Shown here piece after piece: positions 1 through 64,000 of a stretch of 64,000 nt of DNA; the stretch's first letter is position 1, and every line of letters starts with the position of its first letter. Below the pieces are notes generated by a model. That model ran no database searches and was not told the origin of the DNA. It saw only the letters and a list, made by a program, of their open reading frames with translations. The DNA is taken from positions 2,764,548 through 2,828,547 of the forward strand of contig OY282370.1 in NCBI GenBank assembly GCA_958295745.1, in the 5' to 3' direction. The DNA is from an uncultured Acidimicrobiia bacterium. Lineage in GTDB: Bacteria; Actinomycetota; Acidimicrobiia; Spongiisociales; Spongiisociaceae. The position numbers and the translations under genes are program-made.

Positions 1-110
1 TGGGTGAAGGCGGGGTCGATCTCGATCACCCTGTATCGGGCGTCCAGGGCGGCGAGGGCCTCCTGCACGCGCCGGGCGGTGTCGGCGCCTTCCATACGAC
101 CCGATTCCAT
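1..110 (-). CDS. Partial N-terminus of a YbaK-like aminoacyl-tRNA deacylase (probable)
   Basis: Only the first 36 or so codons of this gene lie in the window; it runs off the left edge. The peptide starts MESGRMEG (an internal ATG at 93-95 is an alternative start) and continues ADTARRVQEALAAL, then RYRVIEIDPAFT. This R-V-x-x-A-L-A-A-L and I-E-I-D-P pattern resembles the N-terminus of YbaK/EbsC editing deacylases, which remove mischarged amino acids from tRNA. No catalytic residue is visible. It is divergent to the Trm112-HIT-hydrolase genes to its right, with about 67 bp between the start codons. The family call is inference from a very short fragment. Confidence 0.4.
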   Translation of the reverse strand, partial: MESGRMEGADTARRVQEALAALDARYRVIEIDPAFT

Positions 111-177
111 GACCCGCCAGTCTACCCCGGGAGGCGGCCCGGCCTGTACAGGGAGGCGGCCGGTGTACGATGCGCCC

Positions 178-381
178 ATGCCCATCGACCCGGCCCTGCT
201 CGACATCCTGGTCTGCCCCGCCAGCCTGGCTCCTCTGCGGGAGATCGACGGGGCGCTGATATCCACCGACCCCGCAACCAGGATGCGCTATCGGATCGAC
301 GGAACCATACCGGTCATGCTGGTGGAGGAAGCCGAACAGATGCCGGAAGAAGAATGGAAGGAGGTGATGAGCCGTGGCTGA
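178..381 (+). CDS. Trm112/UPF0434-family small protein, zinc site degenerate
   Basis: This 67-residue protein (MPIDPALLDILVCP...) has the L-L-D-I-L-V-C-P start and the Y-R-I-D-G-x-I-P-V-M-L-V-E-E-A segment typical of Trm112/YcaR proteins, small partners of methyltransferases. Family members usually carry CxxC zinc ligands; here only one cysteine remains (CPASLAPL), so zinc binding is doubtful. The ATG at 178 was chosen because it gives the conserved family N-terminus; the longer reading frame upstream is not protein-like. The end overlaps the GTG start of the HIT gene by 8 bp, indicating translational coupling. Confidence 0.75.
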   Translation: MPIDPALLDILVCPASLAPLREIDGALISTDPATRMRYRIDGTIPVMLVEEAEQMPEEEWKEVMSRG

Positions 382-775
382 CGAGGTGCGAAACGCCGGA
401 GAACCGCAGACGCGAGAACCGCAGACGCAGGGAGGCGGTACCGTCTTCGGGATGATCCTGCGGGGGGAGATCCCGGCCGACATCGTGTACGAGGACGATC
501 TGTCCATCGCGTTCCGGGATATCGCCCCGCAAGCCGATGTCCACGTGCTGGTCATACCCCGGGAACCCATTCGCAGCCTGTCGCACGCCGCCGCCGAACA
601 CCAGGCGCTGCTGGGGCATCTGCTGGGCGTGTGCGCGGCGGTGGCGGCCCGGGAAGGCATCGCCGAGTCCGGATACCGGGTGGTTACCAACATAGGCCGC
701 GACGGAGGGCAGTCGGTCGATCATCTCCACTTCCACGTGCTCGGCGGGCGCTCGATGAGCTGGCCCCCGGGTTGA
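374..775 (+). CDS. HIT-family (HINT-like) nucleotide-binding hydrolase
   Basis: This 133-residue protein of the histidine triad superfamily would hydrolyse nucleoside phosphoramidates or related nucleotides. The triad HLHFHV is near residue 117, and the N-terminal part has the HINT pattern TVFGMILRGEIPADIVYEDD. HINT proteins are usually about 110-140 residues, so it is full length. The GTG at 374 is preferred over the ATG at 452 because the latter would remove the conserved T-V-F segment. The gene overlaps the Trm112-like gene upstream and its stop overlaps the probable TTG start of the next gene (TTGA), so the three look co-transcribed. Confidence 0.9.
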   Translation: MADEVRNAGEPQTREPQTQGGGTVFGMILRGEIPADIVYEDDLSIAFRDIAPQADVHVLVIPREPIRSLSHAAAEHQALLGHLLGVCAAVAAREGIAESGYRVVTNIGRDGGQSVDHLHFHVLGGRSMSWPPG

Positions 776-2592
776 TCCCCCGCCCGCGCCACCGGACGAG
801 GCCCCGCCGCCCGGCTTCCAAAAAGTCCAGGATCGCGGCGGCCGCCTTCGGATTGGTGTTGGCGGCCTGCGGCGGCGGTGCGGAGACGCCCGATCCTCCG
901 GTTTCCACCGCCGGCTCGACTGCTTCGGTCGCCGCCGTTCCTTCGGTCGACGCAACTGCGGCATCGGCGACATCGGCTTCGGTCGCAGATTCGACCGCCC
1001 CAGATTCGATCGCCCCAGATTCGTCCGCCCCAGATTCGACCCTCCCCGCCGGACCGCCCGACGAACCCGACGATCCCGGCTCTCCGCCCGACACCGCCGC
1101 GGCCGCGGCGTCGACGACCGCGGCGGCGCCTTCCGCCGGCCCCCGCAACACCTCCGTCTCGGTGGGAGGGTACGAGGTTTCGTTCACCCTCGATGAGTGC
1201 CCCTTCTTTCCCCCGCCGGGCGTCGAGCCCAGGTGCGGCTACCTGTCCGTCCCGGAGAACCGCGCCCGGCCTGACGAGGCCCGCATCCGGCTGGCGGTGG
1301 CCGTCTTTCCGCCCCGGGCGACCGAGAAATATCCGCCTGCCGTCTACCTCGAGGGCGGCCCCGGCGGCGAAGCCCTCGAGTCCCTGCCCTTCTCCTACGA
1401 AGCTCTGGTGAAACCCCTCGACGCCGAGCGGACGGTGATCGTGTTCGACCAGAGGGGGGTGGGGTTCTCCGAACCGTCCCTGTCCTGCCCGGAGAGCCGC
1501 CGGCTGGTCTTCGATCTGATGGCCGAAGACCTCTCGACCGAAGAGTGGCTGGCCCGTTACGCGGCGGTCATCTACGAATGCCGGGAAACCTGGGTGACCG
1601 GGGGGGCGGACCTCGCCAACTACCACAGCGCCGCTTCGGCGGCCGACGTGGCCGACCTCCGAACAGCGCTCGGATACCCGGAATGGGACCTGTACGGCAT
1701 CTCCTACGGAACCCGCCTAGCCCTGACGGTGATGCGGGATCATCCCGAAGGCGTCCGCAGCGTCGTCCTGGACTCGGCTTCTCCGCCCGAGGTCGACGAT
1801 CTGGCCCGCATCCTGCGGGGCGCGGCCGGCGCTCTGGACGAGCTCTTCTCGGCTTGCGACTCCGATCCCTACTGCAGATCTTCCTACGGGAACCTGGAAT
1901 CGCTCCTGTTCTCGGAGGTGGACCGGCTGAACGCCTCGCCGGTCGAGATACAGGTATTCGACTATTTCCCGCCCTTCGATGTCTACCCCGCCCTGCTGGA
2001 CGGCGATACCCTCCTCGCCCTGGTGTTCCAGGCCCTCTACGCGGAGTGGTTGTTCCCGGAGGTTCCCAAGATGCTGACCGACATACGGGACGGGCGGTAC
2101 ACCGGCGCCGAGGAGATGCTGTCGTTGTTCCTGGCCAACGACGCCTTCTTCTCGATCGGCCAGTTCCTGTCGGTGCGGTGCCGCGAGAGTGTGCCCTTCA
2201 CCGATCCCGCCCTGGTGCGCTCGGAGCGCCAGACGTACCCCCGGCTGGCATCCCTGGTGGAAGGCTCGCTGGTCCAGTCGGAATACGCCTTCGCGTTCTG
2301 TGAGCTGTGGGGCGCCGGAGAGGCCGGTCCGATCGAGAACCAACCGGTGACGAGCGCCATCCCCACTCTGGTGGCGGCGGGCCGTTTCGACCCGATCACA
2401 CCGCCGGACTTCGGACGGCAGACCGCCGAACACCTGGAGAACGCCTGGTTCGTGGAGTTCCCCACCCTGGCCCATGGAGTCACGACCGTGGAGGGCTGCC
2501 CCCGGTCGATCATGCTCGCGTTCCTAGCCGACCCGAGCACCGAACCCGACACCGCCTGCATCGCGGATATGCCGGATATCAGTTTCCTCTGA
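772..2592 (+). CDS. Secreted lipoprotein alpha/beta hydrolase with TAP-like C-terminal domain
   Basis: This predicted lipoprotein of about 606 residues is an alpha/beta hydrolase related to actinobacterial tripeptidyl aminopeptidases. With the TTG at 772 the protein starts with an arginine-rich n-region, a hydrophobic stretch and a lipobox LAAC followed by GGG, then a long Ala/Ser/Pro/Asp linker containing repeated (S/A)PDS units. The nucleophile elbow is YGISYGTRLAL; the late motifs AAGRFDPITPP and TLAHGVTT supply candidate Asp and His of the triad. An open frame continues upstream to 631 but overlaps the HIT gene and is not protein-like. Substrate is unknown; extracellular peptides are likely from the family. 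Confidence 0.85.
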   Translation: MIPRPRHRTRPRRPASKKSRIAAAAFGLVLAACGGGAETPDPPVSTAGSTASVAAVPSVDATAASATSASVADSTAPDSIAPDSSAPDSTLPAGPPDEPDDPGSPPDTAAAAASTTAAAPSAGPRNTSVSVGGYEVSFTLDECPFFPPPGVEPRCGYLSVPENRARPDEARIRLAVAVFPPRATEKYPPAVYLEGGPGGEALESLPFSYEALVKPLDAERTVIVFDQRGVGFSEPSLSCPESRRLVFDLMAEDLSTEEWLARYAAVIYECRETWVTGGADLANYHSAASAADVADLRTALGYPEWDLYGISYGTRLALTVMRDHPEGVRSVVLDSASPPEVDDLARILRGAAGALDELFSACDSDPYCRSSYGNLESLLFSEVDRLNASPVEIQVFDYFPPFDVYPALLDGDTLLALVFQALYAEWLFPEVPKMLTDIRDGRYTGAEEMLSLFLANDAFFSIGQFLSVRCRESVPFTDPALVRSERQTYPRLASLVEGSLVQSEYAFAFCELWGAGEAGPIENQPVTSAIPTLVAAGRFDPITPPDFGRQTAEHLENAWFVEFPTLAHGVTTVEGCPRSIMLAFLADPSTEPDTACIADMPDISFL

Positions 2593-2634
2593 GCCGCCGG
2601 CGAAGACGAAGAAAAGATTCGGACAACAATGGTC

Positions 2635-2909
2635 TTGAATCCGTCACACACCCATGAGATACTGACGATGTATCCAGAACGATACGAAATATCACCGCCG
2701 TTCCGGACTGCGGTGATCGAACAGCCCGCCCGCGGGGCCTCCGAAGACGGCGGCAACCCGCCAGGGCAGGCAACCTAGCCGAGCGACCGAACAAGTCGGG
2801 TGCGGCCCGGGCCCACGCGCCCCCGCGCCCACAACTCTTATCTGGTGGTGGAGGCGGGGGCAGGGCCCGGCGAAGCCGGGCGGAAGGCGGCGAAGAACGC
2901 GAAAAACGG
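2635..2909 (+). repeat. Dispersed promoter-palindrome-hairpin element, copy 1
   Basis: First of six copies of one intergenic element. It has a sigma-70-like promoter: TTGAAT at 2635-2640, a 17-bp spacer and GATACT at 2658-2663. An 8+8 bp palindrome (ATCACCGC / GCGGTGAT, 2691-2717) follows, then a GC-rich box containing GGGCCCACGCGCCC, the segment GGTGGTGGAGGCGGGGGCAG and a perfect hairpin CCCGGC-GAA-GCCGGG at 2866-2880. It ends with CGCGAAAAAC. No convincing reading frame fits all copies. It may be a small RNA gene or a mobile noncoding repeat. It lies in the 882-bp gap between the hydrolase and the PotD-like gene; 3237-3474 at the end of that gap shows nothing recognisable. Confidence 0.75.
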
Positions 2910-3066
2910 GGTCGAGGACGGGTCGAGGACGGGGCGGCGGTCGAGGACGGGCGGCCTGTTCTCGGGGGTTGTTCTCTCTGGTTCCTGGAAAGGTCCCGCC
3001 CAAACGACCCAGGACCCTGAAAGTCGGCCAGGGTCTCGGGGGGTGTTCTCTCTGGTTCCTGGAGAG
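2910..3066. repeat. Short tandem and direct repeats downstream of element copy 1
   Basis: Three near-identical GTCGAGGACGG units lie between about 2911 and 2951. They are followed by a 33-bp direct repeat at 2960-2992 and 3034-3066 (starting TCTCGGGGG and ending CCTGGA(A/G)AG, 2-3 differences). The two long units are separated by 41 bp containing no recognisable gene. This looks like local duplication; function unknown. Confidence 0.6.
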
Positions 3067-3096
3067 TGGGTAACGGGGGGGCGAAGTACAGTCAGA

Positions 3097-3236
3097 GGGT
3101 GCGTCGGATAGGCGCTCACCTGGGGATACACTGCTTGCGACGGTTGATGAGCCCACAGCCATAGCCAGGGGTTCCGAGCCGGATACTGAACGACGTTACG
3201 AACAGGGGCGGTCGCGGTCTGCCTATCCGCGCACCC
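3097..3236 (+). ncRNA. Candidate structured RNA bounded by a 16-bp inverted repeat
   Basis: The segment is closed by an inverted repeat: GGGTGCGTCGGATAGGC at 3097-3113 and GCCTATCCGCGCACCC at 3221-3236 pair over 16 bp with one bulged T. An inner GCGAC/GTCGC pair extends the fold. A -10-like TACAGT at 3087-3092 would place a transcription start at about 3099, almost exactly at the first base of the stem, and a T-rich stretch follows the 3' arm. No good -35 is visible. The SRP, RNase P and tmRNA signature motifs are absent. It could instead be a MITE-like insertion. No other copy was noticed in the window. Confidence 0.4.
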
Positions 3237-3474
3237 TTCTAGCTTCGTTTTCTGGCAATATCCCGGTGCGGCGGGCGCCGGATCTCGCTCGGGGATATAG
3301 CGGGGGTCTCACCGGAGGCGCCGCTCGTGAACCCTGGCATGCGAGATGAACATATCGGCGGCGGTCGTAGAATGCGGGTCTCGCGAGCCGCGGGCCGGCG
3401 CGTCGTGTCGGTGATGCCGAACCGCCCCTGCGCGGGGCCGCGTGGTCAACCCCTACCAGGGACAGCAAAACCCC

Positions 3475-4617
3475 ATGTTCACATCTGCCTACTCGAGAGA
3501 ACGGCCGCCCCGTCGTCGAGGGCGCCGGAGGACGGCCGCCGCGTTGGCCCTGCTCGTCCTGTTCACGGGCGCCTGCGGAGCGGCGCAGAACGGGCCGGAG
3601 GCCCCGCCGCGGCCTGTCTGCGCGGCGGGCCAGATCGACGGGGAGGTGATCCTGCTCTCCGGACCGGGCCAGATATCCCCCCGGGTGGTGGAGCAGTTCG
3701 AGAGGCGCTACGGCGTGGACGTGGTGGATCTCACCTACGAATCCGAGGGCGACTTGCTTTCCCGGGTCACGGCCGGCGCCGACGATTTCGACGTCATCCT
3801 GCTCACCGACTATCTGGTGGACGTCCTGCGGCGCGGCGGGGACTTGTTCCCGCTCGACCCCATCGCGCTCCCGGGAGCGGCCAACCTGGATCCCAAGTTC
3901 GCTCCGGCGGTGGACGAATCCGAGGAGTTCTATTCGGTTCCCATGGTTTGGGGCACTGTGGGGGTCGGTCTGAACGTCAACGTGGTCGGCCCGGATGTCG
4001 AACCGACCTGGGGGATGGTGTTCGACACCTATCAAACCTGGATCTACGCGGGGCGGGTCTCCCTGCTCGACGACGGCCGCCAAGTGCTGGCCGCGGCCAT
4101 GCTCTACCTCGGATATTCACCCAACTCGGCCGACCGGACGCAGGTGCGCATGGCCGCCGATCTGGTGGCGGCGGCCCGGGCCCATCTGGGCGGCTTCGAC
4201 TCGGAGAGCTACGTCCCCAGGCTGGTGGAGGGCGTGTTCGACGTAGTGCAGGGGAGGTCGGACGAGTTCATCGAGGCTCTCCCCGACGACACCGCCGACT
4301 TTCGTTACGTCATCCCCCGCGAGGGCGCCGTCGCCTGGGTGGACAACATGGTGGTTCCCACCACCTCCCGGCATCCGTGCAGCGCCCATTCGTTCATAGA
4401 TTTCGTCCTGGAACCGAGGATCGGGGCGGAGGTGGCGAACTACTCCAAGGCGGCCACGCCCAACCTGGCGGCCGTTCAGCACGTACTCCCGGAGCTGGCG
4501 GCCGATCCGAGCATCTACCCGCCTCCTGAGGTGCTGGACCGCCTGGAGCTGCTGGTCTACAACGAAGACCTCGACCGCCTGTACGCGGAGGAGTTCATAC
4601 CCCTGGAACCGGCCTGA
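3475..4617 (+). CDS. PotD-like ABC transporter substrate-binding lipoprotein (polyamine type)
   Basis: This protein of about 380 residues resembles spermidine/putrescine-binding proteins that deliver polyamines or similar cations to an ABC permease. An arginine-rich start leads to a hydrophobic segment ending in a lipobox FTGAC. Typical two-lobe binding-protein sequences follow, such as DFDVILLTDYLVD, VPMVWGTVGVGLN and VAWVDNMVVPTTS. The ATG at 3475 is preferred to the GTG at 3442 because it begins right before the signal peptide. No ATPase or permease gene is adjacent, so it is an orphan binding protein here. The ligand is inferred only from the family. Confidence 0.8.
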   Translation: MFTSAYSRERPPRRRGRRRTAAALALLVLFTGACGAAQNGPEAPPRPVCAAGQIDGEVILLSGPGQISPRVVEQFERRYGVDVVDLTYESEGDLLSRVTAGADDFDVILLTDYLVDVLRRGGDLFPLDPIALPGAANLDPKFAPAVDESEEFYSVPMVWGTVGVGLNVNVVGPDVEPTWGMVFDTYQTWIYAGRVSLLDDGRQVLAAAMLYLGYSPNSADRTQVRMAADLVAAARAHLGGFDSESYVPRLVEGVFDVVQGRSDEFIEALPDDTADFRYVIPREGAVAWVDNMVVPTTSRHPCSAHSFIDFVLEPRIGAEVANYSKAATPNLAAVQHVLPELAADPSIYPPPEVLDRLELLVYNEDLDRLYAEEFIPLEPA

Positions 4618-4702
4618 TCGCTCTGATCCCGCCCCGCCGAATATCCCCTGTACACCCCCGCCCGGAACCTCCGGAACGGGCCGTTGCCGGTATGCTGGAG
4701 GG

Positions 4703-5413
4703 GTGGCCGCCACGGTTCCCAGACTCCGCCCAGCCTTGAGGGGCCGCGCCCCCAACCTGGCCGTGGAGAAGCGCCTGTGGGGGATGGGGAACGAAGTGGT
4801 GGCGGGGGTGGACGAGGTGGGCCGGGGCGCCTGGGCCGGGCCCCTGACGGTAGGTGCGGCCGTCGTGCCGAAAGACCGGCGCATCTACAAGCTGCGGGAC
4901 TCGAAGATGCTGACCGAGGACGAACGCGAGGCGCTCTTCGACCGGGTGGCGGAATGGTGCACGAGGTGGGCGGTCGGGCACGCCAGCCACGAGGAATGCG
5001 ACCGGCTCGGCATGTCGGATGCGCAGCGCCTGGCCGCCCGCCGGGCCCTCGACGCCCTGGGAACGGCGCCCGACCGGATACTGATCGACGGGCGGTGGGA
5101 CTTCGTGGGGGGCGGCGGCACGATCCGGCTGGTCAGGGGGGACGCCACGTCCCTTACCATCTCGGCGGCTTCCATACTGGCCAAGGTGGTGCGCGACCGG
5201 ATCATGCGCGGCCTCGCCCCCTCCTACCCGAACTACTGTTTCGAGGCCAACAAGGGCTACCCCTGCCCCAGGCACAAGTCGGCGCTCCAGGCCTGGGGGC
5301 CTTCCAGCATCCACCGGCGCAGCTGGGTGTTCATGGACCACCTGCCCTGGACGGGCGTCCCCCGATTCATCAGGCCCGACCCGCAGGGATCCCTCTTCGA
5401 CACCGGGCAGTAG
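4703..5413 (+). CDS. rnhB: Ribonuclease HII
   Basis: RNase HII cuts the RNA strand of RNA-DNA hybrids and removes misincorporated ribonucleotides. The protein has about 236 residues. The active-site start GVDEVGRGAWAGPL, the DSKMLTEDERE motif, the ILIDGRWDF region and the SLTISAASILAKVVRDR helix are all present. The GTG at 4703 gives the N-terminal PNLAVEKRLW segment common in actinobacterial homologues; the possible ribosome-binding sequence GGAGG is very close to it, so the start is not certain. It converges with the hydrolase gene ending at 5505. Confidence 0.93.
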   Translation: MAATVPRLRPALRGRAPNLAVEKRLWGMGNEVVAGVDEVGRGAWAGPLTVGAAVVPKDRRIYKLRDSKMLTEDEREALFDRVAEWCTRWAVGHASHEECDRLGMSDAQRLAARRALDALGTAPDRILIDGRWDFVGGGGTIRLVRGDATSLTISAASILAKVVRDRIMRGLAPSYPNYCFEANKGYPCPRHKSALQAWGPSSIHRRSWVFMDHLPWTGVPRFIRPDPQGSLFDTGQ

Positions 5414-5504
5414 AAAAACCGAGGAACCGCTACTGCGAACCCCGGGGACGGCGGACCTCCCGCCGAGGCGGGCGGCCGGATGAACATCGGGGGTGACCTC
5501 GGAA

Positions 5505-6299
5505 CTACCCGTCCAGGTGGGCGGCGATGGCGTCGATCACCGGATCGGGCTGTTCGACGATCATGATATGGCCGGCCCCTTCGATCACCGCCTCGGTGAA
5601 ATCCGCCAGACGGCGGCGGAGTGGGTCGGCGGCCCGGCGCGGCGTCATCACATCGAGCGATCCGCTGATCAGCAGCACCGGGCAGCGGACCGAGGCGGCG
5701 GCTCGTTTCCCGCCGGCGTAGTCGTTGCAGGCGCGGAGGTCCGCGGCCAGCACCCCCGGCTTCGACCGCTCCCAGAGCCGTATGGCCGATCCCATCATCC
5801 AGATGCCGGGGGTCCGGTGCCCGCCCAGGTGGGAGGTCCGCCCGTGGCCCCAGGAGGCCATCAGCTCGTAGGCGAGGCGGTCGCCCGCTTCGGCGGCCGC
5901 CGTGAGGGCGGGATGTACGGGGATGGCGGCGGCGGGGCCCGCCATCGTCAGCGTCGCCGCCTTGTCCGGGTGGCGGGCGGCCATATCCAGCCCGATCAGC
6001 CCCCCCATCGAATGGCCGACCAGATGGGCCCTCTCGTATCCGGCGGCCTCGATCAGGGCCGCCGCCCAGTCTGCGTACTCCTCGATCGAGGAGCAGGGGC
6101 GGCCTTCGGAGCCTCCATGTCCGGGCAGGTCGACCGCCAAGACCGAATATCCCCGGTGGGAGAAATAGCGGGTCTGCAGCTGCCACACCGTCTTGTCGAG
6201 GGCGGCGCCGTGTAAGAACAGCACCAGCGGCAGCCCGGGGGCGGGGGGCCGCCCGCCGGTGGTGGCGGCGACCCGGGCGCCCCCGACCGTCAGCTCCAT
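5505..6299 (-). CDS. Alpha/beta-fold hydrolase
   Basis: This cytoplasmic alpha/beta hydrolase has about 264 residues and no signal peptide. The oxyanion-hole motif FLHGAA, the nucleophile elbow LVGHSMGG, the acid motif GSLDVMTP and the histidine motif GAGHIMIVEQP are in the usual order. The ATG at 6299 follows the upstream sulfhydrylase gene by 14 bp, so it is the last gene of a four-gene minus-strand operon (10545 to 5505). The substrate cannot be read from sequence. Its place after two homoserine/cysteine-handling PLP enzymes suggests an ester or thioester intermediate, but this is inference. Confidence 0.85.
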   Translation of the reverse strand: MELTVGGARVAATTGGRPPAPGLPLVLFLHGAALDKTVWQLQTRYFSHRGYSVLAVDLPGHGGSEGRPCSSIEEYADWAAALIEAAGYERAHLVGHSMGGLIGLDMAARHPDKAATLTMAGPAAAIPVHPALTAAAEAGDRLAYELMASWGHGRTSHLGGHRTPGIWMMGSAIRLWERSKPGVLAADLRACNDYAGGKRAAASVRCPVLLISGSLDVMTPRRAADPLRRRLADFTEAVIEGAGHIMIVEQPDPVIDAIAAHLDG

Positions 6300-6313
6300 G
6301 CCTGCCCCGCCGC

Positions 6314-7612
6314 CTACGCCCTGCGGCGGGAGGCCCGCAAGGCCTGGGCGAGGTCGTCGATGAGGTCGTCCGGGTCCTCCAGGCCCACCGACAGCCGGAT
6401 CAGGTCCTCCCCGACCCCCGCCCGGGCCAGCTGGGCCGCGTCCATGGTGGCGTGGGTGGTGGAGGCGGGGTGGATCACCAGAGACCTGGCGTCGCCCACG
6501 TTGGCCAGATGGGAGAACACCCTGAGCCGCTCGATGAACCTGGGCGCCGCTTCCCGTCCGCCCTCGATCCCGAAGGCCAGGACGGCGCCGCAGCCCTCGG
6601 GCATCAGCCGGGCCGCCCGCTCGCGGTCGGGGTGGTCGTCCAGCTCCGGGTAGCTGATCCAGGCCACCTCGCCCCGTTCCGAGAGGAACCGCACCACGCG
6701 CCGGGTGTTCTCGATGTGCTTCTGCATCCGGATGGCCAGGGTTTCTACGCCCTGCAGGATGTAGAAGGCGTTCTGGGGCGCCAGGGGGGCGCCGAAGTCC
6801 CTCAGCCCTTCGACCCTGGCCCGGACGATGAAGGCCTGCGTGCCGAACTCCTCCGTGAACCGCAGGCCGTGATAGCTGGGATAGGGTTCGGTGAGGGTCG
6901 GGAAACGCCCGGAGGCCTCCCAATCGAAGGTGCCCCCGTCGATCAGGGCCCCTCCGATCGCCGCCCCGTGCCCTCCTATGAACTTGGTGATCGAGTGGTG
7001 CACCAGATCCACCCCCCATTCGATCGGCCTGAACAGGTAGGGGGTGGCGAAGGTGTTGTCGAGCATGAAGGGCACCCCGGCGGCGTGGGCGATCTCGGCC
7101 ACCGCCTCCACGTCCATGATCTCGAGGCCGGGGTTGCCCAGGGTCTCCCCGTACACGAGGCGGGTCTCGGGGCGGATGGCGTCCCGGAATCCGTCCGTGT
7201 CCCTCGGATGGACGAAGGTGGTGTCTATCCCGAAGCGGGGGAGGGTGACCGCCAGCAGGTTGTTGGACCCTCCGTAGAGGGAAGAGGACGAGACGATGTG
7301 GCCTCCGCTGCCCGTCAGTGTGGACACCGCCAGGAAGAGGGCCGCCATGCCGGAGGCGGCGGCGACCGCCCCGACCCCGCCCTCCAGCGCCGCCAGGCGT
7401 TCTTCGAGGACCGCCGCGGTGGGGTTCGATATACGGCTGTAGATGTGGCCCTGGCGTTCGAGGTTGAACAGCCCCGCCGCGTGCTCCACGTCCCGGAACA
7501 CGAACGAGGTGGTCTGGTATATCGGGACGGCCCGCGCCCCGAAGTCCGAGTCGGGGTGCTGGCCGGCGTGGATTCCCAGCGTGTCGAAGTTCAGGAACTT
7601 GGGGTCGGCCAT
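6314..7612 (-). CDS. metY: O-acetylhomoserine aminocarboxypropyltransferase (sulfhydrylase), PLP enzyme
   Basis: This 432-residue PLP-dependent Cys/Met-metabolism enzyme would convert O-acetylhomoserine plus sulfide (or a thiol) to homocysteine. The start LGIHAGQHPD, the motif PIYQTTSFVF and the Schiff-base lysine region HSITKFIGGHG are clear. The length of about 430 residues and the C-terminal HPASTTHATMD stretch fit the MetY class rather than the 380-residue MetB class. The ATG at 7612 has GGGAGA 7-10 bp upstream. It lies 14 bp after the acyl-CoA dehydrogenase gene in the same operon. Confidence 0.92.
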   Translation of the reverse strand: MADPKFLNFDTLGIHAGQHPDSDFGARAVPIYQTTSFVFRDVEHAAGLFNLERQGHIYSRISNPTAAVLEERLAALEGGVGAVAAASGMAALFLAVSTLTGSGGHIVSSSSLYGGSNNLLAVTLPRFGIDTTFVHPRDTDGFRDAIRPETRLVYGETLGNPGLEIMDVEAVAEIAHAAGVPFMLDNTFATPYLFRPIEWGVDLVHHSITKFIGGHGAAIGGALIDGGTFDWEASGRFPTLTEPYPSYHGLRFTEEFGTQAFIVRARVEGLRDFGAPLAPQNAFYILQGVETLAIRMQKHIENTRRVVRFLSERGEVAWISYPELDDHPDRERAARLMPEGCGAVLAFGIEGGREAAPRFIERLRVFSHLANVGDARSLVIHPASTTHATMDAAQLARAGVGEDLIRLSVGLEDPDDLIDDLAQALRASRRRA

Positions 7613-7626
7613 ATGATCTCCCGTGG

Positions 7627-9390
7627 TCAGAAAGAGGCGGCGTCCATGGCGAACAGGCCGTCCGCCCCGGCCCGGACCGCCGGCAGCAAAGCCGCGGCCT
7701 GCGGCAGGATCTGCTCCAGGTAGAACCGGGCGGTCACCTGTTTGGGATGGTTTCCGGCCGCGGCGGCGGCCGCCCCGGCCTCGGCCATCATGGCGCCCCC
7801 CGCCGTCATCCCGAACATGGTGCAGTAGGGGGTCGCTCCGGCCAGGCGCCGGTTCGGGTCCCCGGCCTCGTTCAGGAGGTGGCCGGTGGCTTCCGCCAGC
7901 GCTTCCAGGGCCGCCGACAGCGACTTGGCCGCCTCGGCCCATCCGAGGTCTTCACAGCCCCGGACCGCCGGGCGCAGGGAGTCTATGTATTCCCCCGCGA
8001 ACCTCCCCCCGTCCATGGGCAGCTTGCGCATCACCAGATCGATCGCCTGTATGCCGTTGGTGCCCTCGTAGATGGGCGTTATGCGGGCGTCCCGGAGATG
8101 CTGGGCGGCGCCGGTCTCCTCGATGTACCCCATCCCCCCATGCACCTGGACGCCGATCGACGCGGTCTCCACGCCCAGGTCGGTGCACCAGGCCTTGACC
8201 ACCGGGGTGAGGAGGGCCAGGCATCGGTCGTGCCAACGGCGGTTTCCCTCCTCCGGGGAATGACGGGAGAGATCCTGGTGCATGGCGGTGCGGTAGAGGA
8301 GCGCCCTCATCGCCTCCACGTTGGACCTCATGGTGAGCAGCATCCTCCTCACGTCGGGGTGCTCGATGATGAGCGAATCCCGCACGGCCCCCGCCGCCCG
8401 GCCCTGGCGCCGCTCCCGCGCGAAGGCCGCCGCCTGCTGGTAGGCCCGCTCGGCCGCCGCCATACCCTGGAGCCCCACCGAGATGCGGGCGGTGTTCATC
8501 ATCGTGAACATGTTGCGCATGCCTTCGTCCGCCCCTCCGAGCAGGAAGCCGACCGCGCCGCCCGCGTCCTCTCCGTAGGACATGACGCAGGTGGGGGAGG
8601 CGCGGATCCCCAGCTTGTGCTCCAGCGACACCGCCTTCAGGTCGTTGGGCCGGCCCGGACCTCCCCCGGCGTCCGGCAGGTGCTTGGGAACGATGAACAT
8701 GGAGATGCCCTTGGTGCCGGGCGGCGACCCCGGGATCCGGGCCAGCGTCAGGTGGATCACGTTCTCGGCCATGTCGTGGTCGCCGTAGGTGATGAAGATC
8801 TTGGTGCCTTCGAGCCGGTAGGCGCCGTCTTCGGCCGGGCGGGCCCGCATCTTGAGAGCCCCCACATCGGAGCCGGCCTGCGGTTCGGTGAGGTCCATGG
8901 TGGAGGACCACTCGCCGGTGACCATCTTCGGCAGGTAGGCGCTTTTCTGCTCCTCGGTGCCGTGCACCAGGACGGCCCGGGCGGCCGCCGAGGTGAGCAG
9001 CATGCAGATGCTGAAAGAAAGGTTGGCCGATGTGAACAGCTCCTCCACGGCTAACCCGACCACACGGGGCATCTGGTGGCCCCCCCACTCGAACGGGGAG
9101 TCAATCCCTCCCCACCCCGCCTGCACGAGCCGCCGGTAGGCATCCCGGAACCCCGCCGGGGTGCGCACCTCCCCGTCGAGCAGAGAGGATCCCTCCAGGT
9201 CCCCGGTCCGGTTCAGGGGCGCCACCAGGTCCTGGACGAAACGGGCCCCTTCGTCGAGCACCGACCGCACCAGGTCCCTGTCGGCGTGCCGGTAGTACTC
9301 GAGGGCGGTCAGGTCATCCAGCCCGGCGATGTGGTCCATCACGAAGCGGATGTCCTCGAGCGGGGCCGTGTAGTCGGAGATGCCGGACAC
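7627..9390 (-). CDS. Acyl-CoA dehydrogenase, long (DmdC/FadE-like) type
   Basis: At 587 residues this is longer than ordinary acyl-CoA dehydrogenases and matches the class that includes 3-methylmercaptopropionyl-CoA dehydrogenase (DmdC), with an N-terminal Y-x-A-P-L-E-D-I-R-F motif and an extra C-terminal domain. FAD/substrate motifs include MDLTEPQAGSDVGAL, KIFITYGDHDM and VQVHGGMGYIEE; the catalytic glutamate should be in IYEGTNGIQAIDL. It starts at a GTG only 3 bp after the upstream PLP gene. Being flanked by two sulfur-amino-acid enzymes makes a sulfur-containing acyl-CoA substrate plausible but unproven. Confidence 0.9.
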   Translation of the reverse strand: MSGISDYTAPLEDIRFVMDHIAGLDDLTALEYYRHADRDLVRSVLDEGARFVQDLVAPLNRTGDLEGSSLLDGEVRTPAGFRDAYRRLVQAGWGGIDSPFEWGGHQMPRVVGLAVEELFTSANLSFSICMLLTSAAARAVLVHGTEEQKSAYLPKMVTGEWSSTMDLTEPQAGSDVGALKMRARPAEDGAYRLEGTKIFITYGDHDMAENVIHLTLARIPGSPPGTKGISMFIVPKHLPDAGGGPGRPNDLKAVSLEHKLGIRASPTCVMSYGEDAGGAVGFLLGGADEGMRNMFTMMNTARISVGLQGMAAAERAYQQAAAFARERRQGRAAGAVRDSLIIEHPDVRRMLLTMRSNVEAMRALLYRTAMHQDLSRHSPEEGNRRWHDRCLALLTPVVKAWCTDLGVETASIGVQVHGGMGYIEETGAAQHLRDARITPIYEGTNGIQAIDLVMRKLPMDGGRFAGEYIDSLRPAVRGCEDLGWAEAAKSLSAALEALAEATGHLLNEAGDPNRRLAGATPYCTMFGMTAGGAMMAEAGAAAAAAGNHPKQVTARFYLEQILPQAAALLPAVRAGADGLFAMDAASF

Positions 9391-9393
9391 TGT

Positions 9394-10545
9394 CTATACG
9401 AGGCTCAGGCCGCGGTCGAGGTCCTCTATCAGGTCCTCTACATCTTCCAGACCCACCGAGATGCGCACCAGGCCGTCGGTGATCCCCACCCGAAGCCGCT
9501 CCGCCTCCTCCACGTCGGAGTGGGTCATGGTCGCCGGATGGGTGATCAACGACTCCACCGAACCCAGGTTCTCGGCCAGGGTCCACACCCGGAGCGATCT
9601 CATCAGCCGCTTGCCCGCCTCCGCCCCTCCCGCGACCTCGAACCAGGCCATGGCGCCGAAGCCGGAGGCCTGCCGGGCGGCCAGGCCGTGCTGGGGAAAG
9701 GAGGCCAGACCGGGGTAGGACACAGCCGCCACCTTGGGGTGCCCCTCGAGATGCTCGGCCACGGCCAGGGCGTTGGCCGACTGCCGATCCATGCGCTCGC
9801 TCAGGGTCTTGCTGCCCTGCAGGGTCAGCCAGGCCACCATCGGCGACATGATCGTCCCGGTGGCGTTCTGGACGAAGCCGACCGCCTCCGCGTGCTCCCG
9901 GCTGCGGCACACCACCGCTCCGCCCACCGTGGCGTTGTGCCCGTCGAAGTACTTGGTGGTGGAGTGGACCACCAGATCGGCGCCCATCTCCAGGGGGCGC
10001 TGGTAGTAGGGGGTGAGGAAGGTGTTGTCGACCGCGTGGGGTATGCCGAGGGAGGAGGCTATCTCGGACACCCCCGCGATGTCGGTGTACTTGAGGGTGG
10101 GGTTGGCGGGCGTCTCGGTGAAGATCAGGCGGGTGCGCCCGTTCACCGCCGCGGCCACCTCGTCGAGGTCCGAGGTGTCGGCGAACGTGAAGTCCACCCC
10201 GAACCGGGTGAATACCTTGGTGGCGAGGCGGTAGGTCCCGCCGTAGGCCACGTCGCTCACCACAGCGTGGTCCCCGGCGTTGAGCAAGGCCGTGAACAGC
10301 CCGTTGGTGGCCGCCATTCCGGTGGCGAAGGCCCACGCCGAGGCGCCGTCCTCCAGGACCGCCAGGCGCTCCTGCAAGGCCGACACGGTGGGGTTGGCCG
10401 ACCGTGAGTAGGAATAACCGGTGGCCATGTAGTCCTCCACGGACGGCTGCACGAACGTGGTGGCCTGGTGGATGGGCGTGAGGATGGCGCCGGTGGCCGG
10501 GTCGGGGGTGACGCCGGCGTGTATCTGGTCGGTTCTGAAACCCAT
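9394..10545 (-). CDS. Cystathionine gamma-synthase / gamma-lyase family PLP enzyme
   Basis: This 383-residue trans-sulfuration enzyme is the first gene of the minus-strand operon. It has TDQIHAGVTPDPATGAILTP, the aromatic motif SYSRSANPT, the PLP phosphate site FATGMAATNGL and the Schiff-base lysine in HSTTKYFDGHN. Length and motifs fit MetB/MetC-type enzymes; sequence alone does not decide between cystathionine synthesis and cleavage. The ATG at 10545 is preceded by a strong GAGGAGG ribosome-binding site. Element copy 2 lies just upstream and reads in the opposite direction. Confidence 0.9.
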   Translation of the reverse strand: MGFRTDQIHAGVTPDPATGAILTPIHQATTFVQPSVEDYMATGYSYSRSANPTVSALQERLAVLEDGASAWAFATGMAATNGLFTALLNAGDHAVVSDVAYGGTYRLATKVFTRFGVDFTFADTSDLDEVAAAVNGRTRLIFTETPANPTLKYTDIAGVSEIASSLGIPHAVDNTFLTPYYQRPLEMGADLVVHSTTKYFDGHNATVGGAVVCRSREHAEAVGFVQNATGTIMSPMVAWLTLQGSKTLSERMDRQSANALAVAEHLEGHPKVAAVSYPGLASFPQHGLAARQASGFGAMAWFEVAGGAEAGKRLMRSLRVWTLAENLGSVESLITHPATMTHSDVEEAERLRVGITDGLVRISVGLEDVEDLIEDLDRGLSLV

Positions 10546-10616
10546 ATACCTCCTCGTAACGGCGCCAGGTTACCCGGCCTTCATCCAGAATATGGCGAGA
10601 CCGCGCAACGAGGGTC

Positions 10617-10890
10617 TTGATGATATCATATTATTGGTGTATAGTGTTGGATAACAGATATCACAGCGGTCCGGACGCTGCGATCATATAGACCGTTCCG
10701 CCCAAGACACCGGCGCCAAAGCATGCGGCAGACCCAAAAGGGCGGGACGTCGAAACTAGCCGAGCGGCCGAACGAGTCGGGTGCGGCCCGGGCCCACGCG
10801 CCCCGCACCGAGAAAGCGTGATTTGGTGGTGGAGGCGGGGGCAGGGCCCGGCGAAGCCGGGTTTTTTCGCGAGAAGATCGCGAAAAACGA
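10617..10890 (+). repeat. Dispersed promoter-palindrome-hairpin element, copy 2
   Basis: Promoter TTGATG (10617-10622), exact 17-bp spacer, TATAGT (10640-10645). The palindrome ATCACAGCG...CGCTGCGAT is at 10660-10684. The middle part shares CTAGCCGAGCG(A/G)CCGAAC and GGGCCCACGCGCCCC with copy 1, and GGTGGTGGAGGCGGGGGCAG is identical to copy 1. The hairpin CCCGGC-GAA-GCCGGG is at 10847-10861. The copy ends with a second hairpin (TTTTTCGCG / CGCGAAAAA). It sits between the divergent start of the PLP gene and the 3' end of the nitrobindin gene; 10891-11127 shows nothing recognisable. Confidence 0.75.
10847..10867 (+). terminator. Probable intrinsic terminator within element copy 2
   Basis: A perfect 6-bp GC stem with a GAA loop (CCCGGCGAAGCCGGG) is followed directly by six T residues, the classical Rho-independent pattern. 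The other copies keep the hairpin but not the T-run. A transcript from the copy's own promoter would end here at about 215 nt. Confidence 0.55.
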
Positions 10891-11127
10891 AGAACCCGGT
10901 CTCCGGAGCGTTGGTCTCCTCATGGGGTAGAAGCTCTGCCCGCCTACCCATTTCCCGGTGTTCCTGTCTGACGGCGAAGACCGCCGGGTGCACTTCCACT
11001 GGACGGTTGTGCGGGGGGTCCGGTGATCGTCTTCCTTTCGGAAGCAGAGCCGCTTCCTCGGCGGCCCCATCCTCTTCTTCCACCCCCTGCGGTCCGAAGA
11101 ACCCTCCGAGAGAAGCCATCACGAAAA

Positions 11128-11643
11128 TCACACCCGGGCGGCCGGGTGCTCGGCCGGGGGCGGGTCTCGGAACAGCTCGGCCTCGAGGTGGAACTGCAAG
11201 GGCTTTCCCACGGCCGCCATCTCCAGGCGGTAACGCATCACCCCGCCCTCGACCTGTATGCGCCGGACCACCCGTGTTACCTCGACCGAAGTGGGCGAAC
11301 GCTCCACCGCCGCCGAGCGGAAGCAGACCCGGCCGCTGTCCACCTCTCCGGTATGCACCTCGACTATCCCGGTGGGCTGGGCGATGACCGCCTCCGCCCC
11401 CGCCGGCCCCGCAGGCCGTATGTATCCGGTCTCCGCATGGAGGGGTTCACCGCCTCCGCCCGAACGCCGGGTGCGCTGCCGGTAGGCGATGAACGGTTTG
11501 CCGGGGCCGGGGGTGTAGACCGCTTCCTCCAGGTACTCGAACGGTTCGATGGTCGGGTAACAGCCCCGCCCCGCCCCCGTCCAGACGCCGAGGAGGAACG
11601 CCAGCCCGGCCAGATCGGGATGGAGGCCGTCCTGCCCGTCCAC
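11128..11643 (-). CDS. Nitrobindin-like FABP-fold heme-binding protein
   Basis: This 171-residue beta-barrel protein is similar to bacterial nitrobindins (THAP4-like domain), which bind ferric heme and react with nitric oxide or peroxynitrite. The diagnostic GVWTGAGRGCYPTI motif lies near the N-terminus, followed by the E-T-G-Y-I-R-P segment and a barrel-type ending. The start is a GTG at 11643. It follows msrA by 8 bp on the same strand, an association that suggests a shared role in oxidative or nitrosative stress. Confidence 0.85.
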   Translation of the reverse strand: MDGQDGLHPDLAGLAFLLGVWTGAGRGCYPTIEPFEYLEEAVYTPGPGKPFIAYRQRTRRSGGGGEPLHAETGYIRPAGPAGAEAVIAQPTGIVEVHTGEVDSGRVCFRSAAVERSPTSVEVTRVVRRIQVEGGVMRYRLEMAAVGKPLQFHLEAELFRDPPPAEHPAARV

Positions 11644-11651
11644 CGGTCGTA

Positions 11652-12308
11652 TCAGCCGGCCGGCGCCCCGGCGGGAATCTCACACGAGACCCCGGTACCC
11701 CGCAGCCCGCAGTAGCCGTAGGGGTTCTTGGCCAGATACTGCTGGTGGTAGTCCTCGGCGTAGTAGAAAACCGGGGCCTCCCGGATCTCGGTCGTTACCG
11801 GACCCAGGCCCGCCGCCGCCAGACCTTGCTGGTAGACCGTTTTGGAGGCCTCGGCCACCGCCCTCTGCGCCTCGGTGGTCCAGTAGAGGGCCGAGCGGTA
11901 CTGCGTGCCGAAGTCGTTGCCCTGCCGCATTCCCTGGGTGGGGTCGTGCTCCTCCCAGAACCGCTTCACCAGACGCCGGTAGGGAACTTCGTCCGGGTCG
12001 TAGACGGCCAGCACCACCTCGGTGTGGCCGGTCAGACCGGAGCAGACCTCCTGGTAGGTCGGGTTGGGCGTGGAGCCGCCTTGATAACCGGCGGCGGTGG
12101 TATACACACCGGGGGTCTGCCAGTAGATGCGCTCCACCCCCCAGAAGCACCCCATCCCGAAGTAGGCGGCTTCCATGCGCTCCGGGAACGGGGGAGCGAG
12201 GGGCCGCCCATGGACGAAGTGGGGCTGCGGGTCGAGCACGGCCTCCGCCCTTCCCGGCAGGGCCGTCTCGGCCGACGGCATCCGGCTCTTGGCGGTGCGG
12301 CGGAACAT
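11652..12308 (-). CDS. msrA: Peptide-methionine (S)-S-oxide reductase MsrA
   Basis: MsrA reduces methionine-S-sulfoxide in proteins. The catalytic motif GCFWGVE, the E[10 protein letters not shown] stretch and the C-terminal [12 protein letters not shown] with probable recycling cysteines are all seen in about 218 residues. The N-terminal extension ([12 protein letters not shown]...) before [12 protein letters not shown] is typical of the larger MsrA forms. ATG at 12308 with AGGAGAAG upstream. Co-directional with the nitrobindin gene downstream. Confidence 0.95.
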
Positions 12309-12506
12309 GTCGCTTCTCCTTACTCGCCTACCCGGTTCAACACTATCGCAGGTCCGGATGTTCCGGGTTCCCGAATCCCACCCCGGACCCGACTCCCGGC
12401 CTCTTTACGGCGGCGAACCCCAAACGCGCTGGCTGTGCGGCTAGCCTATCTGTCGTTCCATCGTCGAAAGACGAACCAGTACCACTGATCGAAGGCGGTT
12501 CCCCAG

Positions 12507-13364
12507 ATGAAGGTCGGCGTAGACATCTTCCTGACCGATAGATCCATCCAGCCGGTGCAGCTCGGCGAGGAGCTGGAGAAGCGCGGGTACGAATCCCTCT
12601 GGTTACCCGAACACAGCCACATCCCCACCAGCCGGAAGACCCCCTTGGGGGGCATGCCGAACGCCCCGCCCCTCCCGGAGCACTATTGGCGGACCGTCGA
12701 TGTCTTCGTCGCCTTGGCGGCCGTCGCGGCCGTGACCGACCGGATGAAGATCGGGACGGGCATCACCCTGGTCGCACAGCACGATCCCATCTGGCTGGCC
12801 AAACAGGTCGCCTCGCTCGATGTCCTGTCGAACGGAAGGCTGATGTTCGGCATCGGCTTCGGGTGGAACCGTGAAGAGATGGCCAACCACGGGATAGACC
12901 CCGCCGTCCGGCACCGGCTGGTGGAGGAGAAGATCGGGCTGATGAAGGCCCTGTGGACCCAGGAGAGGGCCTCCTATTCGGGGGAGATGCTGCATCTGGA
13001 GGAGAGCTGGGCCTGGCCCAAACCGGTGCAGGATCCCCATCCGCCCATCATCTTGGGCAGCTCGGGCGGACCCAAGGCTTTCGACGCCCTCGCCCGGTAC
13101 TGCGACGGGTGGCTGCCGGTCGGTCATCGGGTCGGGTTCGAACAGCTGGCGGGGCGGGTCGACGCCATGCGCGAGCATCTGGAGGGGGCCGGACGGGACC
13201 CGTCGGAGATCGAGATCAGCGTATACGCCCTTCACCCCGACGGAATCGACTGGAAGCGGTGGGGGTCGCTGGGCATATCGCGGGTCGTCCTCGACCTTCC
13301 CTCCGCGCCGGCCGAGGTCGTGGTGCCGCTCCTGGACGAGTACCGGCCCCTGATCGAGCGGTAA
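12507..13364 (+). CDS. LLM-class F420-dependent oxidoreductase
   Basis: This 285-residue luciferase-like (TIM-barrel) oxidoreductase probably uses coenzyme F420. Features include the start MKVGVDIFLTDRSI, SLWLPEHSHIP, KIGTGITLVAQHDPI, the LDVLSNGRLMFGIGFGWN motif and PIILGSSGGPKAFDALARYCDGWLPV. F420-dependent members of this class are abundant in Actinobacteria and act on diverse hydride acceptors, so the substrate is unknown. It is a monocistronic-looking gene divergent from msrA. Confidence 0.88.
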   Translation: MKVGVDIFLTDRSIQPVQLGEELEKRGYESLWLPEHSHIPTSRKTPLGGMPNAPPLPEHYWRTVDVFVALAAVAAVTDRMKIGTGITLVAQHDPIWLAKQVASLDVLSNGRLMFGIGFGWNREEMANHGIDPAVRHRLVEEKIGLMKALWTQERASYSGEMLHLEESWAWPKPVQDPHPPIILGSSGGPKAFDALARYCDGWLPVGHRVGFEQLAGRVDAMREHLEGAGRDPSEIEISVYALHPDGIDWKRWGSLGISRVVLDLPSAPAEVVVPLLDEYRPLIER

Positions 13365-13643
13365 CGGCGCCGCGGCGGGCCGGGCCGCGGGCCCATGGCC
13401 TTCCATCGATCCGTCCGCGTATGCGGGCGGGTATTTCTGAACCGGTGGAGACCCCTGCGAATCCCGGAATCGGACGCAACGACAGGCCTGCCCCGGTCGG
13501 GGGCAACACCCGGGAGGTGAATGGAATCGCCGCAGTCATAACCGCAGGAATGCTCCGCCGTCGTGAACCGCGTTGTTCGCCGCCGCGCCTGCTCTTGAGG
13601 CAAGGCCAAAAGATAGTTGCCGCCCTCGGCTAGAATCTGTTTC

Positions 13644-15059
13644 ATGAAGCCAAGGTGGATATCGGTGGTCCTGTCCTTGGTGTTCGCAGGCAGTATCGGC
13701 GGCGGATTGTCCGCCCAGGAGGACACGAACAGCCCCGCATGCCCGGCCTCTCTTCCGTCCGCATCTTTCATCGACATCGGACGGCTTCCCGATGAAACGA
13801 CCGCCGCGGTCGCCTGCCTGCTCCACTACGGAATAACCACGGGGACCAGCCCCACCACCTTCTCGCCCGAATCGCCCGTGACCCGTTCCCAGATGGCCCG
13901 GTTCCTGGCGAGGACCATCGCCGCCGTCGAGGTGGAGGTTCCCGACGGAGAGGACGCCCCGTTCGAGGACATGCACACCGTGAACGAGGACGGACAACGC
14001 GCCATCTCGCGTCTCTGGCGGCTGGGCATCACCCGCGGCACGGGATCCGCGACGTTCGACCCCGAGACTCCTGTGGCCCGCCGGCAGATGGCCCTCTTCC
14101 TGGCGCGTCTGCTGAAAGCCGCCGACATACCGGCGGACGACGACCGCCAGGCCCCCTCCTACACCGACCTCGGTGACGCGTCGGCCGAAGTCGTCGAAGC
14201 GGTCGGGTATCTGGCCGGCCTCGGCGTCGAATGGCCCGGTGCCTCCGCGTCGGGGAGTTTCGAGCCGGCCAGGAACGTGACCAGGGATGAGATGGCCCTG
14301 CTCCTGGCCGCCTCCCTGGAGGCCGGAAAAGCCCGCCCCGTGCGCCTCGAGATGGAACTCTCCGCCGAACGATCCATCACCTCGGGGGCGGTGGTGGCCG
14401 AGGTGACGGTCACCAAACCCAACGGCGACCCCTACCCGGGCCTGCTGCTGGACGTATTCGTAAGCCCGTTCCTGTACCACGACGGCAGGTGCATAGTCGA
14501 CGGCGACGCCCGGATCAACGGCGGCGACGGCGGCACCTCGTCCGACTGCCGGATCGATCGGGCGGATCCCCGCACCGATTCCGACGGCAAGGTGCGGGTC
14601 GGGCTGGCGCACGCCCCCGTGCCGGAGACCGACCGGATATACGCATGGGTGGGCCGGATAGGCCAGGAATACGTGGAAACGGTCCCCGACCAGGTATGGG
14701 CGGATCTGGTGTGGTACGCAGGCCCGAACCGGGTGCACATAGACGAGATCGAAGACGAGCAGGAATTCGGGACGCGGATCGATATCAAAAGCCGGCTCTT
14801 CGGTGACAACATCGGCGGGCAGCGGTTGATCATGGTGGTCTTCCGGCAGGGAGCCCCCGTCTACACCCAAGGGCGTACCACCGCCTACGACGGGGGTGCC
14901 AGGTTCTCCTACATAGGCCCCCGCGATCCGTCCGCCGCCGACAACAACCCCGAGCAGACCGAAAAGATCAAGGTGTTCTGGGACCGGAACGGGAACGGGG
15001 CGCACGACGGTCCGGCCGAGCTGTTCTCAGAGATCACCGTCATCTGGGACGACAGATGA
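13644..15059 (+). CDS. Secreted protein with three S-layer homology (SLH) repeats
   Basis: This 471-residue exported protein starts with a signal peptide (MKPRWISVVLSLVFAGSIGG, cleavage probably near LSAQ). Three SLH repeats follow, each ending in a TxxxFxPxxxVTRxQMAxFLAR-like motif (residues about 40-230), which bind secondary cell-wall polymers. The C-terminal half begins RLEMELSAERSITSGAVVAEV and looks like immunoglobulin-type beta domains with a terminal acidic FWDRNGNGAHDG loop. It precedes two lipoproteins and an exporter on the same strand (13 bp gap), suggesting a cell-envelope operon. Confidence 0.85.
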   Translation: MKPRWISVVLSLVFAGSIGGGLSAQEDTNSPACPASLPSASFIDIGRLPDETTAAVACLLHYGITTGTSPTTFSPESPVTRSQMARFLARTIAAVEVEVPDGEDAPFEDMHTVNEDGQRAISRLWRLGITRGTGSATFDPETPVARRQMALFLARLLKAADIPADDDRQAPSYTDLGDASAEVVEAVGYLAGLGVEWPGASASGSFEPARNVTRDEMALLLAASLEAGKARPVRLEMELSAERSITSGAVVAEVTVTKPNGDPYPGLLLDVFVSPFLYHDGRCIVDGDARINGGDGGTSSDCRIDRADPRTDSDGKVRVGLAHAPVPETDRIYAWVGRIGQEYVETVPDQVWADLVWYAGPNRVHIDEIEDEQEFGTRIDIKSRLFGDNIGGQRLIMVVFRQGAPVYTQGRTTAYDGGARFSYIGPRDPSAADNNPEQTEKIKVFWDRNGNGAHDGPAELFSEITVIWDDR

Positions 15060-15072
15060 GAGGAAGGCGCTG

Positions 15073-16224
15073 ATGAGGATCCGGAACATCGACATACGGG
15101 AGAACCGGCCGCCGGCCAGGATTTCGGCCCCGGCGGCGGCGCTGGTCTTGGCCTTGGTCATGGCGGCCTGCGGCGGCGGGGAAACGACCGGGGACACCGG
15201 CGCCGGGCAGACCGCCGTCGAGGAAACCCCGTCCGGCGGCGGCGAGGCCGCCGTCACCGTCACCGAGGCGGACGCAGAAGAGCAACCCGAGACGCTGGGA
15301 GAGTATCTGGGTTACGACTTCGACGATCCGGACGCCCAAGCGGCCCGTGATGCGGACAACCGGCGCCGAACGGAGGAGATTGTCGCCCGTTGTATGGCGG
15401 AGGAGGGGTTCGAGTACATACCCGCGGTCCGCCCCTTCTCCCCATCCGCCTACGCGGCGCTCGACGAGGAGGAGTACGCCAGGGAAGCCGGGTTCGGGAT
15501 CACCACCTGGTACGGCCGGGAGATCGAGCCCGCTCCCGAGGACGACTGGGTGGATCCCAATATCGCCATCGTGGAGGCCATGTCCGATTCGGAGAGGAAG
15601 GCCTACCGGGCGGCGCACTTCGGCGAAGTCACCGAGAGGGTCGATGCCGACCCCGAGTCCGGGGCGGCAATAGAGGAGGCCTGGGGAGGCGGCTGCACAG
15701 GGCAGGCGTATCGGGAGGTCTACGGCGGGCAGGACGAGATGTGGGAACAGATCGCCCCCATGCTGGAGGAGATGTACCAGCGGGCCCTGGCCGATCCCCG
15801 CTACCAGGCGGCCAACGATGGATGGGCGGCCTGCATGTCCGACCGCGGCTATCGATACGACAGCATCGACCAGATGTACGGCGAGATATACGATGACTTC
15901 GGCGGCCGCTTCGAAGAGATCGTCGGTTCGGAGGGAGGCTGGGTGAATCCGTTCGAAGGTTGGAGCGAAGAGCGGGTGGATGCCTTCCTGGCCGAGAACT
16001 CGCAGGAGGAGATCGACGACTTCTACGAGCAGGCCCAGAGCGAGGCGAGGGCCGCGGTGGACCAGGATGCGCTGGCCGCCCTCCAGCAGGAGGAGCGGGA
16101 CCTGGCGGTGGCCGACTACGAATGCGCGCAGGATATCCGCGGGGTCGTCGAAGAGATCCAGCAGGAGTACGAACGCCGGTTCATCAGTGAGAACCGCGAC
16201 CTGCTCGAGCAGCTGCGGGGCTGA
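15073..16224 (+). CDS. Tandem paralogous lipoprotein A, function unknown
   Basis: This 383-residue predicted lipoprotein has a lipobox VMAACGGG after a hydrophobic segment, then an acidic Thr/Glu-rich linker and a conserved domain starting ETLGEYLGYDFDDPDA. It contains paired cysteines in IVARCMAEEGFEYIPA, GGGCTGQAYREVY and WAACMSDRGYRYD that could form disulfides outside the cell. The ending PFEGWSEERVDAFLAENSQ is nearly identical to the next gene. The product is about 40-50% similar to its neighbour by eye and is not a family I recognise. GAGGAAGG precedes the ATG. Confidence 0.8.
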   Translation: MRIRNIDIRENRPPARISAPAAALVLALVMAACGGGETTGDTGAGQTAVEETPSGGGEAAVTVTEADAEEQPETLGEYLGYDFDDPDAQAARDADNRRRTEEIVARCMAEEGFEYIPAVRPFSPSAYAALDEEEYAREAGFGITTWYGREIEPAPEDDWVDPNIAIVEAMSDSERKAYRAAHFGEVTERVDADPESGAAIEEAWGGGCTGQAYREVYGGQDEMWEQIAPMLEEMYQRALADPRYQAANDGWAACMSDRGYRYDSIDQMYGEIYDDFGGRFEEIVGSEGGWVNPFEGWSEERVDAFLAENSQEEIDDFYEQAQSEARAAVDQDALAALQQEERDLAVADYECAQDIRGVVEEIQQEYERRFISENRDLLEQLRG

Positions 16225-16239
16225 AAGGCGGTCGATGAC

Positions 16240-17427
16240 GTGAGGTTTCATAGGTTTCATATGCGGTGCGGTTCGCCGGACCGGGCCCGCCCCGCCCCGG
16301 CCGCCCGCGCCGCGTCGGTCTGGTTGATATCGGCGGCGCTGTTGCTGGGCGCCTGCGGCGGGGGTTCGACCGGGGATGCGGATGATGCGGATCCCGGGCA
16401 GACCTCCCGGGCCGAGACCCCGGCCGAGACCGAAGGGACCGCCGTCGATGAGACCGCGGCAACCGCCGAGGCCGAGGCGCCGGGGGATGGCGAACCGGAG
16501 TCGCTCTCCGATTACCTGGGTTTCGATTTGGAAGACCCTGACGCCGCCGCGGCCCAGTTCCAGGAGAGCGAGCGCCGGGCCCAGGAGCTCATGGCCCTGT
16601 GCATGGGTCGGGAGGGCTTCGAATACGTTCCCTTCACCTCCACTTCTGGCTTACAGGCCGATTTCCAGGACGACTCGGAGGAATACGCCCGGGAGTACGG
16701 GTTCGGAATCACCACTTGGTACGGGAGGGAGGAGCCGGACGACGGGGGGTCCGAGACGGACCCGAACCAGGCCATCCAGGCCGCCATGTCGGAATCCGAA
16801 CGGGAAGCCTATTCCGTCGCCCTCTACGGTCCGCCCACGACAGACGAAGAGGGGGTCGAGGCCTTCGAGGGCGAGCTGACCTTCGGCGGCGGCTGCCAGG
16901 GAGAGGCCTACCAGGAGGTGCTGGGCCAGATGATGAGGTTGATGCAGACGCTCGGGCCGGCGATCCAGGATATGAACGAGCGGATGCAGGCCGACCAACG
17001 GGTGGCGGAAGCCGCCGAGAGCTGGTCCGCGTGCATGGCGGATCGGGGATACCGGTACGAGGACCAGAACGAGATGTTCGCGTCGATCTCTACCGACTTC
17101 GGGGGCCGCCTCGACGAGATAATCGGCCCCGACGGGGGCGCCGTAGACCCGTTCGAGGGCTGGACCGAGGAGCAGGTGGCGACCTTCCTGGCCGAGAACT
17201 CGCAGGAGGAGATCGACGACTTCTACGAGCAGGCCCAGAGCGAGGCGCGGGCCGCGGTGGACCAGGAGGCGGTCGCCGCCCTCCAGCAGGAGGAGCGGGA
17301 CCTGGCGGCGGCCAACTTCGAGTGCGGGCGGGATCTGCAGGACGTGTTGGAAGAGGTCTGGCCCGAATACGAGCAGGGGTTCATAAGCGAGAACCGCGAA
17401 CAGCTCGAGGAGGTCCGGGATGGTTAG
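16240..17427 (+). CDS. Tandem paralogous lipoprotein B, function unknown
   Basis: This 395-residue paralogue of the preceding lipoprotein has the same plan: lipobox LLLGACGGG, acidic linker, ESLSDYLGFDLEDPDA domain start and the three cysteine-containing motifs (LMALCMGREGFEYVPF, GGGCQGEAYQEVL, WSACMADRGYRYE). Start is the GTG at 16240 with AAAGG upstream; ATG at 16261 is an alternative that shortens the signal peptide's n-region. Its 3' part matches gene A almost base for base at an offset of 1200 bp. Position just before the adaptor-ABC genes suggests an export- or envelope-linked role. Confidence 0.78.
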   Translation: MRFHRFHMRCGSPDRARPAPAARAASVWLISAALLLGACGGGSTGDADDADPGQTSRAETPAETEGTAVDETAATAEAEAPGDGEPESLSDYLGFDLEDPDAAAAQFQESERRAQELMALCMGREGFEYVPFTSTSGLQADFQDDSEEYAREYGFGITTWYGREEPDDGGSETDPNQAIQAAMSESEREAYSVALYGPPTTDEEGVEAFEGELTFGGGCQGEAYQEVLGQMMRLMQTLGPAIQDMNERMQADQRVAEAAESWSACMADRGYRYEDQNEMFASISTDFGGRLDEIIGPDGGAVDPFEGWTEEQVATFLAENSQEEIDDFYEQAQSEARAAVDQEAVAALQQEERDLAAANFECGRDLQDVLEEVWPEYEQGFISENREQLEEVRDG

Positions 17428-17439
17428 GGCGCCGGCGCG

Positions 17440-19365
17440 GTGAAACGGGGGCGGGCGGTCATCCTGGTTCTCGCGGCGGTGGCCGCCGCGGCCGGGCTGG
17501 GATGGGCGGCGGGGCAGCGGGTGAGCACCCCGGAACAGGTCGCGAGCGAGGCCGAGCCTCCCGAGCCCTCCCTGATCACCGTCGAGGTCGAGCTGACCGA
17601 GCTGGCGGCGGATGTCATAACCCGGGCCGATGTCGGGTACGACGATCCGGCCGCTCTCAGCCTGAGCGGCGCACTGGGAGGCCGCCCGCCGGTGTTGCTG
17701 GTCACCTCGGCGCCCGAAAGGGGAACCGATCTGCCGGAGGGTTCGGCGGCGATAGAGATCTCCGGACGCCCCGTCTTCCTGCTGGTCGGCGAGATACCCG
17801 TGTTCCGCGACATGCGGCCCAAGTCGGAAGGCCCCGACGTGCTGCAGCTCGAGGCGGCGCTCTCCAGGCTCGGGTACTTCGACGGGGCGCCGGACGAAGA
17901 ATGGGATCCCAACACGGGAGCGGCGGTGGCCGCCTGGTACGAGGCGGCCGGGTACACCCCCAACGGAGTGAGCGATGAGGAGGAGAGGCGGCTCGAGACC
18001 GCCCGCGATCGGGTCAAGACCGCCAGGAACCAGGTGAAGACCGCCGAGGATAGAATCGAGACCGCCGAGGACGGCATCGACACCGCCGCCAGGAACCGGT
18101 CGACCGCCGAGGGGTCGATTTCCCGCGCCCGGAAAACCCTGGCAGACGCCGAGGAGGACCTGGCCAAGGCGCAGGCGGGTCCCGACGAGCTGGAGATACG
18201 CCGGGCGCGCTCGGCGGTGGCGTCGGCCAAGGAACAGCTCGACTTCGCGAATGCGGACGGGCGGGAGGCGGCCGCCGGGGCCGAGCGGGCGATCCTGGCG
18301 TCCGAAGGGACGCGGGAGCAGGCCGCCCGGGATTACGCGGTGACCCTGACCAGGTGGCAGAGCGCCCAGGACGGGGTCCACCCCGACGGCGGGACGGTGC
18401 CGACCCCGGCTCAGATGGAGGCCCTGCGGCTGGCTTTCGAATCGGCCGGCGCCGCGCTCGAGACCGCCGAGCGGGGAATCGAGGAAGCCCGCGCCTCCCG
18501 CGACCGCAAGGCCGTTCAGTCGGCCGCCGCGGTGCGCACCGCCGAGGACGGGCTGGCGGCGGCCCAGAAGACCCTCGACGACCTGTTGGCACCCCCGGAC
18601 GCCTCGGCCCAATCGCGGGCGGTGGACGCGGCCCGCTCCGGCCTGGACAGCGCCCGGGCGGGTTTGGGGGACGCCGAAAGGGGTGTGGAGGCCGCCGGCA
18701 AGAGTCTGGAGGACGCCCGCTCGGGTCTGGAGGACGCCGAGGCGGAACTGGCCGACGCCGAGGCGGATCTGGCGAAGCTCGAATCCGAGACCGGTATATG
18801 GGTACCCGCCGGGGAGATGATCTTCCTGGAACGCCTGCCGGTCCGCGTCGACCGGCTCACCGCCGAGCGGGGCAGCACGGTATCCGGTTCCTTCATGACC
18901 GTGACCGGTTCGGAGCTGGCGGCCCGGGGCTCGGTGCTGGTCCGCGATGTCTCGCTGGTCAGGGAAGGCCAGGAGGCGCGGATCGACGATCCGCTGCTGT
19001 CGGAGCCTTTGGTGGGGCAGATCCGCCTGGTGGCTGACCGGCCCGGCACGCAGAACGTGTCGAACGACCGTCACTACATCGAGATCGTGGCCGACGGCAT
19101 CCCGGATGAGCTGATCGGCGGCAACGTGAAGATCGTGATACCGGTCGGCGGAACCGACGGTGAGGTGCTGGCGGTGCCGGCCGCCGCCCTGTCGGCCACG
19201 GCCGACGGATCCACCAGGGTGGAGGTCGAGCAGCCGGACGGTTCGACCCGTTTCGTGGTGGTGAACCCCGGTCTGGCGGCTTCCGGCCTGGTGGAGATCA
19301 CCCCCCTGGACGGGGTTCTGCAAGCGGGGGACCTGGTGGTGGTGGGGGCGGCGTCCGGTGGATGA
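17440..19365 (+). CDS. MacA-like periplasmic adaptor with peptidoglycan-binding domain and coiled coil
   Basis: This 641-residue membrane-anchored adaptor has one N-terminal transmembrane segment (AVILVLAAVAAAAGLGWAAG). A peptidoglycan-binding type 1 motif (EGPDVLQLEAALSRLGYFDG, residues about 130-150) is followed by a very long Ala/Glu/Asp-rich coiled coil (about 185-455). The C-terminal beta domains resemble HlyD/MacA adaptors (KIVIPVGGTDGEVLAVPAAAL). The gene overlaps the ATPase gene by 8 bp. In Gram-positive bacteria such adaptors partner MacB-like ABC exporters across the wall. GTG start at 17440. Confidence 0.82.
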   Translation: MKRGRAVILVLAAVAAAAGLGWAAGQRVSTPEQVASEAEPPEPSLITVEVELTELAADVITRADVGYDDPAALSLSGALGGRPPVLLVTSAPERGTDLPEGSAAIEISGRPVFLLVGEIPVFRDMRPKSEGPDVLQLEAALSRLGYFDGAPDEEWDPNTGAAVAAWYEAAGYTPNGVSDEEERRLETARDRVKTARNQVKTAEDRIETAEDGIDTAARNRSTAEGSISRARKTLADAEEDLAKAQAGPDELEIRRARSAVASAKEQLDFANADGREAAAGAERAILASEGTREQAARDYAVTLTRWQSAQDGVHPDGGTVPTPAQMEALRLAFESAGAALETAERGIEEARASRDRKAVQSAAAVRTAEDGLAAAQKTLDDLLAPPDASAQSRAVDAARSGLDSARAGLGDAERGVEAAGKSLEDARSGLEDAEAELADAEADLAKLESETGIWVPAGEMIFLERLPVRVDRLTAERGSTVSGSFMTVTGSELAARGSVLVRDVSLVREGQEARIDDPLLSEPLVGQIRLVADRPGTQNVSNDRHYIEIVADGIPDELIGGNVKIVIPVGGTDGEVLAVPAAALSATADGSTRVEVEQPDGSTRFVVVNPGLAASGLVEITPLDGVLQAGDLVVVGAASGG

Positions 19366-20044
19366 CCCCCTGATCCGGCTCGAGGGCGTCGGGCGGACCT
19401 TCCGTTCCGGCGAGATCGAGGTGCATGCCCTGCGGCAGGCCGATCTGCAGATAGACGAGGGCGACTACCTGTCGATAGTCGGACCGTCGGGAAGCGGAAA
19501 ATCTACCCTGCTCAACGTGATCGCCCTCCTCGACCGCCACACGTCCGGCACCTACCGCTTCGAGGGGACCGATGTGACGGAGCTGTCCGACGGCGCCCGG
19601 ACCGGCCTGCGCGCCCACCGGATAGGGTTCGTCTTCCAGTCCTTCCATCTCCTGGCCCACCGGACGGTCACGGAGAACGTGATCCTGTCCATGCTGTACA
19701 ACAGCGTGAGGCCCAAGGAGCGGAAGGCCCGCGCCATGGAGGCGCTCGAACGGGTCAAGATGAGCCACCGGGCCGACTTCCTTCCCGTCCGGCTCTCGGG
19801 CGGCGAGCGCCAGCGGGTGGCCATCGCTAGGGCCATCGCCACCGACCCGGCCATCCTCATATGCGATGAACCGACCGGCAACCTGGACAGCGCCAGCACC
19901 GAGTCGATCCTGGCGCTGTTCGGCCGGCTTCGGCGCGACGGGCTGACCCTGCTGGTGGTCACCCACGATCAGACGGTCAGCTCCCACGCCGACCGGACCG
20001 TCAGCATGCACGACGGGTTTCTCACCGAAGGCGCTGCGGCATGA
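19358..20044 (+). CDS. MacB/LolD-type ABC transporter ATPase
   Basis: This 228-residue nucleotide-binding subunit has Walker A GPSGSGKST, a Q-loop in VFQSFHLL, signature LSGGERQRVAIARA, Walker B ILICDEPTGNLD and switch histidine VVTHD. Its class (two-domain MacB/LolD/FtsE group) fits the FtsX-like permease encoded directly downstream. The GTG start overlaps the end of the adaptor gene by 8 bp and its stop overlaps the permease ATG by 4 bp, so the three subunits are translationally coupled. Confidence 0.93.
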   Translation: MDDPLIRLEGVGRTFRSGEIEVHALRQADLQIDEGDYLSIVGPSGSGKSTLLNVIALLDRHTSGTYRFEGTDVTELSDGARTGLRAHRIGFVFQSFHLLAHRTVTENVILSMLYNSVRPKERKARAMEALERVKMSHRADFLPVRLSGGERQRVAIARAIATDPAILICDEPTGNLDSASTESILALFGRLRRDGLTLLVVTHDQTVSSHADRTVSMHDGFLTEGAAA

Positions 20045-21264
20045 CCGACCGTATGCGCGCCCGGTTACGGCCCAGGGATCTGCTGGCCGAGTCGCTGGCC
20101 GGCCTGTTCACCCGTCCGGGCCGGTCGCTGCTCACCGCGCTGGGGGCGGTGCTCGGCATAGCGTCGCTGGTGGCCACCCTCGGGATAGCCGAGACGGCCG
20201 GCAACCAGATCATCACGGCCTTCGACGAGCTGGCCGCCACCTCGGTGGTGGTCACCACCGATCAGGGGTTCTTCGGCAACGCTCCGCAGGCCACCCTCCC
20301 GTGGGATTCCGAGGAGCGCCTCACCAGACTCAACGGGGTGACGGCGGCGGGGACCATGGGGAGCGTGCCGATCGGCGGCCTCCTGACCCGATCGGTTCCC
20401 ATCAAGGACCCGCTGGGGCTGACCGAGTTCCAGATACCGATGATCGCCGCCTCGCCCGGCCTGTACCCGGCGGCGCGGGGGAGCCTGGCGACCGGACGCT
20501 GGTACGACCGCGGCCACTCGGATCGGGCCGACCGGGTGGCGGTGCTGGGCACCGGAGCGGCCCAGCGGCTCAACATCACCCGGGTGGACCAGCAGCCGGT
20601 GGTGTTCGTGGGGGATCACAGCTTCGTGGTTCTGGGCATCCTGGATGAGGTGGAGCGCCAGCCGGAGCTGCTGAACGCGCTCATCGTCCCCGAAGGCACC
20701 GCGCGCGATCTCTACGACTACAGGTCGCCCGACACGATCCAGATCGACACGGAGGTGGGGGCTGCTTCGCTGATCTCCGACCAGGCGCCGATCGCGGTGG
20801 CGCCTGACGATCCGAGCACGGTCCGGGTGCAGGCGCCCTCCGAACCGGACGATGTACGGGCCGGGGTCGAGCAGGATGTGAATGCCATGTTCCTCATCCT
20901 CGGAGGGGTGTCGCTGCTGGTCGGGGCGATCGGCATCGCCAACGTGACCCTGGTGTCGGTGCTGGAGCGGGTCGGAGAGATCGGGCTGCGCCGGGCGCTG
21001 GGGGCAAGCCGCCGTCATATCGCCTACCAGTTCCTGCTGGAGTCCACCGGCGTCGGGCTGTTCGGCGGGGCGATCGGCGCCAGCACCGGCGTCCTGGTGG
21101 TCGTGGGGGTGTCTGCCCTGCGAACCTGGACTCCGGTGCTAGACCCGAGGATCCCCTTGGCGGCGCCGTTGCTGGGGGCGCTCACCGGTCTGCTGGCCGG
21201 GCTCTATCCGGCCATAAGGGCGTCCCTGATGGAGCCGGTGGACTCGCTCCGCGGCGCCGCCTGA
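20041..21264 (+). CDS. MacB-like FtsX-family ABC permease
   Basis: This 407-residue permease has an N-terminal transmembrane segment (SLLTALGAVLGIASLVATLGIA), a long extracytoplasmic MacB-PCD-type domain and three C-terminal transmembrane segments (MFLILGGVSLLVGAIGIANVT onward). It includes the coupling motif ERVGEIGLRRALGASRRHI. With the ATPase and adaptor it forms a tripartite mechanotransmission-type exporter or envelope-remodelling complex; the cargo may involve the neighbouring lipoproteins (inference). It ends the operon that starts at the SLH gene. Confidence 0.92.
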   Translation: MTDRMRARLRPRDLLAESLAGLFTRPGRSLLTALGAVLGIASLVATLGIAETAGNQIITAFDELAATSVVVTTDQGFFGNAPQATLPWDSEERLTRLNGVTAAGTMGSVPIGGLLTRSVPIKDPLGLTEFQIPMIAASPGLYPAARGSLATGRWYDRGHSDRADRVAVLGTGAAQRLNITRVDQQPVVFVGDHSFVVLGILDEVERQPELLNALIVPEGTARDLYDYRSPDTIQIDTEVGAASLISDQAPIAVAPDDPSTVRVQAPSEPDDVRAGVEQDVNAMFLILGGVSLLVGAIGIANVTLVSVLERVGEIGLRRALGASRRHIAYQFLLESTGVGLFGGAIGASTGVLVVVGVSALRTWTPVLDPRIPLAAPLLGALTGLLAGLYPAIRASLMEPVDSLRGAA

Positions 21265-21396
21265 TGATCGCCGCCCCTGATGATGGCCGCCCGATTATCC
21301 CGGCCCCCGCCGCCGTCGGGTTCCGGGGGAGGGCAGTAGTCCGGGGGAGAGATTCGCCTCGGATAGGGCCCGCGAAAGATTCCGGAAACGAAAGGG

Positions 21397-21680
21397 TTGG
21401 CCGTGTCACAGCTCTGTAGTATTCTAAAGGACATAGAACAACAGATATCACCGCGGTTCCGGACCGCGGCGGATCGAAACGGCGAACCCGAACTCCTGAA
21501 AACCCAGGCCGGCCTTTCGCGAGGGTGACCGGGATCGGGCGAGCACTCGGCTGAGACCGAAAACCCAAACGGGGTTGCGGGGGCAGGCCTACGCGCCCGC
21601 CCCGTCCCAGACCTGGATCGGTGGAGGCGGGGGAGGGCCCGGCGAAGCCGGGAAAACGCGGCGAAAGATCGCGAAAAACC
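21397..21680 (+). repeat. Dispersed promoter-palindrome-hairpin element, copy 3
   Basis: Promoter TTGGCC (21397-21402), 17-bp spacer, TATTCT (21420-21425). The palindromic block ATCACCGCGG-TTCCGGA-CCGCGG starts at 21447. The GC-rich box is a variant shared with copy 4 (GAGACCGAAAACCC then GGGTTGCGG...ACGCGCCCG), followed by GGTGGAGGCGGGG and the hairpin CCCGGC-GAA-GCCGGG at 21638-21652. It ends in GATCGCGAAAAAC. It follows the ABC permease gene; 21265-21396 and 21681-21860 contain nothing else recognisable apart from a -10-like TACAGT at 21817-21822. Confidence 0.75.
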
Positions 21681-21860
21681 GGAAGATGCGAAAGTACGGG
21701 CCGCCGCAGCCGCAATCGTCGTCACCGGCACACACCGACAGATGCTTCGACGCTGCGGCTTGGCCGGGCAGTCCTCACCGCGGCCGGACGCCCGGACGGA
21801 ATTCGTCCGTGAGAAGTACAGTTAGCATGGGCGGGCTGTATCGAGAGCCGGGGAGACGGA

Positions 21861-22136
21861 TTGGGCTATCAGGGATACCTCCGAGTTATCGCCGAGAACG
21901 GGAACATCCTGGATGTGGCCGAAGCGTCGCTGGGTCCCATCGAGCATCCCGGCCACCGTTGGGGCGGCACGCTGACCGTCTGGAGCGGCGGGGCCCTGGA
22001 CGGCAAGACCATGCCGGTCGACTTGGAGGTCCCGGGATCGCTCCGCGCCTCCGCCCTTCTCGTCCCCGGCCCGGTGGTGGGGCGCAGGCGCCAGATCACG
22101 GTACTGGGCGCCGGGCCTTCACCGTTCGAGGACTGA
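21861..22136 (+). CDS. Small hypothetical protein
   Basis: This 91-residue protein of unknown function begins at a TTG with GGGGAGA about 6 bp upstream. Codon use and the regular alternation of hydrophobic residues (GYLRVIAENGNILDVAEASL, GGTLTVWSGGALDGK) suggest a real small beta-rich protein rather than chance, but no family is recognised. It stands alone between element copy 3 and the convergent membrane-protein gene. Confidence 0.5.
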   Translation: MGYQGYLRVIAENGNILDVAEASLGPIEHPGHRWGGTLTVWSGGALDGKTMPVDLEVPGSLRASALLVPGPVVGRRRQITVLGAGPSPFED

Positions 22137-22163
22137 CGGGTTCGCCGCCGCCTTTCGCCGGGG

Positions 22164-22664
22164 TCAGGGCAGGGTCCACGCCTCAGATCCGCCCCCCGAC
22201 GCCGCCTCGCTCAGGGAGCGGACCGAGTTCATGACCGCTCCGAGCAGGGCGAGCACCAAGAAGGCGTAGATGATGAAGGTCGGCAGGAGGGGGAGCGGCT
22301 CGATCATGGAGGGCACCGCGGCGGCGGCCGCGTAGAGGATGGCGAAGGTGGCCCATGTCATGAACGACGCCACGATGAAGAAGACGGGTTTGGAGACGTT
22401 CTCACCCCCGCCCATACCCCTGTACACCAGCGGAGCGAGCACCATCACCAAGCCGAGGCCCAACAGCATCCCGGAAGGTTCGACGCCGATCGTGGTGAAC
22501 ACCAGCGCGAGTATCACCGCGCTGCTCGATGCCCAGCTGCCCGAGAACGCCCAGCGTATCTGACCGACAGACCCTCCCCATCCGTCCTGGGAATCGCGTA
22601 CGGCGGCATAGGACACGAGAAGAGCCACCAAGCCGCTGAGTATTATCATCGAGTTCATGTCCAT
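22164..22664 (-). CDS. Small multi-pass membrane protein, function unknown
   Basis: This 166-residue protein has four to five predicted transmembrane helices: SMIILSGLVALLVSYAAV, AVILALVFTTIGV, GMLLGLGLVMVLAPLVY, VFFIVASFMTWATFAILYAA and a last LLPTFIIYAFLVLALLGAV. It ends in a soluble Gly/Ser tail. ATG at 22664 with AGGGAG 8 bp upstream. It is divergent from the antiporter gene (204 bp between starts), which may hint at a shared ion-homeostasis context. No family call is possible from sequence. Confidence 0.7.
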   Translation of the reverse strand: MDMNSMIILSGLVALLVSYAAVRDSQDGWGGSVGQIRWAFSGSWASSSAVILALVFTTIGVEPSGMLLGLGLVMVLAPLVYRGMGGGENVSKPVFFIVASFMTWATFAILYAAAAAVPSMIEPLPLLPTFIIYAFLVLALLGAVMNSVRSLSEAASGGGSEAWTLP

Positions 22665-22868
22665 GGTTCCGCTCCCTTGTCTCTCGTTTCGGTTCCCCGA
22701 TATGGCCGGCCGGCGGTCGTTGGTTCTCCGTTCTGACCGGAACGACATGCGCCGCGTTACCCGCCGGCGTCCGCGAGCCCGCGCCCCGGCCCGGCAGATG
22801 CCGACGGGGTGACGGCGCTCTGTCCGTTCCCTGCCGGGTATGCTCCCCCTATCGAGTAACACTACTTC

Positions 22869-24491
22869 ATGACGGGCGGCATGTTTAGCGTATTGGCCCA
22901 GACTACGAACATGGTCGACACCATAGAGCAACCCGTCGTCGGCCTCCTGTCGGTGGCGGTGTTGGTGGCGGTCGTGGCAAGACGGATCAAGATGCCGTAC
23001 ACCGTGGCGCTGGTACTGGCCGGTCTGGCCCTTGCGCTCACCACCGTCTTCGAGATCAGGCTGTCGAGAGACCTCATCCTCGGGGTGCTGGTTCCTCCGC
23101 TTCTTTTCAACGCCGCCATGCACCTCCCGTGGCACCGCCTGAAGACCGACCTGTGGTCGATCCTCATGCTGGCCATCGGCGGGACGTTGGCCGGAACCTT
23201 CCTGACGGCCGCCATGATCTTCTCCTTCGTCGACGTGGCGTGGCCGGCCGCCCTGGCGTTCGGTGCACTGGCCGCGGCCACCGATCCGGTGGCGGTCGTA
23301 GCCCGTTTCCGGTCGATGGGAATGGATAGGAGGCTCAACACCCTGTTGGAGGGTGAGAGTCTGCTCAACGACGGTCTGTCGATCGTGCTTTTCGGTCTGG
23401 CGACGGCGGGCGGGGCCGGGCTCATGATCGGGTCCACCGCAGGCCGGTTCCTGTGGGTGTCGTTGGGGGCCTTGATGGTGGGGGTGTCGGTCGGCTACCT
23501 GGTGGCCGCGGTGTTGCTCAAGAACCTGGACGATCACCTGATCGAGACGGTCATAACCCTGGTCCTCGCCTTCGGGGTTTTCCAACTGGCCGGAGCGATA
23601 GGGGTCAACGGGAATCTGGCCGTGGTGGGGGCCGGGATCATGATCGGTGAGATCGGACTCAAGAACGCCTCCCCCAATACCCGTTTGGGCCTGGAGAGCT
23701 TCTGGGAGATGTTGACTTTCATAGTGAACGCGGTGGTGTTCCTTCTGGTCGGTCTTCGCATCGAGATCACCTTCCTGTTCCGTCATGTAACCGCCATCCT
23801 GGTGGCGGTGGCCGCCGCCCTGTTGGTGAGGTTGGTGGTCGTCTACGGTTCTTCTTTCGTTCTCAAACTGATACCCGCGGCCCGGCCCATACCCCGCAAT
23901 TTCCAGCATGTGATCTACTGGGGCGGCATGCGCGGTGCGGTGAGCTTGGCCTTGGCGCTCACGCTTCCCTTCGCGTTCGACCCCGACACGGCGGAGATCC
24001 TCCAGGTCATGACGTTCGGCCTCGTCCTGTTCACACTCCTGGTGCAGAGCACCACGATCAAGCGGTTGGCCAGGAAGGTGGGCATCGTCGAGTCTTCACC
24101 GGTCGAACTCGAGTACCAGCGGCGCCGTTCCCGCCAGCTGGCGACCCGGGCCGGCCGCATGGAGCTGAAAAGGTTGTACGAAGAGAATGCGGTCCAGCCT
24201 TACATGTGGCGGACGCTCGACGATCTCTACAGCCACCGAATGGACGAGAATCTCACATCTGTGGGGTTTCATATGTGGGCCAACCCCGAGTTGGAGACCG
24301 AGATGGTCCTCAGGATCCGCACCGAGCTCCTCAAAGCGGAGAGAACCGGCCTGCTCGATGCGGCGCGCCGCGGGTTGATAAGCGACGAAATCGCCGAGTC
24401 ATTCACCTCCGATCTGGCCAACCGTCTGGCGGCCATCGACTTCATACGCGCCCGGATGGCCGCGACGATCCGCGGACGGGACGGCGCCTGA
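22869..24491 (+). CDS. CPA1-family Na+(K+)/H+ antiporter
   Basis: This 540-residue cation-proton antiporter of the NhaP/NHE type exchanges cytoplasmic Na+ or K+ for protons. About twelve transmembrane helices are followed by a roughly 110-residue cytoplasmic tail (from VGIVESSPVELEYQ). The core motifs AAATDPVAVVA, LLEGESLLNDG and the late WGGMRGAVSLALAL are all present. The stop overlaps the start of the Usp-like gene by one base (TGATG), so the two are translationally coupled; the partner could regulate the transporter by nucleotide binding (inference). Confidence 0.9.
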   Translation: MTGGMFSVLAQTTNMVDTIEQPVVGLLSVAVLVAVVARRIKMPYTVALVLAGLALALTTVFEIRLSRDLILGVLVPPLLFNAAMHLPWHRLKTDLWSILMLAIGGTLAGTFLTAAMIFSFVDVAWPAALAFGALAAATDPVAVVARFRSMGMDRRLNTLLEGESLLNDGLSIVLFGLATAGGAGLMIGSTAGRFLWVSLGALMVGVSVGYLVAAVLLKNLDDHLIETVITLVLAFGVFQLAGAIGVNGNLAVVGAGIMIGEIGLKNASPNTRLGLESFWEMLTFIVNAVVFLLVGLRIEITFLFRHVTAILVAVAAALLVRLVVVYGSSFVLKLIPAARPIPRNFQHVIYWGGMRGAVSLALALTLPFAFDPDTAEILQVMTFGLVLFTLLVQSTTIKRLARKVGIVESSPVELEYQRRRSRQLATRAGRMELKRLYEENAVQPYMWRTLDDLYSHRMDENLTSVGFHMWANPELETEMVLRIRTELLKAERTGLLDAARRGLISDEIAESFTSDLANRLAAIDFIRARMAATIRGRDGA

Positions 24492-24934
24492 TGAGCCTGT
24501 TGATGTTGGTCACCGGCGCCCACGGCTACAGCCGTCGACTCCACAGCGCCGCCCGGCGGCGGGCGGAACAGGAGGGGCATGCGATGCTCGTGGTGCACGT
24601 ACTCAGCGGGTCCCACTACGAACGGCAGTCCCTTCCGTTGCGCCGCGCCATCCAGGACGAAATGAGGTGGTTGCTTCACGTCATGCTGTCGCCGTCTGCC
24701 GGGGCCGCCGGGGATACGGTCGTCCGGTTGACCGTGGATGTGAGAGAAGGGGATATCGTCGATGAGCTGATGGAGGCGGCGGAAACCAACCGCCCTGATG
24801 TGGTCGTGATGGGAACCCGGAGACCTGACGATCAGAGCCAGGTGCCCGGGGGAGAGTACTCTCGCCTGCTCGATTATTTCGAGAGCAATTCTATAACGGT
24901 CGAATTCGTGAACCTCGGCCGGGCTCATGAATGA
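24491..24934 (+). CDS. Universal-stress-protein-like protein coupled to the antiporter
   Basis: This 147-residue protein begins MSLLMLVTGAHGYSRRLHSAA and contains VVVMGTRRPDD, similar to the C-terminal G-x-R motif of UspA folds that can bind ATP or AMP. The typical G-2X-G-9X-G(S/T) ATP loop is not intact, so binding may differ. Its ATG overlaps the antiporter stop codon. Usp domains are found as regulators of cation antiporters in other bacteria, which fits the coupling; direct evidence is lacking. Confidence 0.65.
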   Translation: MSLLMLVTGAHGYSRRLHSAARRRAEQEGHAMLVVHVLSGSHYERQSLPLRRAIQDEMRWLLHVMLSPSAGAAGDTVVRLTVDVREGDIVDELMEAAETNRPDVVVMGTRRPDDQSQVPGGEYSRLLDYFESNSITVEFVNLGRAHE

Positions 24935-24978
24935 TCTCCCCGACCGCCGGCGGCGCCGTTAGCGAACACCCGGCTGAT

Positions 24979-26457
24979 TCACTGCGGGGTATTGGTAACC
25001 GCGAAATTCTCTTCCGGCGAATAGATCAGCCCTTTGCGAGCCTTGAAGGCAAAGTAGAGCAAACCTCCCACAAACCAGAGTATACAACCATATATACCCA
25101 CTCGGTATTCGGGGTTGAGGAACATGAATATAAGAGCAACGGCGGCGATCACAGTTGCGGTGAGAGCACCGGTGATTCCTAATGGACTGATATATGGACG
25201 CTCTATCGAAGGGAAACGCTTCCGCAGCCTGATGAAGGCAATCGTCTGCATGATATAGGCTATGAAGGCGCCGAATACCGCCATATTCAACAGCACGGCG
25301 CCGACCGGTACATCCGCACCGAACCATACTTCACCGAACTCGATCAGGAGAGCGACACAGTATCCGATTACTGCCCCGGTGATCAACGCCACATGAGGAG
25401 TCTTCCGATCGGGCAGAGTCAACGAAAGCCATCGTGGGAAATATCCTGAGCGAGACAGTGAATATATGCTGCGGCCGTAAGCGTATATGATGGTGTGAAA
25501 GCTGGCGACCAGACCTGCCACCGCAACCAAGGTCAAGGCCGAAGCGCCGACGCCGCTCCCGAATATGGTTTGGAAGGCCAGGAACAGAGGTTCTTCGGAT
25601 TGTCCGACCACTGCCGAGCCGGGCGCGATCCCGGCATTCAGGAACAGGGTGAGGAAGGAAGCGATTATCAACGTGAGGATTCCCCAGAGCAGGGCCTTGG
25701 GCATATCTCTGGTGGGATTCTGTGATTCCTCTGATGCCAAAGGAAGCTGTTCGATGGCGAGATAGAACCAGATGGCAAACGGCAGCGCCTGAGCAACACC
25801 TGTCCAACCGAAGGGCAGGAATCGAGAGTTGCCAGCCTCGGGATCGATGTTCAGAGCCGTGTCCCAACTGAAATAAGGAATAGCTCCGATCCAGAACACG
25901 AGCAGAATGACCAGGGCCAGAAGAGTGATGAAGATGGAGAACTTGAAGGTAACCTCGATTCCGATGATGTTGAGTCCTACGAAGATCATGTAGAAGATCA
26001 GCCACCAGACCGGAGCAGGAATCTCGACGCCGAACAGGTCGTTGAACACAGATCCCATGTAGCCGCCGATCCCTACCACTATCACCGCCGGAGTGAGTAT
26101 GTATTCTATGTTTTCTGCCAGCCCGGTCATGAACCCTCCCCATGGCCCCATCGCTGTACGGGAGAAGGAATATGCTCCGCCGGTATGCGGCAGCGCCGAA
26201 GTCATTTCAGCTATGGAATAGCAGAGGCCTATATACATGAGAGCGACGATGCCGGTCGCCAATATCAGGCCGCCGAAACCCCCTACACCCAGCCCGTAGT
26301 TCCAGCCGAAGAAATCCCCGGATATCACTGCGCCCACCCCCAGAGCCCACAGAGACCATACCCCGGCATAGCGCCTCAATCCCCGCCTCGCGAAGTAATC
26401 CTCTCCGGCAGCGAGATACTCCACGGACCCCACCCGTGTCTTACTTCGTTCTTGCAC
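24979..26457 (-). CDS. APC-superfamily amino acid permease, ethanolamine permease-like
   Basis: This 492-residue transporter has about twelve transmembrane helices. It has the APC pattern LGVGAVISGDFFGWNYGLGVGG near the N-terminus and AIWFYLAIEQLPLASEES in helix 6, a signature of ethanolamine-type permeases (Eat). The GTG at 26457 is chosen because AGGAG lies 9 bp upstream; an open frame continues upstream but has no protein character. Base composition is visibly poorer in GC than the neighbours (codons such as ATA, AGA, TAT), suggesting horizontal acquisition. No ethanolamine-utilisation genes are nearby. Confidence 0.85.
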   Translation of the reverse strand: MQERSKTRVGSVEYLAAGEDYFARRGLRRYAGVWSLWALGVGAVISGDFFGWNYGLGVGGFGGLILATGIVALMYIGLCYSIAEMTSALPHTGGAYSFSRTAMGPWGGFMTGLAENIEYILTPAVIVVGIGGYMGSVFNDLFGVEIPAPVWWLIFYMIFVGLNIIGIEVTFKFSIFITLLALVILLVFWIGAIPYFSWDTALNIDPEAGNSRFLPFGWTGVAQALPFAIWFYLAIEQLPLASEESQNPTRDMPKALLWGILTLIIASFLTLFLNAGIAPGSAVVGQSEEPLFLAFQTIFGSGVGASALTLVAVAGLVASFHTIIYAYGRSIYSLSRSGYFPRWLSLTLPDRKTPHVALITGAVIGYCVALLIEFGEVWFGADVPVGAVLLNMAVFGAFIAYIMQTIAFIRLRKRFPSIERPYISPLGITGALTATVIAAVALIFMFLNPEYRVGIYGCILWFVGGLLYFAFKARKGLIYSPEENFAVTNTPQ

Positions 26458-26728
26458 CCTGGTGCTCCTGACCTCTGCGGGGGCTTTGGATTCGAGCAGT
26501 AACGGCGGCCGACCGCGGCCTGTGCTTATCGGCTCTCTCCATAGTCTACCCCTGATCGGCCGAGGGGCGCCGATGCCGCGGCAAGGCCGAGGTTCGAGTC
26601 CGGGCCCGGGCCGAAGCGGGCCGCTTCTATGTATGGTGGACGCCCGATGACCGTGCGGGGAGCCAGCCCATGATATGCAGACGGATATCCCGCGGCCGGG
26701 CCGGGGCGCCGTCGGCGGGGAAGGCCCG

Positions 26729-28249
26729 ATGAAGCTGGCCGAGGTGGTGGCCGCTTCACGGCGCATCGCCTCGACGCGATCGCGCCGGGCCAAAGTGGCC
26801 GGCCTGTCGGAGATTCTCTCACGGGCCGCGCCGGACGAGATAGAGGTGGTGGTCGGGTTCCTCACGGGCGCCCCCCGCCAGGGCCGGGTGGGGGTCGGCG
26901 CCGCCTCGCTCTGGTCGGTCGAGGCCCCTCCCGCCGCGGCCCCCGCGCTCGATGTCCTAGAGGTCGACCGCGCCATCGGGCGGATTCCCGGCATCACCGG
27001 CCGGGGCTCGCGGGCTCGACGGCATGACCTGCTCTGCGATCTGCTGGGCAGGGCCGCGGCGGAGGAGCAGGAGTTCCTCCGCCGGCTCCTGACCGGCGGG
27101 CTGCGGCAGGGCGCCCTGGAGGGCCTGATGATGGACGCGGTGGCGGCCGCGGCCGGCATCGATGCGGCCGTCGTCAGGCGGGCCGCCATGCTGGGAGGGG
27201 ATCTCGGCTCGATAGCCCGGCCCGCCCTCACCGCGGGCGAGGCCCCGCTCAGGGAGATGCGGATCCGCCCGCTGCGGCCGGTGCGCCCCATGCTGGCCGC
27301 GGCTTCCGGATCCGTCGAGGAGGCGATGGAGTCGGCGGGGCGGGCCTCTGTCGAGTGGAAGCTGGACGGCGCCCGGATACAGGTGCATCGGGCGGGCGGC
27401 GAGACGGCCGTGTTCACCCGCAGCCTCAACGAGGTAACCGCCCGCATGCCGTCGGTTACGGCGGCGGCCGCCCGGCTCCCCGTGTCGTCGGTCGTGCTCG
27501 ACGGAGAGGCCCTGACCCAGGACGAAGACGGCCTGCCCCGCCGGTTCGAGCAGACGATGAGCCGGTTCGGTTCCCATGAGGCGTCGGACGGCGCCCCGCT
27601 GCTTCCGTTCTTCTTCGACATCCTCCACCTCGACGGCGAGGACCTGATCGACCTCCCCCTCTCAGAGCGGATCGAGGTGCTGGAACGGGTCGTGCCCGGC
27701 GGCCGCCGGGTGCCGAGAGTGGTCACCGACCAGGTCCGGGAGGCGGCCGAGGCGTTCGCCGAAGCCCGCCGCAACCGTCACGAAGGCATAGTGGTGAAGG
27801 ACATCGATTCACCCTACGAGGCGGGCAGGCGGGGATCGGCCTGGCTGAAGGTCAAGCCCGCCCATCATCTCGATCTGGTGGTGCTGGCCGCCGAATGGGG
27901 CCACGGGCGCCGCACCGGATGGCTCTCCAACCTGCACCTCGGCGCCCGCGACGCCGATTCCGGCGGGTTCGTGATGGTGGGCAAGACCTTCAAAGGGTTG
28001 ACCGATGAGATGCTGGAATGGCAGACCGGACGGTTTCTCGATCTGGAGGAGAGCCGCCGCCGGCACACCGTCTTTCTCCGTCCGGAGGCGGTGGTCGAGG
28101 TGGCCTTCGACGGGGTGCTCCCGAGCCCGGTCTACCGGGGCGGGGTGGCTCTCCGTTTCGCCCGGGTAAAGCGCCACCGGACCGACAAGACACCCGAAAA
28201 GGCCGACACCATCCAGCGGATCTACGAGATATTCGAGGGCCGCGCCTAG
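26729..28249 (+). CDS. ATP-dependent DNA ligase (mycobacterial LigB / archaeal type)
   Basis: This 506-residue ligase has an N-terminal DNA-binding domain (KLAEVVAASRRIASTRSRRAKV), the nucleotidyl-transfer lysine in EWKLDGARIQVHR (about residue 211), the motifs LDGEAL and EGIVVKD, and WLKVKP. A C-terminal OB-fold carries the RPEAVVEVAFD and FARVKRHRTDK segments. It seals nicks in duplex DNA using ATP and is normally accessory to the NAD-dependent LigA. The ATG at 26729 has GGGGAAGG upstream. It is divergent from the permease across about 270 bp in which I see nothing specific. Confidence 0.92.
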   Translation: MKLAEVVAASRRIASTRSRRAKVAGLSEILSRAAPDEIEVVVGFLTGAPRQGRVGVGAASLWSVEAPPAAAPALDVLEVDRAIGRIPGITGRGSRARRHDLLCDLLGRAAAEEQEFLRRLLTGGLRQGALEGLMMDAVAAAAGIDAAVVRRAAMLGGDLGSIARPALTAGEAPLREMRIRPLRPVRPMLAAASGSVEEAMESAGRASVEWKLDGARIQVHRAGGETAVFTRSLNEVTARMPSVTAAAARLPVSSVVLDGEALTQDEDGLPRRFEQTMSRFGSHEASDGAPLLPFFFDILHLDGEDLIDLPLSERIEVLERVVPGGRRVPRVVTDQVREAAEAFAEARRNRHEGIVVKDIDSPYEAGRRGSAWLKVKPAHHLDLVVLAAEWGHGRRTGWLSNLHLGARDADSGGFVMVGKTFKGLTDEMLEWQTGRFLDLEESRRRHTVFLRPEAVVEVAFDGVLPSPVYRGGVALRFARVKRHRTDKTPEKADTIQRIYEIFEGRA

Positions 28250-28425
28250 GCGCACACCCGGCTATGAGATCGTCGATACACGACTTCGAATTCCCCGGTC
28301 CGGTCGGAGATCCGAGAACCTCCCCCTCTCGGAAAACCGCCCGCCCGCCCCGCTAAAACCGCCCGCCGAAAACCGCGAAAATCGCCGGAAATCAGCCCCC
28401 CCTGCGGGCCCCTTACCGTGTTTGG

Positions 28426-28600
28426 GTATGTCCCCGTGGGATGATTCGGGGATGGTTGCCCGTCACGGCGGGTAGGGCTGCCGGGCCCTGTCAGATGATG
28501 ACTTGGGGAGTGGTGCCGCCCGTCGTGTTGGGTGTGGTTGACCTCTAACAGGAACATGCACCGGTGAACCGTACCGGGTTTTCGGGGCTTTGTAAGGTGG
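28426..28600 (+). ncRNA. Candidate IS110 bridge RNA in the left end
   Basis: IS110-group elements encode a guide (bridge) RNA in the noncoding left end. Here the stretch begins with a 5' hairpin TCCCCG...CGGGGA (about 28431-28452) enclosed by GGG/CCC pairs, followed by two internal GC-rich regions that could be the target- and donor-binding loops. The predicted start (about 28426) lies 7 bp after TACCGT, which becomes a -10 box when the ends are joined in a circle. The 3' end is a guess. The guide-loop pairing was not resolved. Confidence 0.5.
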
Positions 28601-28668
28601 TTGACGGCAGCTGCGCCTGTGGGCGGGTGATTTTCGAGGAAGATCGTTCGCTGGTGAAAGGAGCCAGG

Positions 28669-29883
28669 ATGAGTTCGGGTGAGATGGCGGTGTTTGTGGG
28701 GGTGGACGTAGCCAAAGAAGAACATTTCTGCCAGGCGATAGGCGCTGAGGGAACCGAGCTGTTCGCCCGGGCGGTGGGCAACAACGAAGCCGACCTGGAA
28801 CAGATGATCAACCAGGCCGAGAGGTCGGGGCGGGTGGTGCTGGTCGTCGATACGACCAGCTCGGGTGCTCATCTGTTGCTGGGGGTAGCCGCCCGCAGAG
28901 CAATACCCGTAGCGTATGTGACCGGCCTCCAGATGCGCCGAGCGGCGGAACTGTACGCAGGTTCGGCCAAGACCGACCCCCGAGACGCGTTCGTGCTGGC
29001 GGACTTCGCCCGCCGCAACGCCGATCGTCTGACCTGGGTAACGATCACCGACGAGGTACTGACCCGGATGCGGGTCCTGTCGGGCCACGACGAAGACCTA
29101 GCAGCCGACTCGACCCGGACGATCAACCGCCTCCGGGACGCCCTGGTGTCTGTATCCCCTGGTCTGGAACGTGTTCTGGGTTCCAAACTAGCCCAGAAGG
29201 GCGTCCGAGCGGTGCTGCTGCGCTGGCCTGTGCCCACAGCCATGCGAGCAGCGGGCAAGACACGAATACGAAACCTGCTGAAAAAACACTATCCCAACAA
29301 ACCCCACAAAGCCGTCGAGCTGACCGACCGGATCTGGGCGGCGCTCGGCGCCCAGACCCTCACCCTGGCGGGCGAAGCCACCTGGGGAGAGGTCATCACC
29401 AAAAAGGCAGACGCACTCGAGCGTATCACAGCCGAACGAAAAGAACTCACCGCGGCCATCGAGGAGGCCTTCACCGCCCACCCTTTAGCCGAGATACTGA
29501 TTTCCGTACCAGGGATCGGCGTCCGGACCGGCGCCCGCATCCTGACCGAAGTCGGTGACCCACACCGCTTCGCCAACGGATCCCGCCTGGCGTCCTACGC
29601 CGGCCTAGCCCCCGCCACCCGCCGATCCGGCCGAACCATCAACACCACCAGACGCAACCCAGGCGGGAACCACCGACTCAAAAACGCCATGTACTGGACC
29701 GCGTTCTCAGCCTCCCAACACGACCCACACGCCCGGGCCTACTACCAACGCAAACGAACCGAAGGCAAACGCCACACCACCGCCGTCACCCACGTCGCCC
29801 GCCGCCGATGCGACCTCATACTCGCCGTACTCAAAAACCAAACCCTCTACAACCCACCCGAACCAGCCCCCGAACCCGTTTGA
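28669..29883 (+). CDS. IS110-family transposase (bridge-RNA-type recombinase)
   Basis: This 404-residue recombinase has an N-terminal RuvC-like DEDD domain with VFVGVDVAKEEH (first Asp at residue 13) and TDPRDAFVLADFARRN. A middle coiled region follows, and a C-terminal transposase_20 domain with ILISVPGIGVRTGARILTE and RLASYAGLAPATRRSG, the latter carrying the probable catalytic serine. The ATG at 28669 is chosen because AAAGGAG lies 5 bp upstream; 35 further upstream codons are open but overlap the noncoding left end. Full length for the family and with no internal stop, so likely active. Confidence 0.92.
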   Translation: MSSGEMAVFVGVDVAKEEHFCQAIGAEGTELFARAVGNNEADLEQMINQAERSGRVVLVVDTTSSGAHLLLGVAARRAIPVAYVTGLQMRRAAELYAGSAKTDPRDAFVLADFARRNADRLTWVTITDEVLTRMRVLSGHDEDLAADSTRTINRLRDALVSVSPGLERVLGSKLAQKGVRAVLLRWPVPTAMRAAGKTRIRNLLKKHYPNKPHKAVELTDRIWAALGAQTLTLAGEATWGEVITKKADALERITAERKELTAAIEEAFTAHPLAEILISVPGIGVRTGARILTEVGDPHRFANGSRLASYAGLAPATRRSGRTINTTRRNPGGNHRLKNAMYWTAFSASQHDPHARAYYQRKRTEGKRHTTAVTHVARRRCDLILAVLKNQTLYNPPEPAPEPV

Positions 29884-29984
29884 CAAACCGACAGGAACAC
29901 TCCCCCACCGCCACCACCAGTATCGGATCACGCAGGACACACGCGAGCGGTCCGTGACCTGTGGGTCTTGACTGCCCCTGCGAG

Positions 29985-30148
29985 GCGTCGGTCACTGACA
30001 CCCGCATCGTCTTTCGTCGGCGCGGCGCCCATGAACGGGCCGTCCGTTCCGCCGGGGCGGGACCCCGATATGATCACCGCCCTCCGGTACGGCAGTGATG
30101 TTTGTGATCGGTATCTATCACTATACGGTATCCTTATGACAAGGACAA
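29985..30148 (-). repeat. Dispersed promoter-palindrome-hairpin element, copy 6 (interrupted by IS110)
   Basis: Read on the minus strand, this has promoter TTGTCC (30143-30148), 17-bp spacer, TATAGT (30120-30125) and palindrome ATCACTGCC...GGCGGTGAT (30073-30099). Copies 5 and 6 share ACAAACATCACTGCCG and GTGATCATA. The GC-rich box is not clear here. The 3' part of the copy appears to lie on the other side of the IS: the minus strand of 28361-28388 matches copy 5's CGGCGATTTTCGCG tail in about 26 of 28 positions. 28250-28360 holds nothing else recognised. Confidence 0.65.
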
Positions 30149-30163
30149 CCCCCTTGTCGGCGC

Positions 30164-31561
30164 TCACCGGCCGGTTGCGTCCGGCCAGGCATCTTCGGGC
30201 GGGCCGATGGAGGGCGGCGCCTGGTAGGGGGGATCGACCATCGAGACCAGCAGGGCGCTGACCACGACCACCTGGGCGGCTAGGGCCGCGCACCCCGCCA
30301 GCAGCAGGCCGAGGGTGGCGGGGATCGGCAGCAGCACCGGGATCACCGCGCCCAGCACCCAGGCGAGCTGGAAGAGCGTCTCGGAGTATGTGAAGGTGCG
30401 CCCCCGCTCGGCGGGCGGGACGCTGGTATGCAACAGGCCGTCGTAGCCGAACTTGGCCGTCCCCCAGGCCAATCCGGCAAAGAACGCCAGCGCCGCGGCC
30501 GCCCAGACCCCGAACAGGTGAGAGCTTATGAAGGCCGCCGCCGCTTCCAGGGCCAGGGCCGCCACCACGGTCGGTTCCTCGCGGAGCCTTCGGGCCAGGA
30601 ACTGGGCCAGGTAGGAAGACAGACCGAAGCCCAGGCCGGCGGCTATCAGCAGGGCGCCGAAGCCGGCCATCCCGCGGTCGGTTTCCCGGAAGGAGAAGGC
30701 GATCAGCAGCAGCAGGTAACCGTTGAGGAGGCGGACGATGGCGGTGGCGATCCGGGCGTGGCGCAGGGCCCTTCGGGAAGCGGGGAAGCGGAACGGGGCC
30801 GCCTCGTCGGCCTCGGGCGGGCCGGGCGCGGCGTCCGGGTCGAGCCGCAGACCCAGAGCGGCGGCGCTCGACCAGGCGAACAGCACGGCTGCGAGGCCCA
30901 GCGCGAAGCCGCCGCCGAGGCGTATCAGACCGGCGCCCACCGGGACGGCCAGCCCGCCCGCGATTATTCCCAGGCGCGCCAGCCTGGCGTTGACCGACAC
31001 CAGAGCGGCCGGTTGGGGCAGGGCCGCCGGGAGGACGGCGCTGCGGCTGATGCCGTAGATGCGGGACAGCACCAGCATCCCGAACCCCAGCGCCAGCAGG
31101 GCGAAGTCGCCGTCCGCCCGGATGATGGCCGCCGCTAGGACGGCCCGCGCCAGGGAGCTGAACACCAGGCCGGCCCGGTAGCTCCGCGGCAACCGGTGGA
31201 AGATCGAACCGAGCAGCGGCCCGATCAACGCGAACGGCGCCAGGGTCAGCAGGAGGAACGCCACCATGTTGCCCCTCGCCTCGGCCGTGGGCGCCGAGAA
31301 GAACAGGGTGTCGGCGAGCGCCAAGGCCACCAGCACGTCCCCGGCCACGTTGGCGGCGTGGGAGATGGACAGGCGGCGGAACGTCCAGCCGTGCACCGAG
31401 AGCGCCTCGTCGATCTTCCGCCCCACCGCCCGGGTGGCCCGGGCGATCTTCGAACCCGCGCCGGATCGGGGCGGGGAAGGCTCGGGCGGGGCCGGGAGAG
31501 GTCCGGACCGGGGCTGGGTGGGCTCGGGCGGGGGCGGGAGAGATCCTGGAGGAGCGCTCAT
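30164..31561 (-). CDS. MFS-type transporter
   Basis: This 465-residue membrane protein of the major facilitator type has a proline-rich cytoplasmic N-terminus with two PPPPEPTQPRSG-like units, then about twelve transmembrane helices, for example MVAFLLLTLAPFALIGPLLG and TLGLLLAGCAALAAQVVVV. The RIYGISRSAVLPAALP segment and the AERGRTFTYSETLFQ loop fit MFS exporters. A TACTTT box ends 6 bp before the ATG at 31561, so translation may be leaderless. Substrate unknown. Divergent from the aldolase gene. Confidence 0.8.
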   Translation of the reverse strand: MSAPPGSLPPPPEPTQPRSGPLPAPPEPSPPRSGAGSKIARATRAVGRKIDEALSVHGWTFRRLSISHAANVAGDVLVALALADTLFFSAPTAEARGNMVAFLLLTLAPFALIGPLLGSIFHRLPRSYRAGLVFSSLARAVLAAAIIRADGDFALLALGFGMLVLSRIYGISRSAVLPAALPQPAALVSVNARLARLGIIAGGLAVPVGAGLIRLGGGFALGLAAVLFAWSSAAALGLRLDPDAAPGPPEADEAAPFRFPASRRALRHARIATAIVRLLNGYLLLLIAFSFRETDRGMAGFGALLIAAGLGFGLSSYLAQFLARRLREEPTVVAALALEAAAAFISSHLFGVWAAAALAFFAGLAWGTAKFGYDGLLHTSVPPAERGRTFTYSETLFQLAWVLGAVIPVLLPIPATLGLLLAGCAALAAQVVVVSALLVSMVDPPYQAPPSIGPPEDAWPDATGR

Positions 31562-31642
31562 ACCTGTAAAGTAGCGCCCGGCGCCTGCGGGAGGGGGCAT
31601 CCCACGCGGCGCCGCACCGGAGTCGAACCTGGACGGGTGATT

Positions 31643-32530
31643 ATGAACGCAGAGCAGTATCAGAAGGTGAAGGACGGACGGGGGTTCATAGCGGCGCTGG
31701 ATCAGAGCGGCGGCAGCACCCCCAAGGCGCTGCGGGCCTACGGGATAGCCGAGGACGCCTTCACCGGCGACGATGAGATGTTCGATCTGATCCACGCCAT
31801 GAGGACCCGCATCATCACCAGCCCCCGGTTCGGCGGCGACCGGATCATCGGGGCGATCCTCTTCGAGAACACCATGGACCGCCCGATCGAGGGCCGGGGC
31901 TCGGCCGCCTACCTGTGGGAGTCCAAGGGCGTCGTTCCGTTCCTCAAGGTGGACAAGGGCCTGGAAGGGGAGTCGAACGGGGTGCAGCTGATGAAGCCGA
32001 TCCCGGATCTGGACGGCCTGCTGGCCAGGGCCCGGGCCCATGGTGTGTTCGGCACCAAGATGCGGTCGGTCGTGAAGCTGGCCGACCGCGAGGGGATCGA
32101 GGCCAACGTCGGGCAGCAGTTCGAGCTGGGGGAGCGGATACTAGAAGCCGGCCTGATCCCGATCCTGGAGCCGGAGGTGGACATCGGCAGCCCGCAGAAG
32201 TCCGAGGCGGAAGCGCTGCTCAAGGAGGCGGTCCTTAGTCGTCTGGACCGTGCGGACGGCAGCTCCCGCTTCATGTTCAAGCTGACCCTTCCCGACGAGG
32301 ACGACCTGTACCGCGATCTGGTGGAACACCCCGGAGTGCTGCGGGTGGTGGCGCTCTCGGGCGGTTACGACCGGAAGGAGGCTTGCGGGCGGCTGGCCCG
32401 CCAGCGCGGGATGACGGCCAGTTTCAGCCGGGCCCTCACCGAAGGCTTGGCCGCAGGACAGAGCGACGAGGAATTCGACCGGACCCTGGACCGGTCGATA
32501 GCCGATATCTACCGGGCGTCCTCGACCTGA
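31643..32530 (+). CDS. Fructose-bisphosphate aldolase, class I
   Basis: This 295-residue Schiff-base aldolase of the bacterial short class I type cleaves fructose-1,6-bisphosphate in glycolysis and catalyses the reverse reaction in gluconeogenesis. Motifs include GFIAALDQSGGSTPKAL, IGAILFENTMDR, VPFLKVDKGL, GTKMRSVVKL, IPILEPEVDI and VVALSGGYDR. Catalytic lysines would be those in FLKVDKG and FMFKLTLP. The ATG at 31643 gives the canonical M-N-x-E-Q-x-x-K-V start. It is single-gene, with element copy 4 about 150 bp downstream. Confidence 0.93.
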   Translation: MNAEQYQKVKDGRGFIAALDQSGGSTPKALRAYGIAEDAFTGDDEMFDLIHAMRTRIITSPRFGGDRIIGAILFENTMDRPIEGRGSAAYLWESKGVVPFLKVDKGLEGESNGVQLMKPIPDLDGLLARARAHGVFGTKMRSVVKLADREGIEANVGQQFELGERILEAGLIPILEPEVDIGSPQKSEAEALLKEAVLSRLDRADGSSRFMFKLTLPDEDDLYRDLVEHPGVLRVVALSGGYDRKEACGRLARQRGMTASFSRALTEGLAAGQSDEEFDRTLDRSIADIYRASST

Positions 32531-32677
32531 TTCCGAGGTAAGGAGAAATCGTCGGAACGCCTCGATCCGGCGGGGGGGCGGACAGGTTCGGCGCAGGCCG
32601 TCTTCGGCGGGCGCAGTCCGGCGGGGGTATTCGTGCCGGCTCGAGTCGAAAAAAGGGCCCAGGATGAAACAAGGGGG

Positions 32678-32902
32678 TTGATGCTGTCGCACCCCTATGA
32701 TATGATAACAATATAGAACAACGTAAGTATCACCCCGGCACCGGACCGCGGTCTGATACGAAGCATCTGGCTGTGACCGAAACCTAGACAGGGTTGCGGG
32801 ACAGGCCCCCGCGCCCGTCCCCCCAGAACAACGGTTTGGTGGTGGCGGCGGGGGGAGGGCCCGGGGCGAAGCCGGAAAAGGCCGGAAAGATCGCGAAAAA
32901 CG
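32678..32902 (+). repeat. Dispersed promoter-palindrome-hairpin element, copy 4
   Basis: Promoter TTGATG (32678-32683), exact 17-bp spacer, TATGAT (32701-32706). The imperfect palindrome ATCACCCCGG...CCGCGGTCTGAT is at 32729-32757. Shared with copy 3: GTGACCGAAACC then GGGTTGCGGG and CGCGCCCG. GGTGGTGGCGGCGGGG and a degenerate hairpin CCGGGGCGAAGCCGG follow, ending GATCGCGAAAAACG. It lies between two convergent genes (aldolase and sthA-like), so it is not a leader for either; transcription would run toward the 3' end of the flavoprotein gene. 32903-33141 shows nothing else. Confidence 0.75.
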
Positions 32903-33141
32903 AAATCCCCCGGAAAAAACGCAACCCCGGCGTTGCCCCCCGTTTGGCCGTTCGGCGCAGGTCTCATCTTTCGTCGGTTCTTCTGCCCGCCTCGGATCCG
33001 AGACATCCATCGGCCCCCCGTCCGGGCAGGGCGTACCCAGGCCCTTACCGATGTGAGCACCCTCCGAACGGGCGGCGGCATCAATGGGGAAGCACATCCG
33101 GCCACTCTCCTCGACAGCCGACGGGCGGGCGCCGCCGATGC

Positions 33142-34545
33142 CTACATACCGAGCCGGTTGATCCCGTCCAGAGCGGCGGTCACATAGGATTCGGCCATCG
33201 TGGGATGGCTGATCACCGCATCCACGAAATAGTCGATCTTGCCCCTGTGCGCCATCACCGCCTGTCCTATGTGGACCATCTCGGCGGCGCCTTCCCCCAC
33301 GATATGCACCCCCAGCAGCTCCCGCGTATCTATGTTGAAGAGCAGCTTCAGGAACCCGGCGTCTACCCCCTTGACGATGCTGTTCACGTTCTCCTGGTAG
33401 TTGGCCTTGCCGACCTCATAGGGAATGCCGTCGTCGGTCAGCTCGGCCTCTGTCTTGCCGACCACCGCCAATTCGGGGATCGTCTTGATCATGTACGGCA
33501 TGAGATCCTGATAGTTGTCGATCGGAGTGTTGAACATGTGCCGGGCGGCCGAACGGCCCTGCATCCGTGAGACCGAGGCAAGGTCGGGGAACCCTATCAC
33601 CCCTCCCGCCGCATATATACCCTCCACATCGGTCTGGTAGTTCTCGTCTACGGCGAGGCGCCCCCGCCCGTCGGTTTCCAGGCCGGCCGCCTCCAGATTC
33701 AGCGCCGCCGTGGAGCCGGTGCGGCCCACACAATACAGAACCGCATCGGTCAGGATCTGCTTGTTGCTCTCCAGCACGACCCGCACCCGGTTCCCCCGCT
33801 CGTCGAGGAAGTACTCGATGTCGAACACAGCCTCGTTCAGGCGCAGGGTTACACCGTTCTGCCGCAGGTGATACGCAAGTACATCCGTGACTTCCTCGTC
33901 CATGAAAGGCAGCAAGCGGTTCTTGCGGTCTATGAGGGTTACCTTCACACCGAGCGCCGCGAAAGTGCCGCAGTATTCCAGACCCACCGCCCCGGCCCCG
34001 ACCACCACCAGCGTGCGGGGAAGCTCGTTGATGTCCATGACCTGGTAACCCACCAGGATCAGTTTTCCGTCGGCGTGGACGACCGGGGGATGGGTGGCGT
34101 CGGTCCCCACCGCTACGACTACCTTGTCGGCCGTTATCGTGCGGTTGACCCTGCCCTCGTCAGAAGCGAGATTGATGGTGTGGCGGTCGATGAAAGACCC
34201 CTCGGCCGCTGCGAACTCCACCCGGTTCCTGCTGAGCTGGCTGCGCAGGATATGGATGTGCTGCTGCGAAACGTATTGGTTCCTCACCAACAGGTCGCTC
34301 AAGGTGATGTTCTGTTTCACGGCGTAGGACCCGCCGTAGATCGCCCGCTCCCGGTAGCCGGTGAGGTGCATCACGGCTTCACGGAGGGTCTTGCTCACCC
34401 CTCCGGTGCTGACGTTCTCGCCGCCGACAGCCGGATATCTCTCGATTATGACGACATCCTTGCCCAGTTTCGCAGCCTGGATGGCGGCGCCCTGCCCCGC
34501 CGGCCCCGATCCGATGACTGCTAGGTCGTAGTCGTATCCGGCCAT
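33142..34545 (-). CDS. sthA: SthA-like soluble NAD(P)+ transhydrogenase (Si-specific), lacking redox cysteines
   Basis: This 467-residue two-dinucleotide-binding flavoprotein has the FAD site LAVIGSGPAGQGAAIQAAK, the NAD(P) site LVVVGAGAVGLEYCGTFAALG and a C-terminal dimerisation domain with GVHIVGEGAAEMVHIGQ and ISHPTMAESY. Soluble transhydrogenases move hydride between NADPH and NAD+. Where disulfide reductases have the CxxxxC active site, this protein reads GGENVSTGGVSKTLREA, with no cysteine and one residue fewer than the common TIPSKTLREA form. The function call rests on overall similarity; a related dehydrogenase is possible. ATG at 34545 with AAAGGAT upstream. Confidence 0.82.
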   Translation of the reverse strand: MAGYDYDLAVIGSGPAGQGAAIQAAKLGKDVVIIERYPAVGGENVSTGGVSKTLREAVMHLTGYRERAIYGGSYAVKQNITLSDLLVRNQYVSQQHIHILRSQLSRNRVEFAAAEGSFIDRHTINLASDEGRVNRTITADKVVVAVGTDATHPPVVHADGKLILVGYQVMDINELPRTLVVVGAGAVGLEYCGTFAALGVKVTLIDRKNRLLPFMDEEVTDVLAYHLRQNGVTLRLNEAVFDIEYFLDERGNRVRVVLESNKQILTDAVLYCVGRTGSTAALNLEAAGLETDGRGRLAVDENYQTDVEGIYAAGGVIGFPDLASVSRMQGRSAARHMFNTPIDNYQDLMPYMIKTIPELAVVGKTEAELTDDGIPYEVGKANYQENVNSIVKGVDAGFLKLLFNIDTRELLGVHIVGEGAAEMVHIGQAVMAHRGKIDYFVDAVISHPTMAESYVTAALDGINRLGM

Positions 34546-34864
34546 TGCCGATCCTTTCGTTCCTTGTACCGATGAGAATATCCAACACGGCGCCGGGGGG
34601 TGCGGCCGAATCCGCCGCAAAGATCCTCCGGGTTCACGCCGCCGCCCGCCGCGGCATCCCGCGGCCCGCCGAACCGGGCAACGACCCCGCCCGGCTCACC
34701 CCGCAGGCCGCCGACCCGTCCGCGCCGCGCCCGCTCCGAGCCGAGAGGCCCTCGGTTCCCGTGTAGTCACAGGGCGCAACATTACCGGATCAGGCGGTGT
34801 CGCTGCTGCCGCCATGCGGCGAACCGGCTCGTCCGGGGTCGCGGAGGCCCGTTCGAGTGGTTCG

Positions 34865-34892
34865 TTGGCGGGGCCTCTTGCTGTAGTACAGT
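34865..34892 (+). promoter_or_regulatory. Leaderless-type promoter of the nitroreductase gene
   Basis: TTGGCG (34865-34870), a 16-bp spacer and TACAGT (34887-34892) are followed after 6 bp by the ATG of the nitroreductase gene, leaving no room for a ribosome-binding site. That spacing is typical of leaderless mRNAs in Actinobacteria. The rest of the 353-bp gap (34546-34864) contains nothing I can identify. Confidence 0.5.
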
Positions 34893-34898
34893 TGCCTC

Positions 34899-35471
34899 AT
34901 GTCCGAAGCCGGGCCGAATATCAGCGCAGGCGCGGCACAGGCCGTGTTCGAGGCGATGCGCAAGCGCCGCATGCACCGCGTCTTCACGCCCGACCCGGTC
35001 GATGAGGATATCCTGGATCGGCTCGTCTATGCGGCCGGACGGGCTCAGACGGCTCGGCCGGGGATTCGCCATCTCGTTGTCGCCAACGACGAACGCCTCG
35101 TGCGGACCGTTCGACAGGCCTGCCCCGGCTTTGTGAACAACGCGCCGGCGGTGATCGTGATCTGCAGCGACCTGAAGCGCGCCGAGGAACAGCTCGGGCG
35201 GCGAAGCGCCGAGGACGTCACCCGCCTCGACGCCGGAGCGGCCGCCGGCTATCTCACGGTCGCCGCCCCGGTGCTCGGCATCGGCGTCTGCATAGTTACG
35301 AGCTGGACCGAGGAGGTCGTACGGGTGATATTCGACTTGCCGGAACACATCAGGCCCGAAGTGATGGTCGCGGTCGGTATACCGGCGGCGAACCCCCCGA
35401 AGGCCGTCAAGCGTTTCCTCCCGGTCGTCCACCGCAACGGCTACGGCCGGCCCTGGAAGGACTCCGCTTGA
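34899..35471 (+). CDS. Nitroreductase-family protein
   Basis: This 190-residue FMN-binding oxidoreductase of the nitroreductase fold has the N-terminal RRMHRVFTPDPVDEDILDRLVYAAGRAQTA, the middle LDAGAAAGYLTVAAPVLGIGVCIVTSW and the late VAVGIPAANPPKAVKR, in the usual order for short family members. The N-terminal R-R-x-x-R-x-F pattern corresponds to the FMN phosphate contacts. The stop overlaps the TTG start of the following small gene (TTGA). Substrate unknown. Confidence 0.82.
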   Translation: MSEAGPNISAGAAQAVFEAMRKRRMHRVFTPDPVDEDILDRLVYAAGRAQTARPGIRHLVVANDERLVRTVRQACPGFVNNAPAVIVICSDLKRAEEQLGRRSAEDVTRLDAGAAAGYLTVAAPVLGIGVCIVTSWTEEVVRVIFDLPEHIRPEVMVAVGIPAANPPKAVKRFLPVVHRNGYGRPWKDSA

Positions 35472-35779
35472 CCGACGCCAAGCCCGGCGACCGTCTCTTC
35501 GAGATCGCCCTCTATCTGGTCACGTGCGCCCCCCTCAGCGTCGAGGAACCGGTGATCTACGGCTCGTTTCGGCTGATCGAAGGCGCAAGCCGGCTGATCG
35601 ATGCGATGGCGGAAATGCCGGGGATCGAGCGGGACGACTTCCTGGAAAGACAGCGGGAGGCAATCGATCGCAACAAGTCGAAGATGGTCGGGGATACGGA
35701 ACGCTATCAGGCCTGGTTGACCGAGCTGGCGGTAGAGTTCGCTTCGGAGGCGGTGCGGCGGAATCGCGGCGGCGGCTGA
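35468..35779 (+). CDS. Small helical protein translationally coupled to the nitroreductase
   Basis: This 103-residue protein starts at TTG overlapping the stop of the nitroreductase gene by 4 bp. It is predicted mostly helical (FEIALYLVTCAPLSVEEPVIYGSFRLIEGASRLIDAM, then charged DFLERQREAIDRNKSKM). It resembles small uncharacterised actinobacterial proteins found beside nitroreductases (DUF6092-like, low certainty). A role with the nitroreductase is inferred from coupling only. Confidence 0.6.
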   Translation: MTDAKPGDRLFEIALYLVTCAPLSVEEPVIYGSFRLIEGASRLIDAMAEMPGIERDDFLERQREAIDRNKSKMVGDTERYQAWLTELAVEFASEAVRRNRGGG

Positions 35780-35839
35780 CGCGCTCCACCCGGCGGTTTC
35801 GGACACCTGATCCCGCCGGATCTGTAGGGCATCCTTCGA

Positions 35840-37354
35840 TCACGAGCCTTCATATAGGCGAACAGGGTCAATCAGCTCCACGTCGGAGCGGCGGCGGGCG
35901 GCGCCGGACAGTTCGGAGGTGAAGCCCTCCAGCGAGAACAGCAGGCGTTTGATTCCGGGCGCAGGGGACAGCCCTTTCCGCCCGTCCAGCAGCTCGGCGA
36001 TCCGGTCTAGCCGGGCTAGGTCGGAGGCGTTCAGTCGGCCGGCCTTGGCCTCGCCGACCGCCTGGATCACCGCCCTCCGCCGCCCTCCGCCGATTCTCGC
36101 CCCGGCGGTTTCCGGGGTCGGAGCGGCCACGTCCAGCTCGAAGGAGCGCCGGCGGTCCCGGTCGTTGATCTGCAGCCGCCCGGCCGGGCCGATCGGTCCG
36201 CCCAGGGTCTCGGGCGAGGCGCATCGGTTCACCCATCGGCGGCACACCGACTCGAAGTGGGGCCCGACCACCCCCGACCGGTAGGTGTCGACAGAGCGGG
36301 ACCACACTTCGCGGGCTCGGCGTTCCTCGAGCAGCGCCTTGTGGCGGCGGGTGATCAGATGCTGGAACCGCACGATCGGGTCCGCGATCCGATAGGCGGG
36401 ACGGCGGGCGGTCAGAAGGTCGTCTTCCCGCACCACGAACCCGGCTTCGGTCATCACCCTGAGATGGTGGGCGATGTCGCCCGACGCCCGGCCCACGGCG
36501 GCCGCGATCCGGCCCTGTGAGGTGTTCCCCTCGGCGATGGCCTGCAGCAGGGAGTAGTAGCGGGCCTCGACGGTGATCCGGGGGTCCTCCCGAAGCAGGT
36601 ATTCGTCCTCCCTGAACAGTGCGTGGGACGGATTCAGAACCGTGGCCGCCAGCCACCCGGCCAGGTCATCGGGGCGGGACGGAACCCCGGCCGCGGCGGT
36701 CAGGTCCTTGTATCCGGCCGCCCCGCCCACGATGGAATCCACGGCGAAGGCCGCCGCCGGGTCCTCGATGCCCCAGAACCTACGGGCCTGGCGGTAGTCG
36801 AACGAGGCCAAAGGCATGTCCAGCGCCGCCCGCCCCCGCATTGGCGAGGCGCCGCTGAGGAGGCCGGTCATCACCGACATGGCCGACCCGCACACGATGA
36901 CGGACACGGTGGAATGCCACCCCGACGACAGATCCCCGATGGAAGCCTCGTCCATGAGGGCCTGCACGGCCGAGTCCAGTTCGGCGCCTGCCCGATGCAG
37001 ATATGGATACTCGTCCAGCACCAGCACCTGCGGGCCGCCCCTGCGACTTCCCAGCATCGCCGCGGCGTATCCCAGAGCGGCGCTCCAGTCGTCGAATCGC
37101 AAGGGCGGCGAACCCTCCTGATGGCGGCTCAGGACGGCTGCGAACCGGTCGAGGGCCGAGCGGCGATCCTCCTGCAAGGCCAAGTGGTACACCCCGCCCG
37201 CGGACTCCACCAGTCGCCTCAGCAGGTGGCTCTTCCCGAAACGGCGGCGCCCGTACATGATTCCCAGCCGCAGTCGGGGGCCGGGGGCAGTAACGAAGCC
37301 GACCAGATCGGCCCACTCGATATCCCTGTCGTACAGGCTGGACGGTTTCTCCAT
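35840..37354 (-). CDS. AAA ATPase with DUF234-like C-terminal nuclease-fold domain
   Basis: This 504-residue archaeal-type ATPase has a Walker A-like GRRRFGKSHLLRRL (residues about 35-48), Walker B VLVLDEYPYLHRA, a winged-helix stretch (GRIAAAVGRASGDIAHHLRVMTEAGFV) and a C-terminal segment with ELDVAAPT and IQAVGEAKAG, reminiscent of the restriction-endonuclease-like DUF234 domain. This is the left border of the defence island and is divergent from the DUF1156 methyltransferase across an AT-rich 183-bp gap with several TATA-like boxes (37398-37445). Such ATPases are common in mobile and defence contexts; the exact role is unknown. Confidence 0.75.
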   Translation of the reverse strand: MEKPSSLYDRDIEWADLVGFVTAPGPRLRLGIMYGRRRFGKSHLLRRLVESAGGVYHLALQEDRRSALDRFAAVLSRHQEGSPPLRFDDWSAALGYAAAMLGSRRGGPQVLVLDEYPYLHRAGAELDSAVQALMDEASIGDLSSGWHSTVSVIVCGSAMSVMTGLLSGASPMRGRAALDMPLASFDYRQARRFWGIEDPAAAFAVDSIVGGAAGYKDLTAAAGVPSRPDDLAGWLAATVLNPSHALFREDEYLLREDPRITVEARYYSLLQAIAEGNTSQGRIAAAVGRASGDIAHHLRVMTEAGFVVREDDLLTARRPAYRIADPIVRFQHLITRRHKALLEERRAREVWSRSVDTYRSGVVGPHFESVCRRWVNRCASPETLGGPIGPAGRLQINDRDRRRSFELDVAAPTPETAGARIGGGRRRAVIQAVGEAKAGRLNASDLARLDRIAELLDGRKGLSPAPGIKRLLFSLEGFTSELSGAARRRSDVELIDPVRLYEGS

Positions 37355-37537
37355 AGCCTTGCACCCCTGTTCTCTGAAGGTCCCTCGCGTTCAGGATATT
37401 AGTATAACTCCATTTATGCGAAATAGATTTCAGTAAATTGTGCAGTGGGGATGCGGATTTGTGTCACAGGGGTGCGGTACGATCACGGCTGTGAACCGAA
37501 CGATGGTGAAAACGACAGGTGGAATGACGGTGAGCCG

Positions 37538-40300
37538 ATGAGCTACAAGAAGAAGCTGATCGAGGTGGCCCTGCCTTTGCAGGTGATCAGCGAGGCGGGG
37601 GCGCGGGAGAAGACGGGCGGTCGGTTGGGCCATCCGTGGGAGTTGCACCTGTGGTGGGCGCGCCGGCCGTTGACGGCGGCGCGGGCGGTGCTCTGGTCGT
37701 CGTTGGTGGACGATCCGTCGTCCCATCCTGATCGATTCCCTTCCGGTGAGGATCAGGCATTGGAGCGCAAGCGACTGTTCGGGATACTGGAGCGGCTGAT
37801 GACCTGGAAGAACTCCAACGACCCAGAGGTACTGGCCGAGGCCCGGGCCGAGATTGAGGGATCCTGCCCGGATGGGTTGCCCAACGTGCTGGATCCGTTC
37901 TGCGGGGGCGGTGCGATCCCCTTGGAGGCGCAGAGGCTCGGGTTGCCCTCGTTCGGGGGTGACCTCAACCCGGTGGCGGTGTTGGTATCCAAGGCGATGG
38001 TAGAGATCCCGCCCCGCTTCGCCGGGTTGCCGCCGGTAAACCCCGACGCTCGTGCCGAATCGGGTCTGAAGCCGTGGCAAAGGGCGCAGGGGTTGGCCGA
38101 GGACGTCGGTTTCTATGGTCGATGGATGCGGGAGCGGGCCTTCGAGCGGATCGGCCATCTCTACCCAAAGGTCTCCCTGCCTTCCGAACAGGGCGGCGGC
38201 GAGACGACGGTGATCGCCTGGATTTGGGCCCGCACCGTCCGATCTCCGGATCCGTCCTGGGGTGAACATGTGCCGTTGGTCCATTCCTGGGTGCTCCGTA
38301 GAGCGAGAGGAAACAAACCGGTGGTGTGGGTGGAGCCGGTGGTGGACCGCTCCACCCGGACGGTGAGCTACCGGATACGGGAAGGCGGTGATCCTCCGAA
38401 GGGGACGGTGGAACGGCGAGGTGGAACCTGCCTGGCTACCGGAACCCCGATCAGGTTCGACTACATCCGAGAGCAAGGTTACCGCGGGTTGCTAGACAGA
38501 CAACAGATCGCGGTGGTGGCCGAAGGGAACCGGGGCCGGAACTATTTGGCTTCCGTTCCGCAACCTCAGACACCCGATCCGCAATGGTCGCCTCGAATAC
38601 CACTCCCCGAGCGAACCTTGGGCTTCCGCGTCCAGCGCTATGGGATGGTCGAATGGGCAGACTTGTTCACCGACCGCCAGCTCGTAGCCCTGTCCACGTT
38701 CTCAGAACTGTTGGGGGAGGTGCGTCCGGTGGCGGAGGAACACGCCCGTCAGGCGGGGCTGGCCGATGACGGGATGCGCCTGCGAGACGGTGGTTCGGGG
38801 GCGGCGGCGTATACGGATGCGGTGCTCACCTACCTGGCGTTCGTGATTGATCGTTGCGCCGACAAGTGGGCCCGCTTGGTTCCTTGGCAACCAGGCGGCG
38901 AAAAGTTAGGGCAGGTGTTCAGCCGGCAGGCTATTCCGATGGTATGGGATTATGCCGAAGCCAACCCCTTCTCGTCTTCTACGGCAAATTGGGGGGGAAT
39001 ATTGAACCGGGTGTGTAAAGCAATAGCAGGGTTGCCTGTCACAAGAGACGGGATAGTGCTGCAACGAGATGCGAAGGCGCGGCTGGGTGAGATTTCAGCA
39101 CCGGTGGTCTGTACCGATCCGCCCTACTACGACAACGTGCCCTATTCGGATATCTCCGATTTCTTCTACGTTTGGCTACGCCATAACCTGTCCGAGATAT
39201 GGCCCGAAGAGACCGCTACACTTCTTTCTCCCAAGGCCGAAGAGCTGGTAGCAAATCCGCATCGGGCCGGGTCGAAACAGGCCGCCAAGCAGCATTTCGA
39301 GGAGGGGATGGCTACAGTTCTCGACCGGATAGCTGCCGTTCAGCATCCCGACTATCCGGCCACCATCTTCTACGCCTTCAAACAACAGAAAACCACACGA
39401 GGGGAAACGGTTTCCACCGGCTGGGAGACCTTCCTCCAAGGTTTGGTAGACGCCGGTCTGCAGGTAACAGCCACATGGCCAATCCGCACCGAGAAGAAGA
39501 GCAGGATACGTGCTATCCGTGCGTCTGCGTTGGCTTCTTCGGTGGTGATCGCCTGCCGCCCCCGCCCCCCGGACGCTCCTACTGCCACCCTTCAGGAGTT
39601 CCGCAACGCCCTTCATACCGAGCTTTCCAAGTCAGTACGCCTCTTGCAGGATCAGGCCATCGCTCCGGTGGACATGGCCCAGTCCGCCATCGGCCCGGGT
39701 ATGGAGGTGTTCTCCCGTTACGCCAGGGTGCTGAGGGCCGACGGCACCGAGTTGAGGGTTCGCGACGCCCTAGTTCGCATCAACGAGACCCTGAGGGAGG
39801 TGCTGTCGGAGGAGGAGGCCGAGTTCGATGCCGACACCCGCTGGGCGCTCACCTGGTACGAGCAGTTCGGCCACGAACCGGGGCCCTTCGGGGATGCGGA
39901 GACCCTGTCGAAGGCCAAGAACACCTCGGTGGACGGAGCGGTGAAGGCCGGGATCGCCGTGTCGCAGGCGGGGAAGGTCTGGCTGCGGCATTGGGAGGTG
40001 TTCGACCTCGACTGGATACCCGCCCACGACGACCGGCTCACCGATTGGGAGGTGGCCCAGTACCTGATGGTGCGGCTCGAACATTCCGAGAGCACCGCAG
40101 CCGATCTGCTGCGGCAGGTGAGCGGTGACATGGCCGACCGGGCCCGTCGGCTGGTCTACCTGCTCTACCAGGCTGCCGACCGCCGCGGCCGCACCTCCGA
40201 CGCGGTGGCATACAACGGGCTGGTCCGGGCCTGGTTCGACATCGCCCGCCAAGCCGCCGCCGACCACCGCGGTACGGCTATGACCCTGGAAGGAACGTAG
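37538..40300 (+). CDS. DUF1156-domain DNA methyltransferase (COG1743-like, defence-associated)
   Basis: This 920-residue adenine-type DNA methyltransferase begins with the DUF1156 start (SYKKKLIEVALPLQVISEAG and HPWELHLWWARRPLTAARAV). Motif I is NVLDPFCGGGAIPLEAQRLG near residue 117 and the catalytic motif IV is DPPYYDNVPYSD near residue 526. DUF1156 methyltransferases are found with DUF499 ATPases in predicted anti-phage loci, and a DUF499 gene follows after 3 bp here. Start ATG 37538 is chosen to match the family N-terminus; an upstream in-frame extension to 37445 is possible. The modification target is unknown. Confidence 0.88.
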   Translation: MSYKKKLIEVALPLQVISEAGAREKTGGRLGHPWELHLWWARRPLTAARAVLWSSLVDDPSSHPDRFPSGEDQALERKRLFGILERLMTWKNSNDPEVLAEARAEIEGSCPDGLPNVLDPFCGGGAIPLEAQRLGLPSFGGDLNPVAVLVSKAMVEIPPRFAGLPPVNPDARAESGLKPWQRAQGLAEDVGFYGRWMRERAFERIGHLYPKVSLPSEQGGGETTVIAWIWARTVRSPDPSWGEHVPLVHSWVLRRARGNKPVVWVEPVVDRSTRTVSYRIREGGDPPKGTVERRGGTCLATGTPIRFDYIREQGYRGLLDRQQIAVVAEGNRGRNYLASVPQPQTPDPQWSPRIPLPERTLGFRVQRYGMVEWADLFTDRQLVALSTFSELLGEVRPVAEEHARQAGLADDGMRLRDGGSGAAAYTDAVLTYLAFVIDRCADKWARLVPWQPGGEKLGQVFSRQAIPMVWDYAEANPFSSSTANWGGILNRVCKAIAGLPVTRDGIVLQRDAKARLGEISAPVVCTDPPYYDNVPYSDISDFFYVWLRHNLSEIWPEETATLLSPKAEELVANPHRAGSKQAAKQHFEEGMATVLDRIAAVQHPDYPATIFYAFKQQKTTRGETVSTGWETFLQGLVDAGLQVTATWPIRTEKKSRIRAIRASALASSVVIACRPRPPDAPTATLQEFRNALHTELSKSVRLLQDQAIAPVDMAQSAIGPGMEVFSRYARVLRADGTELRVRDALVRINETLREVLSEEEAEFDADTRWALTWYEQFGHEPGPFGDAETLSKAKNTSVDGAVKAGIAVSQAGKVWLRHWEVFDLDWIPAHDDRLTDWEVAQYLMVRLEHSESTAADLLRQVSGDMADRARRLVYLLYQAADRRGRTSDAVAYNGLVRAWFDIARQAAADHRGTAMTLEGT

Positions 40301-40303
40301 ACG

Positions 40304-43300
40304 ATGGCCATCACCAACCATGAAAGGGTAGGCAAGGCGTTGACGCTGGTGCGCGACGCCATCCGCCCCCCGGTGGAGCGGGCTTGGCGCACCCAATACG
40401 GGAACCGCTGGCTTCAGAGGGTGGAGCAGAGGATTCGCGGACGGGACGTTATTGCCAATCCCGACGACTTGTCCTTCCTGCTCAGGGGGATGGACGTCAC
40501 CTGGGAACAGTTCTTCCGTGATACTCAATCCCGGTCGACCCGCAGCTATCTACACCTCCTGTGGGATGCCCGCAACAAGTGGGCCCACAACGAGCGGTTC
40601 AGCTCGGAGGAGACCTTCCGTATCCTCGATCACTGCGAGATGATGCTCCAAGCCTTTCGGGCTGCCGATGCGGCGGGGGAAGTGGGTGAGCTGAAGCGGA
40701 GCCTGCAGCGCCAGGTCTATACCGAGGAGCGCCGGACGGCCGAGCGCCGGGCGGCGGCCGGGGCCGCCAAGGGCGAGCCGCTGGCCGGTCTGAAACCGTG
40801 GCGGGAAGTGGTCGTCCCCCACGCCGACGTGCGGGAGGGCCGCTTCGCCCAAGCCGAGTTCGCCGCCGACCTCCGCCAAGTAGTAAGAGGTGAGGCGGCC
40901 GAAGAGTACGGGGACCCGAGGAGCTTCTTCGAGCGCACCTTCATCACCGACGGCCTGCGCGACCTGATTCGCACCGCCGCCATGCGCCTGTCCGGGGAGG
41001 GCGGCGATCCGGTGGTGGAGATGCAGACCGGGTTCGGGGGCGGCAAGACCCACGGCCTCATCGCCCTGTACCACCTCGCTTCGGGCGCGTCCGGGCTCCC
41101 GGGCGTGGACGAGGCCCTGGCCGAAGACGATCTGTCCGTACCCGAAGGGGTGCGGCGGGCGGTGTTCACCGGGCAATGGGCCCGCCCCGCCTCGCCCAGG
41201 CGTGTGAACGGCCTCGAGATCAACACCATATGGGGCGACATCGCCTACCAGCTGGGCGGGGTCGAGGGGTACCGGCTGGTGGAGGACGACGACCGCAGCG
41301 CCGCCAACCCGGGTGACAAGCTGGTGGAGCTGTTCCGGCGTTACGGCCCGGTGATGATCCTGATCGACGAGTGGGTCGCCTATGCCCGCGAGCTGCCGAT
41401 GAGCAGCGAAGAGAAACGCCTCCCGGCCGGGGACTTCGACACCCAGTTCACCTTCGCCCAGGCACTGACCGAGGCGGCCGCCGCGGCCGGCAACGCCCTG
41501 CTGGTGGTTGCGGTCCCCGACTCCGGCGGCCCCGACGACGACAGCCTGGAAGTGGGGGGCGAGAAGGGCAGGACGGCGCTCGTCCGGCTCCGCAACGTGC
41601 TGGAGCGCTTGGCCGCGCAGTGGCGGCCCGCCTCGTCGGAGGAGTCATTCGAGATCGTCCGCCGCCGCCTGTTCGAGCCCGTTGATCAGAAGACGGCGCC
41701 TCACAGGGACGCGGTGGTGAAGGCCTACCACAAGCTCTACCGGGACAACGCCGGCGAGTTCCCGTCGGAGACCAGGGAGGGCGACTACCTGCGGCGCATG
41801 GAGGCCGCCTACCCGATCCATCCCGAGCTGTTCGACCGGCTCTACCAGGACTGGTCGACCCTGGAGCGGTTCCAGCGCACCCGCGGGGTGCTGCGTCTGA
41901 TGGCGAAGGTCATCTCGGAGCTGTGGGATCGGGACGACTCCTCCCTGATGATCATGCCCGGGTTCGTTCCCATGGACTCGGCGCAGGTGGTGCCGGAGCT
42001 GACCAGATACCTGGCCGACCGGTGGAAGCCGATCATCGATGCCGACGTGGACGGCCCCGGGTCGCTTCCCCAACGCTCCGACCGGGAGCGGCCCAACCTG
42101 GGCAGGTACGGGGCCTGCCGAAGGGCGGCCCGCACCGTCTATCTGGGGTCGGCGCCCCTTCCCGCCGAGCGGCGCGGCATCGACCGGACCCGCATCGTGT
42201 TGGGCTGCGTCCAGCCGGGAGAGCAGCCGGGGGTGTTCCACGACGCCCTGCGGCCCTTGGCAGAGGAGGCCACCTACCTGTACAACCGCCAGGCCCGGTA
42301 CTGGTACGACACCAAGCCGTCGCTGACGCGGATCGCGTCCGACCGTGCCGTCTCCCACTTCCACGACGCGGACGCCGACCTCGAGATACTCAGGCTCATC
42401 CAGAAACAGCGTTCCAGGGAGCCGCTGGGCGGCGTCCACGTGTTCCCAGACGGTCCCGGCGACATCCCCGACGAGGACGACTCCGTCCGGCTGGTGATCC
42501 TCTCCCCGAAGGACCGCCACGAGCGGGGGGAGGGTTCCCCGGCTTTCGAGATGGCCCGGCGCATCCTCGACCAGCGCCTTGGTGGGCCTCGGATCAACCG
42601 CAACATGCTGGTGTTCCTCGCCGCCGACGAGGGCCGGGTGTCCGATCTGCGCCAGGCGATGCGCACCCGTATGGCCTGGCAGTCCATCCTCGACGATCGG
42701 GGTGAGCACGACCTGAACCTGACCCCCGCCGACGTCAACCAGGCCCAGACCAGGTTGGACGAAGCCGCCCGGACCGTAGGATTGCGGATAGGGGAGACCT
42801 TCTGCCAGATTCTCTACCCGATCCAGCAGCCGGGCGAGTCGGACATCCATTGGACGGCGGTGCGGGTGACCGGCGAGGGCGGCCTGGCCGAGCGGGTGGT
42901 GCGGAAGCTGGAGTCGTCCGAGCATCTGATCCCCAGGTACTCGGGTATCCGGGTGAGGGGCGACCTCGATCGGGTGCCCCTGTGGGACGGGGACCGCATC
43001 GGCATCACCGACCTGTGGTCCTACTACTGCAAGTATCTGTACATGCCCCGCTTGGCCGGGTTCGGGGTGCTGAGCGCCGCGATATCCGACGGCGCGGCGA
43101 GCATGAACTGGCAGAACGACACCTTCGCCTACGCCGAGGGCTACAACGATGAGGAGGACCGTTACCTGGGCCTGAAGGCCAACGAGCAGGCGGTGGTGAC
43201 CTTTAGCCGCGATGCGCTGCTGGTCCACCCGGAGCGGGCCGCCGTCCAGCTCCACACCGAGTCGCAAGCCGCTGCCGTGGAAAGGGATATCACAGGTGAT

Positions 43301-43594
43301 GGAGAGGAGCGCCAGAAGGGAAGGGTGCCTAAGGGCGGACGGCCGTCTCCGAAGGTGCAGCTGCCCACCCGCTTCTACGGCCACAAGAACTTGGACCCCG
43401 TACGGGCCATCCGCGACCTAGGCCAGATCATGAGCGAGATCACCGGACACCTCGTGTCGGCGGAGGGCAAGGTCACCTTTACCCTGGATATACAAGCCGT
43501 ATCCGAAGGCTTCGACGACCGCACCCACCGCGTCGTCAGCGAGAACGCCGCCCAACTCGGCTTCGAGGACTTCGGCTTCGAGACCGACGGCTGA
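40304..43594 (+). CDS. Swt1-type HEPN domain fused to DUF499 AAA+ ATPase
   Basis: This 1096-residue protein has an N-terminal HEPN-like domain (about 1-130) with the RNase signature Rx4H in ARNKWAHNERF (Arg near residue 90). The DUF499 ATPase (COG1483-like) follows with GFGGGKTHGLIALYH as Walker A near residue 243 and MILIDEWVAYA as Walker B near residue 352. The remainder is a large C-terminal region. It is 3 bp after the methyltransferase gene and surely co-transcribed. Inference: the ATPase senses or loads on DNA while HEPN could act as a toxic RNase. No nuclease or helicase subunit of larger systems of this type is adjacent. Confidence 0.85.
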   Translation: MAITNHERVGKALTLVRDAIRPPVERAWRTQYGNRWLQRVEQRIRGRDVIANPDDLSFLLRGMDVTWEQFFRDTQSRSTRSYLHLLWDARNKWAHNERFSSEETFRILDHCEMMLQAFRAADAAGEVGELKRSLQRQVYTEERRTAERRAAAGAAKGEPLAGLKPWREVVVPHADVREGRFAQAEFAADLRQVVRGEAAEEYGDPRSFFERTFITDGLRDLIRTAAMRLSGEGGDPVVEMQTGFGGGKTHGLIALYHLASGASGLPGVDEALAEDDLSVPEGVRRAVFTGQWARPASPRRVNGLEINTIWGDIAYQLGGVEGYRLVEDDDRSAANPGDKLVELFRRYGPVMILIDEWVAYARELPMSSEEKRLPAGDFDTQFTFAQALTEAAAAAGNALLVVAVPDSGGPDDDSLEVGGEKGRTALVRLRNVLERLAAQWRPASSEESFEIVRRRLFEPVDQKTAPHRDAVVKAYHKLYRDNAGEFPSETREGDYLRRMEAAYPIHPELFDRLYQDWSTLERFQRTRGVLRLMAKVISELWDRDDSSLMIMPGFVPMDSAQVVPELTRYLADRWKPIIDADVDGPGSLPQRSDRERPNLGRYGACRRAARTVYLGSAPLPAERRGIDRTRIVLGCVQPGEQPGVFHDALRPLAEEATYLYNRQARYWYDTKPSLTRIASDRAVSHFHDADADLEILRLIQKQRSREPLGGVHVFPDGPGDIPDEDDSVRLVILSPKDRHERGEGSPAFEMARRILDQRLGGPRINRNMLVFLAADEGRVSDLRQAMRTRMAWQSILDDRGEHDLNLTPADVNQAQTRLDEAARTVGLRIGETFCQILYPIQQPGESDIHWTAVRVTGEGGLAERVVRKLESSEHLIPRYSGIRVRGDLDRVPLWDGDRIGITDLWSYYCKYLYMPRLAGFGVLSAAISDGAASMNWQNDTFAYAEGYNDEEDRYLGLKANEQAVVTFSRDALLVHPERAAVQLHTESQAAAVERDITGDGEERQKGRVPKGGRPSPKVQLPTRFYGHKNLDPVRAIRDLGQIMSEITGHLVSAEGKVTFTLDIQAVSEGFDDRTHRVVSENAAQLGFEDFGFETDG

Positions 43595-43619
43595 CCGGCT
43601 CCCCGCATAGGTGGACTCC

Positions 43620-43955
43620 ATGACGGAATCCTGGTTGGAAGACATATCTGCGGACGGCAGATACGACTGGCGGCCGGCGGGCGCCAATGCATTGAAAGCC
43701 GATATAGACGGCCGCCTCCCCTGCACCGCTGTTGTAAGAGAAACACCCGACGGAATGGTGCTGTTCGCGGCCGTCGGACGCAACGGCACCGTCAACTACT
43801 GGCAGTGGGCTTCGATCGACAGGGAAACCTCCAAGCCGATACCGAAAAAAGAAACCCTGAACCAGTTTTGGCATTTGTTGGAACTAACTGCCCTCACATC
43901 CAAAAGCATCGCTGTTGCTAAGAATGGGCAACACAAGACGCAGCAGTATGGATAG
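43620..43955 (+). CDS. Small defence-operon protein, probably frameshifted (full frame to 44041)
   Basis: This 111-residue product starts at ATG 43620 (AGGTGG 6 bp upstream), 25 bp after the HEPN-DUF499 gene. It reads smoothly to SKSIAVAKN and then ends GQHKTQQYG-stop. In the -1 frame the DNA from about 43922 reads EWATQDAAVWIDQEHLVSAY and on to IIYRHTA before a TAA at 44039-44041, a convincing protein end. Restoring one base near 43921 would give a protein of about 140 residues. The gene is therefore either a recent pseudogene, a programmed-frameshift product or carries a sequencing error. Family not recognised. Confidence 0.6.
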   Translation: MTESWLEDISADGRYDWRPAGANALKADIDGRLPCTAVVRETPDGMVLFAAVGRNGTVNYWQWASIDRETSKPIPKKETLNQFWHLLELTALTSKSIAVAKNGQHKTQQYG

Positions 43956-44151
43956 ATCAAGAACATCTGGTCTCTGCCTACAAGGGCGGCGCTACCATAG
44001 ACGGAACGAGCATTCAGATCATATACCGACACACCGCCTAACAAACTATATCCGAGACGATGAACGGCGGTAATCCCACAAAAGGGCTAGGCCAGATTCC
44101 ATTATCACACCCCCCGGCCGAGCATCTTCTGGACGACCGAGCCGTCGCAGC

Positions 44152-46077
44152 CTACTTCGGCAGGTCTTCCATGATTAGTCCCATCTCTTTGAGAAAACGG
44201 GATTCATGGCATAGGTACGAATTGCTATAACGTGTAATCCGCTTCCGAGGTCGAGTGAACAACAGAGCTCGAGCAGCGCGGCTGGCTGCTACATAGACCA
44301 CTCGGCGCTCCTCTTCCAACTCGTCTTGGGTCGCGGCTCGATAGTGGGGGAAGTTCCCCTCCCTCATTCCTACTACGACCACTACCTTGAAACCAAGTCC
44401 GCGCGCCCTATGCGGTGTAAGCACCCGCACCCCCGGCTCGGATGAAGGGGTTTGTTCCAGATGTGAAAGCATCCTGAGAAACCCGGACAGCGACCGGCTC
44501 AATGCCGATGTCTTGAGTTCGTATTCTGACAAGAACCAATTGAAGAAATGCTGGTCTTGGTGCCATGCGATTCCTTCTTCCTCGCTATCGAACTCTAGAT
44601 CAAGTCTGATCAGTTGCCGGACGGACTCCAGGCTGTTCGTCAGTGTAATATCCGAGGAGATAAAAGTATCGAAGAAATCTTTGGAAAGGTTGTTGCGGTT
44701 AGTACATTCCCTCAGGATCCTTCTAATCTTCGTTATATCATCCAGATGTTCTATTCCGATCGATCTGTTGTCCAACTCGTCAAGAAGACGACGTTTGGAG
44801 GGTAGATCTCTGGGATTATCGGTCAGCTTGAGGAAGCAGTAACCTAATCGACCCAAGCGGGACTCAAAGAGGTCTCCTTGATCGGTTTTAAGGACGACAG
44901 GTATTTCCCGGCTTTCCAGTTCTTCGATAACGGCATTGAACGTGTACCGGGTCCGTCCGAGCAGGCAGATATCCTCAGGGGTAACATCGGTCGTCTCTCC
45001 TTCGTATACCCAATCCTGGTCAAGGCCATCGTCTATGAGAGATATGATCCAACTACTGACGGCCTGTGCCTCGATTTTTTCGTCGTCATAGGAGCGCGCC
45101 CCTACCCATCCTTTGGCGAGAACCGCTTTGTCTTGTAGTGATATTCCTTCCTTCTTCCAATTGTCGTTTTGTATGTATCTTCGTAAAGACTGTAGGATAT
45201 CTTCTATGGCTCTGGCACTACGGAAGTTAGTGGTCAATTCTAGTCTGTCGGCGGTAAAATCTTCAGCGAACTTCTGCAAGAACTTGGGCCCTCCCCCTGC
45301 AAAAGCATTGATGGACTGGTCAACATCGGCGACTATGAATACGTTTGGTTGGGTGTCGCCGCGCATCTCCTTCAACAATTCATACTGGCCTCGGGTGAGT
45401 TCCTGTCCCTCGTCCACGAGCGTGTGCCGATACTGCCGGCGGAGGTGGGAACCAACCCACGGATCAATCCTGAGTAGCCGTACAGCCTGATAGATCATCC
45501 CCTCGTAGTCGATGTATCCGGCGTTGGCTAAGGCAAGCTCATAAGCATCATACGCTTCGTGCAAGGAGATACGACCGCCGAGCATACGATCTCCATCGAC
45601 TTGATTGGGTGGTTTGAGGTCGGTCTTTCTGAGAGCTATCTCGTCGAACAACGATTTCCATTGGTTATAGTCAATCAGGTCAATTCGCTTCATCCTATCC
45701 TCAAGTAGTGGGGTAACGAGGAGCTGTTTGTCTTTTACGTCGGAGATGACGGTGATCGGAGATTTCAGTCCTACGGGTTCCCCGTAGTTCTGGAGAAGTC
45801 CCATCGCAAAGGAATGGAAGGTGGTTGCGTTGACCCGCCATCGGTCTCGTTCCGGGACTATCTGCCGGACACGTTCGTTTAGCTCGCCGGCCGCCTTGAC
45901 GGTATAGGTGAGGGCGAGAATACGAAACAGATCACCAGGAGATTTTTCCAAGAGATGTATGACCCTTTGAACCAGCACTTCGGTCTTGCCCGAGCCAGGG
46001 GGAGCAGTGATCAGATGAACGCCGTCTCCCAACTCCACAGCATTTCGCTGTTCTTTGGTGAGGGTAGCCAGGTTCAT
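44152..46077 (-). CDS. gajB: Gabija protein GajB, UvrD-like helicase
   Basis: This 641-residue superfamily-1 helicase has Walker A APPGSGKT (residues 25-32), the Q motif LTKEQRNAV, motif Ia LALTYTVKAAGELNERV, Walker B HTLVDEGQELT, TTNFRSARAIEDI and a C-terminal LTPHRARGLGFKVVVVVGM with YVAASRAARALLF. It overlaps gajA by 4 bp (ATGA). In Gabija, GajB senses nucleic-acid ends or nucleotide depletion and works with the GajA nuclease to stop phage. It is somewhat longer than typical GajB (about 500 residues). AT-rich codon use differs strongly from the rest of the window. Confidence 0.88.
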   Translation of the reverse strand: MNLATLTKEQRNAVELGDGVHLITAPPGSGKTEVLVQRVIHLLEKSPGDLFRILALTYTVKAAGELNERVRQIVPERDRWRVNATTFHSFAMGLLQNYGEPVGLKSPITVISDVKDKQLLVTPLLEDRMKRIDLIDYNQWKSLFDEIALRKTDLKPPNQVDGDRMLGGRISLHEAYDAYELALANAGYIDYEGMIYQAVRLLRIDPWVGSHLRRQYRHTLVDEGQELTRGQYELLKEMRGDTQPNVFIVADVDQSINAFAGGGPKFLQKFAEDFTADRLELTTNFRSARAIEDILQSLRRYIQNDNWKKEGISLQDKAVLAKGWVGARSYDDEKIEAQAVSSWIISLIDDGLDQDWVYEGETTDVTPEDICLLGRTRYTFNAVIEELESREIPVVLKTDQGDLFESRLGRLGYCFLKLTDNPRDLPSKRRLLDELDNRSIGIEHLDDITKIRRILRECTNRNNLSKDFFDTFISSDITLTNSLESVRQLIRLDLEFDSEEEGIAWHQDQHFFNWFLSEYELKTSALSRSLSGFLRMLSHLEQTPSSEPGVRVLTPHRARGLGFKVVVVVGMREGNFPHYRAATQDELEEERRVVYVAASRAARALLFTRPRKRITRYSNSYLCHESRFLKEMGLIMEDLPK

Positions 46078-47840
46078 ACTCTACTCCTTCCGAGGATACG
46101 GTCGGCTCGTCTCAACAACTCCAAAACCAAACCTGGTATAGTCGGCTTGCCTTGATCATTGGTGACAGAAACGATCGCCTCAGCGATGGCATCGCCGTAG
46201 GTACCTTTATTTTTATCAAGAAATTTTATTAGTAATTCATCTTTATCCAATACCGAATACTTGGGGATTTTGCTGAACCTTTTCAACGCATCTTTACCGA
46301 ATAGTTCTGTGATACCTTTTTTGATAGAGTCCTGCAAACCTTCATTGATTAGATATTGTTCGAAATCTACACCCTCAGGAAGCATTACTACCTCCCTTGA
46401 ATTCCGAGTTAGGGTTCGGCTGACTCGTTTACCGATCGCTCTGAGTGCATTACTACCTCCTAGATCAGCGTCAACGAAAATCAACCAAGGTATGCCAAGG
46501 TCATCAAGTATCTTGATGAATGGTCCTGCTTGTCCCAGAGAACCGGGGTCAACGAAGGTCACCCCTTCACTTTCGGGGTTGACATCCCAATAAGTCCGGG
46601 TGAAAACCGGCAAAGCCGCATATTCGGTTGTGCCATCACCGATGATGACTAGACGAGCAAAGAAAACCTGACTATAGCGCTCAATGAGACGCCTTGCCTT
46701 GATATTCTCCTCCTCCATTTCGAGGCCGACGGAACTCTTGACTCCGATACCGGAGTTAGTGTGTCGGAACAGACGAATATGACTAAAATCTGTCGAAGCT
46801 GTTATCTGCGGTGAGTGAGTGGTTATAATACATTGCACATCCAAATCTTTGATAATACGAATTACCGCAAGTTGTGCCTGCGGGTGTAAATGTGCCTCCG
46901 GTTCTTCAAAGCAAGTCAAAAGATGTGGAGAGTATGGTTCTTCCATTCCTGATAATTCAGCAGCGAAGGCCGTATAGACCATTATTTCGGCAATGCTTCG
47001 GCTTCCAAGGCCTTGCATCCGGAGCGGAAGTCTTGGACCGTCAGGTGTATTTATAAGGATGTCTGTTGCTCTGGTTAGAGCATCTATTCTGCTAGGAAGA
47101 GGTTCAAGTTCAACATGATTAACTGTCGGTAGAGCGTTCTGAACTTCATCAAGACGAGCACGTAAGCGGGTCAATAATTGACTCTCATTTAATACACGTT
47201 CTCCCAAATCCTTCAGCTGGTTTTCGATTTCGTCAACTGTTCCTGGTTCGAGGTCACGCTGGGCCAACAGACGACCCCATCTGCTCGATCGTTGGCGCAT
47301 CTCATCTACCAGGTCTCGGTTAGCTTCGAGGAGCGTGAAAGAAATAGGTGATAGATGTCGTTCGGTTACCGGCTCTCCAGGTATTACTACCACTTCAGAG
47401 TTGTGCGATGTATCACACCCCGTCCACCCTTCGATAAAACAACGGCTACGATTGATAGTACTACGGTCTTCGCCGATCGAGCCGGTGGTGCGGATGGCAA
47501 CATACTCCTGGTTGCCTTCTCTACGGATAACATTACCGAGAAGAGGAGTTAACTGGTCATCAAAGGAATTACCGTCTGACGGCATCAACAGCAAGTCTAT
47601 ACAGAACTCTTTGTGCTGATGACCTTGTGCATCGATGTACAGATCGTCTGGAACAGGTAGCCGCTTGCCCATAGCAGTGGCAATCGCTTCCAGAAAGGCG
47701 GACTTGCCTGTGTTGTTCTCTCCAACGACGACAGTTATCTCAGGATCAAGCGCTACACAAACGTCCCGCAAGGCACGGAAGCCGGTGACGCGCACCGCCT
47801 CTATACGCATCTTCACCCTGGGGCGGGCGCTATCTTGCAT
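46074..47840 (-). CDS. gajA: Gabija protein GajA, OLD-family ATPase/TOPRIM nuclease
   Basis: This 588-residue protein has an ABC-type ATPase domain with Walker A GENNTGKS (40-47), a signature-like LGSRSIAEI, Walker B CFEEPEAHLHPQAQ (about 308-320) and H-loop ITTHSPQI. The C-terminal TOPRIM domain has the glutamate in VIIGDGTTEYAALP and the DxD motif FVDADLGG. GajA nicks phage DNA in the Gabija defence complex. ATG at 47840 has AGGA upstream; MRIEAV (10 codons in) is an alternative start. Low GC compared with the flanks suggests horizontal transfer of the pair. Confidence 0.88.
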   Translation of the reverse strand: MQDSARPRVKMRIEAVRVTGFRALRDVCVALDPEITVVVGENNTGKSAFLEAIATAMGKRLPVPDDLYIDAQGHQHKEFCIDLLLMPSDGNSFDDQLTPLLGNVIRREGNQEYVAIRTTGSIGEDRSTINRSRCFIEGWTGCDTSHNSEVVVIPGEPVTERHLSPISFTLLEANRDLVDEMRQRSSRWGRLLAQRDLEPGTVDEIENQLKDLGERVLNESQLLTRLRARLDEVQNALPTVNHVELEPLPSRIDALTRATDILINTPDGPRLPLRMQGLGSRSIAEIMVYTAFAAELSGMEEPYSPHLLTCFEEPEAHLHPQAQLAVIRIIKDLDVQCIITTHSPQITASTDFSHIRLFRHTNSGIGVKSSVGLEMEEENIKARRLIERYSQVFFARLVIIGDGTTEYAALPVFTRTYWDVNPESEGVTFVDPGSLGQAGPFIKILDDLGIPWLIFVDADLGGSNALRAIGKRVSRTLTRNSREVVMLPEGVDFEQYLINEGLQDSIKKGITELFGKDALKRFSKIPKYSVLDKDELLIKFLDKNKGTYGDAIAEAIVSVTNDQGKPTIPGLVLELLRRADRILGRSRV

Positions 47841-48001
47841 CGGATATTCCTGCCTGTCCTCGTTGGAGACCGATTTTGGTAAACACCAACCACAACCCCC
47901 TGGTATCCCGGGACATGCGGGCGGCTCCCCAAAGGCTATTCGATTCCCCAGACTACACCGGGCGATGCTTCTACGGGATCATTCGATGACTATGGCCTCG
48001 A

Positions 48002-49408
48002 TCAGGTTCCTCTATATCGGTTCGGATATCCGCGCGGATGGTGGGCGTGGGCGCCGACGGCGAGGAGGAAGGTGTCGAGCGGCAGGGTTCCGATCCCGGA
48101 CCGGTCGGGGTGGATGACCGCCGCTTGCGGGGCCACCAGGTAGCAGCCGCCGCTGAACCGTTTGTGACGCTCGATGAGAGCGCGGAGACCGGAGCGGCGA
48201 TGGTTCGGTGAGGAGGCGATCTCGAAGGCGAGCGGCCGGGTCGGGTGATTGAGTATCAGGTCCACCTCGTGGTTGCCGTAGCGCCAGTGATGCAGTCGGA
48301 CGCCGGATTGGATGGCCAGCGTCTGCAGCGCCGCCGCCGCCAGGTTTTCTAGGAGCAAGCCCATCTCGACGGGGTTGCCGAGCAGGGCGAGGCCCCGTTG
48401 TAGGGCGGCGTTTCGGACGGCCCCGTCTACGAAGTAGAGCTTGCGGCCCCGTTTCTGGACGGTGGTCTCCCGCCCGGAGTAGTTGGGGAGGGTGAAAATC
48501 AGGAAGGTACTCTCCAGGTAGGAGAGGTAGCGGTCGAAGGTGGGCTGGGACATACCCAGGTCACCGCAGATCTTGGTGGGTGAGAGGATTCCCGTGATCT
48601 GCCCGGCGAGCACGTACAGCAGTTGTTCCAGCAGGGCCGGGCTGTTGACCCCGAAGGACTGGGGGATGTCTTTGTAGACGGCCCGCTCGACCGCTTCGCG
48701 GTGCAGGGAATCCTGGGATTCGAGTATGTCGTAGTGTTCGATGTCCTCGCCGCTCAGATCGCCGTGTCGTACTAGTCGACGAGCTGGGTCGTGTATCTCG
48801 GGGAACCCGCCCACCAGCATGAATCGGCGGCGCTCGGCGCTCAGCTCGCGAGGGGCGTGTTGGCCCTGAGGGAGGGAGAGCAGGGTATCGGCGAGAGTTT
48901 CCTCGGCGGTGATCTCGTAGGAGTGGCCGATCAGGTCCAGATACTCTGTGAAGTGGTAGGGCATGAGGTGTTGCTCCGACCAGCGTCCGACCCCGCTTTC
49001 GATGCGGCGGTTCCGGAGAGCGGCGGTAGCGCTCGATGTAGCGGCCACCCGCACCGGCCACCGGTCGTCATAGAAGGTCTTGAGCCACAGGTCCCACTCG
49101 TCGGCGTACACCAGCTCGTCGAGCATCAGATATGCAGGAAGTTCGGATGTGGTATCGAGCGCCGCCCGAACCCAATCGCCGAGAGAACGCTGGGTGAGCA
49201 GAGGATGATCCATACGCAACCACCAGATGCGCTCCGGGGCGACGCCTTGGTCGAGCAGATGGCGCACGGTCTGGTAGAGCACGGTGGTCTTGCCCACCCG
49301 GCGCGGGCCGAGGATCAGATGGAAGCGCCGCGGTGCGTCGTCCAGGAGCAACCGCCACAGTACCTTCGCCAGAGGCCGCTCGGTCCGAGGTGCGCACCAC
49401 GACGGCAC
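48002..49408 (-). CDS. AAA_14/DUF4143-type ATPase, start codon problematic
   Basis: This ATPase has Walker A GPRRVGKTTVLYQ, Walker B AYLMLDELVYADEWD, sensor AATSSATAAL and a C-terminal DUF4143 region (GNHEVDLIL, PLAFEIASSPN) resembling a nuclease fold. The first conventional start is GTG 49408, but family-like sequence continues 26 codons upstream (EDTRQVLIEQNPWKLLGH). That stretch reaches an ATA codon at 49484-49486, preceded by the strong ribosome-binding sequence AAGGGAGGT (49492-49500 complement). The gene may start at AUA or carry a damaged ATG. It is the right border of the defence island. Confidence 0.78.
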   Translation of the reverse strand: MPSWCAPRTERPLAKVLWRLLLDDAPRRFHLILGPRRVGKTTVLYQTVRHLLDQGVAPERIWWLRMDHPLLTQRSLGDWVRAALDTTSELPAYLMLDELVYADEWDLWLKTFYDDRWPVRVAATSSATAALRNRRIESGVGRWSEQHLMPYHFTEYLDLIGHSYEITAEETLADTLLSLPQGQHAPRELSAERRRFMLVGGFPEIHDPARRLVRHGDLSGEDIEHYDILESQDSLHREAVERAVYKDIPQSFGVNSPALLEQLLYVLAGQITGILSPTKICGDLGMSQPTFDRYLSYLESTFLIFTLPNYSGRETTVQKRGRKLYFVDGAVRNAALQRGLALLGNPVEMGLLLENLAAAALQTLAIQSGVRLHHWRYGNHEVDLILNHPTRPLAFEIASSPNHRRSGLRALIERHKRFSGGCYLVAPQAAVIHPDRSGIGTLPLDTFLLAVGAHAHHPRGYPNRYRGT

Positions 49409-49522
49409 ATGGCCGAGCAGTTTCCAGGGATTCTGCTCGATGAGAACCTGGCGGGTGTCCTCGGGTTGCGGTGTCCGGGTGACTATCTTCGACCTCCCTT
49501 GGCGATGGCCCCTGATGCAGGG

Positions 49523-49550
49523 AGCTTAGCATTCACTCAGCGAGTGTTAA
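49523..49550 (-). promoter_or_regulatory. Promoter with internal palindrome upstream of the DUF4143 ATPase
   Basis: On the minus strand TTAACA (49545-49550), a 16-bp spacer and TAAGCT (49523-49528) make a plausible sigma-70-type promoter. A small palindrome CACTC-AGC-GAGTG (49534-49546) lies within the spacer, a good place for a repressor to bind. The predicted start (about 49516) is upstream of the AAGGGAGGT ribosome-binding site. The same gap separates the divergent racemase gene. Confidence 0.45.
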
Positions 49551-49703
49551 TCAGAGAATAGCATAAATGAGCCCGCCCGTGTGAGGGTTATCCGCGCCTG
49601 TCGTCCGAGGCGGGGCGGCTAGGTCAAGCCTCGCGGGGGAGGGGCGGGGCCATATTTCGGGGCTACAGTGGAGAGCCGACCGAACCGAGCGGGGGAGCGT
49701 CTG

Positions 49704-50534
49704 ATGGGCAAGAAGATGAAGATCGTGCGGATCAACGGCTTCCGCATTCCGGGCCTCGAGTACCCGAGCAAGCCGCTGCCGGATCTGCTGGAGCTCAAGA
49801 ACGACGACACTGAGCTGGTGGTGCGCGACGCCCCCGACGCCTTCGTGCATTTCGTGGAGCAGAACTACGAGAACGAGATGGTGGCGGTGCTGCACGCCCG
49901 TGAGGCCTGGAAGGTGGAACAGGAAGGCGGCGCCGATGCCGTCATCATCCGGTGCAACGGCGAGCCCGGCGTCAAGGCCGCCCGGGAGCTGTGCGAGAAC
50001 ACGCTGGTGATGGGGTCGGCCTGCGCCGTCCAGCATGTGGCCTCCATGCTCGGCCGCCGTTTCTCCTACGTGATCGCCGGGCGGGAGCAGGGCGACGACG
50101 GCATCGACATCGACCACACCAAAGACACCCTGATCTCCGCCGCCCAGCACTACGGCCTGGAGCACAAGCTGGCCTCGATCCGCAACGTCAACGTCCCGCC
50201 CACCGGCTTCAACGAGCAGATCGCCGCCGAAGAGGATCTGGCCCCGGTCTACGAAGAGGCCCTGGAAGAAGCGAAGAAAGCCGTCTTCGAGGACGGCGCC
50301 GAGGTGATCATCGGCTACGGAGGCCCCCGCCTGCACGACTATCTGGTCAAGCACCTCGCCCCGCTCGGCGTCCCCGTGTTGAGCACCGACCACACCCTGC
50401 TCAAGGTGGCCGAGATGCTGGTGCAGCTGGGCCTCACCCAGAGCAAGCGCACCTACCCCAAGCCCCGCCAGATCTACGACTTCACCGTGTCCGCCGCCGA
50501 GGTGGTCGGCCCCGGCCCGCTCCCTTCCAGTTAG
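49704..50534 (+). CDS. Asp/Glu/hydantoin racemase-superfamily protein
   Basis: This 276-residue protein has VIIRCNGEPGVKAARELC and VMGSACAVQHVASMLGRRFSYV, the two regions that carry the paired catalytic cysteines in the cofactor-independent racemase / maleate isomerase superfamily. The ATG at 49704 has GGGGGAG 8 bp upstream. Its substrate is unknown. Nearby hydantoinase-type (HyuA/HyuB) and ring-cleavage genes make hydantoin racemisation or cis-trans isomerisation of a maleate-like diacid the best guesses (inference). Confidence 0.72.
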   Translation: MGKKMKIVRINGFRIPGLEYPSKPLPDLLELKNDDTELVVRDAPDAFVHFVEQNYENEMVAVLHAREAWKVEQEGGADAVIIRCNGEPGVKAARELCENTLVMGSACAVQHVASMLGRRFSYVIAGREQGDDGIDIDHTKDTLISAAQHYGLEHKLASIRNVNVPPTGFNEQIAAEEDLAPVYEEALEEAKKAVFEDGAEVIIGYGGPRLHDYLVKHLAPLGVPVLSTDHTLLKVAEMLVQLGLTQSKRTYPKPRQIYDFTVSAAEVVGPGPLPSS

Positions 50535-50546
50535 GGCGGGCGGCGG

Positions 50547-50936
50547 TCAGCCCTCCAACACCGCGGTCATCAGGACGTGGATGACCATCCCGAAACCCAG
50601 ATCGACCAGGTAGGTGTTGCGGGCCGGGCGGTCCCCGTCGCGGGGGAACATCTTCAGCCATTCCTCGTTCACGAGAGGCCGCAGCGAGTCGTCCTTTATG
50701 TTGAAGATCACCAAGGCGATGTCGTCGGTCGATCCGCCGGCGTTCTCCACGATGGTGCGCATGTGCCGGAACACCAGCTCCACCTGCCGCTTCGGGTCGT
50801 CCGGGATGGCGCCGGTGTCCGGGTCCATGGCGTGGATTCCGCTCGAATACACCATGTTGTCGATCTTCACGGCCATCGGGATCGGCATGTCGCCGTGGCG
50901 GACGCCCGGCACCTCGATGTTCACCCGCCTCGGCAC
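50547..50936 (-). CDS. RidA-family protein
   Basis: This 129-residue member of the YjgF/YER057c/UK114 family has the YSSGIHAMDPDTGAIPDDPKRQ and VELVFRHMRTIVENAGGSTDDI patterns. The C-terminal region resembles family members but lacks the classical R-x-x-x-x-x-x-L-P-x-x-x-x-V-E-I-E ending (it has RNTYLVDLGFGMVIHVLMTAV), so enamine deaminase activity is uncertain. RidA relatives also act as aminomuconate deaminases in aromatic catabolism, which would suit the ring-cleavage genes in this region. Confidence 0.8.
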   Translation of the reverse strand: MPRRVNIEVPGVRHGDMPIPMAVKIDNMVYSSGIHAMDPDTGAIPDDPKRQVELVFRHMRTIVENAGGSTDDIALVIFNIKDDSLRPLVNEEWLKMFPRDGDRPARNTYLVDLGFGMVIHVLMTAVLEG

Positions 50937-50985
50937 GGCTCTCCTTCTCGACTCCGGCCCCGAACCCTCGGACCCTTCGGAAACC

Positions 50986-52122
50986 TCAGACCGACACCAG
51001 ATCCCGGCTGTATTCGTTCAGGCATTCGGCCCCGCCGGGGCGGCACACGAACATGTCCTCCACCCGCACCCCCACATGACCGGGCCAGAAGATGGACGGT
51101 TCGATGGTGAAGGTCATCCCCTCTTCGAGGACGGTCATGTCCTCCTCGGAGATGAAAGGCCGCTCGTGGGTGTCGAGTCCGATGCAGTGGCCGGTGCGGT
51201 GCCGGAACCATTCCCCGTACCCGGCGTCGTCGATGACCGCCCGGGTGGCGGCGTTCACATCCGACGCGGCGGCCCCCGGAACAGCCGCCCGCCGCCCGGC
51301 CTCCTGGGCCTCCACCACCAAGGCGTAGGCCTCCCGGTAGCGGTCGTCCGGCTCGCCGATGTGGATGGTGCGCCCGAAGTCGGAGCAGTAGCCGTCCACC
51401 ACGGTGCCGAAATCGAACGACACCCCCAGGCCCTCCACCAGGGGGGCGGCGGTGAGGCGGGTGGAGGCGTCTCGGTCCAGAGCGGGGCCCATGGCGAAGA
51501 CGCCGGTGTCGAAGGAAGGATATTTCCCCCCGCGGCGCCGCATCAGGTAGTCGACCCGGCTGGAGATCTCGAACTCGGTGACCCCGGCGGCCACCGACGA
51601 CGTGATCTCCTCCATGACCCGGTCGCATATCAGGGCCGACCGCCGCATGGCCTCCATCTCGTCCGGCGCCTTGACCCGCCGCAGGGCGTTGATCTCGTCG
51701 TCCAGATCGACCAGCTCGGCCCCGCCGGTCATCTCCACCATGCGCACCGCCGTCCTGGAGAAGGTGCGGGCCGACAGCCCGATCCGCCGGATGGGTCCGA
51801 ACCGGGCCAGCACGGAGGAGAAAACCGCCGCGCCGTCGTCCAGGTTCCGCACCGTCACCACGTCGCCTTCCACCCCGTCCGGCAGGTTGAAAGCGGAATA
51901 TCCCTGGGGAACGATGTAGACGGGCTCGCCTTCGGGGCGGAACAGCGCCCCGGTGACCCACTGGTGGGCGTACTCGATGTTGCCGAACGAAGGCGCCCGC
52001 CTGGGGAACCCGGTCAGGTACTCCAGATCGCCCGACGGCAGGCACATGGCCACATCGACGGACAGCTCCGCCATCCGCTCCTGTAACCGGGCCCGCCTGG
52101 CGGTGTGGTCGAACCCGCTCAC
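50986..52122 (-). CDS. M24-family metallopeptidase (Xaa-Pro dipeptidase/creatinase type)
   Basis: This 378-residue protein has an N-terminal creatinase-like domain and a C-terminal pita-bread fold. The five metal ligands can be placed: Asp residues in SFDFGTVVDGYCSDFGRT, His in HRTGHCIGLD, Glu in TFTIEPSIF and Glu in GVRVEDMF. M24 members cleave dipeptides or C-N bonds in creatine-like molecules. It is 9 bp from the amidohydrolase gene on the same strand, forming an operon with it and probably RidA. The substrate is open. Confidence 0.87.
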   Translation of the reverse strand: MSGFDHTARRARLQERMAELSVDVAMCLPSGDLEYLTGFPRRAPSFGNIEYAHQWVTGALFRPEGEPVYIVPQGYSAFNLPDGVEGDVVTVRNLDDGAAVFSSVLARFGPIRRIGLSARTFSRTAVRMVEMTGGAELVDLDDEINALRRVKAPDEMEAMRRSALICDRVMEEITSSVAAGVTEFEISSRVDYLMRRRGGKYPSFDTGVFAMGPALDRDASTRLTAAPLVEGLGVSFDFGTVVDGYCSDFGRTIHIGEPDDRYREAYALVVEAQEAGRRAAVPGAAASDVNAATRAVIDDAGYGEWFRHRTGHCIGLDTHERPFISEEDMTVLEEGMTFTIEPSIFWPGHVGVRVEDMFVCRPGGAECLNEYSRDLVSV

Positions 52123-52131
52123 GCTAGGCGC

Positions 52132-53163
52132 TCAATCAGACTCACCGGCGCCGCCGACCCCTTCCCAGCGGGTGAATATCTTCTCGGCGTTGCGGTAGAA
52201 CACGGCCGCCTTCTGTTCCTCGGACAGGAAGTCGATGCTGTCGATGACCGGCCCCAGGTCGTCCATGTAACGGCCGGTCTTGCGGTCGATGCCCGATCCG
52301 ATGCCGGGGGTCTCGGTTCCGAACATGCAGTGCTCGGGGCCGACGATCTTGAAGAGCAGCTCCAGGGACTCCTTGTTGTAGAGCACGGTGTCGAACCACA
52401 GCTTCCGCAGGCTGATCTCGAAGTCCTCCTTGCCCTTCTGGATGCGCTGGGCCTGCCAGCGTCCGTACTGGTAGGGGACCGAGCCGCCTCCGTGGGAGAT
52501 GATCAGCTTGAGGTCAGGGAAGTCCTCGAACACCTTCGAGTCCATCAGCGACATCACCGCGATTCCCTCCTCGGTGATGAAGTGGTTCGAGTAGGACTCG
52601 CGCGGGTTGGAGCAGGAGGTGGCGTGGACCAGGCCGGGAACGTCCAGCTCCACCATCTTCTCCCACAGCGGGTACCACCATTCGTCCCCGAGTCCGGGGG
52701 ATGCGTAGTCGCCCTCGCCCGGATCGGGGTTCACCACGCAGCCCACGAAGCCCAGCTCGGTGACGCAGCGTTCGAGTTCGGCTACCGAGTTGGCCGGGCT
52801 GACCCCGGCGCTCTGGGGGAGGCCGGCCACGCCCACGAAGGCGTCGGGGTATTCGGCCACCTGGGCGGCGATGATGTCGTTCACGGTCTCGATGAACCAG
52901 TGGACGATGATCTCCGGCTTGCGGGAATGCATCATCGAGTAGGGCCGGGGAGAGATGAACTGTCGGTCGATGCCGTGGCTGCGGAGCCGCTCGACATGGG
53001 GCAGCGCAGCCTGGAGCACCTCCTCTTCGGTAGCCCGTATCCTGCCCTTCCCGTGGAAGGCCCGGGCGGACATCAGGCCCGCCTGATAGGCATAGAGGGC
53101 GATAGGGGCGGTCACATGGCCGTGTACATCTATACGGGGTGCTTTTTGATCAGACATGGGCAT
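52132..53163 (-). CDS. Amidohydrolase-2 family (ACMSD/LigJ-like)
   Basis: This 343-residue TIM-barrel amidohydrolase has the N-terminal metal motif DVHGH, LIISHGGG with a metal-binding His, and a later GTETPG in the place of the catalytic acid. The family includes 2-amino-3-carboxymuconate semialdehyde decarboxylase and 4-oxalomesaconate hydratase, both steps of ring-cleavage pathways. A start at ATG 53163 (MPMSDQ) or 53157 is possible. Element copy 5 lies upstream with its promoter pointing at this gene, about 350 bp away, so it could drive the operon. Confidence 0.82.
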   Translation of the reverse strand: MPMSDQKAPRIDVHGHVTAPIALYAYQAGLMSARAFHGKGRIRATEEEVLQAALPHVERLRSHGIDRQFISPRPYSMMHSRKPEIIVHWFIETVNDIIAAQVAEYPDAFVGVAGLPQSAGVSPANSVAELERCVTELGFVGCVVNPDPGEGDYASPGLGDEWWYPLWEKMVELDVPGLVHATSCSNPRESYSNHFITEEGIAVMSLMDSKVFEDFPDLKLIISHGGGSVPYQYGRWQAQRIQKGKEDFEISLRKLWFDTVLYNKESLELLFKIVGPEHCMFGTETPGIGSGIDRKTGRYMDDLGPVIDSIDFLSEEQKAAVFYRNAEKIFTRWEGVGGAGESD

Positions 53164-53261
53164 GAAAGATACGCCGGATGCGGTGCGGTCGTCAAACGGA
53201 AGCCCCGCCGCGAGCCGGGGTTGACCTAGGTCGGTGGTCGGGGGCTTGACCGAGCGCACAT

Positions 53262-53298
53262 CCGGCCAATCCCCCCTGAACCGGCCAATCCCCCTGAA
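53262..53298. repeat. Tandem 18-19-bp repeat, two units
   Basis: CCGGCCAATCCCCCCTGAA (53262-53280) is followed directly by CCGGCCAATCCCCCTGAA (53281-53298), one C shorter. It lies between the start of the amidohydrolase gene and the end of element copy 5. It may be a slippage duplication or a pair of protein-binding sites. Confidence 0.5.
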
Positions 53299-53320
53299 CC
53301 CGAGAACTGCGGCCCCCCGC

Positions 53321-53541
53321 CGAGAACGCGAAAATCGCCCGCCGCCTGGCCGCCCCCTCTGGGCCCAGCCCCCACCTCCGCCACTCAGATCGTTATCTCG
53401 GTGCCGGCGCGTGGGCCGGGCCTCGGTACAAGGGGTGAACCGAAGTGAGATCCCGATTATGATCACGGCGCTCTCTAGAAACCGGCAGTGATGTTTGTGC
53501 TTCGGTAACTATCATTATACAGCATGGCTGGGACAATTCAA
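53321..53541 (-). repeat. Dispersed promoter-palindrome-hairpin element, copy 5
   Basis: On the minus strand: TTGAAT (53536-53541), 16-bp spacer, perfect TATAAT (53514-53519) and palindrome ATCACTGCCGG...GCGCCGTGAT (53462-53492). A GC-rich box follows with GGCCCACGCGCC (53405-53420), GTGGCGGAGGTGGGGG, and GGGCCC in the place of the usual hairpin, ending in GGCGATTTTCGCG. It is the only copy whose transcription runs toward the start of a gene, the amidohydrolase. The adjoining gap 53542-53854 contains a hairpin GCATCC-GCCAAGA-GGATGC (53691-53709) and the ribosome-binding site of the HpaB-like gene but no other feature I can name. Confidence 0.7.
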
Positions 53542-53854
53542 GACCCTTGTTTCGGGTTTGCGGGATCGGAGCAGCGCGTCGAGGGGCAGTCGGCGGTAGG
53601 ACGGCGGCGGGCCAGCGGCGGGCCGACCTGCATCACAGGTCCAACCGGCAGACCTGCGGACTCCGCGGTGCGAGGGGCTAAAGTACCCGAGCATCCGCCA
53701 AGAGGATGCCGGACAACGGCGATTGTTGCCGGCCGGTCGTCCGCCGAACAGGTTTTCGGCTATCGACCGACGGCCCGGGGGTTGTATCGCCCGGCGCCTC
53801 CGAGAGTAATAGGCTGCCGACCCCGGCCGTTCCCGATCAGGAGATCACTGAACC

Positions 53855-55330
53855 ATGATCCGCACCGGAGACCAGTACATCGCAGGCCTCGAAGCCCCCA
53901 GGGAAGTCTACGTAGGGGGCGAAAGAGTCGAAGACGTCACCAAATACCCGGCCTTCCGTCGCCCTCTCGACTCCTACGCCCGGCTCTACGACCTGAAGCA
54001 CACCGCCGAGTTCCAGGACGCCATGACCTACACCGAGAACGGTGATCGCTTCGACCTCAGCTACCTGGTTCCCACGACCCACGACCAGCTGCGCGCCAAG
54101 GGCCTCGCCTACAAGACCTTCTCGGAGGCCTCCTACGGCTGCCTGGGCAGGGGGCCGGAATCGATGGCCGCCCTGGTGGCGGGGCTTAGCGTCAGCGCCG
54201 ACTGGTTCGACCAGTACGAGAAGGACGGCGGGCAGAAGGTCACCGACTACTACAACCATGTCAAGGACAACGACCTGTTCGTCACCCATGCCCTGGGCAA
54301 CCCCCAGTCGGACCGTTCCAAGCCCTCCCACCAGCAGAAGAACCCCTACCTGCATCTGCGCATCAAGGAGAAGACCTCGAAGGGCCTGATCATTCGGGGC
54401 GCCAAACAGCTGGCCACCTCGGCGCCTTTCGCCGACGAGGTGCTCGTCTTCCCCAACGGGCGACAGTTCGTACCCGGCGACGAGGCCTACTGCCTGTGCT
54501 TCAGCATCCCCACCACCAGCCCCGGCCTCAAGCTGTTGTGCCGGGAGCCTTTCGTCAAGGAGGACAACCTCAACGTCTACGACCAGCCCCTCAGCTCCCG
54601 CTACGAGGAGATCGACGCCCTGCTGGTATTCGACGACGTGCTGGTGCCCTGGGACCGGGTGTTCTTCCACAGCAGCAAGGAAGCCGCCAACAACATGCGC
54701 TTCATGACCGCGGTCGCCTCCTTCGCCGGGCATCTGTCCATCCAGAGAGCAGTCGTCCGGTCCGGGTTGACCGTGGCTACGGCCATGGCGCTGTGCGATT
54801 CGGTCAAGACCAACGTGTTCCCCAACGTGGGAGAGATGCTGGGGCGCATCGCCGCCATGCACAAGGCGGCCGAGGCCCTGCTGTACCGGGCGGAGGAAGA
54901 CCCCCGGGTGGCCGAGGACGGTGTCTACTACCTGAACGCCGACGCCCTCACCGCCCACGGCCTGCTCTTCCCCGACTTCTACACCGCAATGCTGGAGACC
55001 ATAAAGCGGACCGGGGCCGCCGGGCTGATGCTCACCCCTACGTCCGGCGAGTTCCGCGGAGAGGTGGCCGACTTCGCCAATACCTACTTCGCCGGGGCGG
55101 AGGGGATGCCCGGCGAGGAACGGGTGCAGGTCGCCAAGCTGGCCTGGGATCTGGCCGGCGGACCCATCGGGCAGCGCCTCGTCCATTACGAGAGGTTCTA
55201 CATCGGCGAGCCGATGTTCGTGGCTTCGTTCTTCTCCAGATCCGTGGGTCTCGACGACGCCCGACAGCTGCTCGCCCGCCTGCTCGAAGAAGGCCGGAAG
55301 TACCTGGATGAAGGCTTCGTCAGCCTCTGA
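53855..55330 (+). CDS. 4-hydroxyphenylacetate 3-monooxygenase (HpaB)-family flavin monooxygenase
   Basis: This 491-residue oxygenase of the HpaB group has the N-terminal MIRTGDQYIAGL, REVYVGGERVEDVTKYPAFR, the conserved PLSSRYEEIDALLVFDDVLVPWDRVFFH and VEF-type C-terminal helices. HpaB enzymes hydroxylate phenols ortho to the OH using reduced FAD from a partner reductase; no HpaC-like reductase is in the window. The family also contains 4-hydroxybutyryl-CoA dehydratases, but the sequence is closer to HpaB. CAGGAGATC precedes the ATG. A substrate leading to the LigB-type dioxygenase downstream is plausible. Confidence 0.85.
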   Translation: MIRTGDQYIAGLEAPREVYVGGERVEDVTKYPAFRRPLDSYARLYDLKHTAEFQDAMTYTENGDRFDLSYLVPTTHDQLRAKGLAYKTFSEASYGCLGRGPESMAALVAGLSVSADWFDQYEKDGGQKVTDYYNHVKDNDLFVTHALGNPQSDRSKPSHQQKNPYLHLRIKEKTSKGLIIRGAKQLATSAPFADEVLVFPNGRQFVPGDEAYCLCFSIPTTSPGLKLLCREPFVKEDNLNVYDQPLSSRYEEIDALLVFDDVLVPWDRVFFHSSKEAANNMRFMTAVASFAGHLSIQRAVVRSGLTVATAMALCDSVKTNVFPNVGEMLGRIAAMHKAAEALLYRAEEDPRVAEDGVYYLNADALTAHGLLFPDFYTAMLETIKRTGAAGLMLTPTSGEFRGEVADFANTYFAGAEGMPGEERVQVAKLAWDLAGGPIGQRLVHYERFYIGEPMFVASFFSRSVGLDDARQLLARLLEEGRKYLDEGFVSL

Positions 55331-55421
55331 ACAAGGTCGAGTCAGAGCATATGTTCCGAGGGAGTGGGACACCGTTCGGCGGACAGATGTGATATAGTTA
55401 GTCCAGCAATCCCTTCTTGGC

Positions 55422-56258
55422 ATGAACAATCGGACTGATGTTATCACCGTGAAGGCGGGTATCTCCCGCTCCGGCCGTGCGGATCTCGCGGCTGTGACTT
55501 CACGCGGGCGGCGCTTCGTCACCGTCGATGAAGCCGCCGGGCGGTTGGCGCTGCCGCCGGTGGAGGCGGCGAGGAAGCTGGCCCGTTGGGCGGAGCAGGG
55601 ATGGTTGCGCCGTGTCCGGCGGGGTCTCTACATCCCGGTTCCGGTCGATGTCGAAGATCCGGATCGTTGGTCCGAGGACCCGTTCGTTCTAGCGGAAGCG
55701 GTGTGGTCTCCCTCCTACTTCACCGGATGGACGGCGGCGAACCACTGGGGTCTGACCGACCAGATCTTCCGGACCATCGTGGTGAAAACATCGGGACGCG
55801 TCCGGAGAACCAGCCAAGAACTACTCGATCACAAGTACATGGTCGGCCACGTTCCGGAATCCATGATGGAATGGGGGCTGCGGGCATCCTGGCGGATTGG
55901 GCATCGCATCAGTTTTGCCGACGAGGCCCGCACCGTCATCGATGTTCTCAACGCTCCGGGCATCGGGGGAGGCATACGCCACGCCGCCGAGATACTCGAT
56001 GCCTACATGTCCGAATTCGATCGGTGCCGCCTGGTGGAATACGGCGATCGACTGGGCAACCGCACCGTTTTCAAGCGGCTGGGTTACCTTTCCGAGCAGC
56101 TTCGGCTGGGCGACGAGCAGTTTCTCGCGGCGTGCCGGCGGCGGCTTTCGAGCGGTGTATCACTGCTTGATCCCAGCGCGCCGAACCGGGGTCCCCGAGT
56201 CATGCGTTGGGGCCTGAGAGTCAACGTGCTGATCGAAGAAAGTCTTACCGGTTCATGA
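55422..56258 (+). CDS. abiEi: AbiEi-like type IV antitoxin
   Basis: This 278-residue protein has an N-terminal winged-helix domain (FVTVDEAAGRLALPPVEAARKLARWAEQGW then RRVRRGLYIPVP) followed by the AbiEi C-terminal domain (SPSYFTGWTAANHWGLTDQ). AbiEi represses its own promoter and neutralises AbiEii. A TATAGT -10 box at 55393-55398 lies about 24 bp before the ATG. The stop codon overlaps the toxin ATG (ATGA). AbiE systems protect populations from phage by abortive infection. Confidence 0.88.
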   Translation: MNNRTDVITVKAGISRSGRADLAAVTSRGRRFVTVDEAAGRLALPPVEAARKLARWAEQGWLRRVRRGLYIPVPVDVEDPDRWSEDPFVLAEAVWSPSYFTGWTAANHWGLTDQIFRTIVVKTSGRVRRTSQELLDHKYMVGHVPESMMEWGLRASWRIGHRISFADEARTVIDVLNAPGIGGGIRHAAEILDAYMSEFDRCRLVEYGDRLGNRTVFKRLGYLSEQLRLGDEQFLAACRRRLSSGVSLLDPSAPNRGPRVMRWGLRVNVLIEESLTGS

Positions 56259-57430
56259 TTCCCTACGAAGAAATTCTCGCTCTCCGAGGAGAGTGGGGAT
56301 TACGAGCAGATATCATCGAAAAGGACTACGTGCTTGGGTGGATGTTGGCTGCCATTGCGGCCATGCCGCAACTTCGCCATACATGGGTTTTCAAGGGAGG
56401 CACCTGTCTACGCAAATGTTTCTTCGAGACCTACCGATTCTCCGAGGATCTAGATTTCACCATCATCGACGGTGGACCTGAGGCACCCGAGGAGATGTTA
56501 CCGATCTTCGAAGGAGTCCGTCAATGGCTTCTCGAGGAAAACGGTCTGGAAATAGTGGTAGATGAGAGATCTTTCATTCGGAGACAGAACCGCCGCGGCA
56601 ACCCGACCACACAGGGTCGGATCGCTTACCGCGGTCCTGGCAACCCGCCCTCGTTGCCGAAGGTCAAGCTCGATCTCACCCAAGATGAGGTACTCGTCGA
56701 TCCTGCTACTAGACGGCCGATACTGCACCCTTACAGTGATGCCGCCCACGTGAGCAGCAGAATCCTGTCCTACTCCATCGTCGAGCTCCTGGCCGAGAAA
56801 ACGCGAGCCCTCGCAGAACGTTGCCGTCCTCGGGATCTCTACGATGTCGTCAATATCTACCGACACCCCGATTTGCTGGGGAATCCGGCGCCGGTGTTGG
56901 CGGCGCTTGAACGGAAGTGCGCCCATGCTGGCATTCCCGTGCCGGATGCGGAGACTCTCAAAAGATCACCGTTGCGGGCGGAGCTCGACCAAGAGTGGGG
57001 GAATATGCTGGGTCATCAGCTGCCCCATCTCCCGGATGTCTCGGGGTTCTGGAGAAAAATCGACGCGGTCTTCGATTGGCTGGCCGGGGCACCGGTAAGA
57101 GTACTCGATCGAACGCCGGTGAGCACCGAGATCGACTCGGCTTGGGCGCCTCCTCGCGCCATGACGGAGTGGCGCCATCGAGTGCCGCTCGAACCTATCC
57201 GGTTTGCGGGAGCCAACAGGCTGAAGGTCGAGATAGATTATCGAGCGGAGAAGGGTCGACGAGGTGCGAGGGTCGCGTCCCCCTACTCGCTCAGGAGGAC
57301 CAAGGACGGCCATCTGCTGCTCTTCGTGGTGAACGATCGCGGACAGTTGCGCAGCTACCGGGTGGACCGGATCGCCGGGGTTCGCATTCTCGAGGAGCCG
57401 TTCGTCCCGATGTACCGGGTCGAGTTCTGA
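56255..57430 (+). CDS. abiEii: AbiEii-family nucleotidyltransferase toxin with WYL-like C-terminus
   Basis: This 391-residue protein has a typical AbiEii/AbiGii nucleotidyltransferase part with VFKGGTCLRKCFFETYRFSEDLDFTI (GGTxLxK and DLDF motifs) and YSIVELLAEKTRALAERCRPRDLYDV. After residue about 320 there is an extra segment, VEIDYRAEKGRRGARVASPYSLRRT...LRSYRVDRIAGVRIL, that resembles WYL-domain ligand-sensing folds. AbiEii transfers nucleotides and halts growth. Translationally coupled to the antitoxin by a 4-bp overlap. Confidence 0.85.
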   Translation: MIPYEEILALRGEWGLRADIIEKDYVLGWMLAAIAAMPQLRHTWVFKGGTCLRKCFFETYRFSEDLDFTIIDGGPEAPEEMLPIFEGVRQWLLEENGLEIVVDERSFIRRQNRRGNPTTQGRIAYRGPGNPPSLPKVKLDLTQDEVLVDPATRRPILHPYSDAAHVSSRILSYSIVELLAEKTRALAERCRPRDLYDVVNIYRHPDLLGNPAPVLAALERKCAHAGIPVPDAETLKRSPLRAELDQEWGNMLGHQLPHLPDVSGFWRKIDAVFDWLAGAPVRVLDRTPVSTEIDSAWAPPRAMTEWRHRVPLEPIRFAGANRLKVEIDYRAEKGRRGARVASPYSLRRTKDGHLLLFVVNDRGQLRSYRVDRIAGVRILEEPFVPMYRVEF

Positions 57431-57537
57431 TCGCTGCGGGAGAACGAGGGTTGCCGCCGGATCGCTCTCCCTGTGGAGGGGCCGCACGCTTCGGATAAGA
57501 TAACCCGTCAGTCCACCGGACGGCGAGGGAGATCGAG

Positions 57538-58518
57538 ATGGCGGAGTTGGTGCTCGGACTGGGTGTGTCGCACACCCCGCAGATGAGCATGTCCAGCGAG
57601 CATTGGGCCGAGTACGCGTCCCGGGACGCCACCGCCTTCCCCCTGATCTGGAAGCGCAGGCGGTGGGACTACGAGGATCTGGTGGCGGCTAGGGCGTCCG
57701 AAGGGGTGGCCGAGCAGGTGGACGACGAGGTGTGGGCCGGCAAGTACCGCCGGATCAACGCCGGGGTGGAGCGGCTCTACAACGCCTTGGCCGAGGCGGC
57801 GCCCGATGCGGTGGTGATCGTGGGGGACGACCACCACGAGCTGTTCTCGGAGAAGAGCATGCCGACCATGGCCGTCTACTGGGGGGAGACCATCGACGCC
57901 TTCCCGCCCGACTGGATATTCCCGGCGGTGGAGCCGGCCGCCTGGGCCTTGTTCGGTGAGAAACCGGAGACCTATCCGTGCGACGCCGAGATGGGGAGGT
58001 TCCTCATCACCGACCTCAACCGGCGGGGGTTCGACGTGGCGCAGGTGAACCAGGCGCCCGAAGGGCAGTCGGCCGGCCACCCCTTCATCGCCATCCGCAA
58101 CCGGCTGATGGACCGGAGCAGCCCCCCGATCCCGATGGTGCCGGTGGTGTTGAACACCTACTTTCCGCCCAACACCCCCACCCCGGCCCGCTGCTGGGAG
58201 TTCGGCAAGGCCCTGGCGGATTCCATCACCGCCTATCCGAAGGAGATGCGGGTGGCGGTCGTCGCTTCGGGCGGCCTGAGCCATTTCGTCATCGACGAGT
58301 CCGTGGACCGGGCGATGCTCGAAGCGATGGCCTCCGGCGGCGACGAGGTGGGCGCCCTAGAAGCGGAGGATTTCGTATCGGGCACCTCGGAGGGGCTGTG
58401 CTGGATCGCGGTGGGGGGCGCCTGCCGCAGCCTCGAAATGGAGGTGGTCGAGTACGTGCCCGGATACCGCACCCCGGCCGGGACCGGCACCGCCATGTGC
58501 GCCGCCGTCTGGAGCTGA
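57538..58518 (+). CDS. Class III extradiol ring-cleavage dioxygenase (LigB family)
   Basis: This 326-residue protein of the LigB/gallate-dioxygenase type has the N-terminal GLGVSHTPQMSM with a metal His, the middle VVIVGDDHHELF, and VAVVASGGLSHFVIDE with a further His, as in family members that bind Fe(II). Such enzymes open catechol- or gallate-type rings at the meta position. ATG at 57538 has GAGGGAG upstream. Genes downstream follow closely (6 bp, then 4-bp overlaps), making a four-gene operon to 62967. Confidence 0.87.
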   Translation: MAELVLGLGVSHTPQMSMSSEHWAEYASRDATAFPLIWKRRRWDYEDLVAARASEGVAEQVDDEVWAGKYRRINAGVERLYNALAEAAPDAVVIVGDDHHELFSEKSMPTMAVYWGETIDAFPPDWIFPAVEPAAWALFGEKPETYPCDAEMGRFLITDLNRRGFDVAQVNQAPEGQSAGHPFIAIRNRLMDRSSPPIPMVPVVLNTYFPPNTPTPARCWEFGKALADSITAYPKEMRVAVVASGGLSHFVIDESVDRAMLEAMASGGDEVGALEAEDFVSGTSEGLCWIAVGGACRSLEMEVVEYVPGYRTPAGTGTAMCAAVWS

Positions 58519-58523
58519 TCCGG

Positions 58524-59240
58524 GTGGCCCGCTCGATGCTCGTCATCAGCGCCCACGCCGCCGACTTCGTGTGGCGGGCCTCGGGCGCGGTCGCCCTCCA
58601 CACCGGTGTCGGGGGAGAGGCCGCCGTGGTCTCTCTTTCCTACGGGGAGCGCGGGGAGTCGGGTTCGCTCTGGCGGCGGCCCGGGCAGACCATCGAGGCG
58701 GTGCGCCGCATACGGCGGGAAGAGGCCGAGGCCGCGGCGTCGATCCTCGGCGCCGCCTTCATCCCCCTGGACCTGGGGGACTACCCGCTGGCGGTGGACG
58801 AAGAGGCCTCCGGGCGGCTGGTCGAGATCTTCATCGAGACGGCGCCCGACATCCTCCTGATCCACGCCCCCGAGGATCCGTTCAACCCGGACCATCCGGT
58901 GGCGTCGGAGGCTTCCCGGCGGGCCCGGCTGCTGGCCATGGGCGCCGGGGGGGCGCCGGCCGCCTTCCCGACCATCCCCCCTCCGATGATGTACGCCTTC
59001 GAACCCCACCAGCCCGACCTGTGCCGCTTCGAGCCCGACACCTTCCTGGACATAACCCCGGTATGGGCGGTGAAGGAAAAGGCCCTGCAGGCGATGGGCG
59101 CCCAAGCCTTCCTCCGGGAGCACTACACGGAACGGGCCCGCCAGCGGGCGTTTCAGTCCCGCTACGCAGGCGCCGGATCTGAGGTGGAGTATGTCGAGGC
59201 CTTCCAGAGGTTGACGCCGGAGATGAGGTCCGCTCTATGA
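58524..59240 (+). CDS. PIG-L/GalB-like deacetylase-family hydrolase
   Basis: This 238-residue protein has the PIG-L metal-binding start MLVISAHAADFVWRASGA, then LSYGERGESG, IRREEAEAAASILGA and IHAPEDPFNPDHPVA. Typical LmbE/PIG-L members have an H-P-D-D motif where this has HAADF, as GalB (4-oxalomesaconate hydratase) does. Next to an extradiol dioxygenase, GalB-like hydration of the ring-cleavage product is a good guess. GTG at 58524 has GGAG upstream; ATG 58536 is an alternative. Overlaps hyuA by 4 bp. Confidence 0.82.
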   Translation: MARSMLVISAHAADFVWRASGAVALHTGVGGEAAVVSLSYGERGESGSLWRRPGQTIEAVRRIRREEAEAAASILGAAFIPLDLGDYPLAVDEEASGRLVEIFIETAPDILLIHAPEDPFNPDHPVASEASRRARLLAMGAGGAPAAFPTIPPPMMYAFEPHQPDLCRFEPDTFLDITPVWAVKEKALQAMGAQAFLREHYTERARQRAFQSRYAGAGSEVEYVEAFQRLTPEMRSAL

Positions 59241-61273
59241 GCCGGGACGAACGCCGGTCCGGAATCCGGGCGGCGGTCGATATAGGGGGCACGTTCACCG
59301 ACGCCGTAGCCGCCCTGCCCGACGGGAGAACGGTGAGCGCCAAGACCCTGACCATCGCAGGCCGGCAGGACATCGGGGTGATGGAAACCGTCGGCCTGAT
59401 GGGCGTCTCCCTCCCGGAGGTGGCCGACTTCATACACGGCACCACCACGGCCCTCAACGCCCTGCTGGAGCGGAGCGGCGCCTCCATGGCCCTGGTCGTG
59501 ACCCGCGGGTTCCGAGACGTCTACGAGATCGGGCGGGCAAGCCGGCCCGAGATGTACAACATCCATTACCGCCGGCCGGCCCGTCTGCTGCGCCGCCGCG
59601 ACATATTCGAGGTCGACGAGCGCACCATGGCCGACGGAACCGTCAGGACCCCGCTCGACGCCGGGGCGGTGGGGGGCCTGGCCGAGGCGCTGCGGGGGCG
59701 TTACGACGCGGTGGCGGTGTGCTTCCTCCACTCCTTCCGGTGGCCGGGGCACGAGCAGCAGGCGGCCGAGGCGCTGCGGGGCGCCCTGCCGGGCGTGAGC
59801 GTGGTCGCCTCCCACGAGGTCACAGCCGAGTGGCGGGAGTACGAGCGGTGGTCCACCACCCTGATATCCGCCTATGTAACCCCCAAGATCGAGAACTACC
59901 TGGGCGTGCTGGAGAGCCGGCTGCGGGAAGGGGGGCTGTCGTCCCCTCTCCACGTGATGCAGTCCAACGGGGGTGTCATGACCGCCCAGACCGGGCTGCG
60001 CCGGGCCGCCCAGACCCTCTTTTCGGGGCCGGTGGGCGGGGCGGTGGCCTGCGAGGCGATCGGGCGCCAGATCGAGGCCGGCCGGTTGATATGCATCGAC
60101 ATGGGCGGGACCTCCTTCGACGTCTCGCTGGTGATCGACGGGCAGGCCGACATCGACAGTGAGATCGAGATCGAGGGGCACCCCATCCTCACCCCCTCGG
60201 TAGCCATACATTCCCTCGGCGCCGGGGGCGGCTCGATCATATGGGTGGAGGCGGGAGGTCTGCGGGTAGGCCCCGAGTCGGCGGGCGCGGTGCCCGGCCC
60301 CGCCTGCTACGGACACGGAGCGGTGTCGGCCGCGATCACCGACGCCAACGCCCTCCTCGGACGGATTCCCAAGAGGGCCCGCTTCGCCGGCGCCCTGGAG
60401 CTGGACATCGAAGCCGCCGAAGCGGCCTTGGAGAAGGTGGGCGCCGACCTCGGCCTCGACGCCTATACGCTGGCGGACGGGGCCGTCGATGTGGTCAACG
60501 CCATGATGGCCGACGGCATCCGGGAGATCACCGTGGGGCGGGGCATCGACCCCCGAGGCTTCGATCTGCTGGCCTTCGGAGGGGCCGGCCCGCTTCACGC
60601 CGCCGCCCTGGCCGAGGAGCTCGGCATGTCCCGGGTGATCGTTCCCCATTCCCCCGGGGTGCTCTCGGCGTGGGGGATGCTCCAGGCCGACGTGCGCCAC
60701 GACCTGGCGCGATCCGTGTACGGGCGCTTCGACGGCCTGGACCGCGTCGCGGTGAGGGCCGCCTTCGGCGACCTCCGGGCCGAGGGCCGGCGGCTCCTGT
60801 CGGACGACGGGGTGGCGGCCGCCGACATGGAGTTCCGCCCCTACCTGGACCTGCGCTACTTCGGACAGGAATACACACTCACCCTCCCGATCGACGGGTT
60901 CCTGGCCGCCGGGGAGGAGGACCGGGCCGCCGAGGCCTTCCACGCCGCCTACCGGACTCGTTACGGGCACTCCAACCCCGGCGAGGTCGTGGAGCTGGTG
61001 AGCGTGCGGATCGCCGCGGTCGGCCTGCGGAGGCCCGCCGAGCTCCCCGTCGTCGAGGAGGCCCCTGCGCCCGCCCCGGTGGAGACCGCCCCCGCCCGTT
61101 TCGGGAACCGTCCGGTTCCGACCGGCGTGTACGAACGGGGGGCGCTGGGCCGGGGGGCGGTGCTGGCCGGCCCGGCCGTGGTGCTGGAGGCGAGCTGCAC
61201 CACCCTGATCCCTCCCGGCTGGCGCGCCGAGGTGTCGGCCCACGGCCACCTGATGATGGAGCGCACCGGATGA
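59237..61273 (+). CDS. hyuA: Hydantoinase/oxoprolinase A subunit-like protein (HyuA)
   Basis: This 678-residue ATP-dependent subunit has the N-terminal ASKHA phosphate loop AAVDIGGTFTDAVAALP, MGGTSFDVSLV and FGGAGPLHAAALAEELG motifs, typical of HyuA / N-methylhydantoinase A / acetone carboxylase beta proteins. It pairs with HyuB encoded next (4-bp overlap). The family opens lactam rings or carboxylates ketones with ATP. Its neighbours suggest a step in a ring-catabolic route, but the substrate cannot be decided by sequence. Confidence 0.88.
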   Translation: MSRDERRSGIRAAVDIGGTFTDAVAALPDGRTVSAKTLTIAGRQDIGVMETVGLMGVSLPEVADFIHGTTTALNALLERSGASMALVVTRGFRDVYEIGRASRPEMYNIHYRRPARLLRRRDIFEVDERTMADGTVRTPLDAGAVGGLAEALRGRYDAVAVCFLHSFRWPGHEQQAAEALRGALPGVSVVASHEVTAEWREYERWSTTLISAYVTPKIENYLGVLESRLREGGLSSPLHVMQSNGGVMTAQTGLRRAAQTLFSGPVGGAVACEAIGRQIEAGRLICIDMGGTSFDVSLVIDGQADIDSEIEIEGHPILTPSVAIHSLGAGGGSIIWVEAGGLRVGPESAGAVPGPACYGHGAVSAAITDANALLGRIPKRARFAGALELDIEAAEAALEKVGADLGLDAYTLADGAVDVVNAMMADGIREITVGRGIDPRGFDLLAFGGAGPLHAAALAEELGMSRVIVPHSPGVLSAWGMLQADVRHDLARSVYGRFDGLDRVAVRAAFGDLRAEGRRLLSDDGVAAADMEFRPYLDLRYFGQEYTLTLPIDGFLAAGEEDRAAEAFHAAYRTRYGHSNPGEVVELVSVRIAAVGLRRPAELPVVEEAPAPAPVETAPARFGNRPVPTGVYERGALGRGAVLAGPAVVLEASCTTLIPPGWRAEVSAHGHLMMERTG

Positions 61274-62967
61274 CCGACCTCTTGGGCGGACCGCCCCTCC
61301 GGAGCGTGCCCCGGAACGCCGGGCAGGTGGATCCCGTGACGGTGGAGGTGATCCGCAACGCCTTCCTGTCCATCGCCCGCCAGATGAACAAGAACCTGTT
61401 CAGATCGGCCTACACACCCATCATCTACGAGATGAAGGACTGCTCGGTAGGCATATTCGACCGGGAGGGCCGGCTGCTGGGGCAGTCACCCGGTCTGCCG
61501 ATGTTCCTCGGCAACCTCGAGCTGGGCATCGCCGTGACCACCGAGGCCATCGGAGGACCCGATGCCTACCGGCCCGGCGACGTCTACATGGTCAACGACC
61601 CGTACCTGGTGGGCAGCCACACCTACGACGTGAACGTCTTCTCTCCGATCTTCCTGGACGGCCGGCTGATCGGCTTCGGCGCCACCAAGGCGCACTGGCT
61701 CGACATCGGCGCCAAGGAGGCCGGGCGCCCCGTGGACACCACCGAGATCTACCAGGAGGGATACCGGTTCGGCCCCACGGCGGTCTACCGGGCGGGCGAG
61801 CCGGTCCGCGAGGTGATCGACTACATAACCCGCAACAGCCGCCTGCCCCGCTCGGTCTGGGGCGACCTCCACGCCCAGATCGCCGCCTGCCGAACCGGCG
61901 AGCACCAGCTGGCGGCCCTCCACGAGCGCTTCGGCGCCGACGACGTGGAGCGGGCCGCCGAGCAGATCTTCGCCCAGTGCGAGCATCTGGACCGCGAGGC
62001 GGTGCGGGCCGTCCCCGACGGGGTCTACCGGGCCGCCGCCCACATGGACTCGGGCGGTCCGGGCCTGCCGCCGGTCGAGGTGTGCACGGCGGTGAGCATC
62101 GAAGGCGACCGCATGACCATCGACCTGACCGGGTCGAGCGGCCCCACCCGCGGCCCGGTGAACTCTCCGATGCCGGGCACCCTGGCCGGGGCGCGGCTGG
62201 CCTTCAAGTGCCTGATCAACCCGAACGTTCCCGTGACCGGAGGCACCTTCCGCAACCTGGAGGTGACCGCTCCGGAGAACACCGTGTTCAACGTGTCGGA
62301 GCCCCACGGCACGATCTACTACTACCCGCCCCTCGGATTGATGATCGACCTGGTGATCCGGGCGCTGGCCGATGTGCTGCCCGACGAGGTGGTGGCCGGC
62401 CAGACCGCCGACCCGATGAACGTGACCTTCGTGGGGCGGCGGGAGGACGGTTCGCAGTTCGTCACCGCCGACGCCACCGCGGTCGGATGGGGCGCCTCTT
62501 CGAGGGCCGACGGCGCCAACGGGATGATCAACTACGGCGCCGGCGACCTGAAGAACATCCCGGTGGAGGTGGTGGAGACCAAGTACCCCCTGATGGTGAG
62601 GCGCTACGGCCTCCGGGAGGGCTCGGGGGGCATGGGGAAGCACCGGGGCGGGCTGGGGATCGTCCGAGAGTACGAGACGCTGGCCGATGGCATGGACCTG
62701 ACCCTGTGGCTGGAGCGGTCCCAGGTGCCGGCCTGGGGGCTCCACGGCGGCCGGCCCGGTGCCCCCACCTGCGGCGCCCTCACCGTCGACGGGGCGACCG
62801 AGGCCGTCCTCAAGACCCCGCCTCGGCGGCTGCCCGCCCACAGCGTGCTGGTGGTGGAGACAGGCGGGGGCGGAGGATACGGGGACCCGCGGGAACGGGA
62901 TCCCGAGGAGGTGGCGGACGACCTGGCCGACGGGTACTACACCGCCTGGCAGGATGTGGAACAATAA
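61270..62967 (+). CDS. hyuB: Hydantoinase/oxoprolinase B subunit-like protein (HyuB)
   Basis: This 565-residue subunit begins DPVTVEVIRNAFLSIARQMN and has NLFRSAYTPIIYEMKDCSVGIFD, the metal-site-like region MVNDPYLVGSHTYDVNVFSPIF and the C-terminal GGGGGYGDPRERDPEEVADDLADGY, all standard for HyuB. ATG overlaps the hyuA stop (ATGA). It ends the operon; the ABC binding-protein gene begins 95 bp later with its own ribosome-binding site. Confidence 0.9.
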   Translation: MTDLLGGPPLRSVPRNAGQVDPVTVEVIRNAFLSIARQMNKNLFRSAYTPIIYEMKDCSVGIFDREGRLLGQSPGLPMFLGNLELGIAVTTEAIGGPDAYRPGDVYMVNDPYLVGSHTYDVNVFSPIFLDGRLIGFGATKAHWLDIGAKEAGRPVDTTEIYQEGYRFGPTAVYRAGEPVREVIDYITRNSRLPRSVWGDLHAQIAACRTGEHQLAALHERFGADDVERAAEQIFAQCEHLDREAVRAVPDGVYRAAAHMDSGGPGLPPVEVCTAVSIEGDRMTIDLTGSSGPTRGPVNSPMPGTLAGARLAFKCLINPNVPVTGGTFRNLEVTAPENTVFNVSEPHGTIYYYPPLGLMIDLVIRALADVLPDEVVAGQTADPMNVTFVGRREDGSQFVTADATAVGWGASSRADGANGMINYGAGDLKNIPVEVVETKYPLMVRRYGLREGSGGMGKHRGGLGIVREYETLADGMDLTLWLERSQVPAWGLHGGRPGAPTCGALTVDGATEAVLKTPPRRLPAHSVLVVETGGGGGYGDPRERDPEEVADDLADGYYTAWQDVEQ

Positions 62968-63061
62968 CGGCCCGGAAAGGAGCAGCGGGGCGGCGCTTCG
63001 CCCCGGAACCAACCAACCACGCAGACCCCGAACATCTATCGAAACCGAGGAGGGATCAATC

Positions 63062-64000
63062 ATGAAAACAGGCATCCATCGATCGCGGCTGCTGAAAGGG
63101 CTGGCGGTATTGGCCGTTCTGGCGCTGGCGGCTTCGGCCTGCGGAGGGGATGACACCGCTCCGGTCGACACCGCTCCGGCCACGACCGCCGCCGCCCCCA
63201 CGACCGCCGCCCCCATGGCCGACGAGCCCATGGCCGACGAGCCCATGGAAGAGGAAGCCATGGAGGACGAGCCGCCGGAAACGCTGGCCACGGAAGGCAC
63301 CACCACCACGCTCCCGCCGGACACTTTCACCAGGCCTCAGGTTCTCGAAGACATACCGTTCGTGTTCTCGAACATCGCGCAGACCGCCAGCCTGGACCCG
63401 GCCGTCGCCTGGTCGTCCGACGGAATGCTCTTCGTCCGCAGCGCCTACGACACGCTGGTCGAGTACCCGCCCGGCGCCGAACCCGCCGTGGCCCAGCCGG
63501 CGCTGGCCAACGAATGGGAGCTGTCCGAGGACGGACTCACCTACACCTTCCAGCTCCGGGACGACGTGGTGTTCCACGACGGGAACGATCTGGACGCCAT
63601 AGACGTGGTCAAAAGCTTGGAGCGCATCCAGGCCGTCGGTCAGGGGCCGTCCACCCCGCTGGCCAACGTGGAGAGCTACATCGCCAACGGGCCCTACGAG
63701 GTGAAGATCACCCTCGCGCAGCCCGACGTCTTCTTCACCGGTTTGCTGCCCAAGGTTCCGATCGTCTCCGCCGAGGCCATCGACGCCCACTCGACCCCCG
63801 ACGACCCGTGGGCCACCGCCTGGTTCGCCGAGAACGAAGCCGGATCGGGCCCCTACGTGCTCGACGCGCTGGCCCCCGACATGATCACCCTCGACGGCTT
63901 CGCCGACTACTGGCGGGAGTTCCAGCCGGGCACCCCCACCAGGATCACCCTGCGGACCGACCCCGACGTGACCACGGCCGTGCAGCTGATGTGCCAGGGC
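63062..64000 (+). CDS. Family 5 (peptide/nickel-type) ABC substrate-binding lipoprotein, 3'-truncated by window end
   Basis: 313 codons are visible, without a stop. A signal peptide with lipobox AASACGGD is followed by a Thr/Ala- and Pro-Met-Glu-rich linker (repeats of PMADE), then a DppA/OppA-type domain: ASLDPAVAWSSDGMLFVRS, LANEWELSEDGLTYTFQLRD and GSGPYVLDALAPDM. GAGGAGGGATC lies 5-10 bp before the ATG. It is probably the first gene of a transporter that feeds the adjacent catabolic operon; the permease genes would lie beyond the window. Confidence 0.87.
   Translation, partial: MKTGIHRSRLLKGLAVLAVLALAASACGGDDTAPVDTAPATTAAAPTTAAPMADEPMADEPMEEEAMEDEPPETLATEGTTTTLPPDTFTRPQVLEDIPFVFSNIAQTASLDPAVAWSSDGMLFVRSAYDTLVEYPPGAEPAVAQPALANEWELSEDGLTYTFQLRDDVVFHDGNDLDAIDVVKSLERIQAVGQGPSTPLANVESYIANGPYEVKITLAQPDVFFTGLLPKVPIVSAEAIDAHSTPDDPWATAWFAENEAGSGPYVLDALAPDMITLDGFADYWREFQPGTPTRITLRTDPDVTTAVQLMCQG

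What the first reader, a model, noticed from the sequence alone, without database searches (positions are those of the whole stretch)
2635..53541. Six-copy family of intergenic elements with a conserved, correctly spaced promoter, palindrome and hairpin
Copies at 2635-2909, 10617-10890, 21397-21680, 32678-32902 (plus) and 53321-53541, 29985-30148 (minus) share one order of parts. These are a GG(T/G)(C/T)TTG -35 region, a 17-bp (one 16-bp) spacer and a TAnnnT-like -10 (GATACT in copy 1). After 14-27 bp comes a palindrome built on ATCAC...GTGAT. Five copies then have a GC-rich CACGCGCC-type box with GGTGGAGGCGGGG, and most have CCCGGC-GAA-GCCGGG and a CGCGAAAAAC end. The spacer sequences are almost unrelated while the hexamers, spacing and palindrome persist, so this is not a fresh transposition but something selected for transcription. 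Copies 1/2, 3/4 and 5/6 form subfamilies. One copy lies between convergent genes, so a leader role is excluded there. A small-RNA family or a regulator-controlled regulon is possible.
Basis: partly seen in the sequence, partly recalled or inferred. Interest (0 to 1): 0.85.

Follow-up and report, generated by a model that had tools for sequence, protein, structure and literature searches.

The report
Multicopy structured RNA genes in Acidimicrobiia
The six repeats belong to an undescribed family of about 90 short, promoter-equipped, structured elements that look like RNA genes, scattered between the genes of this bacterium; relatives that have the family carry 3 to 51 of them, often at the same chromosomal places, so they look kept rather than debris.

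Summary
All six copies exist; the sixth is split by an IS110-family insertion sequence (about 28413-29900), and its 3' end lies at 28412-28368. The 3.3-Mb genome holds about 90 copies (88 with a 5' part among 93 profile matches in the stretches read), in at least three subfamilies. Each of 10 genomes of a sister genus has 31-51 matches, two of another genus 12 and 3, and six of a genus in another family 7-20. Rfam gives nothing at E<=1 in seven loci. Hairpin P1 covaries (4 of 6 pairs changed on both sides; score 0.389, shuffles 0.211 +/- 0.025). At 72 orthologous site pairs the element is 86% identical, noncoding flanks 77% and 66%, coding 85%. No copy overlaps a called gene by more than 80 bases, and 51 of 87 face an opposing gene, so most are not leaders. 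Best reading: free-standing genes for a ~190-260-nt structured RNA, multiplied partly by hitchhiking in a transposon-like unit (7 copies) and used as landing sites by two IS110-type elements (9 of 88). Against: no transcript was seen, the -35 is not conserved at orthologous sites, and a T-run follows the terminator-like hairpin in only 14 of 88 own copies.

The parts
2626..2907 (+). Copy 1, subfamily A: -35 GTCTTGA 2632-2638, -10 GATACT 2658-2663, hairpin P1 2691-2717, G-rich box 2843-2860, hairpin CCCGGCGAAGCCGGG 2866-2880, end box GAACGCGAAAAAC 2895-2907
10608..10888 (+). Copy 2, subfamily A: -35 10614-10620, -10 TATAGT 10640-10645, P1 10658-10687, G-rich box 10824-10841, hairpin 10847-10861 followed by T6, end box 10876-10888
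21390..21679 (+). Copy 3, subfamily A: -35 GGTTGG 21395-21400, -10 TATTCT 21420-21425, P1 21445-21474, G-rich box 21619-21633, hairpin 21638-21652, end box 21667-21679
32669..32901 (+). Copy 4, subfamily A, between convergent called genes (31643-32530 + and 33142-34545 -): -35 GGTTGA 32676-32681, -10 region 32699-32706, P1 32728-32758 (imperfect), G-rich box 32837-32855, hairpin 32860-32875, end box 32889-32901
53322..53550 (-). Copy 5, subfamily B: -35 53544-53538, -10 TATAAT 53519-53514, P1 53494-53459, G-rich box 53386-53369, end box in the other orientation (GATTTTCGCGTTCTC) 53336-53322
29901..30157 (-). Copy 6 (B-like), 5' part: -35 30150-30145, -10 TATAGT 30125-30120, P1 30101-30070, G-rich box 29919-29902, then cut by the IS
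28413..29900 (+). IS110-family insertion sequence splitting copy 6; transposase ORF 28564-29883 (+). Exact ends uncertain by a few bases
   Evidence: junctions; DEDD_Tnp_IS110 E 1.6e-39, Transposase_20 E 4.3e-24
28368..28412 (-). Copy 6, 3' part beyond the IS: GGGGCCCGCAGGGG (28412-28399) and end box GATTTTCGCGGTTTTC (28383-28368)

Best explanation
Each copy is a free-standing gene for one class of structured non-coding RNA. A sigma-70-like promoter (TTG-type -35, mostly 17 bp, TATA-like -10, with TGTCAC inside the spacer in most subfamilies) starts transcription just before hairpin P1. The RNA (about 190-260 nt) folds into P1, a second helical domain, a G-rich strand GGNGGNGGNGGGGG and a short GC hairpin, which in a part of the copies is followed by a T-run and so can act as an intrinsic terminator. 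In the sister genus the G-rich strand can pair with an invariant 5' arm (GCCAAGCACC) or form a two-layer G-quadruplex, so a switch between these states is the likeliest working part. The RNA acts in trans, and the many loci give dose and redundancy. Shown: copy number, promoter motifs, covariation of P1 and of the g4 helices, constraint at orthologous sites, avoidance of leader positions. Inferred: transcription, termination, trans action, the switch. Copies multiplied in part by riding in a transposon-like 472-bp unit, and their conserved G-rich box is a landing site for two IS110-type elements.
For: Own genome: 93 profile matches, 88 with a 5' part. Relatives, R3 at E<=0.01: 31-51 matches in each of 10 genomes of genus g4, 12 and 3 in the two of g2, 7-20 in each of the 6 g30 genomes (another family) that had matched before, 0 in the two of g3. 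P1 in 26 own copies: 4 of 6 pairs changed on both sides, score 0.389 vs shuffles 0.211 +/- 0.025 (0 of 500), slid controls <=0.156. 24 g4 RNAs: 5 of 17 pairs changed on both sides (3 of 500 shuffles), score 0.090 vs 0.055 +/- 0.009 (0 of 500). Ortholog pairs, 72: element identity 0.862, noncoding upstream 0.769 (n=63), downstream 0.660 (n=47), coding 0.847; element above its noncoding flanks in 62 of 68. In the 16 pairs anchored on TTG..TGTC: TGTCAC 1.00, -10 hexamer 0.98, rest of the spacer mostly 0.56-0.81, upstream 0.75. Overlap with a called gene by more than 80 bases: 0 of 88 own, 0 of 154 g4. Own promoters: TTG in 80 of 88; 17-bp spacing in 46 of the 55 with a -10 matching at least 4 of 6; shuffled controls 161 of 440 and 39 of 440. 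Rfam: none at E<=1 in 7 loci, none at gathering in the window.
Against: No transcript was seen. The -35 TTG is not above flank level in the anchored ortholog pairs (0.73 vs 0.75), and in g4 only 40 of 151 copies have a -10 matching at least 4 of 6, with spacing split between 15 and 17 (18 each). A T-run (TTTT within 4 bases of the hairpin) is present in 27 of 47 g4 but only 14 of 88 own copies; the CCGGCGAAGCCGG hairpin itself is in 36 of 88. Covariation in the own-genome 3' half is absent (0 of 12 pairs predicted by RNAalifold). In the 40-row g4 alignment 'further pair types' did not exceed shuffles (448 of 500) and the score was only just above them (9 of 500). Gene conversion among copies could raise identity at orthologous sites, and the 72 pairs are not independent. 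Part of the expansion is mobile. The end box occurs in both orientations, which suits a DNA site better than an RNA motif. Quadruplex prediction follows from the GGN pattern and is no independent evidence.
Confidence: 0.56

Rival explanations
1. A non-autonomous mobile element that is transcribed: promoter, RNA fold and end boxes are kept because an unknown machinery needs the RNA or the ends to move the element, and host benefit is not required.
For: 30-90 copies per genome in g4 and the own genome; subfamilies A, B, C in one genome; seven copies share a 472-bp unit with TTAAG(A/G)GGG-like inverted ends; some B copies share long upstream stretches; one gene pair holds a copy in G003 and none in G006; GCGAAA-type box at the 5' end of all 10 pattern-defined C copies and TTTTCGCG at their 3' ends where read and not cut by an IS (by eye).
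Against: Many copies are kept at orthologous sites with more constraint than flanks, and constraint peaks at TGTCAC, the -10 and internal motifs. No target duplication was seen for the 472-bp unit. I did not search systematically for outer ends of the other copies or for a linked recombinase; by eye I noticed none other than the IS110 elements that interrupt the repeat.
Confidence: 0.28
2. A DNA-level intergenic element, such as a terminator or protein-binding insulator at gene ends, with transcription incidental.
For: Convergent position in 35 of 87 own copies against 8 of 45 adjacent gene pairs in the window; end box in both orientations (39 exact hits in the genome, 0 for the reversed control).
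Against: TGTCAC, the -10 and the spacing are conserved, and the P1 stem keeps pairing through compensatory changes, which a terminator or binding site would not need.
Confidence: 0.12
3. 5' leaders (riboswitch or attenuator) of downstream genes.
For: 36 of 87 own and 33 of 124 g4 copies have a downstream gene in the same direction.
Against: 51 of 87 own and 91 of 124 g4 copies face an opposing gene; the median distance to the downstream gene is 277 and 154 bp.
Confidence: 0.02

Closest known systems
REP/BIME repetitive extragenic palindromes
   Same: Many intergenic copies, hairpins, targets of insertion sequences (PMC1525189, abstract: specific insertion of several ISs into REPs; PMC11208160, passages: REP elements checked as targets of IS621)
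   Different: REPs are short (about 20-40 bp, recalled); here ~230-290 bp with a promoter and several domains; no search for a REP-associated transposase was made
Correia elements and other bacterial MITEs
   Same: Many intergenic copies; inverted ends for the 472-bp unit (PMC2229807 and PMC6382973 seen in a search listing with the start of the abstract only; that Correia elements carry promoters is recalled)
   Different: Conserved multi-domain fold with covariation; retention at orthologous sites; no target duplication seen for the 472-bp unit
Multicopy bacterial sRNA families (e.g. Qrr, recalled)
   Same: Own promoter, structured RNA, in part of the copies a terminator-like end, several paralogous loci
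   Different: 3 to about 90 copies per genome that has the family, GC-rich fold with GGN box; no Rfam relative
IS110 bridge RNA (PMC11208160, passages)
   Same: Sigma-70 promoter followed by a structured RNA; IS110 elements are physically associated here
   Different: The repeat is the landing site interrupted by the IS110 element; an IS110 junction was found in 9 of 88 copies, plus an IS110-like fragment in one more

Membership tests
Any Rfam 15 family | Covariance-model match | tested here: not met
   0 at gathering in the window; 0 at E<=1 in 7 loci: 4 of g4, 2 own A, 1 own B. Subfamily C, g2 and g30 copies were not scanned
Free-standing sRNA gene family | Own promoter at fixed distance | tested here: met
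   Own genome: TTG 80 of 88, 17-bp spacing in 46 of 55, TTG invariant in 26 of 26 aligned copies. Weaker in g4: 40 of 151 with a -10 matching at least 4 of 6; -35 not constrained, -10 constrained in 16 anchored pairs
Free-standing sRNA gene family | Conserved fold with compensatory change | tested here: met
   not met for the 3' half of own-genome copies
Free-standing sRNA gene family | Intrinsic terminator | tested here: inconclusive
   hairpin plus TTTT in 27 of 47 g4 and 14 of 88 own copies
Free-standing sRNA gene family | Transcript | not testable with these tools
   no RNA data
Leader / riboswitch | Upstream of and co-oriented with a gene | tested here: not met
   36 of 87 own, 33 of 124 g4
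MITE | Terminal inverted repeats and target duplication | tested here: inconclusive
   Inverted ends without a clear duplication for the 472-bp unit; other copies not examined systematically
REP/BIME | Short palindrome with linked REP-associated transposase | not tested
   no search for such genes was made
IS110 bridge RNA | RNA encoded within the ends of an IS110 element | tested here: not met
   IS110 elements lie inside the repeat; junction in 9 of 88 copies

The most novel reading that the evidence does not exclude
A new class of global RNA regulator, encoded at 30-90 redundant loci per genome in two genera of an order of Acidimicrobiia and at fewer loci in two more, whose G-rich strand toggles between a G-quadruplex and pairing with an invariant 5' arm; transposons spread the genes, and IS110 elements have evolved to use the conserved box as a safe landing site.
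Probability: 0.25. Interest if true: 0.85.

Novelty: new variant of a known kind. Interest (0 to 1): 0.7.

Why it matters
To my knowledge bacteria rarely keep dozens of copies of one structured RNA gene at orthologous sites; if transcribed, this would be one of the most highly multiplied RNA gene families in a bacterium, in lineages known here only as metagenome-assembled genomes. It also offers a natural system for how IS110 elements fit their target choice to a conserved host repeat.

Tried and rejected
Rejected: leader/riboswitch for most copies (orientation); Rfam families; tRNA/tmRNA (0 in the window); plasmid or phage origin (no match to copy 2 in plasmids or phages at E<=1e-5; no exact match of a hairpin/end-box pattern of subfamily A in viral contigs). 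A coding frame across the element: no called gene overlaps a copy by more than 80 bases; a short frame across the G-rich box was considered from the sequence only (GGN could be glycine codons, but the following GGGGG is invariant in the 24- and 40-row alignments).

Led nowhere: five literature searches (listings only) showed no title describing such a family in Acidimicrobiia; they cover open-licence PMC papers only. The phylum scan with R3 (0 of 396 genomes) says little, since R3 also misses the own genome. The order scan with R2 matched only G000, G001, G004 and G007 of 138, so R2 misses most g4 and the g30 copies. RNAalifold on the whole own-genome alignment gave a poor fold. The empty-site search used loci chosen because they hold a copy, so gain and loss rates cannot be read from it.

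Rows dropped: alignments A2-A5 used chosen subsets (24, 26, 40 and 24 copies); A4 used 40 of 47 prepared g4 references (left out: L087, L123, L093, L137, L141, L100, L130), A5 24 of 41. In one search, 52 of 58 g4 copies were kept. One search left out 1 of 88 own and 30 of 154 g4 copies without called neighbours on both sides. could anchor 16 of 72 ortholog pairs.
Full report
What was checked. Aligned, they share invariant TTG, ATCAC and GG.GG positions. The window is bases 2764548-2828547 of a 3.0-Mb contig of a 3.31-Mb genome.

Size of the family. BLAST of copy 2 in the own genome gave 47 places at E<=10, itself included. A covariance model of promoter plus first hairpin (R2, 26 copies) gave 91 matches at E<=1, 72 of them below 1e-3. 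A profile of the whole element matched 93 times in the 382,614 bases of own genome that I had read, 88 with a 5' part; a few of the 93 are two halves of one split copy. Three subfamilies can be told apart: A (copies 1-4), B (copy 5 and, less typical, copy 6) and C (10 copies under a strict promoter pattern, none in the window). A, B and C share the order promoter, hairpin, G-rich box, end box, though not every copy has every part: the G-rich pattern is in 80 of 88 and a TTTTCGCG/CGCGAAAA box in reach in 73 of 88.

Relatives. Model R1 (3' half of subfamily A) matched 14 of 40 genomes at E<=0.01: the own genome, all 10 of sister genus g4, and G004, G021 and G038. The G021 and G038 loci read show only a CCGGCGAAGCCGG-like hairpin, which looks like chance. 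From g4 copies model R3 was built. In 395 genomes of the class, with only the 7 best candidates per genome scored, R3 matched 18 at E<=0.001: 10 of g4, 2 of g2 and 6 of g30, a genus in another family of the order. With deeper scoring of 20 chosen genomes (E<=0.01) the counts are 31-51 per g4 genome, 12 and 3 in g2, 7-20 in the six g30 genomes and 0 in both g3 genomes, which are 72% and 78% complete. The strongest match in one g2 genome (G004, contamination 8%) may be a foreign contig. Read directly, the g30 copies and several of g2 repeat the layout: TTGAC-like -35, TGTCACA-like spacer, GCCAARCACC, P1, GGGATCA, GGTGGTGGCGGGGG, TTTTCGCG. That such isolates come from marine sponges is my recollection of their names, not from a call. 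A phylum scan found 0 of 396, but R3 also misses the own genome, so this says little.

Structure. P1 in the own genome is supported by compensatory change: 4 of 6 pairs changed on both sides, covariation 0.389 against 0.211 +/- 0.025 in shuffles and at most 0.156 in slid controls. In 24 g4 RNAs 5 of 17 pairs changed on both sides, 0.090 against 0.055 +/- 0.009, while the number of further pair types did not exceed shuffles (230 of 500). In the 40-row alignment 6 of 30 pairs did (12 of 500 shuffles reach that), the score was 0.093 against 0.084 (9 of 500), and further pair types did not exceed shuffles (448 of 500); rows of G006 are misaligned in the last hairpin there. For the own-genome 3' half RNAalifold predicted 12 pairs, none with change on both sides: the fold there is unproven. 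The pattern GGNGGNGG(N)GGGG is present in 126 of 135 copies with varying N. ViennaRNA puts a quadruplex in the best fold of 46 of 47 g4 and 86 of 88 own RNAs, which follows from the pattern itself. In g4 the same strand can pair with the 5' arm in all 40 rows (helix 1: 4 pairs, two vary on one side only). The two states exclude each other; that they form a switch is inference. The terminator-like hairpin is followed by TTTT within 4 bases in 27 of 47 g4 copies and 14 of 88 own copies, so termination there is uncertain for most own copies.

Selection. At 72 orthologous pairs of g4 sites (same flanks in two genomes) the element is 86.2% identical, against 76.9% upstream noncoding, 66.0% downstream noncoding and 84.7% coding; it exceeds its noncoding flanks in 62 of 68 pairs. 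In the 16 pairs that can be anchored on TTG..TGTC, TGTCAC is 100% and the -10 hexamer 98% identical, the rest of the spacer mostly 56-81%, the -35 TTG 73% and the upstream stretch 75%. So TGTCAC, the -10 and the RNA are constrained, the -35 is not shown to be. Pairs are not independent and gene conversion cannot be excluded.

Position. No copy overlaps a called gene by more than 80 bases (0 of 88 own, 0 of 154 g4). Own copies with two called neighbours (87): convergent 35, co-directional 21, both opposite 16, divergent-type 15; g4 (124): 48, 23, 43, 10. In the window 8 of 45 adjacent gene pairs are convergent. Gene calls come from a simple codon-usage script trained on 19 ORFs of the window, so numbers are approximate.

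Mobility. Six copies outside the window share a ~472-bp unit at 95.6-98.1% identity with ends TTAAGGGGG and CCCTCTTAA and no clear target duplication; a seventh is split by an IS110 and matches the unit at 93% and 97% in its two parts. At 3095-3236, downstream of copy 1, lies a 142-bp repeat with inverted ends that resembles the right part of that unit, so the RNA gene seems to have been captured by a small transposon. Some B copies share about 200 bp or more of upstream sequence (by eye). One gene pair holds a copy in G003 and only about 50 bp in G006.

IS110. Two distinct IS110-family elements (Pfam DEDD_Tnp_IS110 and Transposase_20 in both) interrupt copies at the G-rich box: 4 and 5 of 88 copies show their junctions. 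Copy 6 of the window is one of them. This resembles the taste of some insertion sequences for REP repeats (PMC1525189, abstract; PMC11208160, passages). Whether their bridge RNAs carry guides for this box was not tested.

Interpretation. The most economical reading is a family of independent RNA genes. Known kinds it resembles are multicopy sRNAs and intergenic repeats; no Rfam family matched what was scanned. It is not filed as a member of any named family. Transcription, function in trans and the switch remain inferences.

Noticed in passing
window 3095-3236: A 142-bp repeat with inverted ends (GAGGGTGCG.CGGATAGGC / CCTATCCGCGCACCC) that resembles the right end of the 472-bp units carrying the RNA gene.
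   Followed up: partly
L084, L085, L086, L098 (downstream of the RNA): In these g4 loci the RNA gene is followed by arrays of ~47-bp palindromes (CTTGAGGCAGAGGGCGTCATATATGACGCCCTCTGCCTCAAG-like).
   Followed up: no
L003, L013, L015, L004 (downstream of copies): These own-genome copies are followed by short local repeats that differ from locus to locus.
   Followed up: no
own genome, 39 places: The box TTTTCGCGTTCTC lies mostly at these elements but in either orientation (antisense at the end of A, sense at the end of B); a related box lies upstream of the promoter in C and in several g4 copies.
   Followed up: partly
L197: A contig filed under Gammaproteobacteria (CO36388bin_2) carries the g4-type RNA pattern: mis-binning or transfer.
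   Followed up: no
L013/L022 and L019: Two copies of the RNA gene stand within about 600 bp of each other, in L019 one of them partial.
   Followed up: no
window 15767-16066 and 16967-17266: A 300-base direct repeat, 74% alike, 1200 bases apart, inside two neighbouring called genes.
   Followed up: no

What the first reader, a model, noticed from the sequence alone, without database searches (positions are those of the whole stretch)
28404..29979. IS110 ends form a promoter only when joined in a circle, pointing into a bridge-RNA region
The right end carries TTGACT at 29968-29973 and the left end TACCGT at 28414-28419. Joining the ends at the CT core gives TTGACT, 16 bp, TACCGT, reading into the 265-bp noncoding left end that starts with a stable hairpin. 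Recent work on IS110 recombinases describes exactly this layout: a circular intermediate switches on a guide (bridge) RNA. The sequence prediction is specific and testable.
Basis: partly seen in the sequence, partly recalled or inferred. Interest (0 to 1): 0.7.

Follow-up and report, generated by a model that had tools for sequence, protein, structure and literature searches.

The report
IS110 element with circle-assembled guide-RNA promoter

Summary
The element is an IS110-group insertion sequence, 28412-29900 (1,489 bp), not 28404-29979. Five full-length copies in the same genome, plus empty target repeats, fix both ends and show no target duplication. The true right end carries a perfect TTGACA (29880-29885, overlapping the recombinase stop codon). 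Joined to the true left end it sits exactly 17 bp from TACCGT (28414-28419). All 27 same-clade loci with a readable right end (40-100% protein identity) have TTG(A/G)C-17/18 bp-TAnnnT across the joint and no good -35 box in the integrated left flank; random joints of window DNA give this in 10 of 200,000. The left end folds as a bridge RNA: 5' hairpin, target loop, donor loop. All four guide segments match their DNA partners, and own pairings beat swapped pairings (p 1/5001 to 2/2001). A promoter at the circle junction plus a bridge RNA is already published for IS621/IS110. Possible small twist: donor and target share only one core base (24 of 27 loci differ at the second), unlike the shared CT of IS621.

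The parts
28412..29900 (+). complete IS110-group element (1,489 bp), CTTACCGTG...CAGGAACAC, no target duplication
   Evidence: alignment of five full copies in the same genome and empty target repeats
28669..29883 (+). IS110 recombinase ORF, 404 aa; PF01548 + PF02371; D13, D61, D103, D106 and S320 stand in the catalytic motifs (the position of IS621 E60 is D here)
29880..29885 (+). -35 box TTGACA, overlaps the stop codon TGA (29881-29883)
   Evidence: TTG(A/G)C in all 27 clade-1 loci with a readable right end, overlapping the stop codon in all but two
28414..28419 (+). -10 box TACCGT (TAnnnT), 17 bp from TTGACA when the ends are abutted
28424..28461 (+). bridge RNA 5' stem-loop
28464..28527 (+). 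bridge RNA target-binding stem-loop
28481..28490 (+). left target guide (LTG) CCGGGCCCUG, matches the left target CGGGCC-CT
28505..28510 (+). right target guide (RTG) GGGGAG, pairs with CTCCCC at the right joint
28530..28612 (+). bridge RNA donor-binding stem-loop
28547..28558 (+). left donor guide (LDG) AACAGGAACAUG, same as the right-end donor ACAGGAACA 29891-29899
28592..28599 (+). right donor guide (RDG) GUAAGGUG, pairs with the joined donor CACCTTAC
29891..29900 (+). left donor half-site (right end of the element) ACAGGAACAC
28402..28411 (+). left half of the target, CTGCGGGCCC, part of a genomic repeat
   Evidence: empty counterpart L121
29901..29920 (+). right half of the target, TCCCCCACCGCCACCACCAG, same repeat

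Best explanation
This is an IS110-group insertion sequence. The recombinase excises it as a circle whose ends are directly abutted (inferred). That puts TTGACA from the right end 17 bp from TACCGT of the left end and creates a sigma-70-type promoter absent from the integrated copy (shown in sequence; activity inferred). The promoter would transcribe the left end as a bridge RNA and, with no terminator found in between, the recombinase mRNA as well. The RNA's first loop pairs with both halves of a GC-rich repeat of the host genome and its second loop with the joined element ends, so that the recombinase inserts the circle at GGGCCC|NCCCCC without duplicating the target.
For: Pfam IS110 domains; PDB hits IS621 8wt6 E 3e-13 and ISCro4 9t56 E 4e-14. 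Ends fixed by five copies and empty sites. TTG(A/G)C-17/18-TAnnnT at the joint in all 27 clade-1 loci, best -35 in the integrated left flank mostly 1-3 of 6, once 4; 10 of 200,000 random joints; no plus-strand sigma-70-like site in the integrated region. Three-stem-loop fold, 97.4% of cells paired, slid controls 34-48%. Guide pairings beat swapped pairings: RTG-RT z 6.6 p 1/2001, LTG-LT z 3.6 p 2/2001; RDG-RD p 1/5001, LDG-LD p 1/5001.
Against: No transcript, circle or transposition was measured. The -10 TACCGT matches TATAAT at only 3 of 6, and its TAC also belongs to the donor half-site, so its conservation has a second reason. Copy L059 sits at a poorly matching left target. Rfam gives no hit. 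Some of the permutation signal reflects differences between clades rather than independent events; within the window's own clade RTG-RT alone is not significant (p 237/2001), because most targets there are runs of C.
Confidence: 0.88

Rival explanations
1. One reading: the element runs 28404-29979 and TTGACT 29968-29973 is the -35 box.
For: TTGACT and TACCGT lie 16 bp apart when joined at CT, and CCCCTGCG occurs at both proposed ends.
Against: All other copies end at the base equivalent to 29900; 29901 onward is genomic target repeat.
Confidence: 0.02
2. The TTGACA at the right end is conserved for another reason (stop codon, recombinase binding, donor geometry) and the left-end RNA is made from another promoter, for example by read-through from outside.
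For: The box overlaps the TGA stop, and TTAC is part of the donor half-site paired by the RDG. The -10 is weak.
Against: The stop explains only TGA, and TTG(A/G)C persists in L143 and L153, where the stop lies 38-44 bases away. Spacing stays 17-18 bp in diverged ends. The same layout is experimentally active in IS621 (PMC11208160) and in elements cited in PMC11187229.
Confidence: 0.1
3. An IS1111-group element (guide RNA downstream, subterminal inverted repeats).
For: Recombinase with the same Pfam domains.
Against: The long non-coding end is upstream (257 bp against 17 bp); no subterminal inverted repeat: the longest match between the ends is 7 bp and internal.
Confidence: 0.02

Closest known systems
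IS621 and IS110-group bridge RNA elements (Durrant et al. 2024, PMC11208160; Hiraizumi et al. 2024, PMC11208158)
   Different: 404 aa against 328 aa; the E60 position is D; the -35 box overlaps the recombinase stop codon; the right end is only 17 bp after the stop; donor and target share one core base instead of CT; different guides and GC-rich targets
ISEc21 seekRNA element (IS110 family, PMC11187229)
   Same: ends directly abutted in the circle, junction promoter, no target duplication, upstream guide RNA
   Different: different target and host; not compared by sequence here
IS110 relatives on Streptomyces and Rhodococcus plasmids (L134, L135, L137)
   Same: same end architecture, TTGAC over the stop codon, same loop layout
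   Different: 40-42% protein identity; 18-bp spacer; donor base 2 is A or G with matching RDG

Membership tests
[quoted passage not shown]
   PF01548 1.2e-39, PF02371 3.7e-24; D13, D61 (D for E), D103, D106, S320 in the corresponding motifs
IS110 group (against IS1111) | long non-coding left end, short right end | tested here: met
   257 bp upstream, 17 bp downstream of the ORF
IS1111 group | subterminal inverted repeats of 7-17 bp and downstream guide RNA | tested here: not met
   no such repeat at the ends; non-coding region upstream
bridge RNA | 5' stem-loop, then two stem-loops with internal loops | tested here: met
bridge RNA | target-loop guides match left (identity) and right (complement) target | tested here: met
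   the base after GGAACAC (T/A/G) changes with the RTG base (A/U/C) from copy to copy
bridge RNA | donor-loop guides match the element's two ends | tested here: met
   RDG GUAA(G/A/U/C)G with end C(C/T/A/G)TTAC
circle-junction promoter | -35 in the right end, -10 in the left end, correct spacing only when joined | tested here: met
   (sequence level)
circle-junction promoter | transcription from the joint | not testable with these tools
   no RNA data
IS621-type core | same CT dinucleotide in donor and target | tested here: not met
   donor CC, window target CT by its flanks; 24 of 27 clade loci differ at base 2

The most novel reading that the evidence does not exclude
This IS110 clade recombines without a shared dinucleotide core: donor C-N and target C-C, C-T, C-A, C-G or T-G share at most one base in most loci, each loop reads its own second base, and the crossover consistently falls between core positions 1 and 2 (left joint = target base 1 + donor base 2; right joint = donor base 1 + target base 2). 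That would mean a strand-exchange geometry or repair outcome different from IS621.
Probability: 0.25. Interest if true: 0.5.

Novelty: new member of a known kind. Interest (0 to 1): 0.33.

Why it matters
It gives a clean natural case, inside one genome, of guide segments and their insertion sites changing together, and it adds a diverged IS110 clade with well-fixed ends, guides and promoter. If the one-base core is real, such recombinases may accept donor/target pairs that IS621 does not. The general mechanism itself is already published.

Tried and rejected
A CT core shared by both ends (first assumed, then rejected: the base before TTACC covaries with the RDG and belongs to the donor). The idea that the tandem left-end fragment in L058 arose by use of the LDG DNA as a false donor: the joint lies 6 nt further on, so nested insertion followed by deletion between copies fits better. 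Rfam scans of the element and of the target repeat: no hits. Viral contigs: none; genome contigs: five weak matches, 29-37% identity. L125, L138, L163, L166 and L167 have no readable right end next to the ORF and were left out of the joint test.

Full report
The observation. The left end is non-coding and folds well. The element's right end, however, is not at 29979.

Ends of the element. The host genome (G000) holds five full copies of this element (87-100% identical DNA) and one truncated copy. Aligned with their flanks, they share sequence from CTTACCG (28412) to GGAACAC (29900) and nothing beyond. The flanks are themselves repeats. Copy L057 lies in ...CCGGCTTCGCCGGGCCCT | element | GCCCCCGCCGCCACCACCAAC, and close relatives of that repeat are found uninterrupted...CCGGCTTCGCCGGGCCCTGCCCCCGCCGCCACC..., at L065, L073, L075, L078 and L089. 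This fixes both ends to the base, with no duplication. The window copy's own target resembles the uninterrupted repeat L121, CTGCGGGCCC|TCCCCCACCGCCACCA. TTGACT at 29968-29973 is therefore outside the element.

The joint promoter. With the true ends abutted the circle reads CCCGTTTGACAAACCGACAGGAACACCTTACCGTGTTTGG: TTGACA, 17 bp, TACCGT. TTGACA overlaps the stop codon of the recombinase. In clade-1 relatives from many genomes and plasmids (40-100% protein identity) TTG(A/G)C sits at the same place, over the stop codon in all but two, and TAnnnT follows 17-18 bp later across the joint in all 27 loci with a readable right end; the integrated left flanks offer 1-3 of 6 matches to a -35 box, once 4. 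In a second, more distant clade (34-39% identity; L144-L149, L154) the right end also has TTGACA over the stop, but the exact joint was not fixed, so the spacing was not scored reliably. Random joints of window DNA give TTGAC-16/18-TAnnnT in 10 of 200,000 cases. The pattern scan finds no sigma-70-like site on the plus strand of the integrated region and no terminator between the left end and the ORF. Promoter activity is inferred, not shown.

The RNA. The left end folds into a 5' stem-loop (28424-28461), a target stem-loop (28464-28527) and a donor stem-loop (28530-28612). On nine diverged sequences the structure keeps 97.4% of cells paired, with 11 cells changed on both sides (shuffle mean 4.1, 0 of 500 as high); sliding the partners drops pairing to 34-48%. 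The structure was derived from the same alignment, so the slide control flatters it somewhat.

Guides. Target loop: LTG CGGGCCCU / CGGGUUCC / CGGGUUGCC varies between copies in step with left flanks CGGGCCC / GGGATCC / GGGCTGCC, and the RTG base in GGGG(A/U/C)G varies in step with the first base after GGAACAC (T/A/G). Across 32-33 non-identical loci, own pairings beat swapped ones (RTG-RT z 6.6, p 1/2001; LTG-LT z 3.6, p 2/2001); in the second clade five of seven RTGs pair 8 of 8. Within clade 1 alone RTG-RT is not significant (p 237/2001), because most targets are runs of C; LTG-LT there is p 43/2001. Donor loop: the LDG equals the right end (ACAGGAACA, AGGGACA or AGGGGCA by lineage) and RDG GUAA(G/A/U/C)G complements C(C/T/A/G)TTAC; p 1/5001 each. 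In L059 the left target matches poorly, and in L058 a 152-bp left-end fragment precedes a complete copy.

Known context. Circular intermediates with a promoter across the joined ends, and a left-end bridge RNA with target and donor loops, are published for IS621 and relatives (PMC11208160, PMC11208158); abutted ends, junction promoter and absence of target duplication for ISEc21 and IS1111 elements (PMC11187229). That some insertion sequences target extragenic repeats is also known (PMC1525189). The element is thus a new member of a known kind.

A difference. In IS621 the CT core is in both donor and target and pairing to it is strongly preferred (PMC11208160). Here the donor is C-N with N read by the RDG, the target's second base is read by the RTG, and the two differ in 24 of 27 loci; the first base is the same in 26 of 27. 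Left joints carry the donor's second base, right joints the target's. This may be a real mechanistic difference or a matter of where the core is drawn; only recombination assays can tell.

Noticed in passing
window 28375-28411 + 29901-30150 (interrupted copy) and 53317-53559 (L099); elsewhere L093-L122: A roughly 240-bp, mostly intergenic repeat with 30 or more copies in this genome, barely found in the rest of the family (one 50-base match in 14 other genomes), no Rfam hit. It has a conserved hairpin GATCACCGCC..TCTAGA..GGCGGTGATG and, on the minus strand, a conserved promoter-like TTGNNN-17-TATA(G/A)T that would read through the hairpin (16 of 30 copies at 10/12 or better, 0 of 30 after shuffling). 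It could be a multi-copy small RNA gene or a mobile repeat.
   Followed up: partly
G000 loci L006-L011: A second, diverged IS110 lineage (356-358 aa; right end CTTGACATAGGAGCT) inserts into the same repeat about 15 bp further along (CCCCCACC(G/T)CC|CACC), also with TTGACA at its right end and an LDG-like GATAGGAGC in its left end.
   Followed up: partly
L058 (G000:C1:1110022-1111674): A 152-bp left-end fragment ending inside the donor loop is followed directly by a complete copy at one target, as if a nested insertion had been trimmed by recombination between copies.
   Followed up: partly
window 28557-28585: The window copy's donor-loop tip is 13 nt longer (CACCGGUGAACCGUACCGGG) than in the other copies in the genome.
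   Followed up: no
L138, L163, L166, L167: Several relatives have broken recombinase ORFs but left ends with matching donor guides; they may be decaying or movable in trans.
   Followed up: no
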